The notes under the pieces were generated by a model, which was not told where the DNA came from, made no database searches, and worked only from the letters and a program-made list of their open reading frames with translations. From Beroe forskalii (lineage: Eukaryota; Ctenophora; Nuda; Beroida; Beroidae), in the NCBI GenBank assembly GCA_011033025.1, contig WFMF01000061.1:124001-188000 (forward strand): a stretch of 64,000 nt of DNA. The letters are read 5' to 3'. A program made the position numbers and the translations under genes. How positions within the stretch are numbered: position 1 is the first letter of the stretch; each line of letters opens with the position of its first letter. Shown here one piece after another: positions 1-64,000 of the stretch.

Positions 1-319
1 ACTGATTGACAAAAGTCTGACTGAAGGCAAAAACTTAGATGTGGATGTTGTAAAGGATATGGTTAATGATCTCGTTGCACATTGTAAAGAGACATTGCAA
101 CAATTTTGTTTGAGTGATCCGTTGATTAAATACATCAGTGCATACTTGGTTGCAATTCATCGATCTGGTGAACCAGTTCTTGATGAGAGTCTTGAGAAAC
201 TTCTAAAATCACTCTTTATTGCAATCAGTTCCTTAGCACAATATTTCGAAAAGGAATACCTCAATTCATCTGGTTACAAGTTTGAGAAATTTATCACAGA
301 AGCTGCGTCTCAGATTTGA
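1..319 (+). CDS. 3' end of an unrecognised gene (partial)
   Basis: An open frame enters from the left edge (first complete codon at position 2) and ends at TGA 317-319, giving 105 residues with no internal stop. The protein is leucine-rich and predicted helical, with alternating hydrophobic positions. A stretch reading VKDMVNDLVAHCKETLQQF and the C-terminal half look like stacked amphipathic helices of the HEAT/ARM kind. It has no signal peptide, zinc motif or membrane segment. I do not recognise the family. The terminal exon of a large HEAT-like protein is a guess. The gene lies on the same strand as IFT172, 617 bp upstream of its start codon. I see no clear AATAAA between them. Confidence 0.6.
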   Translation, partial: LIDKSLTEGKNLDVDVVKDMVNDLVAHCKETLQQFCLSDPLIKYISAYLVAIHRSGEPVLDESLEKLLKSLFIAISSLAQYFEKEYLNSSGYKFEKFITEAASQI

Positions 320-936
320 TATCAGTCAAATTTTCATGAAATAATTGAGAATTTGGTCCAAATTTCAAATCCATCTTATTTGATACTAAGTATATATTTT
401 GATAGTTATTGTATCATAGTATGAAATCTTCATGATTCAGCGAATCAATAATTTAGATACAAGTGTTTTTAACATGCATTGTATAACTATTCTAAATTCT
501 ATTTTTAATTTTTGACTTTCGACGATTTCAACCGATAACACAATTTTTATTGACATTGACAATGATTTAAATTTATTTCATACGACTATTATGTTCCGTT
601 ATATTATGATAGAGCCGATTTTTAAACATTCTTAATTAGCATTTCATGTAATTAATTAGTTGATCAAGTACTACCTTCAGATTATTATTGAGTAAATCAT
701 AGATTATGATGTTAATTCAATCTGATAGAATTTTTAGAGATGAACGAGTTGTACTTTTGTAGAATTTAGATTAATAAGAATTTAAAGCTAACACTTTAGC
801 ACTAAAAATTAAAATTGTCAGGATCTATATTTTTTCAATGTTGCTCACCGTATAGTAGAAGTAAGTTATTAATTAGTGAGTTATTAACTTATTAACGTAA
901 ATGCAACTCAACTGATATCCCATTTCTTACCATAGG
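320..936. other. Intergenic spacer between the partial gene and IFT172
   Basis: This AT-rich spacer has no supported reading frame. It must hold the 3' UTR of the left-edge gene and the promoter or 5' UTR of IFT172. A CCATAG|G at 930-936, directly before the IFT172 start codon, could be a 3' splice site for a 5' UTR intron. I see no convincing TATA box. Confidence 0.4.
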
Positions 937-3900
937 ATGCAATTGCGCTACCTCAAATCACTTGTAAACGCCCAAGATGGCCAGGCCAAAGTCACAGCCT
1001 TTGCGTGGTCTCCCAACAATGCTAAGCTCGCTGTGGTTACCGTCGACAAAGTGGTCCTACTATTCGACGACCACGGAGAAAAACGTGACAAGTTCTCTAC
1101 CAAAGCATCCGATCCGAACAACGTTAAGAAGCAGTACCAAGTCAAAGCACTGGCCTTCTCGCCAGACTCAACCCGGATAGCCGTCGGACAGACAGACGAC
1201 ATCGTGTTCGTTTATAAGATCGGCGAGGAGTGGGGTGAGAGGAAGACGATCTGTAACAAGTTCCTGCAGGAGTGTGCGGTTACTTCCATGGTGTGGCCCC
1301 CTGATCAGCCGGCGTTTATCATCGGTCTAGCGAGTGGGAAAGTGAGGCTTTGCAATGTGAGGACCAACAAGAGTCAGCCTCTCTACGGGACTGATAGCTG
1401 CGTGGTGGCACTCGCTGCCAAGTAAGTACGGTTGAGCAGTGTAAGTGAGTGTCTGTGTCGAACTGTCAGTTTGTGACACTTAGATACTTTAGTATTCAGT
1501 GTACTGAATAATCTCAGCCCCCCCTGAGCATGATTAAGAATCAGGCTAAAATCGTGCTCTTAACTTCTAAAGGAGTTCAGATTGAATCCATTGAAGGGTA
1601 TTGGCGAAAATTCGAAATATGCTGTCTAAAGTTTAAAAATTTACTCATATATAGGTGCTCATGGAATTAACTAGGACTAACTTTCAGTCCGTCTAACAAA
1701 GCCATCATCTCGGGACATGCCGACGGCGCCATTCTGAGGTACTTCTTCGACAACGAAGGAACGGGGCTGAGCCACGGACAAATAGTGCGACACTCCTGCG
1801 CTCCGTACGCCTTAGCGTGGGGCAGTTCCATTGTAGCTGCTGGGTGCGACAAACGCATCATCATGTACAACCCTGATGGTAAGAGAACTCTATCAAGTGT
1901 ACCTACAGCTGTAGAACAGTGCTACAGTGTACACTGTTCAGTGCTACAGTGTACCAATTTATATCATTGTAAAGCGTTACTACAACAGCAATGTCCTCTG
2001 TTCAGTATCCACACATCTCTGATCTCGTGATCATCCCAGATATTTGTATGCCTGTTAACTATAGGATATCTAGATATTATGTTTTGTGCTGGAATTTTGC
2101 AATAAGATAGTAAATTTGGCATTTATTCACGACCCTGCGCAGGTAAGATAACGCAGCAGTTCGACTACTCCCGAGACAAGGATGAGAAAGAGTTCACAGT
2201 GGCTGCCAACAGTCCGAGTGGACACTCCCTGGTCCTGGCAGCTTTAACCGACTGAGGGTCTTCAACTGGGCACCCCGGAAACAAGTCTGGGAGGAAGGGA
2301 CCCCCAAGAACATTCCTAATCTGTACACCATCACAGCACTGAGCTGGAAGAAGGATGGATCGAGGCTTATTTGTGTGAGTGACAGCTGAGTCTTGTTCCT
2401 CTGAACAGGGATTTAATTAAATGCCTGATTTCCTGTAACAAAATATAAAATTGGTTGCTGAGAATGGCGTGTACTCAAGTACTGAGCCTCATAGCTTCGA
2501 CCCCTTTTTTAACATGCCGTACAGCAAGGCTCTAAATTTAAACGTATCTCTATACAGCTACAACATAATATCAATATCAGACTATGATCAACTGATATTA
2601 TCATGAGTTTTCTTTTCTTCAAAAGTTTAAGAATGCATATTTTTGATAAACATAATCCTCTCTTCAGGGATCACTGTGCGGAGCTGTTGATCTCTTCGAC
2701 TGCTGTCTCCGCCGAACCATCTACAAGAACAAGTTCGAGATGACTTACGTGGGTCTCTCGCAAGTCATCGTCAAGAACCTCCAGTCAGGCACCCGTGTGG
2801 TGGTCAAGTCTCATTACTCTTACGAGATTCAGAAGGTTCGTCGGAATATTACAACTTATATTCTACAGTGGACTATTTTATTTATTGAGAGCCTGTTTTT
2901 CCCGGAGAGGATAAATTTACGACGACCCGGTGCTCAAAAATCACAATATATTTATGAGATTTGATCCAGTAGATTTACAACTCATCGTTCCAGGTGAACA
3001 TCATGGGAAACGATAAGTACATCGTGGCCTACACCTCTGACACTCTCCTACTGGGAGATCTGAAGACCTTCAGGATCAGTGAGATAGCCTGGTCTGCTAC
3101 GGGAGGGAATGAGAAGTTCGTCTTTGAACACAGCAACGTGTGCATGATCTTCAACGCAGGGGAACTCACGCTGGTACGTGTTTCACCTGGACAATAAATT
3201 TGAAACAATGTTCACTGAAGCCACCTCCCCACCACGCGCGTATATCTGTCGGGGGTATTTCTAGTACGCTGCATAGCGGAGAGGTCTAGTCTCTACGTGT
3301 ACAATAATTTGATGAAATTTGCTAAAATTTGATCTGTGAATCATCGAAAATGATGATTATCAATAATCAAGACTTTGGTCTGCTGATTATCAATAATCAT
3401 GATTGTGGTCGATGAAACTGAATCGTGCTGGACTACCAATGTATGATTTGATACTTACATGCAAGAACTGCTGAGAGAATTTGTAAAGCTATGGCGTGGC
3501 TTAGTTGTAGTCTCGCTAACGTCACACGATTCATTTTTAATTTTACAGCTCACGAAGCAAGCTTTCTCGTGATATTTTCATGCATGTCGATATACATACA
3601 TACATACATTTTGTTCTTTAACAAGCTAATAGATACATCCATCATGCTATTGAAAAAATCAAACAATTTTAGGGTCTTTCGTTTCAGAAACCCAATTTAC
3701 GTTAAACTCCATCAAAGTCCAATGCAGGTCTTTCATGGACTGAAGCTGTGATCGGATAAACCCAATTCGAAAGCAATTTAACAGCTAACACCCCCATCAA
3801 ACTCCATCAAACTCCATTCCTCCAGGTTGAGTACGGTACGAATGATATCCTGGGCTCCGTCAGGACAGAGTTCATGTCCCCTCATCTGATTAGTGTGCGT

Positions 3901-4890
3901 ATCAACGAGCGGAGGATCCGAGGGAAGGAGGACAACAAGAAGATAGCGTACCTGGTGGACTTGAAGACTATTTCCATAGGTTAGCATCCATCTGGTTCTC
4001 TAGTTAATCTGGTATGTATAATAAACATCCTCTAGCTCTTTTAGGGGAGGGCGACATTTTAAGTTTAACTTTTTTTCTGGCCACGTACCGAAAAACGGCA
4101 GCGATTTTTGGCTCGTATAACGCATTATTTACCCGAGTATGTACGTTTTGAATGCCAAGATTTAAAAGTGTTTTCAATGGTTTTCTGTCCCCGCAGTTGA
4201 TTTGATGTTCGGCATAACCCTCGCTACCATCTCGCACGATACCCGCATTGATTGGGTGGAACTGAACGAAACAAGCAGGAAGTTGCTGTTCCGAGACAAG
4301 AAACTGAGACTTCACCTCTACGACGTGGAGACCCAAGCTCGGACCACGCTACTCAACTACTGCTCATACGTTCAGGTCAGCAAGTTCATTGACCATTCAG
4401 CGTGCGAGTTGAACGTAGACTCACGCGCTGATTGGTCAATGTCATGGTTATATCAGTATCCTGTGGGTAAACTAATAAGTTTAAGATTTTATTAGTTTCA
4501 AGTTTTTAGCTCAAAGATGTGTGTTTTTAAGGGGCTTTCTATCTACATTAATCTCGATGCATTTTGCCTGGGCATAGTCCAGGAACTGAAACAGAAGTTC
4601 AGACTGGGAACTCCCAGTTCATGCAGCTACAACCCCAGAGCAGATCAATGATTTAGGTCACGTGACCAAGCCAGCACTATTTCAATGTGTTGAGTATAAT
4701 TACAACCCCTCCCCTATTTTAATGAGTATAATTACAACCCTTTCAGTGGGTTCCCATGAGTGACGTGTGCGTGGCACAGAACCGATCAAACCTGTGTGTC
4801 TGGTACAACATCGACTGTCCTGAACGGGTTACCATGGTAACTATCAAGGGAGACATAGAGGACCTGGAACGGGCTGAAGGAAAAACAGAG
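937..4890 (+). CDS. IFT172: IFT172 exons 1-8: WD40 double-propeller region
   Basis: These exons encode residues 1-578. WD40-type strands are visible, for example [59 protein letters not shown] and [11 protein letters not shown]. Highly conserved landmarks include [52 protein letters not shown] and [15 protein letters not shown]. This part forms the lobes that contact the rest of IFT-B and membranes in studied homologues (family knowledge). Exon 3 (2143-2374) loses one base near 2237 and meets TGA at 2253-2255. Reading resumes one frame over as [17 protein letters not shown]. Introns are short (150-650 bp). Confidence 0.95.
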
Positions 4891-7800
4891 GTTGGCATTT
4901 GATTCACACATAAACATTTTCATTTGGGAAAACTGAGGTTTGAATTTACAAATTATACTATTAAGGACTGTATGTATGGGTATCCCTTGACCTCTTGACT
5001 CTTCCAGTGCAATACACCTCGTTACTAATCTCAGATGACTGATAGCTAGCCATGAGCCAACCTGTGTGCCCTGAGATACCCCATGGTTCACTAGCACAAG
5101 TGGCAGTTTGTGGGGCCCATGTCCTTATTTCAGCACTGAGTGGCCTCCCAGCCCCTGGTTATTCAATCTGACAGTCCCTTATATGTGGCCCTGCTGATCC
5201 AAGTTGGCTGACCCTTGGCATCTCTTGCCCAGTTCTTCGCTGATAGTTCACCAAAACAATGCCTTGACGTACTTTTTGTCATATAAAACACCATCACCCT
5301 AAACAACATGATGAAAACTGATGAATATTGTTTGAAACCATTAATAGCATCAACAACCCATATTTCAACGTAAAAAAGTCACAATTTTTGAAAGAAAGGC
5401 TAAAACAAAAACAAATCAAAAAAGCCCCACCCTACTTTTCCGATAATCGAGCTAAGTTTTTTGGGTTTTCTTGGGCTTCATCTTCCCAGAATAGTTAACG
5501 GCAGCTATCAAACTAAAATTGGTAACTTAAAGTTGGTAAAAGAAGTAAACATGAGTTTCTTGTCGTTGATCCGTACAAATCGCTCATATTTATGTCACAT
5601 TTCCTCACTATTGAACCTTTCATTGCCATTTATGTCATGCATATGTATGTCCATAACATTGTTATTTCTCCTTTTCAAGGCACTGAAAACCTTTCTCATC
5701 TTCTCGAAGCCCTCACAGATGGTATCCTCGAGTATCATGACAGGGTTGATGATGCAGTTGCAGGGAAGGATGATGAGGCTGAAGACGGAATGCCAGCTGG
5801 ATGCATCCAATAGCTCCAGGAAGTGTGTAAGGGAGATAATGATAAAGGGGACCCAGGAGAGCACATCAGTCGCTATAAGGATCGCAACCTTCCTTTGAAT
5901 AGTTCTGTTTCGCTTAATCAAAGCCTTGTTGGTTGCCCCAGCAACTTCAGAACTCTTCCGAGCTGAAATATTTATAATGCTATAACTCACTGCTATAATT
6001 ACCACACAAACTAAGTTAAGGAGTAGAACAAATCCAGTGAACCATTTGCCAAGATTGCTCTTTCTTATGAAGTAATTGAAAAGACAGAAACCATTACTCC
6101 CATAAAATCCTATCTTTTCACCTTGGACTCTATCATTTACAAACATTTGTGTCACTAACTGTTTAATAGAATTCCAATCTTGATTGACTCTTAGAACCCG
6201 ACCATAATATGCCTGTATGACTTGAAAATGCTTTGATTTGTCCACTTTTCCCACGAAAAGGTTGTTTTCATAGACCAGACTTTCAACAAAATATTCTCCA
6301 GCAATAGGTAAGAGAGGTAAGAGTGCCAATGCAATTGCAAAACCAAATATTGCAGTAACTTCAGCAATAAGAATAATCTTTGACTTCCTTGATAAATCTT
6401 CTGATGGTCTAACCATGGCTTTTACCCCAACGGCCCTTTTGAAACTCAACAAGGTCATAGAAAACAGTGATATCTGAGATCCAATGGTTGAAATTATACC
6501 TAGAAAATTGCATGTCATGCTGGTGGTCCATTTGAATTGCGTGAAACAAGTACTTTTGTTGATGAACTCATCAGCCACAGCGACAAGTAGAAGAAATGAA
6601 CCTTGGAGAAAATCCCCAATAGAGATTACTGTCATGAGGCAGCTATTTGTTATAGCTACACTGGTTTTCAATTCACTGAAACTGATTATGTTTTGAATGA
6701 TAACCCATCCATTCAAAATGACTGACACTGTGCCTGATGCCCAAGCAGCTATAAACAGAGTGACATGGCTGAATATCTTCACTTGGTTGTTGCAGTGGGT
6801 ATTACATTCATCACTGAAGTCCAAGCAATCAAAATTCCCATTACATTTCCTTGACAGTGGGATGTATTCACCTGAATCACATTTGAAGTTATTCCCACAC
6901 CAATCTTCATCAGAGGCATCACCACAATCGTCCACTAAGTCACATACCCTGTGCAGTTCAATGCAGTTCCTGTTCTTGCAACTGAAGATATTTTGATGGA
7001 ATGTTCCATCTCTCTTCTGAAGAACAACAGTAAGGAACCCGCTATCTGTTATGGTCATCACCCTCTTTTCTGTTGGGTAGTTTATGCAGGAAGTGTGAGG
7101 AACAGGATGTTCAAGGAAACATTGAGTTGAGTCCTTGCACTGTCCAGTACACATCATGTAAATGTACAATTCACCAAAAATATCGTTACATCCCACACGT
7201 GCAGCAAAATAATGATTGAACATTATCCTTTTCCTGCTTTTCTCAATTCCTATAAGTTTATATCGTGTCTCGAGGTGGAAGATTTCGCATGGACCTATGA
7301 AGGTCTGTAAACTTTCAAGGCCAGGAAAGCAAGTAAAGAATCTCATGAGGTTATCATAGTTTGTGTGGTCTGTTTTCTTAATTAGATTTTCAGCTTGATA
7401 GCTTTGCCGTGAAATTAGACACAATGATGAATCACAGTTCCAAACGTCGACACAAATATTGTCCAAAGCTAGATAAGCACCTTGCATGTGAGGACATTTC
7501 AGCATCGTGATTGTATGACAGAACCTGCTTTTGCCAGCCATAACATGGACACTTAAACTCCCAGTTCCACATTGCTTCTCCCATAGGGACGTGTTTTCGT
7601 CTATGCCATCAGTGCAATCCTTCACTCCGTCTAAAACCCAGTCTGATGGAAGGGTAAGGCGAGGTTCATTCGCTCTTGAAAGCTTCCTTATGCAGGCAAT
7701 ATCTGTGACTTTGTTTTGACAAATTTGTTTATTTTCATCATCTCTTAATGGACAGTCGTCAATTCCATCGCACATTCGGTGCTTATGGATTGTGCAACTC

Positions 7801-10800
7801 TGGCCCAAAGTCACACATATCATATCTAGGTTATCATCGCATAAGCTATAGTTTTTACAGATAACATATTCTGATAAAGTGGTTGGATAGCCATCAACAT
7901 CACAGATCAGCGGACTCATTAAGCTAATGCCTTCACTACAATTCATTTGATCTCTGAAATCCAAGCAAACTCTCTTTGAGAAATGGTTCCAGTGTATCAC
8001 ACCACACTTGTTTCTACTGTTGAGTGGTTTGCGTAGTTTTGCTGCTCTACATCGAATCCAGACTTGCAGACTTCGTTCGTATTACAGTTTCTCTCATCTA
8101 TTCCATTGAAGCAGTCTCGAACGTTATCGCATATTTCCCACGGTGGCAGATATTGGAATGTTCCTGCAGTGTTCGGTTTCCGCTGACGGCACATGATGCC
8201 AGTAGAGTGATTGTAACACATGGCTTCATCGCGACAATTTGTGTCACAATCACAAATACCATCACAAATGTTTTTTGCCCTGACTTTTCCCTGCAAATGA
8301 TGATGTTGGTATGCAATGAAAGAGCGTTGCGTTTGATTCACAAAACCTTTCATCGACCGCTATTCCATCCAGCTTATTGACACATCGTGGTTTGCCATCA
8401 CACCTAAGATCTCCGAACATACCACTAGTCACAATGCTTGAAATGGAACCCGGAGGTGTCTTCATTGTAGATGGGATATAAAGAGCTGCAGTAGATGGGA
8501 ATTGACATAGCATCTCCCCACAAACTCCCACTCCTGCAGACTGCTGACTTTGCACATTAGGACTACATACAAAGTGCCCGCACGACTGGTAGAAGGTGGG
8601 GTCATCTTCACATAGGTGGGTAAACCTCTGTTCTTTACATTGTTCTATCAAAACTCGGTAGAAACTATTGGAAAAAGGACACTTGTAGTACGGCTTACCA
8701 CCCACAAAGCAACGCACTTTGAGAAAGCCTCTCAAAACTAAAGTGCTACAATTGGTGACTGGGGCTTCCTCAAGGGGTGTAGGAGCAGTGGTAACCTCTG
8801 AAAGCGGCCTATGGAATGTTTCCGGACCAAGATATTCAGTTGAGGTAATGCTGACTGCTAGGCTTGCTATCAGATGAGTCCTCCAAACATTAACACAGAA
8901 TGCGAACATTTCCTACAGTAAGGATTTTAGGTCATGTCTGATATGTGCGATATGTTACTTAATTGATATAAGGAAATAATACGTCTTGTTCAAAAAACAA
9001 TCAGGAAGATCAAGTCAATGGATATGCCTGATTGACACTGAAAAATATGCAAATTAATATTATGATTCTATTTGAACCTCAGAAGAAGAATGGCAATCGC
9101 GCAATCAGTACCCAAAACTCCACAAAGCCTTATATCAAATCAAATTTAATTTAATCTCAATTCACAATTGGAAATCGAATTTCGCTTAAATGACATCCTC
9201 TAGGACCTTTTTCGTTCCAAGATAATAGAGTTATCTTCATATCAGCTTAGGAATCTTTTTTCAATTGGAGAACTGCTGTACGGAACCAGTATTCATGACA
9301 AACCTAGTTACACACGAATCTGTGGGCCACACGGCGCACGACTCGCACAACGAATTTATTTTCAATGCTATAAAACTGCAGTTATGTTTTTTATGGCTGA
9401 ATGGTCTAATATTATTTCATTTTTATCTACAAACCACTGTGCAGCATATTGTGCTGTTCATTATAATAAAACTCATGAAGTTATGAATATTGACATATTT
9501 TATATTTTTACTAGCAGGCCCGTTGGGCCTGCGATAGCTCACTCGGCGCCGCTACGCTGCACCTCGTTCGCAAATTTAAAATACTATCATTAAAATTGAT
9601 TGGATACTTTTTACCGCATCAAAAATTCCAAGCAGATCAAAAGTTAACATGTTACTTACTTACTTGTGGGTGGGATGGTTTTAAGGGGGGTTCACCCAAA
9701 TCCTGCCGCAGATGGTGATGTTCAACTCAATGCTTTAATGGGAAACAAATCAAAGAATAAGGCATAATTGTTTTCATTGTCTTGTAGTGTCCTTCTTTGA
9801 TAATAATAAGAAAATAAAGTCACGCATATTTCGAAAAAGCTGCAGTTGCTGACTTAGTCCTCTAAAGACCTTGAAAAATAATATTTTATATTTACATACA
9901 ATAGTCATACTCACGCCGTCATATAGTCATCCATGACCATATGATTCAGAATCATGGATTCGCTTTTGCGCTAAGATAATCACATGACATGAGAAAGACC
10001 CTTCACACTCATGCAAAGGGCTGTACCTACGATTAATGATTATGCAATTCATAAAAAGGTTTACGCATGGTCTTAAATACCCTTTATACAGTATGCACCC
10101 TAAAACAGTTACACTTTTAAAAAGTGCAACTACAGTTGCTGGAAAATGTAACTTCAGTTTAATAAAGTAGCACCAATGTTTTCCATGAACACGGTTCAAA
10201 CGAGTATCGTAACAGATGTGGGTCAAAATCACCTGCATATTTTGCCTGTAGGCCTAAGACGTTGTCACTAACACGATATCTGGTAGTTTGTGGGGGAGTG
10301 TAGACTCTTCAGTCTTATGGCCCCAGAATAAACTTTTCCTTGTGGAGCGCATATTATCTTATTATGCGCATTATTATGTAAAATGGGCCCACTTTCAGAA
10401 AGTCTGACCCAGGTGGCGACACCTATATCTTGATTTTCTTCTTATGAGCCACGATCACAAGTTCAGGTCTCAAAACGTTGGTCCCATCGCGATTGTGCAG
10501 AAATTCTTCCCAGGTTCTGTATCTATAACCTCTAAAATATGACCTGATCACTGCGATATCAACTGCAGCCAAATGTTATTAATTCTGCACCTTCGCAATT
10601 TCGCAGCTAATCGACGTTCCGCTACTCTAGTGCACATCATTAAACATTAAGCGGTTACAAGTCGAAGTGGTGACCGTATACCGCAACTTACATGGTCGAG
10701 GCGACAGCCGAGACTGTAAGTTGGATAATGGACGAGGTGTGGCGAGTTCATTATCGAAGGTATACGGTCACAGCTGCAGCCAAATGTTATTAATTCTGCA

Positions 10801-13800
10801 CCTTCGCAATTTCGCAGCTAATCGACGTTCCGCTACTCTAGTGCACATCATTAAACATTAAGCGGTTACATGTCGAAGTGGTGACCGTATACCGCAACTT
10901 ACATGGTCGAGGCGACAGCCGAGACTGTAAGTTGGATAATGGACGAGGTGTGGCGAGTTCATTATCGAAGGTATACGGTCACAGCTGAGATCATGGAACC
11001 GGATTATACCCCGACCGGAAATAGCTGGGACCTACTATTCTCTGACCAAACAACAGTATTTCTTCCTACTCGGGTCTGACGACCCTCGTCTGAAATCATC
11101 GCTTAAGTAGATTTTTGAGTGCTCCTTTATAAAATCAAATTTCATTTTTAGCTTTTTTGCAATGTAATTCAGTGAAGACCGTATAACCAAACTTACACGG
11201 TCGCTAAAACTAGCTTGGGAGGGGTATAATACTTATTTTCTCGTATGAACGAAGTAAGTATTTCCCAATTTCTGCATAATATCTGTGAAGTTTACGGTGT
11301 TGTAACCTCAGGTTGTTGTGAATGAGGGTGTGACCACCATTAGTTACACGTTGGATGAAGGTCTCATTGAGTTCGGAACTGCTATTGATGACGGCGACTA
11401 CAGCAGGTATGTTATATTTAAAGACGTCATTTAGAATAATTTACGCAGAGATTGACAAATTCTGATACTTTTGGCTACCTTTGCATTCAAAATATTATGC
11501 GCCTTATGTTTTAAAATGAATCTGAATGGATAAAAGATATTTTCAAATTGTGGCGAACATGCCACATAACGAATTAAGATTCCCATGTTCGCTACTAACG
11601 CCCATTCCTTCCCTAGAGCCGTACAATACCTGGAGACCCTCGAACTAACCCCTGAAACTGAAGCTATGTGGAAGACACTCTCCCAACTCTCGCTCGAATC
11701 GGAACAACTCCACATCGCTGAGCGTTGCTACGCGGCGCTAGGCAACGTCAGTAGGGTCCGGTACCTTCGCAACCTGCGGGACAACGACCAAACTAACGAG
11801 GATCACTTCCGGGTGAAAGCCAAGTTAGCGGTCCTGGATAAGCAGTTCAAGACTGCTGAGGCGCTCTACTTGGAACAGGTTGGTAACAGGAGCTAACAGT
11901 TTAATGAACTTCTAATTCTTCGAGTTTATACCATCAGATTTGAGATCATCTTAGAAATAAAATGAATTAACGCGTGAATAAATCAGCTAGAAGGTATCCT
12001 CTTCTCATGAGCCACCCCCACACACCACCATCATCTTCCTCATCTACCTTCAGCACTCACCCCCTCCGCCCCAGTGGCAGTCAGAGGCAGGCACAGCCCC
12101 ACTCCGGGGCTATCCTCCTGCGGACCTTCGGGTCCGGCCTCTCTTTTTATTTACTAAATCAACTTGAAATCGTCAGATATGTTAACTATAATTTTGGCCG
12201 ACCATAATATGTCTCGACCCTCTGTATCTTACATTTTACGACTAGAATAATTCTGACTATATTTTTATCCGACTGAGGCATTGGAGGTAAAGGTAAATTA
12301 TATCATTAAATTCGCAGCTTCTCGATGCTTGTGAATTGCAAAGTGCGTCCCTTACTCGCTTACCGGGTGAAATAGATGTTTTTAGATTTTACAGGCAAAC
12401 TCTCGACATCTTGTAAATATCGTTGCTGCAGTGGTGTCAGGCTTGCCAGATTTGTCGCTTTTTGGTCTCCATGAGACCTCTATGGCGATTTATGGTTGAA
12501 AAGGCCGTTTTTTGCCCAAAAACGTGACTTTGCTCGGCCATGAAAATTCAATTTTTCAATTTTCTGAAAAGATAAAATTCTGGGTCAATTTTTCTGAAAA
12601 TTCGTAGAAAATTGGAGATTTTTTGCTGATTTTTCAAAGATGGAAATTTTAATTACGTAATCACCTGCCAACCTCCATCTCTCTCCCATAATCAGTTGTA
12701 ATCATTTGAAAACCCCTACCCCCTCAGCCGATCACCCAATTTGTGAACGATCCCTATATAGCATAAAGTATTTTCAGTAATAGTCAAATAGAAATGAAAC
12801 GAATTTTTTATATGCTAATCAGATATAAGTTTCCCAATTTTCATACCATCTGATAAGTTCATGATCCTGTACATTTGTAGATTATCGTGGGTTCCCAACG
12901 TCACCCATTCTGCCTTCAATGAAATCCTTCACTCTGCCTCGGATATCTACATAGGCATATCTCTTTCCATCATCTCCCCTTTTCTAGCCCACAGATACTT
13001 GGCGATGCCTTTCCAAAGAGGAAGTGATCCCCCTTCGGTATTTGCAAGGTATTCTTTCATGCTATCTTTAGCTTCCTGAGGGAGGCCGGTCAGAAAACCT
13101 ACGATCTTTTCCTTTGAGTCTCTCATCATCACTGGCAAATTCCCTGATTTTGTCTTTCAGAGCATCGAGCGTAGCATCCTCTTCCAGATCGCCTTCAGTT
13201 TCAAATTTTTCTTTGATGAAAGCTACCATCTTTTCCTTGAAATCTTCTGGGATTTCGGAAATGAACTCCTGGATGTCTTCCTTCAATTCGCCGTCAGTGC
13301 AGTTAGCGAGGTATCCCTTGACATTGTCTTTCACCTTCTCCAGAAGAGCGGCCCGGTTAGCTCGGAATTCAGCGATTCTGTCTCTCCAGGAGTCCCCAGT
13401 GCCGGGCTCAGTGCCGGGCTCAGTGCCAGGCTCAGTGCCGGGCTCAGCTGATGGGGACTGACCCACTACAACCGTAACGGCGAGGAATCCAACGAAAAGA
13501 ATGCTTAAAGTCTTCATAGTGAAAGATGTGTTTTAGCGAACTGATTATGATGGGCAAATCCCATAGCTTTATAGTCCGCAGAAGGGTAACGACTACGGAA
13601 TGCCAGCTGTTATTGCCCAACAACAGCATCCAGGAAAATTAATGTTTATTTTTGTTTTCTGTTTGACAATTCTTGCCATCTGCCGCTTTTCCACCCGGCC
13701 ACGAACGATGAAACACATGACTCCCACACTAATACAATACCGCTTATTATAACATCATTAGATTAAAGACTTGCTTAAATTATTCGGAAAGGTGCGTCTG

Positions 13801-16800
13801 TGAGACTAAACGTGAACGATCATGAGCTTTTGTTTGTAAAACTCAAATAACTATGAGTTTAGAAAAGCTAGGAAATTAGTTTTACTTAAAAGAGCTGGAT
13901 AATTGCTATTCTAATAACAGTTCCTTTTAACTAGAACTATGACATAATATTTTTCAAAAATTTATTTAAATAGAAAAAAGGCGTACAATCATTCGAAATT
14001 AAAATGAATTTACCTGTGTGAAAGGCAGTTTTAATGAAAGACTGAAAGGCAGCTTTAATATAAATTTTTGAATTCATCATATTATACAGCTAACGAAAAG
14101 AATAGCAGCAAAAAATAAAATATTTTTGATGTATTAAACAGACGTAGTAGGCAAATTAGCAATGAAAAAGATTTGCTTCGTGAAAATTTCTTAATTTTTC
14201 TCGTGAGGTTTTTATACGGTGTTTTTATATTATTTATTTATTTTGGTTTTATTTATTATTATTTAAATATCATTATTATCTATATTTATTATTATTCATA
14301 TATTAAACTATAAATAATTAATTGCTTGCTTCGTAATGACGGCAAATAAAACTTGAATATATACAGGACAATCAATGACTGTAAATAAAGGTAATCAGAA
14401 GAATTCAAATGTGTTGCCAGGAAAAGTGCCAACATTTTTACGATGCCAACATGCCCATAGGTTCACCATTGCCCATGTGAGGTTTCGAAGCAAAAATGGG
14501 GCCCAAAACTCGAAATCTTAACCAAAGTGATCTTTTTCCAAAGTGATCTTCATGTAGTTGAGCCTAATTTTCAAACAACGATTGATATTTTTGCATAGTT
14601 TTCAGTTTTGCATCATGGGAATCTAGTTATTTCAATAAAGAAAAACATTAGGGGCATTAGATAAACAAATGAATATTATAATTGATCATATGGAAAGGTT
14701 AAAAGTTTTGAAACTTTGCTTTTCGCGTAGCCAGGGGGATAGGGGAACGCCACACATGCAGCTGACTCCCCTTTCCAGACAGCGATTGTGAAAATCTCAC
14801 TTAGATTAGAGCTTTGCTTAAACTTTTAGATTAGAGCCAGGCAAAATATGAAATAAGCCATTCAATTTTGCTTAGATTAGAACTTTGCTCAGGCTATTAG
14901 ATTAGAACCAGGCAAAATAAGCCATTCAACAGGTTTGGGATGTAACTGCCCCTTTTCCGAAAACCTGAGTACACCCCTGTTTTAAACTACTGAACCCTCC
15001 TTCCCAGGGATACGTGGACGAGGCGATGGAGATGTACCAGGAACTACACAAGTGGGACGACGCACTGCGCGTCGCGGAGAACAAGAACCACCCGGAGCTA
15101 GAGTTACTGAGGAGGAACTACTTCCAGTGGCTTACAGATACTCAACAAGAGGAGAAGGCAGGAGAGGTGAGTGTGGAAGGTGGTGTCAATAGTGGTGTCA
15201 AAAGAGGTGAGTGTGGGAGGTGGTGTCAATAGTGGTGTCAACAGAGGTGAGTGTGGGAGGTGGTGTCAAGGGTGGTGTCAACAGAGGTGAGTGTGGGAGG
15301 TGGTGTCACCAGAGGTGAGTGTGGGAGGTGGTCTCAAAGGAGGTGTCAACAGAGGTGAGTGTGAAGGGTGGTGTTAACAGAGGTGAGTGTGAAGGGTGGT
15401 GTCAATAGTGGTGTCAATAGTGGTGTCAACAGAGGTGGGTGTGAACGGTGGTGTCAACAGAGGTGAGTGTGGGAGGTGGTGTCAATAGTGGTGTCAACAG
15501 AGGTGAGGGTGGGAGGTGGTGTCAACAGAGGTGAGTGTGGGAGCTGGTGGTGTCAAGGTAGTAGTACCAATAGTTGTCGTGTCAATACTGGGTGACAAGG
15601 GTGAGCGTGCGGAAGTCTCAATGCTTAAATGTTGAAACATCTTAAAAAGTATTTAGACATGGTCCCCTTTCAAACAGACCGACTCATTCTCTGAATCATC
15701 TCCTGACTTTTCCCCTGTTCAGCTGTTAGAGAAGGAAGGCGACTACATGAGCGCACTACAGATGTACATCAAGGCTGGGTTACCTGCTAAAGCAGCTAGG
15801 ATAGCCATATCACACGATCAGATAGCATCTCAGACAGACATCATTGAGCGGATAGCTGCTCAGCTAGTCAAAGGAGGTCTTCACGAGAGGGTGAGTGTGT
15901 CGTTTGGATCACTCATCAGTGTCCTGTTCTGCCATATTCGTATGGTAAAATTACAAGTCTGAAAAATATGTACTGGTAACACTGAAGGGAAAACTGCGGT
16001 GAAAACTTATAAAAACATTCATAAAATTTCCCGTAACTCAGGCAGGCGATCTATTTGAGAAGATAAACCAGAACCAGAGAGCACTGGAGTGCTTCAGACA
16101 AGGCAAAGCGTTCCGTCGCGCTGTGGAGCTTGCTAGATTCGTGTTCCCTAAAGAGGTCATATCGTTGGAGGAAGAGTGGGGCGATTTCCTTGCGAGTCAG
16201 CAGCAGATGGATGCTGCCATCAGTCATTACATTGAAGCTGGGTAAGTCAATGGCATCTAAGTCATTGAAGCTGGGTAAGTCAATGGCATCTGGGTAATTG
16301 CAGGCCCGTTGAGGTTAAAGATTCATGAAATGCCGAAATGTACTGCTGAAGCCTTAAGTTCGACAAGACAGAGTTCCTTTTACTCTTTTAGTTACCATTT
16401 AGTCATTAGCATCATCGTCATTTTAACAGTAGAATTATTGCTTGCTGAAATAGCATATTCCAACCGTGAAATGCATGAAATGCATGTTTGTTTGAGTCAA
16501 GAAACATTTCAGGGGCGGTCACATATCTAAATGTTATTTTGCGTAACGCACGGCGACAAAATGATGGTACAACGAACTGTTGTTACACCGTAGTGCACTG
16601 TTAATTTTGCGCGCGCAACGCGCCACGGACCGTTTTTAGCAACTGATCAACAATGAACATGAGATAAATCATGGGAATGGCGATCGTCGTTCATCATTAC
16701 GAAATGTTAAATGTGGATGTTGGTAACGCCTCAAAGCAGTTGATTGACCAGGCCACTTGAACCGCTGACCTGGTTTATGTGCTTCTATGTATATTGTATA

Positions 16801-19800
16801 GGACTGTACAACGAGGATCATTGCTCAAAATGAAAAAAAGGTTCGAATTCCTTACAGAAGCCCCCAGCCTTCCAGTAAGGCTGATACTCTGTTAGGCCCA
16901 AAAAGTTCAATAGGTATAATTTCAATAACCGTATTGAGGTGGCAAATTTGTTTAATTAGGATGTTTGGCTTCTGGGATCTGCTGCCCCCAGACCCCTACC
17001 TTGAATGAAATCGAATTATGAAATGGGGACTGAAATAGGCCCCTGGAAGCCTGAATTATTATTATTATTATTATTATTATTAAATCAAGATAATATATAA
17101 CAAAATTACACATTATCAACCTCTTAATGTAGGTGTAACATAGGATGTCGTCGGCCCTCAAATGCTTCTCGACGGCCCTGGCTAAGGGTTGTCATTTGCC
17201 CGCAAGCACCTCACGCATGCAGGTAGTTCCAAGTAGCTAAGTAGAACAGTGATCTTGAAGAGCTGCCTCCCTTCTGTCAGCAGATTTTTCACCAACAGAA
17301 TCTCACTAATTGGTCAGTGGTGTAGTGGTATCGGTTTGGATCAAACCTTGTAAACCTTGGATCACAAGAACAAAAGATACTGCGACACTGCGTTCGAATC
17401 CCGGCCAGCGCCACTGAGCTTAGGGTGAGAGACTTATCTGGAGCCTATGCAGCCCTACCATTCACTCAGCCAAGCGTACAGGAAACTGTGTGGGAAGGGT
17501 TAATGAGGAGCTGCCGATTGCAGCGAAATCTCGGGCGAATAAAGTATGATTACACTTCCTTAACCGTCACTGGCTTGATTACTTGGATCTTTCGAATCCA
17601 GTCATTGGCTGTTACAGCTGTTGGAACAGAAATAAAAATCTTCGAGATAAAAATTATGATATTATGCCTTCCAGGAAGTCGATCAAAGCGATTGAAGCTG
17701 CGATCCAGTCGCGACAGTGGAGCAAAGTGATCCAGATAGTGGAGGCTCAGGAAGAGTCTATCGCTAAGAAGTACTACAAAGTCATTGCTGATCACTACAG
17801 TCACGTGGGGGAATACGCTCATGCGGAAAGGTTTATACAATCACATTAATAGATTAATTCCTTAATCCCCACTTTAAGCACATGCGGAAAGGTTTACAAT
17901 CAATTCAATCGGAAATAGGACGAGTACAATGGTTACGAACATCTTTATTCTTCAGTTGTAGCAATTAAAACGTCGTGTTCTGGTCACAATTTAAGATGTT
18001 CGTTACCGTTCTACTCGTCGTATTTGTAATTAATTAATTGTAATTAAATAAAAGCTGTAGCAAAAGGTAAAAGCTGGTGAGGTTTCCCCTCTAAAGCTCT
18101 AAAGCAGGAGCTATAAGTAGAACTTAAAGGTTAAAGGGATTACAATGATTAATTCGAACTTCAATCGTTCGAACTTCTGTCATGATTGGTGACAGAAGTC
18201 AGAACTGCTCATTCTGTTCGAACTTCCGTCGTTTCTGACTTCCGTCGTTCGAACTTTCGCCGTACAATCCGCATCGTATTTTTTCCTGTTCCCAATCGCG
18301 TTTTTGTTTTACAAAAAGGCATTGAGAAAAGGTTAGCAGAGATCGTGTTTTGTGAGGGTTGTGTGTATACTACCTTTATGCGTAGTGTTAAATCTGAAAT
18401 AGGTGGTGGTGCTGCGCGCGACCAAATTTGGTATGTCGTATGTCACTTTTTCGATCATTTTCATTCATTCAACTGCTCCTTTATAATATCACTCGCGCCA
18501 ATGTAGCTTGGTGTAGTGGCATCCTGTACAGTGTGCATTGCAGCTAGCTTACAGTTATTCCGGTTCAATGCTATGTTCATCCTTATGTTGAAACTTGGAA
18601 ATTGATTCTTTTTGAAAAACTTCATTCTTCAATTTCATCAAACTTTTCAATGATAAGAGGTGCGTGAATGTCTATCGATTTTCTTGGAATTCTCCAACAA
18701 ATTGTGATTGGGTTTCAATCAATGAATCAAATCATCATTTTTCTTCAAGCAGGAGATAATTGACAATGAGCAATTTGAGTTCGATCAATGATGATTGACC
18801 TTAGCAATAGCAATTTCGCTGAGGAAAGTAAGAGATGAAAATTTGTCTCGGTATCTCTTGAATTTACGATATCTGAACCTTCAATCTTGGCTAGTGATCC
18901 TTCTCTTTATCATCAAATTGGCACAGTTGATCATAAAATCACAAATATCGACGCTCAGGAAGAACGTTGCATTTAGTTGAATATCAATAGTCGCCACAAG
19001 AGATCCTCGATCAAGTTTTTATTTAAAAGTTTAAAGTGAGCTCTCGCCTCTGACAGTGGTATCTGAGCAACATAAAATCAAACTGCAGAAACTTGTAAGG
19101 GCAGAAAATTTGATTTCGTATGACATTATTATTTTCATCAATGGATACACTTGCTAACAGCTAATGCGCAACGCTTGATGTTGGTACGAGACGTCGCACA
19201 AAACTCACAAGGAAACAACCAGGAATGAATGCGTACGCGCGCAAACAGAACATGGCAGGTGTTCATGAATTTTGCGCGCGCAGTAAAATGCACGTGCGAC
19301 TTGTGATCACGTACGAACGACCTTAAGTTTCATGACATTAAAGCGCTCGCCGTGGTTAAAATAAACGAGCGCAATTAGTGTTTTCAGTTTATACTTACGA
19401 ATGGAATATTTGTAAAATTGATTCAGTGATGTTGATAAATGGTAGGAAGTACGATGGGACACTTGATAGATCAAGCGTTTTATCGTCAACTCATCCTGTC
19501 AGTAAGCGAGACGGACAATGTTCGATTATCAAATGACAGCTTGTTTTATTACCAGCCCCGGGGAACAGGAAATTAAGCGCCTGCATAAGGGAACAACGGG
19601 CACAAGAAATGTGCCGGCAGGCGCAATTCTTGTTTTAAATACGTATGTAACTTGCTCTCCACTCAGGTTCTACACGCGAGGTGAGACCCCGGAGCACGCC
19701 GTGGAGATGTACATCTCCCAGAACGAGTGGGAAGCTGCCCACAAGGTCGCCATGACATGCATGAAGCCTGAGGAGATCGCTGTGCTCTACATTACCCACG

Positions 19801-22800
19801 CTCAAGACATGGAGGCTAAGGGGCGGTACAGGGAAGCGGAGAAGTGAGTTGGAGAGAGAGACCGAGCTCTTAAATCATTCATCTGTTTTACTCAAGTTAA
19901 TGTACTCAAATATGTGACCTGGTCATTCATCATTTCATATGCGAATATCTCAGTTATATCACGTGACTGTTGGGTCCTTCATCATTTTATCAAAGCGCCA
20001 TTTGTTGGCCAATGGGAAGGTCATAGATAACTTGTTGGGCGTTGGCTTTCTGGCCAACCTAACAGTCCTTGATTATGACTTTATAAGACAATTAACTAAA
20101 TATACCACTTCCATATCTCCTCTTCACATTATGTTACACCCTCTCCCGACACATGAAACACTGACATAACTAACATTAGCACTGAATTGACCCTTTCCCA
20201 GGCTGTATCTGACTGTCAAGGAGCCTGACCTTGCTATCAACATGTACAAGAAACTCCGCCAATACGACAGCATGATCCGCCTGGTGTCGATCTACCACAA
20301 TGATCTTCTCAACGATACACACCTCCATCTGGGCAAGGTTTGTGTGTGAACGAAATGACAGGGAAAAGATGGGCTGATACCCATCTTTTACTATACCATA
20401 CCACGATCTCACTTCTGTACAGGAATTGAAAATAAATGTTCAGAATGACGGAGCAGAAACGGGTTGCATCTCAAACATTACACTTTCTATTTCGATATAA
20501 AACCATACACAGCCACAGAAAAGAAAACTTCCTTGTGTTTGGAATATGACCCCTCTTAACCTGCAGGAGTTGGAGGGAGAGGGTCAGTACAAAGGAGCAG
20601 AGAAGCACTACATTGAGGGAGGGGACTGGAAGAGCTGTGTCAACATGTACCGGGTTGCAGATATGTGGGACGATGCTTTCAGGGTTGCTAAGCAACAGGG
20701 CGGTGCCAACGCTGCTAAGCAGGTAGTAGCCTCATGCACCTTTATTGATAAGCCATCAGATTATGCACATCCCCCTACATTTTAGGTGAAAGTTTGAGTC
20801 TCTAACTCCCACTCTTAGTTCCCCTCTAACTCCCTCTTTAACCCTAGCCCTAACCCTGAATACCCGCTACCTGCCTTCTGAATCCCACTCTCACTACCCC
20901 TCTCTAACCCTCTCTACCTCCTCCTCTAACCCCCTCTTATTCCCCACTAACATCCCTCTCACTCCCCATCTAACACCCCATCTAACTCTCCCTATAACTC
21001 CCCCTCTGACACCCTCTCGCACCCATTCTAACCCCCTCTAACTCCCCAGGTAGCCTACGTGTGGAGTAAGACCCTGGGTGGGGACTCTGCTATCAGACTG
21101 CTGGTAAAACTGGGACTTCTCGAACAGTGCATTGACTACGCAGCTGAAACTGGGTTAGTTACTTGTTCAGTGATTTGTTATAGACCTGCTGTTTTCTGAT
21201 AGTGATTCGATGAAATCATTCGGAGGACGGAGATGAATGGTCTAAACTGGAATCATAATCATGAATTATCTTTTGTGTGGTAGAATCAAGGGTTTTTATG
21301 GTTTTCCCTCAGAGCGTTTCCCTACGCGTTTGAGTTGTGCAAGCACCCGACTATGGCAGACAAGTTACCTGATATCTACCTGAAACACGCCATGCACCTT
21401 GAGGACGAAGGTAAGTCAATAAATCAGCTGTCCCTGGTGATTTTTCTTTTTTTCGGAAAGTAAAGGGCTTGTATTATTGCAATGATTGCAACTGTGGTAT
21501 GTCATTGATAACTAGTAATATCATTTTCCAGCTTTTCGCAATTCGTTATCTCAATGCTGCACTTTGTTTCAGGTAAGTTTGGTGAAGCAGAAGCAAGCTT
21601 CATCAAGGCTAGCAAACCGAAGGAAGCAGTGCTTATGTACGTACACTGTCAGGACTGGGATTCCGCGCAGAGGATTGCGGAGGCGCACGATCCGTCCTCT
21701 GTACCTGACGTTCTGGTGGGGCAGGTAAAGGCCGCTTTTAGAGCTTATTTTAGGTTTACCGACGATGTAAAACGCATATGTGTGCGGATCGCTCAATTAC
21801 CGGAGGGCTCGAAAAATACGCGCGGATTTCATGTTTGTGTTTCAACTACATTTTCGATTCTATCGAAAGCACTCAATATCAGTTTATAGCGCCCTCTGTC
21901 AATCGAGCGATCTTGCACAAATATGCGTAGAAGATAAGTCAACATTCTTGACTCTTGTAACCTATCAGTTGCTTAGTCCCTACATTTTATCTCAATGAAT
22001 CGCTTTCTACACACCCTCTCCCAATGTAGGTTCGATATGATATTGGTAGATGCAGAATTACATATAATACCTTGATTAGGTTTTTTTTAATCTTCCGATG
22101 CCCTAGGCGCGTGTTGCATTCGACAACAAGGAGTTCAGTAAAGCTGAAACGTTCCTGCTGCGAGCGGAGCGTCCCGAACTCGCCGTCAAGTTCTACAAGG
22201 ACGGCGGACGCTGGGAGGACGCCATGCGGATCACTCAGGAGTACATCCCCCACAAACTGCAGGAGATACAGGATCAGTATGAGAGCTTCCTCGCAACCAG
22301 CACGGGCGGGTGAGACAAGGAGCTGAAGGGGGGAGGGAGTGAGGGATGGGAATTTGGGGGAATAGGGAGTGAGGGATGGGAATGGGGGGATTAGTGAGTG
22401 AGAGATGGGAATGGGGGGATTAGGGAGTGAGGGATGGGAATTAGGAACGAGAGATTGGAGAGAGATTGGAGAGATAAAGTGGGAGGAGGCGGGGAGTTTA
22501 GCGAACATAGGGAATGAGACATGAGCGTAGGTGTGAAGGATCGTGTTCAGTATGACATTTAGGTACTGCTTTTATGATAGTATGGTGAACTAAAGAAGCA
22601 CAGGGGGCAGATTTCCAGGTTATAGAGAGGTCTAAAGTTCCCTCAGGTAACTGAGTACTGTAGAAGGTGTTTTGTTTTAATGTTCTAACATTTTAAACAG
22701 GACTCAGCACTAAATGAGACACTAGAGCCTCTAAAGATAAACCGACCAATTGATTGAGTAGGTAGGTAGCCACTTATATCAGGTCTGGAGGTGAGATAAG

Positions 22801-25800
22801 GGACTCTATAATTGGACATTGGCTGATGCTTATAATTGGAAAAGTAGGTTAAACAGTGGGGAGGAAGAATGACAAGCTGTTTACAGTAACTAGTGAGGAG
22901 TCAATACGAATGATAGTTTGAGAACAGGGAAAGTGATCGGATTGCAAGTAGTATGAGATGAAATGACCTTGTTGCATTCCTTAGTAGGTATGTGGGTGGA
23001 AGTTATCTCTCCCAGGGACCACTTACAATGACTTCTCACAGTCTGGTTTCTGAGACAAGGTCATAGGTACACATATCTCCCTCCTTTGCTAGTTATTTGC
23101 CAGCGCAGTGTCACCAACGTATTGGCAGGTCACTGTCACACTAGTTATTTGCCAGTGAACTGTTAACTTCCAGCAACAGGGATGATCTCCTGACTCCAGC
23201 CAAGACTTGGGAAGCCAACGGAGACTACAGCCGAGCTATTGAGGCCTACCTCAAGATGACCTTAATGCAGACAACAGACTACGCCCTGTTGGAGGAGGTA
23301 CCTGTACTTGTTTTGTGTGGTGGAGGAGGTACCTTCTTGTGTTTTGTGGTGGAGGAGGTACCAATACTTGTGTTTTGTGGTGACATGGTGTAACAGACGA
23401 GTACATGTTCTGAGAAACTTGGATATGTCATTTGTTTGGGGCATTAGTATGTCATTGTTTGTCTACCGTGTCAGTGCCGTGTCTGTGTGCGTTAGTCGTG
23501 TTTTTGTTCATTTACAGCTCAAAACGTAGGTTTTAGACCGAATCCATTACAGCATTACTTTCTATAAAAATCACAAAACTTTTAAAATTTAAGCTTGTTC
23601 TCACTCCAATCACAACCTTCAGGTTTGGTACAAAGCGTTGGAGCTGGCGTTGAAGTTTGTTCCAATGAAGGCAAACAGTGTCGGTGATACGGTAGCCCAG
23701 CGATTGGCGGAAATTTCAAGATTTGAAAGCGTAAGATACTATCTGAGATAATATATCCCTAAAACTCACAAACTTTTCACCCGTGCTATAACGTGTGAAA
23801 TGTCTCGTCACCCAACTTGCTACTCCTTCACTCTACTACTACTATTACTGTTTCCACGTGTCTTGCTATAGAAACTTCTTTCAGATATGCCGAACACATT
23901 TCAAAAAGTCTGGGCAAGCAACGTGATTTTAAAGTTTTAAAAGCCTCCGACTGCAAACTTTTAAAATATTGCACACAAAAATAGATATATTGCTGCTAAC
24001 TTGCTGCCGTCCGATTCTATCAATACCTGCGAATTCTTCGCTCAATGGGCGTGAAGGAATAACTCTTCACTGTGTCAATCACGTGACATAAGAATAAGAA
24101 TGATATAGATGCAGTCTAATTTAGTAATGTCAGACCAGGAGTAAGGAAATTGATAAATTGGAGACCCCAAAGATTAAATTAAAAAAGCCCGTTAAAATGG
24201 AAAGTCCCAGACTTCTACTAGAAGATGGATTGAAATGACATATTACATAATATCACGTGATGTATCTCAGGCGGGGGAAGCTTATCTGTCAGTAGAGAAC
24301 TACAAGGCTTGCATTGACATGTTTATCAGAGGAGATAAGTGGGACAGAGCCCGGGCTGTAGCCAGGGAACACGCTCCTCAGTTCGAACAGAAAGTGGAAG
24401 AAGCGTGAGTGTGGCGAGGGTCACAATACAAGCTTTGATAAATGAATTAAAAGGAAAACTAATGCTGAACCGATAGATTAATGAAATTATTGAAGTTTTT
24501 GTACCTTATCATCTACGTTTCGAACCTTATCATCCAAGTTTTTCACCTTATCATTTAAGTTTTGTACCTTATCATCCAGTAGAAATCGACTGTCTACCTC
24601 GTGTTATCGGTATTCCGCCTTTGACAGGTATGTTGAGAGTCTGAAGAAACGAGGCAAGGCTGAAGAGTTAGCCAGTGTGGATGTGATTGCTGGGTTGGAC
24701 CTCCTAGCAAACAGGGGCCAGTGGGCAAAGTGTCTGCAGACAGCACAGCAAGAGGTCAGTGAGTGGGTGATAACAGTAACCTGACGAAATGTAATCTTCG
24801 AAAGTTCCTAATCCTGATTTTAAACTTTATCAGGAGTTCCAAGCACACTTGAACCTTCCTAGGTCCTTGATCCCTAAATTATCCCATGCATTTCCCTCTT
24901 CACCCCTAACCCTTTACGCCCTCTTTCTCCCCAGGGTAAGCAAGTTCTAAACAAGTATGTAGCCCTTTACGCTGCCCAGCTCCTCCAAGACGGACAGGCC
25001 ATCCAGGCTCTGGGTGTGTTCACTCAGTACGGCGTCTCTGAGAACCCGGCCAACTTCAATCTGTACAGGTGGGTTTTTTATGCAATAACTCGTCCCCTTT
25101 CGGGGATGGATGGCAACTCTCAATTCCACAGAGAGTTTCCCTGGGACCCACCTGGTACAGGTGAGTTGTCGCACTTCATTTAAATTGAACTTCAGAGAAA
25201 TTGCACTTTTAGTCCAATTCTTAACACCGATAGTGCAGATAGTGCTTTCAGTTGATCCTTTTCAAACCGATCCGATGAATTTAAGAATTTATGTTGTATT
25301 GTTTCAATTTCAAATGAATGGGACAATCCAAGAACCTTCTTTGTTTCAGACGGCTATGTAACGACTTGTTTGTCCTTGAATCCTTCTCCTCTCTCACTGC
25401 CTACAAAACCTGGTCAGCTCTACGAGATGTCATGGCCGAGCTGGTGCGTTATTAATATTACACTTATTTAAAACTTATTTAAATTCAATTTGTTTATCAT
25501 TGCTTTATTCCTCAGATTTGACTTTTTTCAAATTCTGTATTTTGTTATTATCACATACTTCCCCTGAACATACAGTACTCCTTCTGGAATTTGTAGACTT
25601 GTATAATTACCCCAGACCTTGTTTCAGGTTGATAAGCTGCCTGATAACAAGGAATTCAACTCCCTACTCCAGTGCTCCCATCTCCTAGCTGTTAGAACCA
25701 GCTCAGCCGGACACAAGCAACTCTTTGAGATCGGAACTAAGTGTGCTGTAAGAGACATTTCAAGTTTCAAAGATACGCTGATTCAGCTTTTTTCAACTGT

Positions 25801-26928
25801 TAAATTGCAGTTCGGACTTTCTCGCTATGCCCAAGTTTAATATCCCACTCCTTTCAAGTTTCACACCGTTGTGACTGATTCTCCTCCACCATCCCCAGCA
25901 TCCCTTCTACCTCTACTCTTTGATTGATTTACCAGTACTTCCACCATTACATCCCCTCTACATCCCTTCTCCTCAGGTTTCCCTGCTCCGTTACACCAAC
26001 TACCTGCTTCCGGACAAGGCATTCTACGAGGCTGGCATCGCGTGCCGTAACATCGGCTGGAACAACATGGCATTTGTCTTCCTCAACCGCTTCCTGGACA
26101 TCTACGATGCCATTGAGGATGGCAGCACTGACATGCTGGACCACAGCGACTTCGCGGATACTGACGTGCCGTACGATATCATCCTACCAGAGGATCATTC
26201 TATTCCGGTGAGTGATTGCTGGGAAATCGTAGGTGTGAAAAATAGCTGTAAAGCTGGTCATCATAGTTACCAATGTTTCCATGGATGATGGACCTATGGT
26301 AACGGTTACCATGGTAACGTAACAGATAACGGCCACATGGTTACACACCACTTATTGTTTTATTGTTTACCATGGTAACTCCCCTGATCGCAGGAAGAAG
26401 AAAGGGAGGAGGCTAAAGAGTGGGTGCTGGCAGTCTCCATGGATCAGAGGGTACAACAAGTGCTGAACACGGACGAGAGAGGGTGCTACGAGGCCTCGTT
26501 ACTCAACGTCCACAACAACGTCCGCTCTCAGCAATGCATCCTGACAGGTATGATGTGCTTCCTCTGTCTTGGAAATCGGGGGATTCTATCCCAATCCTAT
26601 TCGGATTTCGTAGAACTACAAAATGTTGATGTTACACTTTATATTAGTTTCTACTAAAAAATGTCTAGCATTGAACCTTTCCTGAGGCAAGAAACTGAAA
26701 GACAAAATTCGATCAATATTCATTCCATTTTCCCTATCTCCAACAGGTTACCCAGTCCTGCGAGGTGAGATCGCTTTTAAGAACAGCGGTAACGTTGCCA
26801 ACAAGGACGATTGGAATGTGTACGTAATGGCACGGAAGGTTTCCCACAGTGTGGAGTGCCAGGATGTCCTGACTTACTTGCAGCAGTTCGCTGGGGCGCC
26901 CGCCAACCCCTCCTACTCATTCCAGTAG
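937..26928 (+). CDS. IFT172: Intraflagellar transport protein 172 (31 coding exons, one frameshift in exon 3)
   Basis: IFT172 is the large peripheral subunit of the IFT-B train that moves cargo along cilia and acts at the tip turnaround. The order is an N-terminal pair of WD40 propellers (residues about 1-580), then a long TPR/helical solenoid. Similarity to vertebrate IFT172 is continuous, from the starting [10 protein letters not shown] to the final PSYSFQ. Exons: 937-1421, 1688-1878, 2143-2374, 2668-2835, 2994-3173, 3826-3979, 4197-4375, 4747-4890, 11312-11406, 11617-11878, 15008-15166, 15723-15890, 16042-16241, 17675-17830, 19667-19843, 20202-20337, 20567-20722, 21050-21153, 21313-21410, 21573-21724, 22107-22309, 23174-23297, 23623-23730, 24271-24404, 24628-24754, 24935-25068, 25350-25443, 25628-25747, 25977-26207, 26394-26547, 26747-26928. 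All introns are GT-AG and phases join cleanly. An in-frame TGA at 913-915 supports the start. The exons total 5207 bp, one short of a multiple of 3, which matches the single lost base seen in exon 3. The result is about 1735 residues; human IFT172 is 1749. Confidence 0.97.
2234..2255 (+). other. IFT172: Single-base loss and premature stop in IFT172 exon 3
   Basis: The conserved path [15 protein letters not shown] needs a GG followed by GC. The sequence has CTGGCAGC, one G short, so the frame reads into TGA at 2253-2255. The frame after the gap remains conserved to the exon end. The summed exon length confirms a net loss of one base. Confidence 0.85.
7997..8030 (-). other. Second frameshift in the nested GPCR
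   Basis: The middle frame ends TVETSVV and stop. The downstream frame, read as [19 protein letters not shown], is already open across the same bases. A single lost base near 8005-8030 would join them. Confidence 0.7.
8262..8353 (-). other. First frameshift in the nested GPCR
   Basis: The upstream frame ([21 protein letters not shown]) and the downstream frame ([20 protein letters not shown]) together make one LDLa module, but they lie in different frames. The switch is in a purine run containing six consecutive A (minus strand, about 8268-8285). One extra base, or two missing, would explain it. Confidence 0.75.
9510..9532 (-). mobile_element. Helitron-like 3' terminus (candidate)
   Basis: On the minus strand a perfect GC hairpin, GCAGGCCC/GGGCCTGC with a 3-nt loop (9514-9532), is followed at once by CTAG and a T. 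Helitrons end in a short GC hairpin near CTRR and insert between A and T (family knowledge). The usual few-base gap between hairpin and CTRR is missing here, and I did not find a matching 5' TC end. A partial copy of the motif (GCAGGCCCGTTG) lies near 16302 in intron 13. Confidence 0.35.
10563..10984. repeat. 211-bp tandem duplication of a foldback element
   Basis: Two copies (10563-10773 and 10774-10984) differ at only one position that I found (ACAAGTC versus ACATGTC). Each copy contains nested inverted repeats: GTGACCGTATACC pairs with GGTATACGGTCAC, CAACTTACA with TGTAAGTTG, and GATAATG with CATTATC. A diverged piece (GACCGTATAACC) occurs near 11180. This looks like a MITE or foldback element duplicated recently. 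Confidence 0.75.
11312..11878 (+). CDS. IFT172: IFT172 exons 9-10: propeller-to-solenoid junction
   Basis: These exons encode residues 579-697. Exon 9 (11312-11406) holds the conserved [19 protein letters not shown]. Exon 10 (11617-11878) begins the helical solenoid with [19 protein letters not shown] and [13 protein letters not shown]. Exon 9 sits after the 6.4-kb intron 8 that carries the nested GPCR. Exon 10 precedes the 3.1-kb intron 10 that carries the nested secreted-protein gene. Phase joins exactly: exon 9 ends in AG and exon 10 starts with A, making AGA (Arg). Confidence 0.95.
12947..13517 (-). pseudogene. Small secreted protein with GTEP repeats, one frameshift, nested in IFT172 intron 10
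   Basis: The start at 13517-13515 ([19 protein letters not shown]) gives a classic signal peptide cleaved near residue 19-20. Four Gly-Thr-Glu-Pro units follow (residues 24-40), then charged amphipathic helices. The first frame runs to 13068 (149 residues). A second frame continues to 12947 (stop), reading [19 protein letters not shown] and ending ERDMPM. The two frames hold related units: [13 protein letters not shown] in the first and [13 protein letters not shown] in the second. One repeat protein of about 190 residues was therefore probably split by an indel near 13115-13125. It is intronless and opposite to IFT172. I do not recognise the family. A secreted helical or mucus-type protein is all that can be said. 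Confidence 0.6.
13630..14799. other. AT-rich part of IFT172 intron 10
   Basis: This stretch has long A/T runs and TTATT-rich tracts near 14225-14300. I see no gene. Confidence 0.5.
14795..14931. repeat. Diverged tandem duplication before IFT172 exon 11
   Basis: Two copies of a block of about 70 bp (CTTAGATTAGAGCTTTGCT ... AGCCAGGCAAAATA ... AAGCCATTCAA) end 76 bp before the exon 11 acceptor. Confidence 0.7.
15008..20722 (+). CDS. IFT172: IFT172 exons 11-17: first TPR solenoid block
   Basis: These exons encode residues 698-1081. Each exon carries helical-hairpin repeats of the TPR type: [97 protein letters not shown] and [18 protein letters not shown]. The exon and intron borders around exons 11, 13 and 14 are tandemly duplicated (see the repeat entries). 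Intron 14 (1.8 kb) holds a tRNA-like sequence and no gene I can support. Confidence 0.94.
15160..15560 (+). repeat. Minisatellite built from the exon 11 5' splice site
   Basis: The authentic donor GAGAG|GTGAGTGTGG at 15162-15175 is followed by a tandem array of roughly 28-42 bp units, each with GGTGGTGTC and AGAGGTGAGTGTG. I count about eight further intact AGAGGTGAGT copies before 15560. The array begins exactly at the exon border. Confidence 0.85.
16231..16291 (+). repeat. Duplicated 5' splice junction, IFT172 exon 13
   Basis: The 28 bp at 16231-16258 (ATTGAAGCTGG|GTAAGTC and on) recur identically at 16264-16291. The repeat carries both the exon tail and the donor. Use of the second donor would add 33 bases containing an in-frame TAA. 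Confidence 0.85.
17055..17082. repeat. ATT microsatellite
   Basis: An uninterrupted run of ATT trinucleotides lies in IFT172 intron 13. Confidence 0.9.
17311..17417 (+). repeat. tRNA-like sequence, possible tRNA-derived SINE
   Basis: TAGTGGTATCGG resembles a pol III A box and GTTCGAATCCC (17392-17402) a B box. CAGTGGTG (17315-17322) can pair with CGCCACTG (17409-17416) as an acceptor-like stem. The A-to-B distance is too long and the anticodon arm is not standard, so a tRNA-derived repeat is more likely than a working tRNA. A similar but weaker pair (TGTAGTGGCATCC ... GGTTCAATGC) is near 18512-18575. Confidence 0.4.
17817..17896 (+). repeat. Duplicated 5' splice junction, IFT172 exon 14
   Basis: CATGCGGAAAG|GTTTA at 17820-17835 recurs at 17881-17896, 61 bp downstream. 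The real splice site is the first, by phase. Confidence 0.75.
17831..19666 (+). other. IFT172 intron 14
   Basis: This 1.8-kb intron includes a block near 18145-18265 with repeated TTCGAACTTCxGTC units in both orientations. The open frame over 18186-18506 is made of those units and looks non-coding. I see nothing else. Confidence 0.5.
20783..21049 (+). repeat. CTAACTCCC-rich repeat tract before IFT172 exon 18
   Basis: More than a dozen imperfect CTAAC(T/C)CCC units fill the intron up to its CCCCAG acceptor. The tract acts as a greatly extended polypyrimidine and branch-point-like region. Confidence 0.75.
21050..24404 (+). CDS. IFT172: IFT172 exons 18-24: second TPR solenoid block
   Basis: These exons encode residues 1082-1388. 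Recognisable conserved stretches include [60 protein letters not shown] and the region around [14 protein letters not shown]. Exon 22 (23174-23297) has an insert-like [14 protein letters not shown] and a triplicated 5' splice site. Exon 23 is the least conserved exon of this block, but its frame and splice sites are clean. Exon 24 reads [23 protein letters not shown]. Confidence 0.93.
22310..23173 (+). other. IFT172 intron 21 with a purine-rich repeat
   Basis: 22319-22470 carries repeated units of AGGGAGTGAGGGATGGGAAT. The remainder shows no gene. Confidence 0.6.
23288..23390 (+). repeat. Triplicated 5' splice junction, IFT172 exon 22
   Basis: GGAGGAG|GTACC of exon 22 (23291-23302) is repeated at 23322-23333 and 23351-23362, within units of about 30 bp rich in TTGTGTTTTGTGGT. 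Confidence 0.85.
24488..24585 (+). repeat. Tandem repeat before IFT172 exon 25
   Basis: Four imperfect units of about 25 bp (TTTTGTACCTTATCATC(C/T)A-like) lie 43-140 bp upstream of the exon 25 acceptor. Confidence 0.75.
24628..26928 (+). CDS. IFT172: IFT172 exons 25-31: C-terminal region
   Basis: These exons encode residues 1389-1735. Landmarks are [83 protein letters not shown] and [18 protein letters not shown]. The terminal exon reads [11 protein letters not shown]...[11 protein letters not shown] and ends PSYSFQ, then TAG at 26926-26928. The C-terminal part corresponds to the small folded domain at the end of IFT172, described as U-box-like in other species (family knowledge). No key deletion is visible. 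Confidence 0.95.
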
Positions 26929-26957
26929 GGGCTACGATGGTATAGCTTGGGGACGAT

Positions 26958-26963
26958 AATAAA
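26958..26963 (+). terminator. Poly(A) signal of IFT172
   Basis: A canonical AATAAA lies 30 bp after the IFT172 stop codon, implying a very short 3' UTR. Confidence 0.7.
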
Positions 26964-27529
26964 CGATATTCGTTGTACAAATTACTGACGGAACGAGTCA
27001 GTTTCAGATTCAACATAGCAACTCCTTATTAAAAACAAAAAGAATATCAATATTGTTTTAAATAGGCTAAAAACTCAAATGTAAATAATGAATAACCATT
27101 TCTATTTTCTAATAGTGAGCATGACATTGCCATTTAATTTAACTTTTAAGCTATAGAATTAGAAATGAAAAGCTTGCAATGCAGTTTAGTACTTGCTATG
27201 ATTGGATCAGAGCTTTTAATTCAATTTCAATACATTTGCAAACTTTGAAGCTGAATGAAACGCGCAATATAATTTATATTTATTAGTATTTCCATTTTCC
27301 CAATCAATTATATTTAATTGCGATGTAAATTGTAAACAATTTGAATTAGGCACTTAAATTTTAGGCACTTAAAATTAAATTCATTGGCCTTGGATCACAT
27401 AATCTATTTCAACTTCAAACAGTTCCAGTTTAAAATTTTCTGTGTATAGCCGTTTTATAGCCTTGCCATGCCATGCCTTACCTATACCACTGCTTTTTAC
27501 GACTGCGACATACGTGTTTATCAATATGT

Positions 27530-28060
27530 TGCGCGCGCGCGCGTGGGGTAGGGTAACATCCTACGATAAGCAATAGGATCACAACTCCGCGCCGCAAAGG
27601 ATGTTACTCTACCCTCGCGTCCGGTACGCAATGCATTGCGTACCGGACGTTACCCGTCTATTTCTTCTGGCTGCACTTGCACTGGATGGCTGGAGCTGGA
27701 GCGCAAAGTGACGTCCAATTACTCCAATTAATGTGGAACGTTTCGCCGCGCGTTGCCCTAACCAGGGCCCTGGTTACGCGCACGGAGTGCGCGGCGCGGT
27801 AGGGTAGGATATCATCATACGAAACGTTGTTAGGGCAGGCGTTGCCTGACCCCCTCGCGCGCACGAAGCGCGCGCGCCACGACCCATTATTTCAAATTTA
27901 ACATTTGAAATAATGGGTCTGACGACGTCAGACAAACGAAACGTTGCTGGTTGCGCGGCGCCGCGCGCGCGGGGTTGGGTAACATCCTTCGAGATCGAGG
28001 TTCCTTAGCCCGCATAGATGTGTGTACTGTGTACGCGCCGCGGCCCGCGCCGCGAAACAC
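27530..28060. repeat. GC-rich block of nested palindromes
   Basis: GC-rich, CpG-dense sequence sits in AT-rich surroundings. It contains a perfect 32-bp palindrome (27618-27649, centre AATGCATT), a hairpin with a perfect 17-bp stem and 5-nt loop (27881-27919), alternating GC runs, and three variants of GGTAACATCCT/AGGATGTTAC in both orientations (27545, 27598, 27978). A composite foldback or nested MITE is likely. I see no coding sequence. Confidence 0.65.
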
Positions 28061-28417
28061 AAACAGGGATATAATACGTGTTTAGCAACCTACGAGGTTG
28101 AACCCGGCCCTCCATCTTGCAAATGAAATTGATGTCTTATTGTCTATTTGTATTGAAGGAATCATTGCATTCTTCATTCATATTCATATTATTCAATGGA
28201 TTATCTTAATCAGATTCTTAATACAGCATTAAAATAGCTTTACATATAAATTGCTAATTTAAGACATCATAAAGGTATGTTTGACAAATGTAGATACAGG
28301 TTTGATGGGGTAGATTTCCATATGCAATTTCATAAATATTGACTCCATTAATTAGGTGACTGAGCTTATAAAGTTATAAACGGATAAACCATAAACTAGA
28401 TGAGGATTTTCCTTTTG

Positions 28418-28465
28418 ATACATTTTGATGCACCCAATAGTCAATACATTTTGATGCACCCAATA
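28418..28465. repeat. 22-bp tandem duplication
   Basis: The unit ATACATTTTGATGCACCCAA occurs twice with a 4-bp spacer. Confidence 0.8.
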
Positions 28466-29591
28466 CATTTGCATTTTGCAAGAAAGTTTGTAGCTGAAAC
28501 TGGTTAAGTATTCTGAGATTTATCTCAGTTCCCTAGGTACCTCTGATAAAAATGAATCTCTCCCTTTGCAGATATTCGCAGGTATTTGAACGATGCAATC
28601 TTTTGAGCATTTTTAAATTCAGAATCATGTTAGTGTATTTTCAAAAATTTTGTATTGTTTTGTAACTTCTTCATATTGTAACTTATTCACAAAGATAATA
28701 TAAAGAATTGTTTGTTAAGAAATAAATCTGCAGGACTCCTAGCTCTTGACTATAAAGATGACTGTATTAGTGTATTTGTTCTACAAAGAAGACTCCTATC
28801 TCTGTTTATACTTTTATACAAGGTACCTACTTAGTGGCCAAGTTATATTGCAACATAGGTAGAGATAGGTGGTATGCTGGCATCATGAATCATCAGTCTA
28901 ATGCAATTGCAGTCATAGCAGCTCATGCATGTACCAGTTGATCAAATTGTTATCTTAAAACGTGTTCTTTTGGCCTTTCCACTTCCAGGTGATTTACTAA
29001 CTTACTAAGAGTTAATGCTAGAGCACTTTGTGAAATTGAATTTCAACACACTGGTAAGAGTTAATCTAGAGATTTTTGTAGAGAAACACACTTTGTATAA
29101 ACCAACATTTGACAGTACAATAGCTGCTTTGACTGAATGGAACCTCTCAGCTTCAGTTTCTGTTTGAAATGAGCTCCCTAGGCTAGTCTCATATTACAAT
29201 ATTGATGGTGGCTTAAGTTTTTTTGTTGAACAGTGTAACTTCTCCATACTTTGATTATCTCAAACATTAAAATAGCTCAGTCTGATTCTTACCTTCCAAA
29301 TGGAAAATCCCCTCAGTTAGGGATTGTTCACATATTACCTACTCACCTAGGAGGAGGGAGGGGGTTTCCGAATGATTACATTACATGTTATTGTAACAAA
29401 TACAACTACTGTAAACTTGATAACAAGGGGGAGGGGGTTGAAGTCGGCCAAAAATTGAGGGAAACAAAATTTTAGGGAAACAAAATTTATTTTTTATCAA
29501 CATTTTCAATACATAATAAAAATCAAATCAAATCAATGTAATATGTGAACAATCCCTTACACCATTTCAAATCTCCTCACTTTCAACCGAG

Positions 29592-29791
29592 ACTTTGATA
29601 GGTTTCTACTTTTCCAAAACCTATTGCTATATATTGCAATTTATTGCAAATAACCAAACAATTATGAATGGTATATCACAGTAGTTGTTGGGGTATACTC
29701 ATACAACTACTTTGATATACCTACCAGTCATAATTATTTGGTGATTTGCAATATAGCAATAGGTTTTGGAAAAGTAGATGCCTATCAAAGT
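29592..29791. repeat. 200-bp near-perfect foldback (MITE or hairpin)
   Basis: The left arm (29592-29688) and right arm (29703-29791) are reverse complements with few mismatches, around a 14-nt loop. The ends read ACTTTGATAGG and CCTATCAAAGT. I found no coding sequence and no clear target-site duplication. Confidence 0.8.
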
Positions 29792-32699
29792 ATCAAGCAG
29801 ATACACTGGTCGACAATATTTTAAGATGAGTCCAGTGTATAGGCAATATCAATCAAATATCAACCTCAGCTTTCAACGTATTAAACTTGATATAGCTTTA
29901 ATTTACCAAAGAATCAATAATAATTAATAATTAATAGGTAGGTACTCTGCAGAAGCTAATAAGCAGGGGGCCCGAAATAAGCATACCAGGCTGGGGGATT
30001 TGAGAATTTCTTGCAAACGGGTGGGTTGCCAAATAAGTGGGTGGGCCTGGATTTCTGATGAAGCGAAATAACTCCTTAATTGTTTCTGTCCATGAAGTTA
30101 CTGAAATTTCACTGATTTATGCTAGATCAGACCATCTCTTTGCCAAGTTTACAAGCAAATTACCAAAAAATAAAGAACAAAGAACAAAAAATGCCCATTT
30201 CTGAATAAATTTTGCACGAAATGTGATTAAAATTTTCAAAATTGCTTAAACAGGGGGGGGGGGGGTCTTTTTTAAGTGTACCTGGCCTGGACTTTCTCCT
30301 TGAAAATTGCTATCGTCTCCCCCCCCCACTTATTAGCTACTACAGAGTACCTACATGGTATATTTATATGAATATTTGTAAAATTGTTTGAGTTAAATAA
30401 AATTTTGTCTTTTCCTTAATTTTGTCTTTTCCTTACATATTTTGAAAATTTGAAATTTGGTATTCACCAAATTTGAAATCTTGATCAGGCGGCATTTTAG
30501 CTCGTACATAAACCTGCTTTTTATAAGGTACCAGTATGTCACCCTGTTACTTTGGAGTTTGGAGCTGCCACCTTAACATTACAAAAGTGGGAGGTCGCAC
30601 TCGAAAAATTAAGTTCAAGATTTATTCATTTTGGCCAAAACAACTTTGTTAGAGCGGCAACTTTGAAACTGCTTTTTAATGTGCTACTTTGAATCATCCT
30701 ATTTAATACAAATTTGGTGAATATGACACAAATGTTTGGCATAGAAGTATATTTGCATGCAGTCACATACTGCACAAAAAGTACCCAGGCCTAGCATAAT
30801 ATGTCATACCTCAAAAGGTTTCAACATCAGGGACATATGCATTATGTGTATGTGTTTATGTGGTACTATTTGAGTTTTATTCCAGTAATAAAGCTTTATT
30901 AATAGCAAGCCTGACAAAAATTTGAAAAAAATCTATCTAAGTTCATGTGATGAATGTATTTTAATGATCCACATCATAATGTAGGGCCCCTGAATGGAAG
31001 GCTTATTAATTAGAAAATTTGAAAATTGGATATATAGTAACCCTCATTCATCCACTTCTGGCAGCCGCATCTCAGTTTTCAATTCCTACTGAGCGAAAAC
31101 TTATATATTGTGTCCCAGGTCCCTTTATTAACATATTAACAAGGCAAAATATCTTGAAAATATCATTCTTGTAACTTTAGAACTTCGTACCTTATAGGCT
31201 TATAGAATAAAGGAAACATCAAAAGTTTTATACATAATATTATATAGGAGTTCATAGCTTATCTGACAAACTCTGCTTTCATTTTTCAATTCATACTGAC
31301 AGCACCTTTGCATTCTCAGGTTTTGTATCATGCTTTTCAGATAGGTAGGTATTGGTTTGTTCTCTAATGTTAGGAATCTAAGTTTGGTTTATGAGGAAAA
31401 TATGCATCTCCAACGATCCTTGCTATAATAGCAAACCATTTTCCTTTGGACTTTATTTCTGGATATTGGAATCAGGAAAGAATAGCTAGGTACAGTGTAC
31501 GTCTATTGGAGAACCCATTTTATGCAATTACTGAATAATTTATGTTTGGAGCCATATTCATCATCATACTATTGACTGTAATTTTATGTTCTTACTGGTT
31601 TATGCAGCAAAATGTGGAGACTGGCGACTAGACAGCTAACCGAGTGGAACCATGTGACCTAGCCAGTAAACATATTGTTTTTAATATCGGCGTATGTTTT
31701 GTTTAATTGGTGGCCAGTACTGTTGTAAGTTGTAGTTAAGGACATGATCGATACATTACCTATCTTCATTTGCTGGTCCTCTAACTGGGAAATAGATGAT
31801 GTTCCTAATTGACCTCGGCCCTCGCAAGACTTTTCAGGAAACTTGAAATGTTGCGTTGTTTAGCCTTTCAAACATTTCTATTTGATTAATTTCAGTTGGT
31901 TTATGCTTTTATGCAGTTAATTGAATAAAGCCCATCAACATTATGGCTTATAAACACTCAGAAAATAAGGTCATAATGAAAGTAGGCATATAGCCTTATT
32001 TAACACGCAATGTTTTGATGAAAATTGAGGCGATCCATCGTTATAGATGAGTGCTGCTCCTTTTTAATTAATCAGAAAATGTCAGGGCTTATTTTACGAT
32101 GGTTGTCGTTAGAGAATTATCCAATTTAATCACAAACCCCATCATATTCCACCTTATAGCAGCCTTTGTCTTTTTAATTAACCATTGTATTACATCGTCG
32201 TTTAGTTTTTTAATAACCACCCTGCAGTCTCCCGTGTATCAACTGGTAATCAATCTGCTTTGATGATTAATTTATCATGAGGCAACCTAATTACAACTCA
32301 ATTACATGAGACAATGCGACTTAAATCACATGGACACTAGTAAATAAAGGGATACCACTTTTCAGCTTTTAAATTAACCCAACTAATGTGTTATTGCATT
32401 TCGTTCATTGCTGATTATAACCGATTTCTTTTCCCGGTAACTCCATGCTGCAGCCCTGACCAATGGAGTAACTACCATCGAGTAACCATTTTGCTATTTT
32501 CTACTTCTGAGCTCGTCCGCAGAACATATTTCGGTATTATAGTCCAATGCTCGTCATTTGCAGTGATTTTCCGAAATATAAAACAACGCTTATTTGTATA
32601 TTATATAACTAAAATTATATTCCTCGTTACATGTAATATGAATATATTATATATATTAGTTAAAGTATGGAATATATTTCTTATATAGGACACTGGGTT

Positions 32700-33047
32700 T
32701 GTGTATAAAATTTAGGTCTGTCTACGGCTGTACTCAAGACGGATAGTAAATCAGAGCGCACTCCTCGAGGGGAGGTTAGAGCGAGCTTTGTACCACCTAC
32801 TCTGTTCTTTACCTCGTGCCTTTGAGGGAGAAAGAGGAGGAAGGGAATCCTACGTTTTGAATCCTATAGTTGTTTTGCTTGATAGCTAGTATTCTATAAT
32901 ATACTTGGCTGATAAGACCACGGATACGTATCTTCCTCTCCTCCTTCTTCTTCTCCTTGTCGGCTCATGACCAAACTTCGAGACTGTAGAACGACTAGCA
33001 ACTTGTCTTCTTCGTGACACTGGTGAAGCTGGTCGCGTAACACACTG
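32700..33047 (+). promoter_or_regulatory. Possible promoter and 5' UTR exon of the TALE homeobox gene
   Basis: A TATAAAA at about 32704 is followed by sequence more GC-rich than its flanks. A good donor, ACACTG|GTGAGT, lies at 33047/33048, 767 bp before the first coding exon. No long frame is present. This is inference from position and motif only. Confidence 0.3.
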
Positions 33048-33814
33048 GTGAGTTGCGTGCAAGGCATTAGTGGAACTCTATTACTTTATAATATGAGCGT
33101 GTGTGTGTCTATTAGTTGGTATCCCTTTACCTGTCGAAGGATATGGCCTTGCATATATCTGAACTAATGATGCTTTGAAAGTACTACGTCGTTATTGTAC
33201 ATCCTTCAATTAACAAGCCTCCCCGGCTTTTCCCTCTTGCCACTTCTTGTTCTCTTGCTTTTGTCAGACACCCACTTTTTCTTTTCAAATTCTCAAAGGT
33301 GGGAGTTATTAACGGCAGTTTACCCCTGCTGCATCAAGACCTTCTTCGCTAGAATAGGCTGTGAGTTTTGAATTGTTTCTTAAGGTTTTTTGTTTTGCGT
33401 TCTTTATTTTGTCAAACATTAGCCGTATAAAATGAACTGCAGATGCTGCTTAGTAGATGCTTTCATAACAGAATGTTATATATTTTCTTATTTTTAAAAA
33501 TCTCAAAGGAATAAACCTATCTTATGAAATGAAATAGTTTGCCTATTATTATGCCATTTGTAAAAATTCTTTATTGCATTTGCATTATTATTTGTAACTT
33601 GTTGCGATTACAAATTGATCATTAAGATATGAATGATATCCATGATTTGGCCTGTAATGAAATATAAAATAATCCCGTTAATCGGTTTAGTAAAATTAGC
33701 GTTTTTGATACATGAATAAGCTTTTATTTTCTTACTTTTATGGGTGGAGAAACTCATTCCATCATTGAAATTACCTATTCGTATAAAAAGTAATCTCCTC
33801 TCACCCGCTTATAG

Positions 33815-36800
33815 ATGCAATGGCAATAATGCAGTTTCAAGAGCAGGAAAACATACCTCTGAACTGTTTTAAAAGGAAGATAGAAGAGATCGAGGACAGG
33901 ACTACCTACGGTTCTCGGAAGGTAGGTGGTTCAGGCTCGTCCGGCTCCGGCAGGGGGCGCGTAATTTGCCCTTGAAAATACTGCCTAAAACCCACACACG
34001 CATCAAGTAACTCACTGATGATGATCATTGTAACCCCTGATGTTGGGTTCCAGTGACCACATGATCATTGCAACCCCTGATGTTGGGTTCCAGTGACCAC
34101 CTGATCATTGTAACCCCTGATGTTGGGTTCCAGTGACCACTCCTGTGTGTGTGTCGTTACGCTGCAATGATTCGTAACAAAGTCGCCTGATAAATACCCC
34201 GGATACGGGTATTATCGGCTGGGTCATGTGATGGCCATGAGATGGGAAGTGCGGTGTTATTAGAGAGGTATACGTTTTAATAACGAAATCAGTCCACTTC
34301 ATGTGTTCATGTAGATTGCGAATCAACCGATATTTTAGGAATGGAATCCTGACCTAAAGTATGGGAGATGATTTAGTGATGTTGTGGCAACCTTTACCAT
34401 GCCAATTACTTGTATTCATGGTTTGATGCTAACGTTTCCGGAAGTATTCTCAATGAAGTCACGTATGAGTTACGATCTATCTCCGACTAAAGTCGAAGTT
34501 ATGTTATAGGATTACAAAATTCAGCTGGATACAGGAGTATCGGGTTTAATAATGAAATAAAACTTTCAAAAACATCAATAACGTTTTGAATTAAAAAAAA
34601 AAAAAAACTGCACCATTTTAATCCAACAAATACACCACTTTTCAATGATTGAAAACCCACTAGGGGCACCACTAAGGGCTTCAGAAAAGAAAAGTAAACA
34701 TAAATCGAAACCAAGTTAAAATGCACCTACTTATTCAGAAAGTGTGTATGTTTCAATGTTTCATCCAGCTATTTCCCTGATTCACAACCCCTCCTTCACA
34801 ACCCCTCTAACTCCCTATTTCCCTACTTCACAACCCCTCTAACTCCCTGTTTCCCTATTTCAGGAGCTGGAGCAGCAGGCGGCGGATGAGCCGGTTGCAG
34901 GGGGCACTGAGGAAGAGGCTGGTGCTGGGAGTTCCACCCCTGCCACAACCCAGCCTCAGAGCGCCTTCAAAGCGTGAGTAAAGTGGCTTTTATAGCGCCT
35001 CAAAGCGTGAGTAAAGTGGCTTTTATAGTTCAGACAACGTGATAAAAGCTATCGTGTTATGCAGACGTTTTTACAAGTCCCAGAGGGAATGATTTCTCGC
35101 AATCACAGCATGAAAGTTGAGATACACTGGATTTATGGCTTTTATGAACATAGAGTTGGTGTAGCTGGTGTCTGAGTTTTTAATTTCTGTGACTTGCCCG
35201 CCGTCAATATGACTTGTGTACCATTATCCGTATAATAGGTATTCTAATGGTTTGGAAATTCTACAGTGAGGTGTGACACTTTCAAATGTCTCGTTTTGTA
35301 AATACTAAATTATATTTAGCTAGAGCTCCAATCAATTTGACGTAACGTGAATAAACTGGGTGTGGTGATAAACCACCACTGGAAGCTGCTACTTTACAGG
35401 TCTTATTAATGGGGCAATCAGTGATGTGCCAGAAGATTTGAGCAAATTCAAATGTCACTTAATAATTAAACTGACTGTAAATTGTCAATTCTCATTGATT
35501 TTGAGTGACAGTGGCAGGTTTTCATTATTAACCTTAGCTTTGGGTGCGAGATTCTTCTTGAATAATTTGGTTAATATTCCTTCAGTATAAAATATAAATT
35601 AAGCTAGCTCAAAATAATACTTTGTCCCATTAAATTTCCTTTCCACCATTTAAAATATTAAATGTTGCCAAATGTTTTTATTTAGCACCCCATACGTAAA
35701 CTTGTAAAGCTTTTTACTCCAATCAAAGCATTATTACAAATAAACTTCGCCAATCGCCATCGATTAGGGTCAAAACATTTATTTGTTTCTGTCTAACAAA
35801 AGTCACTTGTTTCCGTTACCTTTTGTCTCATTTTTCGAGATAAAAGTAAGTTTCCCCTTCATGTGCAGTCATTGTAAACAATGTACACTCAGCTCAGTCA
35901 CGCCTGATAAATAGGCGTTCAGAAACATGTCTACTCACCACTATATTCCCTGATAATCCCCCCACCTTTGCTCGCCTGCTACTAGGTCGCGACCTGTGAC
36001 CAGTCTGCTACAGTTCACTCCCTTTTCTCCTTTATTGTGTGAACTGCTACAGTTCACCCTCCTCCCCTCCTTTAGTGCTACAGTTCACTCCCTCCATAGG
36101 TGCCCCGGCAGAAAGGAGCCACCAGGAAAACTCTCAGGCAACCCCATGGACCTGCTCATGAACCAAGTCAAAAACATCGGTAAGAGCTGACTATATATTT
36201 TAGTTCAATATTCCACAGTTTCTTTGTTTTGTTAAGAGTTGTTTTATATGGTCTCTGAGGGTCTCATGGTTTTATCTCTGTACGTGTCATTTGACACGAA
36301 GATATAAAAGGGACAAGCATAATATCTGTAGCTTTAGAATATCAGAACATCGCCCTGACTGTCTCCCAGCCAATCCGTGTACACAATATAAATATTTGAG
36401 TCGTTACTATTGTTGCCACCTAACTTTGACAGAAAGGTCAGTACGACCTCTAGGTATGTGTGTATTATATTGAGAGAGTGTTTTCCTGGCACACAATGTA
36501 ACGGCAGAAACAAAGACCCAGGCAGGTTTAGGAATATGTCAGATGTTCAATGGTTTTACTAGCACTGGATATAATGTAGGAGTTGTTGCTGTAGTATTTG
36601 GTGTTTGTCATTTCGCAATTGAGTTTTTGTGTGTTTTTAATTAGGTGGCAGTTTGTCAAGTTAATTGATAGGTCAAGAGGGGAGGCTTGAAAGGCACACA
36701 TTCCAAAGCAGAGGTTAATTTGAAAAGGGAGTATACTGTTATAGTTATAGTTATAGGTCAAGGAGAGGTTGATTTATGTCAATGAAGGGCTGATCTCAAG

Positions 36801-39800
36801 AAGAATTAGGAAGGGTTTGAGAAGGTTTGAAAGAGCATGTTTGGAAAAGGATTAGATCTTAAATTTGGAACCCTGCTAAAGTGGTGCTCCTAAAATTTAA
36901 AATCTATGTAATGGAGTGAACTTTTATGTCATTGAATTGTGGTTACATGGGATTTTGCCGTCCGTTTATTTTATTTCGACAAATTAAATTGTAGCTCGTT
37001 TTAAACTGTTGTTAACCTAGACTGTTTTAGTTATCTGTTTCGCCCTTTAATTTATTTGCTCGCCTCAATTGTGGTTTGTTCAACCCCATCATGCCCGTCA
37101 GGATTAAACAACATTAGAATTTAATGTTTAACCAAGAATGATGCTCGGTTTTGATTTTGTATTGGAATGAATTTCATGAGATCATAATAATTTACACCTT
37201 GTGGAATGAAGCCAAGAATTATTGTTACATTATTGACACCAATTTCAATCACGAGACACTCCGACCATAACACGTCAGATGTAACTTAAAATCAAAGAAA
37301 GTAAGCCTTGGGTCTCTTGAACACACTCAATAAAAGAATAAATTCATCCAAGCCTTGATTGATAGATAGGGAGATTTTAGAAAATTACTCGAGCTCTGGT
37401 AGTTGACACTTTGACAAATTCCAACCTTCATCTCTGTGAAGACGACAGGTCTTGAAGCACCTGATCTATGAAATATAGAGTAAAATGCATATATCAGTCT
37501 GTCAGCTTCCACTTACCCTCCCTTCCTTTTATCTCCCTTTCTCAGCTCAAATTTACACGACCAGACCTGCGTCAGAGTCAATCTTTAGGCATGAAATCTC
37601 GCCTTTCTAAACCATGATCTTACCACCCCTTCCAATCGCATATTATAACCCTGGCAAATTCCACTCGACAAGTGAATCCCTCCTCTTTTCTAACCGTGGC
37701 AAATTCCACCCTCCCAGGACAGCGAAGTGACGCGGACCAGGTCAAAGATAAGTTGCGGAAGCACCCCATGCTGCCATTGCTGTCTCAACTGATGGAGCGT
37801 TGCTCGGAGACCACGACCTCCGCCCAGGAGCTCGGTAACCTGGCAAACGAGGATGTGAACCTCTTCTTCCAGCAGCTCTGTACCTCCTCCAAGTCGTGTC
37901 TTAGTGGGGACGAGGAAACGGATGCCTTGGTGAGTTTTTGTGTGTGTATTTCAGGGGTTTTTGTGTTATTTTTAGGTGTCATTTAATTTTACCTATGCTT
38001 TTACCTGTGTCATTTACCTGTAAAGTACAATAGTTTGTCCTTCTCACCCGGACTGTGTGCTTCTGAAGTTATTTCTGTACAGTGTTTAGACTCGTTTTTG
38101 ACAGTGTGTTTCCATCTCCCTGTGTTGGTGTGTGTGGCTGAATTATACTCCTCAAATAAAAGGTTACCGTTGAAGCATTGATTTTGTGACACGATCCTTT
38201 ACTGACCTGTTTTCCAAAAACAAGCATTAGTTTTGGAGTCAGTATTATTGATTTGATCTCTCGAATATTTCATATTATTAAGTGTTACGAGGCAACTTAT
38301 TCCTTCACAGAATTTTATGGCAGCCGTTTATAAGATGGTGCTTAAAGCAGCTGTTTTAGGTATCGTTACAGGGTTTCTCCTTCAAGTTTAATTTTAATTA
38401 ATATTTCTGTCTGGAAATTCTGTCATATTATCTTGCGTTTTCTTCCTGGAAGTTAATTTCATGAGATCTGTCTTATAAAGTCATAATGATTTCCTCAAAT
38501 TCTTAAATCAAAGCATCAATAAGTCAATAGGAACCCTATCTTGCATACATAAGGTATTACCATTTTAGAAGGAGCATTTAGAAAGGTGTAAAAGCTCTGT
38601 CACGACTTATTAATGATACTGAAAATAGGTTATCTAACGTTATCCTACATTTAGCACAAACTGGTTGATCCAACTTGCATCCGAGGATTTCACTTTTATT
38701 TATAAAACGAGCTTTAAAGTTCACAGTAATTGTTGAGCTCCACCAGCTGTCAAATAACATCATTAGCTAATTTTAATATTCAATAATTAGAATTCACTCA
38801 TTAATATTAATATTCACCTACTAGTGAATCAGTTCGCCTTACACCAACACAAATAAATCACACCCAAAAATATATAACTGTCATTCAAACATGCAAACGT
38901 CACACCGAGAACCTGTTTCTGTCGCCTGTTTCCCGACATTTCCTTAGTTTCCCGACATTTCCCACGCCTCTTTATCTGAATTTACAAACATTGATAAACA
39001 CTTCATATACCTTTGACTTGCTGCTGTCCCATCAGCCCATGACACTGGGCTAGGGGTCCCTGGTACCGCGCTGTCTGGGAGACTAGAGCTGATATATTCC
39101 CAGAATCCCGACACGCTCTAGACGTTTTGTGGTTGAGGCAGGTGCGATGCCTGATTAAACCATTAGCACCCCCGAACACGCACTGTAGGACTAGAGAGAG
39201 TCACAGTGGATTTATATTAATGATGGTTGTTTGGGATATCCAGGCGAGGGTTTAACTAGGATTTTAGAATAATTTTCTATATTAAAAGATGACACCGTTG
39301 CGATATTAATTGACATTTCCTGTTCGATATAATATACCCGAGCAACAGAAAATGATGGACAGTCCTCACGTGACACCTGTATAATTTACATCTGTATGCT
39401 ATTAGCCGTGCAATTTATATATAATATTTTTAGAGCCTTTAATAGAAGTTTTATATACTATGAGTCTCTTTGGGTGTGAGAATTCCTGCGTACAAATTTG
39501 CATTTTTGTCGAAAAAAGTACCCAGCATGCGTTATCTCTCTATGTTTTAATATAAATTCCCCTTGTCGTCCTAATCTGGTCGATTTAACGTGACCCACTT
39601 GTTAGATTATATGTGCCGTGAAGAGGAAACCTTACTAGAACCAATCAGAAACCTAGTGGTAGAAACAAATTTACAGATTTGTATTTTATATATAAAATCA
39701 GATTGATTCTCATAAAGATAATGCCTGAACTCTACCGACTTGTCATGTTTCCAGTTTTCTGAAAGAGTATTTCGCGCTCCAATAATAATAGGCAAAGGCG

Positions 39801-42800
39801 GTTCGGAGTTACCATGATAACCCGCTTTGACCCGCTTTTAACCACCGTAATGCCGCTAATCTGAACCAACCATCCTTAACGCGCAAGGTTCGTGTGAAGA
39901 CCACAACTTCGTCCTAGACCTGAGAAAGTGGGAAAAAGGTGCTTTAATTCTGTTGTCCTGCTTTTCATCAGAATACAAAAACATTCTCCTCTTATTTTCA
40001 TCAGAATATGATGCTGTCACTCCCAATCACATGTATAAATCTGTCAAATTCATCATCCATAATTATGTAAAACCAGCGTAGCTCACACTCAAAGCACACT
40101 TATACGTTCTATTGATTTCACTTTGAGAGAAGAAAAGCAGCACAAATATACTCCCATGATCTACTCATTTCTTTCCCCATGATAAGCCGCAGTATATTGA
40201 AATACTCCTCCCTTAGATCCTCCAAGGCGTTCAGACGATGAAGATGTACCTGTCAGAGCTGGATCGAGTTCAGGACGTCTCGAAGAGCTTCAAGTCACAA
40301 TATATCACCAGCATTCAGGTAAATATCAGTTAATAATAATAAGTCATATGGGAGGAGGAGGAGGAAGAGATATCGTGTCACGTGTGTCAAGCTATTTGAA
40401 ATATTACGTTTAGTGTCAGTCGTCAGATCCGCTGCACTTGTAATTTGTTAACGCCATAATATATAACACTGACATCGGATATGCGTTAAAATTGCAATTA
40501 TTTGTAGAATTACGGACACCATGTAATTTCCAATTTCTTTTTATCGGTATCGATTCATCGAAATATTATTGGAGGGGGGAACAGGAATTTATATATTATA
40601 TCGCAGATTTTCAAGTAGGGATAATTCAATTTGAGAGCACGTTCGTCGGATGCGGGCAACAAGGAAAGCAGTAGTAATAATAAGTGGATATAATATGAGA
40701 TTTAAAGCAAAGTCTGAGTGTCATAAATCATTTAGCAACCTCCCCTTAGACCGTGACTGTTACGTACCTGTTTACAACGGTCATTAAGTCAAACAATTAG
40801 CAAAAGATCGTATTTACTGATTCGTCTATTTGGTGGTGGTGGGGGAGGGTCGATTCGGTTTTTTTTTGTAAAAGAACGTGAGTTTGTACGCTCATGATCA
40901 CAAAACGAGAACGTCTGCTCTCTTTCAGTCGAAACTCAGTGGCGACGAACTTCTGAAAAAAGTCGGTCTGGAAGATGGGCAAAGTGACACCAGTCCGCAG
41001 CTCAATCAAGGTAATTACGCAATTATAGATGAGATAGCAAGCGAAATCATAGGTCCGTGCGGTGGTACTAATAGTTTTTCTTGGAGTTAGACCTACCAAT
41101 AATTCACGTTGTCTATTTTGACTTAGTACCAAATACTTTACCCTTTACATAAAATATATTACGCTCTTAAGAAATTAGCGCATCAATATATAGCATCTTC
41201 TCTTATCTTTTGCGGGTGGTTGTTTACAGAACGCGCTCACCACCGGGAGACTTCTGACATTGGAAGTGAATGATCACGCGTCACGGGACTCTTATCTGGG
41301 GTCACGTGACCCGAATCCGCGTGTCACGCGACCCTCACGCGGTACTAACGGGGGTTTCAAAAGTCTGGGAACCGTGTCGCCTGCCCTCGCTCACACACAC
41401 AGAGTTATTATTGTAGAGGGGAGCGCATGACCAATAGCTCTCGGTATTTGGTAGGACTGAGTAACGGTTAAGTGGTCTCGGTAAACATTTTGTAATTTAT
41501 AGTATTGTGCTGTTTACTGCAGACTGATAGTGACAGCCCGGAGAAGAGAGAGAGGGGGGTAGAGTCTGACTAGTCCTGACTCTCCGAGCTCGACTACGGG
41601 GATGCCGTGTGGATGTGAGTGTGGCGACTCCCCCTGTACGTCACACACTGCATAATGTGCTTCTAAATATCGCTCCTCCACCGCGTGTGTTTGTGTGTAT
41701 GTGGGGCGTGCGCGTGGCACGCTGCTCCGACTGACCAATCAGAGAGGAGATAGCACGTTGAACGACCAATGGGAGAGGAGAAAATAACTTACCATTTAAA
41801 GCAGAGATAGATATGCTTTCCGTTCACTCCACTATTTCAATGTTTAGGGAATTAAAATTGTTCAAGTGAATCGATGGTTAAATATCGATCTGTCTACTTT
41901 CAGTGTTGGTACTATGCGCTCATTTTAGAGGTATTTTCTTCGTTCCAATTGGTAGATAAAAGTCTCCATAAAACGGTCTAAGTCAATACTAAGTAAGTCT
42001 ACTGGACTGTGGTTGAAAAGTTTAGAGCGATTGTTATTACGATTTATAAGAATAATTGGTTTTCCTGGAGGACTCGGAGTGCCAGGCTTATATGCTTTTG
42101 TATTTTTCCACGGTAAAGTTTGCACAATAATTTCAGCCTCAAATCTTCTCCACGATCGTCGTTAGGAATGGCTGAACCGCCTTTTTGGCGTAATTTCCTA
42201 ATAGGACCGAGAGAATGCTGCCCGTTCCCCTATTCAGTTTTTCTGACAGGAACAGTTGGTTTTTTCTTGATTGGAATTCGATTCCCTCGCTCAGCCTAAG
42301 GTAGTTGCAGAAGGTTTAGTGAGTCTAGAGTTTTTTTGAAGTCTAGAGTTTCCATGAGATACCTCAGAACTAGGAGGATTTCAGGCAGCTGTGGCCCCAT
42401 CAATCATTCCAGCCTTCAGCTTGGAATACATACGTACGGTAGCGTTATTCTTTCTTCGGTACAGGTTTCTTAAGTTAAAGAGTTAAAGTAGTTGAGTGAA
42501 AGGTTCTTTGTCAATCATTGTTCTCAAAATTCCCCACAAACTTCAAAGTGATTGATTTTGTCATTTCAAGTCTGCATCCATAAGTGATTTGTTAGTCAAG
42601 TCTGTCTCCATATAGTTTTTATGAGAAGACAATCTCATTTTCTCAAGTTGTGGTGGTCTTATGAGTGTACTTTCTCAACATATTTTACTTTTTCTTGTTT
42701 CGAAAAACAACAACCTGGAGATTGAAAGCGAAAGAAGTTAAAATATTGATTGATTTATCATGATGTGTTTCATAAATGAGCAGTTTCATTTGCTGAGATA

Positions 42801-45800
42801 GGTATCATGAATAATTGATTATCACGTCTTGAAAATTATTGTCGATGAATTTCCATGAATTTAATAAAACTGCTCATTTAAATGATAGTTTTATTTAACT
42901 GGATATCTTAAATAATTGGTTGTCAAGTTTTGACAATTATTGCTGATGATAATCCAACTTAACTCAAGAAAACTGCCATATTTACGAAAGATATCATAAC
43001 TTTCGGTAGAATAATTGCCTCAAGATATACTAACTAAATATATGTGTCTCAAGCCAGATTTACGGAGAACATCATGCAAGGACATGAAATATTAATCTAA
43101 AACGTTTCCAAGATATAACTTAAAATTTATATATCCGCAGTTTATAAGCGATATTAAGCTTTTAAGTGGCACTTTATATCCTCTGCCAGATGCTCAGTTG
43201 GTAGGTTGGGGAACCCCGAATTCAGTGATTGATCCAATAAAATCGTTGATCTCTTACTCTTAGTTGTGAAATATTATGATATATTATTCTCATATGTTCA
43301 GTTGATTAAAGTTCCTCAATTTACGAGCTTCGTGTCATGAAGACAGGATAACCGATAATTGGGTCTTTACTTGAATGATTGATATGTTGGTTATTTAGTT
43401 TTTGAGGTTGTAAAAGTTTAAAACACTCTTAGTTTCATCTTTTGAATTTCCATTTGGTAGTACGCGAGATAATCTCAAGACGACATTGAATGTTCTTAGC
43501 TGATTTGTTTTTTCGATGACCTACAATCATCGAGCAACGCTTCAGACCCTGATATATGGTTGTATTAATTCCCCACAAACTTAAACTCAATACTCGACAC
43601 GTTTTAAGTCAATTTTCCGGTGGAGATTGATGCTGATGACGATCATATGTATGTATAGCGCGAGTGTGTTAATAATCGTTTTAACTTTCAATAATTTAGT
43701 GTCAGCCAGTACACAGCCTCATGTTGTCAGAAAGCCACGACACGCCCCCTCCCATTGGCTGGTGCTGGTTCACATGACCACCGTCCAGCGTTTCGATTGG
43801 CTGAGCCACGTGACTAAGGTATATTATTTGCTACATTATCGACAGTGTTTCGTGATGCAGGAACATCCCGTTTGACACATAGAACAACCTTCACCAGTGT
43901 GAAAGATAATAGCTCCAGATGGGGGCGGAGCAACTACTGATATGTGGCACAAGAGTAGTAGTCAGAGAATGTACACGCGAGATAGCTTCATCACAGGATG
44001 GCGTGACATACTGACACACACACGCCAGCGCACGCCATGAGGGCACGCCAGTAGCACGCGCCACGCGCGCCATTTGCACGTGCACTTCTCTAATGGCAGG
44101 AGCCTCTCCAAACACCAGCATAATATTTATTACCTATCACACGACACCAATCGCATTGGAGTGCGTTATTTCACGCCAAAAGATAATAAGACATTGAATT
44201 GCCATATTTTTCCGCCCGGTTGCTTCACAATACACATTCCGTGAATAGTTCCGGTACTGAACTGTAACTGTAACAGTAAAACTACAGTGTGTGTCTTACG
44301 AAGAAAGGAAGAAGGAGGTACTTATCATTGTGTATTATACGATGATTTTATCTCTCCTCCTCCATTCCATTCAATGGAGGAGGTGCTAAGTAGGAGCAAG
44401 CATGGTGGGTGTCAAGAAGAGATAATACACTTTACAATATGTTCCGATATCGGTAATGGCTTTTTGACAACATGTACTTGGTGTTGGTGTGCCCATAGAC
44501 TGGCATACTGTCCCCTTTTAACCCTGATGTCTCTTAGCGTTATTTCCTACCCATATATATTAAGACATGTTATTATTAGTATTATTATTTTCATTTTTCG
44601 CATTGTATGCCTCCCTCTTTTCTTCCTCTCTTTCTTCCTCCCTTTCCCCTCTCCCAGCCTTTCTCTCTTATCTCCGAACCATTTTAATAAGGTGGCGCCT
44701 CACCGACTCCCAATCTCAGTAAAATTCCCTTTGTTTTCGCCCATTAAATGTTATCTAAGTCATTATGCATTATCAGTGGTGACAGCGTCAGAGACAACCA
44801 ATGGAAAGGCTCGACCACCCCCAATAATGCATTCTCTTGTTTACAGGGTTACTTTTAACAGCATTGTCACTTACAAATTAGATTATCAGCACTGTGCTCC
44901 TTTATATTCACTTAAAATCACATTTGGAACTTGGTGCCATAGGTCTGGGAAGGGTGGTCGAGGGGGAACACCAATGTTTCATATATTTCTACCTCTTCTA
45001 CTAATATAATGCACCCACTTTTTATTATCGACCATACACACATATATACTGCATTATATATGTTTTATCAATGTTCGTACCTAGAGGTACAGCAGCTTAG
45101 ACACAACCACGCAAATGAAAAATATGACTGGAATTACAATGTCGGAGATTTACTTGACTTTGTGGTATTTGAAAAATGTGTGTTCTCTGTCTCTCAAATT
45201 GTCTCTGTCAGTGTCGTATTCTTTTCTCTCAATTCTGGTTTTGATGTGTGAGTGTGTACCGAAATATTTTGCCTAATTAGGATTTCGGAATTTATATTAG
45301 GACGTCAGTAAATTGAAAATGTGACGCACGTGTTTACTGTTTCATTCAGTACTAACCGAACGTATAATGGGCTTACACCGTGAAATATGGTGCTAGGATG
45401 GGGCAGGACTCTGAGATTTCCCGATAATGATTCGGAACCTTGTGGAAAGTTCTGAATTTCCAGTCCCAGATCATCCCAGCATCACGTATGGAGTTTGAAA
45501 CAAAAGATAATGGGTGCATCGATTAATTTTCAGCATTAATTTTCCAGTAGAGCAGTAGTGACCTGCAAATTTTTTCATGCGTACTTTTTCATTGGTACAC
45601 ACTACACAATCCTTGGTAACACTCGGTAGGGCAATGTGCAATCAGAATAAGAAAGATTTCTGGTCAATCTGAAGATAAACGTGACCCAAAATATAATGAC
45701 GTGTTAAAGAACCGTTTTAATTTTTGTCAAATTTGTTATGTCGCATCATTTCTCACTTCCCTTTTTAACCAGTTTTGATGATGGTTGTCAATTAGTATTT

Positions 45801-48800
45801 TGTGTATTTCTCCGGTCCGCGACCACTTTTTTCTCCATATCTCCCTGCTGGGGGCATTATTTCTTTATTTCTGTTCCTTATTCCCCATATTTCTCTGGTG
45901 GTGGTTGAATTTCTCCTGTTCCATATTCCCATATTTTTCCCCATTCCACAGAGCTGCTCCTGTCTCCGTCTCCCTGCGTGAGTAGGCACCCAGAAAGACA
46001 AGCACCGTTAAATGCCCCCAATTATAAAGCTTTCCCACCCAACACGAATATATAACCAAGAAATTTAAGTGCATCAATTTGTGAATCAACAGCTGCTGCA
46101 GCATTGCTACATGACGCTGTCATTTTGCAACGCTTCTATATAATATTCTGTGGGGCATAAGGTGGTGTTAAGCTGTTTTGGGGCCACATGAGTCAGTGAG
46201 CTGCTTTGACAACCTTTGACTGTCAATTTAATTTAAATAATTTCTCCCCTGTCTCCCCTTTCAGCAAGGTCACGTGACTGTACCGTATTAGCCAATGAGA
46301 GTGCTAGATTCGAATAATCCACCAATCAAAAGACAGGCCCCCAAACTCACGCTTATACTTTCGACAGTGTACAGTGTGACAGCGTCGTAAAGCATAATAT
46401 CTAGAGGTATCTGCTGAAGTGGCATTTATATGTGTTAAAACGACGATTAAAATTGGCGACGCGTAAAAGTACCCTGCCAAATCTCCTGCCAAAGGTGTTT
46501 TATAATCTGACTGTGCAGCAGTCAATGTCTGTATTTCACCTGTAAATATCTTGTCTCTTGTATCTAGTTCTTGATTCTTTCCAATATATACGATCACCGG
46601 TGATAAAGTACAAGAAGTGATTGACGTGTTCTGTAGTTACTACTTTTGCGGTCACCGGTTTCTAGTCACAGCAACAGTGCCGTGTCTCTGTCACCGGGTC
46701 CCCAGAGGCAAACTCCTGCTAGCTCGACCCCAAGGACTCCCTGTATATAACAATAAACATACTTACCTATATCATAGAACTGCAACTAGACACGGAGTCT
46801 AATGTCAGTTGCTACCTGGAGCGCTGCAAACTCGGAGAGCAAGACAGGGACCAACGCTCAGGCCAAACCCATTTGTTCTGTATTCCCCTCCGGATAAATC
46901 CTGTGTGGGATGTCAGAACTTTCCAAATTAACCTTAAAAGGTCACCAGTGATCCATAAACAGGTTGTTCCTCTCAAAACGACCTATTTGTTTCATAAAAT
47001 GACAAAAGTGGGGGTTACCCCTGTGACACTTAAGTCTGCCAAAGAGTATGACTAAACTGAGTTTACTAATCTGGTTTTCAAACGTTATGATGAACTCGCC
47101 AATGAAATGGGAGGGACAGTTCTGGGTCCTTGAGAAGTGACAGGACCCAGAACTAACAAACTACAAGCCGGGTAATTCCACTTGTTCAGGGATCCAGTAT
47201 TATTCCGCTATGTGAGTCAGGCTGATATGAATCAGTACCTGTCTGGAATAAACCTGGGGAATAAACCTGAGGGCGATTAAATGCTTGATGCTCCGCTAAT
47301 TATGATGTCGGATGGGATCTTGATACGTAGTATACCTAATCCCATTGTTCCAATGGTCAAATTCCAGTAAAACCAGCTCCAGTGGCCAATTTCCGTTAAA
47401 TGGTTCATAGCTGAAAATATACCAGGCGTTCAAGAAAAGTTGATTCAGTTTCTCTTTTTCCGCTTATCTGTCCTGGACAGTTGTTCATAACCAGTGACCT
47501 AGAACAATTTCCATAGGAATAGAGTCGCATAGTCGGCACTGGCTGAAAGAAAATATTACAAGGTGCCGTCAAGTGGAATTCCGTAAAATGCAACCTAATT
47601 TGTTATGCCAATTCAGGGAGTATACCAGTTAAAGCTTAAAAGCAAACGAGAGAGAAAAAAACATTTTCTCTGGATCTCTGATCCACCTCCGCGATCTAGA
47701 AATCCTTACGCTCCTGATTTCATCTGATCCAGCAGCTTTGTTGCTTGCCAACTGCTGCACAGCCTTGTAAGTTGCCAAAAGTTTCATGAAGAAATTGGCG
47801 ATTGCTTGCTGCTTATCACTCGGTATTAGAGTGATATGCAGAACCTGAGGATTCCTGAGGGAACCTGAAATTTCTCCTGGGGTTTTCCTGAAGCTGTTAA
47901 GGGTTCCTGTTACTTTTATTACCAAGGGGGTACCAGTTTGATCAAGAAATAGATATTACTGCAGAATATCTTCCAGCTTTTGCGATAAGAATGCTTCAAA
48001 TGCTAGGAAATCAGCCTGAACGCGGAGCAGAAGAGATCCCAGTCCTCAGAAAAGTACCCGGAGCAGTTGGCTTCTGTAAGAGAGCAAGGCAGTCTGATAG
48101 CCTTGATGAGGTCCGCTGCCAAAGTGTAAGGTGGGTAGAGAGGATCCGCTAACAAAGGAGCAGGCATGTGAAGCAGGAGATGCTGCCTGCAAAGAGCTAA
48201 AGGGGTCCTCAGGTGAGAAACCTGGAATGTCGAATGAACCAGAATGGGTGTCTGGCGAAGTGTACACTGATAACTGCTGGGTTAGTGACCAAGCAGATCA
48301 GGTGTGGGAAAAGAAGCGAAGCCCGAGAAAGTTTCATCCGTGTCAGAAATGTGTAGAACATCTTCTGTAGTTATTGTCAATGATTGAGCACACGTTCCTC
48401 ACAAAACTCCACAAAAGGAGGCGGGGCACAATTGTTATCCGTCATCAACTCCCCACTTTGAGCTATGATAATGACGTCATCAGAACACCCAGCCTAGGAG
48501 ACAGCACTTCAATCACTGTTACAACGTCAGTCTCATGGGATGTAGCGTTTTGAGAGTGAGCAAGAGGGAAAGTTCAATAATTCACAGTGGTTTTCTGCTA
48601 ATTCCATCTGTTCTTTAGTCGCGCGAGAGTGTGTGAGTGTGTACTTTTTGAAACTAGATCATCATCACGCCATGTTAAAGTGTAAATATGGGGTTACTTT
48701 AGGGCGGAATTGTTTTTCTGAGAAGTGGAACAAGGATTATAGTGAATCACGATTGAACAGAGATAGGAATATTCATACAAAGCCAAGTTACAGAGATCTG

Positions 48801-51800
48801 TCCACGAATAAAATGTCCACTATTATTGAAGGCCGATTTATAAATTCCAGTGTCAAAACTCTAAGTCTTACTTCAAATTCTACCTCTTAGATTAGATATG
48901 AAGAATGATGTAGCTGCAGCTATATATTGACGTTGGTGAACGATTGTGGTAATTAATTTGGAAGTGGGTTGCTAAAACGGCTCAAAATAAGCTTTCAGGA
49001 GTCCAAAGAATATAGATTTTAGATCACACTCCACTTCTGACTTCTGTATCTAGATATGAGATCTAACAATCACTTCATTTATACTTCATTGTGCGCAGCA
49101 GCTGTTAGTTTAGATTCGTTGAGTTAGTTTAGACTTGTTCAGATAGTGAAACGTGTAAGTTTTATTGTCATTACATGTAGCTAATAGATTCATTCTCCCA
49201 TGTTACGTGCGAGCTTTGATTACCTTGCTTGTCAAAGAAACTGCTTAAACGAAAGTTATAGACTTGCACATCAAAAAACAACATAGCGTAAAATTAATTG
49301 GTATACAGTACGGTGATAATGCGTCGTTGAATCAGAGTGTGTCTCAGAAATTACCCTACAATTTTGATTATTAAGGCCATTTTAAGAAACAAACGAAATA
49401 TGATAAATTTTAGAATGTTTTGGGTGTTGTGAGGTCAATAAATCGGGTAGAGCGACATGGATTCTAAGATTTTCTCTTCGTTAAAAAGTTCGTATATTCC
49501 TTCGCTTGGTGAGTATATTATCAATGATTGTTATTGAAGGTTTGGGTGTTATAGATTATGCGTACTTTGGTGAAAGAGGCACAATATCCTACAGAATAGT
49601 TTTATAAGCTAAATATGGTTGTAGGTCTCGGTGTTCGTTTTTTATAGCTCCTGGTCAGCTTTTTTGCAAAGGATTGATTTCAAAAGCTTGCTTTAAGTTG
49701 TGCTTCTAGAATACGGTTATTAGTGTTACCATTGAAAGTAATTCACGATTGACGATTGTAGAATAGATCGAGGTTCCTCAAATCCTCACCAACTGGATTA
49801 CGAAATTGATGTAATTCCATTCTCAAGACTCAGCGACCATAATTGATTCCTCAGACAAGTGACTTCTTGACTACATAAGCTAGTAATACCATTGCTCCCA
49901 TAGTGAGAATTCTCCGACATCTTTAACCAGCTCTCTCAAGAACACCTCGTTATCCAATATTTCATGGTAAAACATAACATATCATAATATATTGAAATAT
50001 CAGGGCGAGAGAGAGAAAGGTTTGGACATGTCCAACAGGTCTTGACACTTCCTGCATATTGTAAGAATATAATGTTTAACTTGACGTGTACTTCAAACCC
50101 ATTCCTGTCATGTGCAACAGCTGACAGCTCTAACGGACTAATCCCTCTTCCTTGACTGACAGTTCCCTTATATTTTCTAGTGAGTGTGTGGTTATGTACC
50201 AAAACTCTGTACAGTGGTTATATGTACCAAAACTCTGTACAGTGGTTATATTATGTACCAAAACTCTGTACAGTGGTTATTGTCGTGTCCTTCAAGTGTG
50301 CGTCACACAAATAGTACATAGTCGAGAGACATAGTAAGATGGTTCAGAGATTCAGTCAGAGATCCTGGGATTCTGCTGAAATATCATTCACGTTCGAACT
50401 TCGATTGTCTTACCTGTCAAGATTTATTCAATGGCTCTATCTTAAAGTCGTGAAGTTCCTTTTGAGAGAGAAAGTTAAAAAGTTTCAAAGTAAAGTTCTT
50501 TGTTGTGTCAGATTTCTATCGAGTTATGGTCAACGATGCTGTCATCCTCAGGCATAAAAAGAATCTGTCAATAAAAACGTTAAATCGTGATCTCAAGTTT
50601 TTGAAGACAACAGTATAAATCCACCTAAGAGGGTACGCCGTACAGAGATTAGTGAATAACTCAATACTGTACCCGGTACAGACATATTGAGTAATTCAGT
50701 ACCCTCTGTACCAACTTATCATCATGGCTGATATACTCCCATGAGGTTTCGGGATTATGCCAATGTGCTCCCGATCTATGGCAGTGTCGCTACTTACTAT
50801 CTAGTCAGCCGATAGGAGAGAGGTACCTATAATGGAGGGTACCTATAATGGAGCTCTAAAGATAGAAGTGGTGTTTAAACTTTTAAAGACAATGGGCAAT
50901 TCCACCGGATTCTCGGATTAAAATAGATCCCCCACAACTTTGAATAGGAGGTGTCGCATCATTGGTAATGGCCATTATAATATTGAAGATGGTGTCTGTC
51001 TCCCAATAGCAGTTGTTGAGAAGTGAGACATCATTAAACCGTTTGGAACTCAGAATATGTAACCACGATATATGAATTCCCTCGCTCTCTTTCCTATCCC
51101 CAAGTTGACCCCTGCAGTGTTATATTCTCGACCTCATACGATACGTTACATCTGTTAGGCATTGTGAGGAATGTAGACACTAGACGGCCGGCACAGTTTC
51201 CCAGTCTGTTTCTGACTTTCTGATACATATAACATATATTCCAGTATTAGTAGTAGTATAGTAATACGGTAAGGTTTAAGATAATAATTCTCCTCATATA
51301 ACATAACTGCTTGGCGGAGGAAGAGGTATTTGTGTTAACTATATATTGTAGGTTATCCAACTCTCCTGTCTAAGTGTTATAGTCAAACGCCGTGGTACCG
51401 AGGGCGCTCAAACATTTCAAACTGCCAGTTAGAACATACATAGTGAGCTTTGGAATGGAGTTAATAACCCCACGAGATGGTTTCTCTTGTTGATAGACTA
51501 TAGTTTTTTTTCTTCGCGTTGAACTATGTGCTTGGTTTAGTAGAGACTTGTTTTTTGAGGTTTTCCGTATAATGCCAAGGAAGCTTGTCAGGGCAAGAGA
51601 GTGCCTTTAACATGTTGTATGAGAATATGTGTCTGACACTTGTCAAATTTTTGAAGTACATTCTTGTCAATTGTGAGGACATATTTTTAGAACTTCATTT
51701 GTTAGCAAATATTCGAAGAATGTGCCAGTTTTGCTGCTGTCAAACTGAAAAAAAGAGTTGATTTTCTCTCCCCGAAAAAAGAGTTAGAATGGCACTTCGA

Positions 51801-54800
51801 GTCTCTATGAAAATATAGACGGCACAACTATACTTTTTATGCGTAAAGCACGTTTAAAATACCATCTGTACAGCACTTGCCATGGCTCCGCAGATAAGAG
51901 TATTTTTCCGAATTTCCATCACTCTGGTGTAACATTGCACAGTCTATCTTACAGGCACGTGACCTCGCTACTGGTCACGTGCCTGTGTTATTATTATATA
52001 TCAATAAAATTTAAACACCAGATGAGATGCATCGCACAAGTTGTGACAATATGACTGATAGCACTGGCAGCTCCTCGATCAGAACTTTTTAAAATATCTC
52101 CGGTCAGCTGGGAGGTCAGGTGGGGCCCGCGTGATCCCCTCGCATCCCGTCTCATCCCGTCATGAGCGTAAACACTTAGCTCGACAAACTTTCGTTAATT
52201 TTCTACTTGTCAAATTACTATAAAGTAATTCAGATATGCTTGTCGGGTGACGGCTTTTAACACTTCAGTCGATCTGACCAGCCCAGTTTAACAGCATCTA
52301 ATTCAACTTTACACATTGACAAGCCGTACTGACAACTATATTTATATATAGGTCACGTGACCCAAGCTGGGCGCTTCTCATTGGCTGTCGGGGAGCGTTC
52401 TGTCAATTGATTGGCTGACACTTGACAGTATTATTAGGAATGTAGCTGACTGACATTTGACAGCTGAACTGGTGGAATGTTTTATATCTGAGAGTTGTTA
52501 ATAAAACACTGTGTACAGCGCATTGCAGCGATACCTCCCTCCCTCTCTCCCTTTCTTAGTACGTACACATACACACAAACATACAAACACACGCATTCTC
52601 GGACACTCACCACACACACACAGTCCGCGCCATGGAGAGATACAGGCAACATATTTAGTAAGATCTGTTGTTGACATTTGACATCTTGTACTACGAACAT
52701 TGACATTTTGACACATGCCAGGTTCTATACGCTATGCTAGTAGTAGCGGTATAAGTGTCACGTGACGCCCCATACTCGTCTCCCATTGGTCGAGCACCGA
52801 CCCAGTAACTCTAATCCTAGCACCCGATTGGTCGGATCGGGTGGAGTCCGTGTTTACCTGCCTCCTCGAGTGTGCCGGAGATTGGCATGTGTCAAGTGGA
52901 GTGTCAGGAATAGTAGAAATAATAAATAATAATGATAGACATGTTGGTAATGATAGAGATGTTGGTAATGCACACCCGGACACCGCGTCGCTTCCACACA
53001 CATACTACAGAATGTCAGATCTCAGGGTGTCAGATCAAACTCTAAAGTTCTAGGGTTCTTTGACTGCTTAGAAACAACACCTACTTTAATCGCTATAACA
53101 TCAGCAGCTGCTGCAACGCTTCCCGCGCGCTGAAACTTTGAAACTCTTCCAATATTCTGTGAATTCCTGGATTCCTGATGGAAGAGAGGATGACCTCTCA
53201 CACATCCACCATTACCTCAACTTTCATCACTTTTACTAAAGCCATGTTTTTGTGTATGATTGACACCAAACTTCTTCCTTTTTCCCCGTTCACCCGCTGA
53301 TTGGAACATATATCAAATTTAACAAGGTAACTGCACCGACCATGATGGATGGGATGATCCATAGAGTGACCTTTTCTGGACGAGCAGTAGAAATAGGCGA
53401 GGAATATCGCCATCGATCCTATGCTGAAATCATGGGAATGACGTCATTATCAAACGCCTAGGATCAGTTCGGGAGACCTGTAATGAGAAAAAAGAGAAAA
53501 AGAGTTCAACACCACCGACTTGGGGATACTCAACGACAACATTGGCACCGGAATCGTCCAATTGGGACTCGTGATGGTCCAAATATATAGAGATGGGTCA
53601 ATTGAACATCCTACGTTTACATAGATAAACGTACGCCAGAACAAACTTCAATTAATCAAGAATATAAAACAAAATGTGTGTATATAATATGAGGTGATAT
53701 ACATAGATTTGTCCCGCTTTTCACTTCTCCTTCCCCTAGGAAAAGTTGGCTTTAGGTCCACTCCTTTCGTGGGAATTTGCCTCTTTCCCCACCCCTCCTC
53801 CATTGCTGTTGAGTAACTTCCTTCATTTCTTCTGTGGACCGTCAATGTTATGTATTATTGGGTGCAGCAGGGAAATGGGAAATTGACACGTCATATTTGT
53901 AGATTAGCTATGAGTGAGCAAAATATTGTTATGTTATCACAGGACAAGCAGTTTCTTAATCTACGAACTACAGTACAGAAGTGCTATGATTTGATCGGTC
54001 CATGTCTCAGTGTTATGATTGGTTTAGATGCACCATGGTTCTTACGAAATAGTGGGCAGAGGTGCGTTGTAAAAGAAAAACAATATTTCATGGGTGAAAG
54101 ATGCTGTTAGCAATCTTGATTTTCTTCAAGTTTATGGTCTACTCTTAGTTGCTTAGGAGGGTTGAACTTTATGGTCTACTCTTAGTAGCTTAGGAGGGTC
54201 CCATTGAACCTATCACAAATAAGCAAGTAGATTCCTGATTAATAAGAAACATTTCCACTAAAATAGATGAAGGTTTGTTTACCAAATACCTCTTCCTGCA
54301 CTATATGATAGGTATTTGCTATCATTGCACCCCGCACGCATGTTTATGCGTTTATCATGAAACATCCATGAAATTGACTGAGTATATCTCACCAATGCCC
54401 AATAGCATTTTTACCAAAGGAGCACCACTGCACTAGTTGCCTTGATATAATTACCAAATGAAAGGGTCTCGACTATCTCATAACTGCCCTAGCGAGCCCC
54501 AGTTTAAGTTGTAAGTTTTCAGTGGGACGATACAGAATATTTCCCAGAGAGTCATTCTTCCACTTTGAGTTCGGAAAGCCAGACAGGTTGATCGAGTGAG
54601 TGAGAGGGAGACATGCCCTCTTAGATACCAGCAGCTGAAAACGTCTATACGCTCAAACGGCCCCCATGATTCAGATCACCCATTCTAAAACACTTCTAAT
54701 ACTGGAATATAATGTCCGGAGCGGTGAAGTACCGAATATATTTTATATATTTATCCAAGTACAGCTTGCAGTAAAAACTATCCTGATCCCTGCCAACCGC

Positions 54801-55806
54801 TTAATACCGGTAGTTATGTGAATTCCCCGGGAATGAATGCCTTCCGCAGGTCACACTAATAGAGTTATAATGATCGTGATGGTCATGACGCGTGGCAGAT
54901 TGTTTCAAAACTATATTTCACTATTTTAACTATATTTTCCAACGGTTTTTATGGTAAATTTTGCTCGGGGCATTTCCTTTTTTCCGGTTTTAGGCGGATT
55001 AGCAATTATTTATGAGTCAGGAATCCCCGTTTTTTGAGCGTTCCCGACACGCGTCTCGACAAGCTTACCGCTGCCACCTGCATCGTTATAAGACACGGAA
55101 TCTGCTGGGTGTGAGTCATAATCTCCGAGTGAGGAAGCGCAGAGGGACTGTGTTTTTTGTTGCTCTGTGCTTGAGGAATCGGGATTTAAACTTGGAATTC
55201 ATTTTCAATTTTCATCAATTATATTATCATAAATCCGTATGTGGATAATTGCATCTTGTTTTCTAGTTTTGCAGTTACCCACTGATATTGATTGGAACGT
55301 CGGGCATGAATCGCATATTTGAATTTATGCATGCGGTCATTGACATCTTTGCGGACATGTCAGAACTTTCCTCAGATAGTTTCATAGCTACCTACTTAGG
55401 AGGACACCAATTCGTATAAATTTGTCTCCATTTGTCATCTGTCGGGAGATATAAATTTTCGTAAAGAGCCATGATGGCTTTCAAATTCTGACATCTCGAC
55501 AGAATTATTATCCAATTTTGTAGTATCTTTTAGAATTTCATTTCGTCCATAGAGATTGATAGATAGTTCTAGCTACAGATGCTTCGAATTATGTCAAATC
55601 ATTTTTGAAAGCGCGAGTGCTAACTGCTACACCTAATTCTTTTATTTTTTATTCATGAAATTATTTTCCAGTTTTAAAATATCTAATTTCTATTACTTTC
55701 CCCCACATCCATTCTAACCCATTGTTCCTTCATTTCAGATATCACTATGTTTGAAAGCATGATCAACAACCCAGTGGCTGAAGAATCCTCAACGATAAAA
55801 GTAGAG
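33815..55806 (+). CDS. PREP/PKNOX-like TALE homeobox transcription factor, N-terminal part (7 exons, gene continues past the window)
   Basis: Exons: 33815-33921, 34864-34973, 36100-36179, 37718-37929, 40217-40318, 40929-41010, 55739-55806. The start is ATG 33820 (MAIMQFQEQENIPLNCFKR). All sites are GT-AG, every phase joins, and the total is 252 residues. Exons 4-6 hold the MEIS/PKNOX N-terminal domain in its two usual halves: first DKLRKHPMLPLLSQLMERCS, then GDEETDAL and ILQGVQTMKMYLSELDRVQD and SFKSQYITSIQSKLSGDELL. In this family the domain binds PBX partners and keeps them nuclear (family knowledge). Pattern and spacing match PREP/PKNOX better than MEIS, with DEETDAL standing for the PKNOX DPETDNL region. 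Exons 2-3 are a low-complexity acidic, Ala/Gly/Ser/Thr-rich linker. Exon 7 (DITMFESMINNPVAEESS, ending IKVE) is placed by phase and splice sites after a 14.7-kb intron and is the least certain. The homeodomain is not in this window. Confidence 0.8.
34021..34140. repeat. Three tandem 40-bp units in TALE gene intron 1
   Basis: The unit TGATCATTGTAACCCCTGA ... CCAGTGACCAC occurs three times with one or two changes per copy. Confidence 0.9.
34770..34863 (+). repeat. Duplicated polypyrimidine region before TALE exon 2
   Basis: CTTCACAACCCCTCTAACTC and CCTATTTCCCTA units occur two to three times directly up to the TTTCAG acceptor. Confidence 0.8.
34960..35026 (+). repeat. Duplicated 5' splice junction, TALE exon 2
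   Basis: Exon tail plus donor AGCGCC(T)TCAAAGC|GTGAG and the next 16 bp (34960-34993) recur at 34994-35026 with one base deleted. Phase to exon 3 fits the first donor. Confidence 0.85.
36005..36099 (+). repeat. CTACAGTTCAC repeat before TALE exon 3
   Basis: Three CTACAGTTCAC(T/C)CCC units interleaved with CTCCTTTA precede the CCATAG acceptor. Confidence 0.75.
36180..37717 (+). other. TALE gene intron 3
   Basis: AT-rich with no gene. Near its 3' end (37650-37712) the unit GGCAAATTCCAC occurs twice just before the CTCCCAG acceptor of exon 4. Confidence 0.55.
37930..40216 (+). other. TALE gene intron 4
   Basis: 2.3 kb with no supported gene or clear repeat. Confidence 0.5.
46860..47420 (+). 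other. Possible decayed coding fragment
   Basis: Frames broken by stops read like protein in pieces: NPVWDVRTFQINLKRSPVIH, KMTKVGVTPVTLKSAKEYD, NLVFKRYDELANEMGG, FRYVSQADMNQYLSG and FIAENIPGVQEKLIQF. I do not recognise a family. It could be an old retrotransposon or pseudogene, or chance. Confidence 0.2.
50191..50282. repeat. Three tandem units with GTAC ends
   Basis: The unit ATGTACCAAAACTCTGTACA plus GTGGTTAT occurs three times in TALE intron 6. Each unit has GTAC at both ends of its core. Confidence 0.9.
52351..52463. promoter_or_regulatory. E-box, CCAAT and TGACAG cluster
   Basis: GGTCACGTGACC-like at 52351, inverted CCAAT (ATTGG) twice at 52379-52415, and three TGACAG hexamers (52400-52405 on minus, 52423-52428, 52458-52463) lie within 113 bp. 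TGACAG is the MEIS/PREP core site (established). Function here is inference. Confidence 0.3.
52561..52622. repeat. CA-rich microsatellite
   Basis: Interrupted CACACA and ACATAC runs in TALE intron 6. Confidence 0.8.
54131..54199. repeat. 32-bp tandem duplication
   Basis: TTTATGGTCTACTCTTAG(T/TA)GCTTAGGAGGGT occurs twice, with a 5-bp spacer. Confidence 0.85.
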
Positions 55807-58779
55807 GTTTGTAGAACTTTATTCTTCAGAAATTCCTTCATAGGAGAGCTTTGATTTGTTATTTTTTTATCAAATAGATAATAGTAGATCGAATTAAAGA
55901 CGCTTTATATTCCCGTTTTTTCCATAAGCCAGGGCTTCGACAAGCTGGTACTAAGGGTGCTGGCGAATATCATAACCATCCTTAGCTATGTCCCCAATCC
56001 TTAAATCATAGAAAACTACGGTGCCGTAGCCCATATTCACACGTTATTTGTCACCATGGATATTGTTGGGGTGATTAAAATAATGGGAAGTCATAGTTTG
56101 GCACTTGGCCGGAAGAAATTTACACAGTTAACTGTAAAGTGTGTTATTAAATTTGAATTTTGCCTAAGTACTGTACTACTGATGCAGTGTACTAAGGACC
56201 TCGCCTCAAGGATAATTTGTAACCTTTAACCAACTCTCGGAGTGTTTCAATAGCACAGAAAAATATGCTTGTTACACGTACCAAGGTGGAATTTAGCTTG
56301 CCCTGATATGTAAGTGGCATATGACTAATATTATCCCAATAATTCTAGTCCTCATCCTTCGCTCTCCGTAATATTATAGTGGACAATAATCTACCGTATT
56401 TTGAAACATTTGCCCCAAGCCTCCTTGAAACATTCTTTGGTAGCTCAATGATGGATACTAGCCGTCCTCTTTCTTATGGTACTGTGTTGAACAAAGAGCT
56501 GGCTGTGATGATTTAGGAGATCATCTAAGAAGCATTTTACTGAAATTAGAAAGCCCATCGCAAGTGACACCCTGTTTTCATGTTGGAAGGAAACATCACA
56601 TCCATTCTGTCTAGGTTTATCAAACAAACTTTGTTCCCGTTCTTTTTAACTTGAAACAGCATTCTGCGGGCCCACAATTTTAACAGACTTTTTAATTGTC
56701 AGGAAGCAATTCTCAATGACCACTCCCTCTTTGTTTAATAAGTATTTAGCAACTTGAAAAAAAGAACCATTATTAACTCTGTAAATGAAATTTACACACC
56801 AGGATAATAATACACCACAAATCTTGCATTGTTTACTGAGGGCGATTGTGAAACATCTAAACAATATAATATGTTATTTGAATGACAAGACACTCAGAGA
56901 TGTGTTTTTCCTAACTTTTACGAAGTTCACTCCTTCTCGCACACCCAGCTGATAGCATCTGTGTGACAGACACGGGTCACATGATGATCACGTGACATAT
57001 CACGTGATCGCCACGTGGGGTGGCATCCACTGTTGCACCTGTCACTCCTTCGGAAATTACTCCTGCACGCGTACTCTTTTTCCTGACATTAGTCAAATAA
57101 AAAGCTAACTTGAACCACATAATTAGTCTCTTAAAATACTTAACAGGTTGAATTTATTATGAATTTTATATATATATGTAAGGTGGTGGAATGTGTTTCT
57201 GAATGATGTTTTCTTCTCTTTTTGTCACAGCGGGTTATGTATTATATGTCATCATGTCCCCCACCTCATTCGTCCTCTTTCACCTGTATTATTGCAAGCT
57301 GCTGGGTGTTTACAGTATATTACAAGAAATAATCCAATCAGCAACGCATAATACGGGGCCCATTCCACATGATCATCCGATCACAACCATTCATCTGATG
57401 ATTCATGATCTCATTCTCGATCTCGTGACCGCAGGAGAGTGTTTCCACTGCCCTGATTACCGGTCATTCTCAATTACCCAAGAGTTAGTCCTTTGCTATA
57501 AGTTTCAATTTCTTCCATTGTAAATGGTTGGAAATACTAGGGTCTGACAATGAGGGACTTTATATGTTAGAGAATGGACAAGGGACTAGGGACAAGACGA
57601 ACACTTGGGACACGATCTATATTTCACAGAAAAAGGCCTTTCTCCAGAATAGAGATGGGAGGGGAAACTGGATGGAATTTAAGAAATATCTCAGCTGGTG
57701 TTCCATGCTGCTGCTGATGCTGGCACATGTTCCTCTGTCCATTATATGTATGTACGTGTATAACTTCATCTGATCTCTCAGATCGGAGCCTTGATAATCT
57801 TCTGGTACAGGTGCATCAGAGGGTTTAAACGTCTTGACGTGTGTGGTGGTTGGGGATCATGGGGTGTAATTGGCTCAATATATTTAAATTGTTAGCAGAA
57901 TGAAGGAAGGGATGGAGTTTTGGCCGTGATAAGGGGCGCAGAATCAGCCACATGATTGAAGGAAGACTTTTCCTAATTTCACTTCAGTAATTAGCATTTA
58001 TTGTGTAAACGTGGTGTGATGAGGTGTCTTAGATGTCATGTTGTTAATCAGAGCGTCTGCTGGAAAAGTAAATGGCTTTAATAATCGCACTTTTGCTTTT
58101 GTGGTGACCATGCCCTCAATTTAGATTCTAAAATGGAGCGTTCTTCATTATTACTTTCTTAATGAGCTACTCAATCCAAAGAATTGATATTTCGTGTTTC
58201 GCATAACAGAAGTCAAAAATTGATTGGATTCGTGTGATTCCATCAGATGTTTCAACCCACTCTTGACGTTTTAGATGAAAGGTGATATTATCTCAGATGC
58301 CAGATCTTTAACACATGGCAGTGAAGTATTTCACCCAGCTTCTGTCCATTCGGAGACCTAGCTACCAATCCGAAGTCGGAAGGACACTCTCTCTTTCCCT
58401 CTGGGATCTGTAGGACCACTCTCACATCTTCCCCCTTACTAAAGTACCCACCTCCGCCCTTATTCCCGTCTCACCTCCGTCATTCCTCTACAGGACTATG
58501 ACAAACAGCTATAACCTGTGTCCTGTTCTATTACTCCTACAGGACATTGGTGCAGCAGCTCATGCTAACGTTTATAATATATATCTATATGCGTTGCAAT
58601 TTGTCGCTCTTCAGACTGAAGTGCAGTGGTACAGATGGGCTGTTCTTCACCTATAGCACATTATACCCGGCCCTCTCTTAACTACTGGCCTCTCAAGCAA
58701 CTACTGACCTTTACCTTACTCTCAGCTACTGACCTCTACCCCACTCAACTACTGACCTGATCTGCCTCTCTCACTTTCA

Positions 58780-59250
58780 ACTACTGACCTTTCCCACTTA
58801 AAACTTATACTGACCTCTCCTTGCTGATTGCTCCCACTACTGACCGCTTCCAAGTACTCCCACTCCTGACCTCTCTCATGCTGATTCCCACTCATAACCT
58901 CTCATGCATGTTCCCACTCATAACCTCTCTTGCTTGTTCCCACTCATAACCTCTCATGCTTGTTCCCACTCCTGACCCCTCATGTTTGTTCCCACTCCTG
59001 ACCTCCCTCATGCTTGTTCCCACTCCTGACCTCTCTCATGCTTGTTCCCACTCCTGACCTCTCATGCTGATTCCCACTCCTGACCTCTCATGCTCGTTCC
59101 CACCCCTGACCTCTCTCATGCTGATTCCCACTCCAAACCTCCCTCATGCTTGTTCCCACTCCTGACTTGTTCCCACTCCTGACTTGTTCCCACTCCTGAC
59201 TTGTTCCCACTCCTGACTTGTTCCCACTCCTGACTTGTTCCCACTCCACT
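58780..59250. repeat. TTGTTCCCACTCCTGAC minisatellite
   Basis: Imperfect 25-35 bp units (TTCCCACTCCTGACCTCTCATGC) tighten into a 17-bp array of five to six units at about 59148-59248. Confidence 0.9.
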
Positions 59251-60935
59251 ACAGTGCAGCAGTAGACCTCGCTTGTTTCCTCGGAGAGCACCTCACATCA
59301 TATCACATTGCATTGGCCACTACAATAAGCAGACCTCCTCTCATCTCCCTAGCTCTATATAGCAGATCATGACGTATGACAAAAGCTGGTTATGTAGCTA
59401 CATGATCTGTGTTTGCTACTACTGAGGGGATGCCTATTAAACGTGTTTCGTCGGTAGCCCATGGTCCTCCTCCCTTTACCAGCACCCAATGAACTTGTAT
59501 CCCAGGTTTTTCGCATCGTCTCCAGCTCCTTATATACCGGTCTCAATCTGTGTTTATATAGCAATATATTACAATATGATCGATTCTTCACCTTTGCTTC
59601 ACAACAAATATTATAAGATTATATATCTTCTGGGATTTATTAGTGAGATTATAATAATATACCAATGGGGGAGCTGATTAACTTAATTGCAGACAATTTT
59701 GATCGCAATTATGTGGGATAAGCTTGCGGATTTTTGGGAATAAATATTCGGCTTATTATGAAATTATGGGTCGCTGTAAGGAGTCCTGTAATGGAAGCAT
59801 AGAACCGTCCAAAGAACCAGTCAATTGCATTTTACCGGCCCTAAAGAGCTATAAAGACATGAAGATAAGTGTGTTTTGCCTTCGGTAGGTACCCTCATCT
59901 TATATTCAGTGCATAGCACTTTCAGATAAATGCCTGTTCCCCCACATACTGTATGATTAATCCTATCTTAAACATATCATCTGATTGAAATTACTGTTAG
60001 AGCCTTGCACCGAGTGTTATCCCAGGTGATGAATTCAAGCTATGCAACAAATTTAGATTATTGCCTGTTTGCTTTTTGCCTGGCTTCACCCTTCCAACTA
60101 ACATTCACTAAATCTGTATCTGAAGTGCTATTAACTTATTAATTATCAACTACTAGACCGGTAAAAGTCTTCAAGATGTGCTTTAACGTCAAAACTAATT
60201 GTTGTGTTCTGACTGATAAAATTGTAATGTTTCTCATTTTGCACCAACTCGTTTTTGGCATGTTTAATTATATAAATAAGGGCTCTAGAATCTAGATACA
60301 GGAAAGCTTCGAATTTAGATTGCAGTTGTTACGCATACTTATAAGTGAAGTGCAATAAACATGGCATCGCTTATATTTTGATATACTTCACTTAGGATAT
60401 TTGTCTAACTTTTTGCCATTTCTTGATAGCTTCAGGACAAATTATTTACCTTTTCCGATATGAATGTTTGTAGCTTTGAGACATCTACAGGCTATCTTAT
60501 GTGACATGCTGTGCAATAGAATTTAGGGTCGTTTGTTATATATTATTTATCACAATAAAGGACAACATTGTGGTTGACTTCATGGCACAGTTTTCATGGT
60601 GAAGAGTCTGCTATCTGGATTGAGCATTGATGAGACAGAGCAACTAATTATTGCACGTGTAAGTTTAAAAATTTTGATGAGAGTTTATTATATCCCATTT
60701 TAATTACATCAGGTTCACACTTTTTCTCATATTCGATATTAGATTTACTTTCGAATTGAAGTTATCTAACTCGAAATTTTTGGCTCTTTTTTCGAATCAA
60801 GAAAGGATCTCCATTTAATTGAATTTTAGTGAGGAAGTCATTGAACACCATTCGTATCAAATGTTCAGATTCCTAAGATTCTTTAATACAATTCTTCAGA
60901 ATACAGCAATAATCTGAAGAAATAATTCGTGTAGT

Positions 60936-60995
60936 GATACGGTGAGTTATGATGTCGAGCCCCGAAGGGTTCGAGCTATTATTACGAACCGTATT
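60936..60995. repeat. Small foldback
   Basis: ATACGGT (60937-60943) pairs with ACCGTAT (60988-60994), and an inner TCGAGCCC/GGGTTCGA stem has a short loop. A miniature element or structured motif. Confidence 0.45.
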
Positions 60996-62133
60996 ACGTT
61001 CTCATATTGCAATAACTATAGTTTCGACCATATTTAAACTTTTGAACAAGTTCGTAGCAGTTTTCGTAGCAGTTTTGCAACCAAACTAATCTAAATATAT
61101 AGCAGTTGCAGTATTATCGATGATACCCCCGCATTCCCGCAACACGAAAATAATTGGGTGTCAGTCATATTCTTCGTGTGTGTGGATATCTGTTGCGAAT
61201 AGTTTGGGTTCCAGTGCCATGTCTTTTAATTCTGGAGTTATGGCACTGTCATGACTTTAAAATAGAAAAGAACGGGGTATTGATTTGGAACTTATAAAAA
61301 GTTTCAGAGATTCGATAATTGATTTTTGGGGATTTCATCCTTGCTATTATACTTGTCATATTATAACAATTCATGGAACATATTCATCAGTCGATTACGT
61401 TTAAGGATTCGACACTGGTTTATTAAAGGGGAGTTAATTAATGTCCTAACCATGTAACTAAGGCATACATGATACAGTACTGTGGCTCTGTGGGTATTGT
61501 CTGCTTCTGCAGAATATGATCAAGGTAGGATCACAGCTGCTGGGATGGTGTGAGATGGTCCTATATAGATGAAGATCATCTGATGGAGGCATTGCAGGTG
61601 TTAATAAGATGATGCGGGCGACATTATATGCTACATTATGTGGTATTGGAGGGAGAGTGGGGAAAACACCGGCTTATATTATCGGATTTAGTTTATGGGG
61701 TTAATTACCAGGCTGAGGAATCGACATAGAACGAAATCACGTCAGTTACAAGTTGGGTCTTTAAAACCAATCCTATAATCAATTTCTCCCAAACCACTCC
61801 TTTTTGCACCTAACAGAATCCTAGAGTTATTTATTAAACCTGTTTAATCATCTGGAAGGTTTATTTATTAAAATTATAGTACGAGTGTACGAGATGTTAT
61901 AGGTGTTCTAAACGATCAGCAAGAGTTGTGAGAGAGATAAACAGTGTGTCTCGCGGAAAATAATATAATATGATCCTTTAACGCATGATGCGATTAGGAG
62001 TGGTTCCTGAAGTTCCTGATGTCAAAGATAAACGATAATATGGCTGTCGAATAGGCATATCATCAACTCGAATAGACAATTATAAGAATCAGTGTATACC
62101 TTCTTTGTTTTTTCCATGCCCTCTTGCTAGGAA

Positions 62134-62286
62134 ACGACCGGTTAACCGAACCGAAACGAAAGAAATACCGGTTCTGTTTTCGCCAATTGAAACAAACCGT
62201 AACCGAATATTTTGATTTCGCAATTAACCGTTTGGTGAAATCGGTCGGTTAACCGAACCGTAACCGAAACCGAAATAACCGGTCGT
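62134..62286. repeat. AACCGAACCG-rich element with inverted ends
   Basis: The 153-bp element starts ACGACCGGTT and ends AACCGGTCGT, exact inverted repeats of 10 bp. The interior is filled with CCGAACCG, CCGTAACCG and CCGAAACCG variants, plus a direct repeat of GGTTAACCGAACCG. This is a probable non-autonomous repeat. Confidence 0.6.
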
Positions 62287-63919
62287 CTCACATTTATTTA
62301 TAAAATTTGTCTTTTCTTCCAGAACAATAATGATATGGTGACCATTTTTGTTCTGCCTTTTTGGCTATTTAGATGGTGGGTGTACCTTTCATTTAAATGA
62401 AAGCTCTAAAACACTGTGACACTTAGCACTACCATGTGCTGGTGTGTGTGTTCATGAGTGTCTTCAAGCCACGGCTGAACGGGAACACTGCTCATGATTG
62501 GAGCATTATATATTGGAGCTCAGATCGATAACCTGCCCTTTAATTAATCTAAGGGTGATACTTGACATGGGGCTCCTCAGCTTTTATACGCTCATCCTGA
62601 CGTTTGTAAAAGAGACCTTGTCACGGCCCGCTCTGTACATATGGAGACAATAACTTTGCAGGAACCCACCTTAACTATGATAATAACTTTGCAGCCCTGA
62701 CACCCTACTAGTGATAGCTATTTCACTGATTGGGTCATCACCCCTTCCAATCCAATAATAAAATGCGCAGCTTTTTACTGATCATCACATATATAGTTAT
62801 ATATGTTCCCTGCCGTTGACCTGGACCAGCAGTACTCCGGTCACGTGATACGTGTTTTATAATGTCCTAAACTTGTCAGTCTCATCACAGGAGGAAGATA
62901 TCCGGATATAACCGGGGGTTAATAAGTTAATAAGACTCCCCTGGTCACATTGTCATATGTTTAGTGACAAACTAACTGGCAGTTTTACTCGTAAAAATGG
63001 AAAACTCATCTTTGTTGATCATGATGTTGCTAACAGGCTCAAACACCAGTAATAGACCAGTTTAATCCTTTATCGAGCACCAGTTGTGGCACCAATGTGG
63101 GTATGTGGTGCGGCACTACATGCCCACATGGTAACACGTACGCGTTTGCTAGCACCACCACCATTGGTTACTGATAGGTTCATCAAATAACATGCACTCG
63201 GAGTATTTATGAAAACAGTTTGCAAGTTACTGTGACAATGGAGATCACGATATGTCCGCCACGTTTTATTATCGAATGTAATAATAATATCTTTGACCCT
63301 TTGACGTCGACAGCCATCCTTTCAGTACTCCAAATTACTCCAATATATTTATTATAAGTGGGTAGATCACGAACTCACGCTAGGATTCTGTTACCAGCTC
63401 TGTCACCAGTCACATTCACACTTCCAAAGTTCCAACGTCAGACGATACACATTTCCACACTCTATTAACAACGGTCCCGTAAGATACAATGAAGTAGCCC
63501 CTTTCACGCCACTTGTTTTCCATTTTAAGTCCTGATTATGCTGTCATAATCACCAGCAGTAAATATCCACTGTATGGTTCTTCTTCAATATATAATATTA
63601 AATATAGTTGTATCTGTAGAAACACATTAACAGTAAGTAGCTTCATTGATAAATATAGATGCCTAAGTGGGACAGTGAGTGAGCATACCCTCAATATTCT
63701 GTAATATTAGTGACTGTAGATCTATGTTATATATTAGGACCCCTTGTTTTTACAAGCTGAGTAACAGGGACCAAATGATGGTGAGGAGACCCTTCTCAGC
63801 TCCTACTTACTTCGGTACGTTGCTTGACACACACACAACTACACTAAACGTCATTAAATTGTCAGCTGATAGAGAGTTGTGTGGACACGTTCTCTGATCC
63901 CGTGGGTTACCTTGGCAAC

Positions 63920-63965
63920 CAATCACCGATCCCATCCTAGTCACGTGGCACGTGACAACCAATGG
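63920..63965. promoter_or_regulatory. CCAAT and double CACGTG cluster
   Basis: CCAATCACC, CACGTGGCACGTGAC and CCAATGG occur within about 45 bp. The same pairing recurs elsewhere in the TALE gene introns. Confidence 0.25.
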
Positions 63966-64000
63966 GGCACGTCTACCCTTAGGAAACAACCTGCAAATAT

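What the first reader, a model, noticed from the sequence alone, without database searches (positions are those of the whole stretch)
15160..35026. Recurrent tandem duplication of whole 5' splice junctions
At five donors (IFT172 exons 11, 13, 14 and 22; TALE exon 2), exon-tail bases plus the GT donor are copied 28-61 bp downstream, once or many times. Five of 37 donors is far more than random intronic repeats should give, because each copy spans the exon border itself. A local process (replication slippage, or retained duplications that are neutral because the first donor wins) may be creating decoy splice sites. I know of no standard element that does this.
Basis: partly seen in the sequence, partly recalled or inferred. 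Interest (0 to 1): 0.8.

Follow-up and report, generated by a model that had tools for sequence, protein, structure and literature searches.

The report
Splice-junction minisatellites in a comb-jelly genome
In what is almost certainly a comb jelly, short tandem duplications often run across the end of an exon and copy its splice signal into the intron; this is a known oddity of lancelet genes, now seen in a distant animal lineage, where it looks harmless and somewhat commoner than chance.

Summary
At exon 11 an 11-copy array starts only 4 bases inside the exon. The 216-Mb genome is very probably a ctenophore: 515 copies of a spliced-leader-like motif, innexins, no Hox-like homeodomain. The same structures occur elsewhere in it, for example about 53 copies of a 22-bp unit at one donor, and in a kinase and in dynein genes. 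Tandem arrays cover 11.6% of the sample, so coincidences are expected. Even so, 9 of 84 donors carry a junction-spanning copy against 3.1-3.5 expected from intron-internal positions; acceptors 1 of 84. Without IFT172 the excess is weak (6 of 54, p 0.013-0.019). Copies show no preferential conservation of the donor motif; conserved proteins need the first donor. Best reading: near-neutral 'mirage' minisatellites, known from amphioxus (PMC3087553, PMC3902484), tolerated because the first junction stays intact. New are lineage, scale and donor bias, not the kind.

The parts
937..26928 (+). IFT172 gene, 31 exons, host of four of the five donor duplications
   Evidence: spliced model; exon 3 should end at 2374 by protein continuity (donor checked); IFT172 match of exons 11-31
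15163..15549 (+). exon 11 donor array: 11 copies of AGAG|GTGRGKG..., units 28/40/52 bp; starts 4 bases before the exon end (15166)
16230..16291 (+). exon 13 donor (GT at 16242) duplicated once, 33 bp downstream; use of the second copy gives a stop
17820..17896 (+). exon 14 donor (GT at 17831): CATGCGGAAAG|GTTTA repeated 61 bp downstream; use of the second copy gives frameshift and stop
23290..23382 (+). exon 22 donor (GT at 23298), three copies of a 29-31 bp unit; the third copy (60 nt on) would add 20 residues in frame without a stop
   Evidence: the TALE label itself was not tested
22333..22463 (+). G-rich array starting about 24 nt after the exon 21 donor; near but not spanning it
20888..21014 (+). 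pyrimidine-rich array ending about 36 nt before exon 18; not spanning the acceptor
34789..34862 (+). pyrimidine-rich array ending at the acceptor of TALE exon 2; not spanning into the exon

Best explanation
These are minisatellites of the 'mirage' type in a ctenophore genome that is rich in tandem repeats. A short tandem duplication (unit about 22-84 bp) starts a few bases inside an exon and ends in the intron. Duplicating exon-tail plus intron-head gives tail-head-tail-head, which leaves the first exon-intron junction untouched, so the event is close to neutral, whereas the same event inside an exon would mostly break the reading frame. Later slippage or unequal exchange may expand the two copies into arrays of up to about 53, each with a decoy donor. 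The first donor is the one that joins the conserved protein. Shown: the copies, their spread in the genome, the donor excess over intron-internal positions under an edge rule, the lack of acceptor excess, and no preferential conservation of the donor motif. Inferred: origin by slippage or template switching, first-donor use in RNA, and the reason for the donor excess.
For: Five window cases. Elsewhere (19 loci taken at arbitrary places, two dynein loci): L015 donors 896 (37 bp) and 2970 (33 bp, about 7 copies) and the acceptor of exon 2809 (37 bp, 46.6 copies) in one predicted gene; L017, 52.8 copies of CCACTCCAAG|GTATGGCTAATG; L013 donor 4572; L025(-), a kinase gene with a cyclic-nucleotide domain, 22-bp array at donor 3710; L029(-) dynein donors 648 (32 bp) and 4758 (67 bp), L028(-) dynein donor 4843 (43-44 bp). 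Control: 9 of 84 donors vs 3.1-3.5 expected, acceptors 1 of 84 vs 3.6. Over the 110 exons' sites, 11 donors and 2 acceptors (0 of 30 IFT172; 2 of 80 others) pass the edge rule. TRF start edges: 7 in 2,100 bases from -25 to 0 of donors vs 13 in 35,422 bases at 100-1000 into introns. Interior of IFT172 exons: 0.07% of positions. Donor or acceptor bases -3..+6 within five arrays: lower than the rest in two, equal in one, slightly higher in two. Joined at the first donor, DNA alone, kinase and dynein read through in frame; with the second copy they do not. At IFT172 exons 11, 13, 14, 22 and TALE, 8 of the 9 later copies tested give a stop or frameshift. Amphioxus precedent with splicing reported undisturbed.
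Against: If tolerance alone were the cause, donors should match, not exceed, intron-internal positions; they exceed them 2.5-3-fold, so part of the excess is unexplained. By the bare rule, without the edge condition, donors show no excess. About two fifths of the 67 predicted exons may be false (null 29), and the predicted exons I tried from L013, L015 and L017 match no Pfam family. ADH3 shows 0 of 6 checked donors. No RNA data, no second individual.
Confidence: 0.7

Rival explanations
1. Pure coincidence: intronic minisatellites cover over a tenth of this genome and some start at donors; no special link to splice sites.
For: Array coverage 11.6%, 150 arrays in 252 kb; array units as a class are not clearly enriched for donor-like motifs (score 9 or more: 10 of 120 vs shuffled mean 6.0, maximum 12). 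The bare rule hits 14% of noncoding GTs and gives donors no excess.
Against: With array edges and matched intron-internal positions donors exceed controls (9 of 84 vs 3.1-3.5, p 0.0004-0.002) and array starts peak at donors.
Confidence: 0.22
2. A mutational process aimed at 5' splice sites (for example co-transcriptional structure or nicking at the exon-intron junction) creates the duplications.
For: Donor excess but no acceptor excess; array starts peak within 25 nt upstream of donors; the exon share of the unit is short, mean 0.35 of the period in 13 hand-entered cases (Kolmogorov-Smirnov p 0.026 against uniform).
Against: Small numbers; the exon share may be shortened by coding constraint and by the match rule; donor-like motifs do not mark arrays in general.
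Confidence: 0.2
3. Selected function: extra donor copies recruit U1 snRNP or guard weak donors.
For: Many copies keep a good donor.
Against: Duplicated donors are not weaker (13 vs 98, p 0.48); donor bases in copies are not preferentially kept (no significance test made).
Confidence: 0.05
4. Remnants of intron birth by tandem duplication of exonic AGGT segments (Rogers model, as cited in PMC3087553).
For: Mirage arrays were proposed as a route to new introns (PMC3087553, passages).
Against: No IFT172 acceptor carries an upstream copy (0 of 30); in L015 the donor-side and acceptor-side arrays of one predicted intron have different units.
Confidence: 0.05

Closest known systems
'Mirage' minisatellites of amphioxus (Adh3, troponin C, globins BflGb6 and BflGb9; PGBD5 likened to them)
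   Same: tandem repeats that span exon-intron boundaries, units of tens of bp in Adh3 (10-72 bp), copies mostly retain AG/GT signals, both 5' and 3' boundaries affected, splicing reported as undisturbed there (passages of PMC3087553; one passage of PMC3902484)
   Different: different host lineage (ctenophore-like genome); seen at several loci sampled and mostly at donors; up to about 53 copies; instability and RNA not tested; this genome's ADH3 has none at 6 checked donors
Intron gain by tandem genomic duplication (PMC4974935: search listing and start of abstract only)
   Same: tandem duplication that copies a splice signal
   Different: there a new intron arises; here the IFT172 acceptors do not carry a copy

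Membership tests
mirage minisatellite | tandem repeat spans an exon-intron boundary | tested here: met
   exon 11 only by 4 bases
mirage minisatellite | copies keep AG/GT splice signals | tested here: met
mirage minisatellite | both 5' and 3' boundaries can be affected | tested here: met
   acceptor arrays at L015 exon 2809, L029(-) exon 441 and, with 46 exon bases, L009(-) exon 7844; none at the 30 IFT172 acceptors
mirage minisatellite | regular splicing is not disturbed | not testable with these tools
   no RNA; protein continuity fits first-donor use
mirage minisatellite | length instability between haplotypes or somatic cells | not tested
   one assembly only
intron gain by tandem duplication | donor side and acceptor side of the intron share the duplicated segment | tested here: not met
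   0 of 30 IFT172 acceptors carry an upstream copy

The most novel reading that the evidence does not exclude
Ctenophores have a mutational process that favours 5' splice sites and seeds minisatellites there, so that roughly one donor in ten carries extra copies of itself, convergently with cephalochordates.
Probability: 0.25. Interest if true: 0.72.

Novelty: new member of a known kind. Interest (0 to 1): 0.5.

Why it matters
Splice sites in tandem are a classic test of how the spliceosome picks a donor. Here nature offers junctions with many near-identical donors in a row, up to about 53 at one predicted exon and about 22 in a kinase gene, where protein continuity says the first must be used. 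The structures also bear on how introns grow and are born, and suggest that mirages are not a lancelet peculiarity.

Tried and rejected
Unit-motif test: arrays as a class are not significantly enriched for donor or acceptor motifs over dinucleotide shuffles, apart from one acceptor threshold just above the shuffled maximum (score 6: 17 of 120 vs maximum 16), so arrays are not splice-derived in general. Weak-donor hypothesis: no difference. Preferential conservation of decoy donors: none seen. Amphioxus as host: rejected; the best match to an Antp homeodomain is 44% identical and all 18 listed lie at 31-56%. Bare junction rule without the edge condition: useless as a test, since 11-14% of noncoding positions pass. 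A dispersed family: the subunit GGTGGTGTCAA of the exon 11 array matches 30 other places at 66-83%; the four I read (L002, L003, L005, L007) were minisatellite blocks, so exon 11 might be an invaded rather than a purely local array; not settled. tRNA-like stretch near 17311: ARAGORN finds none. The frame reading of copies used wrong offsets and was replaced; for exon 22 the offset was wrong again and holds. The COX1 family search (PF00115) did not complete, so there is no mitochondrial check of the species.
Full report
Observation. IFT172 lies at 937-26928 on the plus strand with 31 exons; exons 11-31 match solved IFT172 with E 5.2e-245. Exon 3 carries a one-base frameshift near 2250 and should end at 2374 by protein continuity, two bases beyond the model; that donor has no copy downstream. 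None of the 30 IFT172 acceptors has an upstream copy.

Which organism. The window lies in contig C703 of a 216-Mb, 1134-contig genome. All 18 listed matches to an Antp homeodomain are 31-56% identical, the best by E-value 44%; six matches to an innexin exist; and the motif CTTTATACAATTAAATTTGAGGT occurs 515 times with up to two mismatches (259 + 256) against 0 for the pattern read backwards. In L011 three copies end a longer stretch that resembles the Hormiphora spliced leader by eye (leader in PMC8527503, passages; the same paper counts the M. leidyi leader motif 491 times and gives 13% tandem repeats for Hormiphora, passages). That Hox genes are missing and innexins present in ctenophores is recalled. 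Conclusion: a ctenophore, species not fixed; not an amphioxus.

Is it more than chance. Tandem arrays are everywhere: 150 arrays, 11.6% of 252 kb (window plus 19 loci). By the bare rule (a copy of score 12 or more downstream) donors are not above background: IFT172 3 of 30 against 4.2% of intron positions and 9.2% of intron GTs, random loci 5 of 67 against 12.3% of positions. That rule counts every position inside an array; the fair question is how often an array begins just upstream of the site, so an edge rule was set after seeing this (5-25 bases upstream).

The exon finder was trained on IFT172, recovered 27 of 29 internal IFT172 exons (its own training data), and gave 84 exons in 19 loci at its first threshold against 22 in reversed sequence, and 67 against 29 after retraining; so perhaps two fifths of the 67 are false. 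In two dynein loci 13 of 18 predicted exons were kept; the five dropped, two of them high-scoring, did not look dynein-like by eye, and none of the five had a copy at its donor. Together with IFT172 this gives 110 donors, of which 11 pass the edge rule; of the matching 110 acceptors 2 pass, a third, in L009, having too long an exon share.

Acceptors: 1 of 84 against 3.6. In that call the L015 donor was moved by hand from 2977 to 2970, because the array and the reading frame point to 2970. Exon 11 and TALE are not among the 9. TRF start edges fall 7 times in 2,100 bases just upstream of donors (exon 11 included) and 13 times in 35,422 bases deeper than 100 into introns; array ends lie 9 times within 50 bases before an acceptor but only one enters the exon. 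Edge counts in short introns are partly geometric, so I rely. ADH3 donors checked: 0 of 6.

Elsewhere in the genome. L017 has a predicted exon ending CCACTCCAAG followed by about 53 copies of the same 22-bp unit. L015 shows a donor duplication, a 46-copy acceptor array and a 7-copy donor array in one predicted gene. The exons of L013, L015 and L017 that I tried match no Pfam family, so these genes rest on the exon finder. L025(-) encodes a kinase with a cyclic-nucleotide-binding domain and has a 22-bp array at donor 3710. L028(-) and L029(-) encode dynein heavy chains (L029); one L029 exon has arrays on both sides.

How it works. Copying exon tail plus intron head leaves the first junction intact. 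Using a later donor gives a stop or a frameshift at the four copies tested at exon 11, at exons 13 and 14, at TALE and at the second copy of exon 22; the third copy of exon 22 would add 20 residues in frame. Joined at the first donor, from DNA alone, the kinase reads ...LFVT-R-LYKTFKD... and the dynein ...PDIQ-R-QLPRE... without a stop; the second copy breaks both. Splice bases of the copies vary about as much as the rest of the unit in five arrays, four at donors and one at an acceptor, and duplicated donors are as strong as others (13 vs 98). This fits neutral decoys behind a first donor that wins, with an unexplained excess at donors. First-donor use rests on protein continuity, not on RNA.

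What is known. Minisatellite-like duplications of exon-intron boundaries, called mirages, are described in amphioxus Adh3, troponin C and globins, and PGBD5 is likened to them, with splicing said to be undisturbed (passages of PMC3087553; one passage of PMC3902484; the original Adh3 paper was not seen). In the rows listed by my searches for mirages, duplicated splice sites and ctenophore tandem repeats I saw no report of such arrays outside cephalochordates. Two of these lists were cut (20 of 34; 15 of 234), the library holds open-licence PubMed Central papers only, and I judged most rows by title.

Verdict. Real, recurrent, of a known kind, in a new lineage, with a moderate donor bias that needs an annotated genome to settle.

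Noticed in passing
window 2143-2374: IFT172 exon 3 carries a one-base frameshift near 2250 in an otherwise open gene; more likely an assembly error than a dead gene.
   Followed up: partly
window 5640-8920 (minus) and 13050-13520 (minus): Two minus-strand genes or gene remnants lie inside IFT172 introns: a long stretch that looks by eye like an LDL-receptor-repeat 7TM receptor (8 stops in its best frame over the stretch read), and a small secreted-protein-like frame with a 12-bp in-frame repeat. Nested genes are reported for Hormiphora (PMC8527503, passages).
   Followed up: partly
window 10563-10987: A 211-bp unit in two tandem copies, 99% alike, inside an IFT172 intron.
   Followed up: no
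L011 292, 2848, 4028; 515 places in the genome: Spliced-leader-like genes ending AATTTGAG|GTAAG, in clusters.
   Followed up: partly
G000:C1024:1425825, C534:80512, C26:9713: Dynein heavy-chain matches in open frames of 3715, 3010 and 1583 residues, beside others broken into short exons: intron-poor dyneins, retrocopies or foreign DNA.
   Followed up: no
L002, L003, L005, L007: A dispersed family of GGTGTCAA-type minisatellite blocks; L005 and L007 are 89% alike over 1650 bases that reach beyond the array. Both lie on contigs of about 20 kb, so they may be alleles or copies of one mobile block. The family shares a subunit with the exon 11 array.
   Followed up: partly
window 20888-21014 and 34789-34862: Pyrimidine-rich arrays that stop at or shortly before acceptors; the same clustering appears in the sampled introns.
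   Followed up: partly
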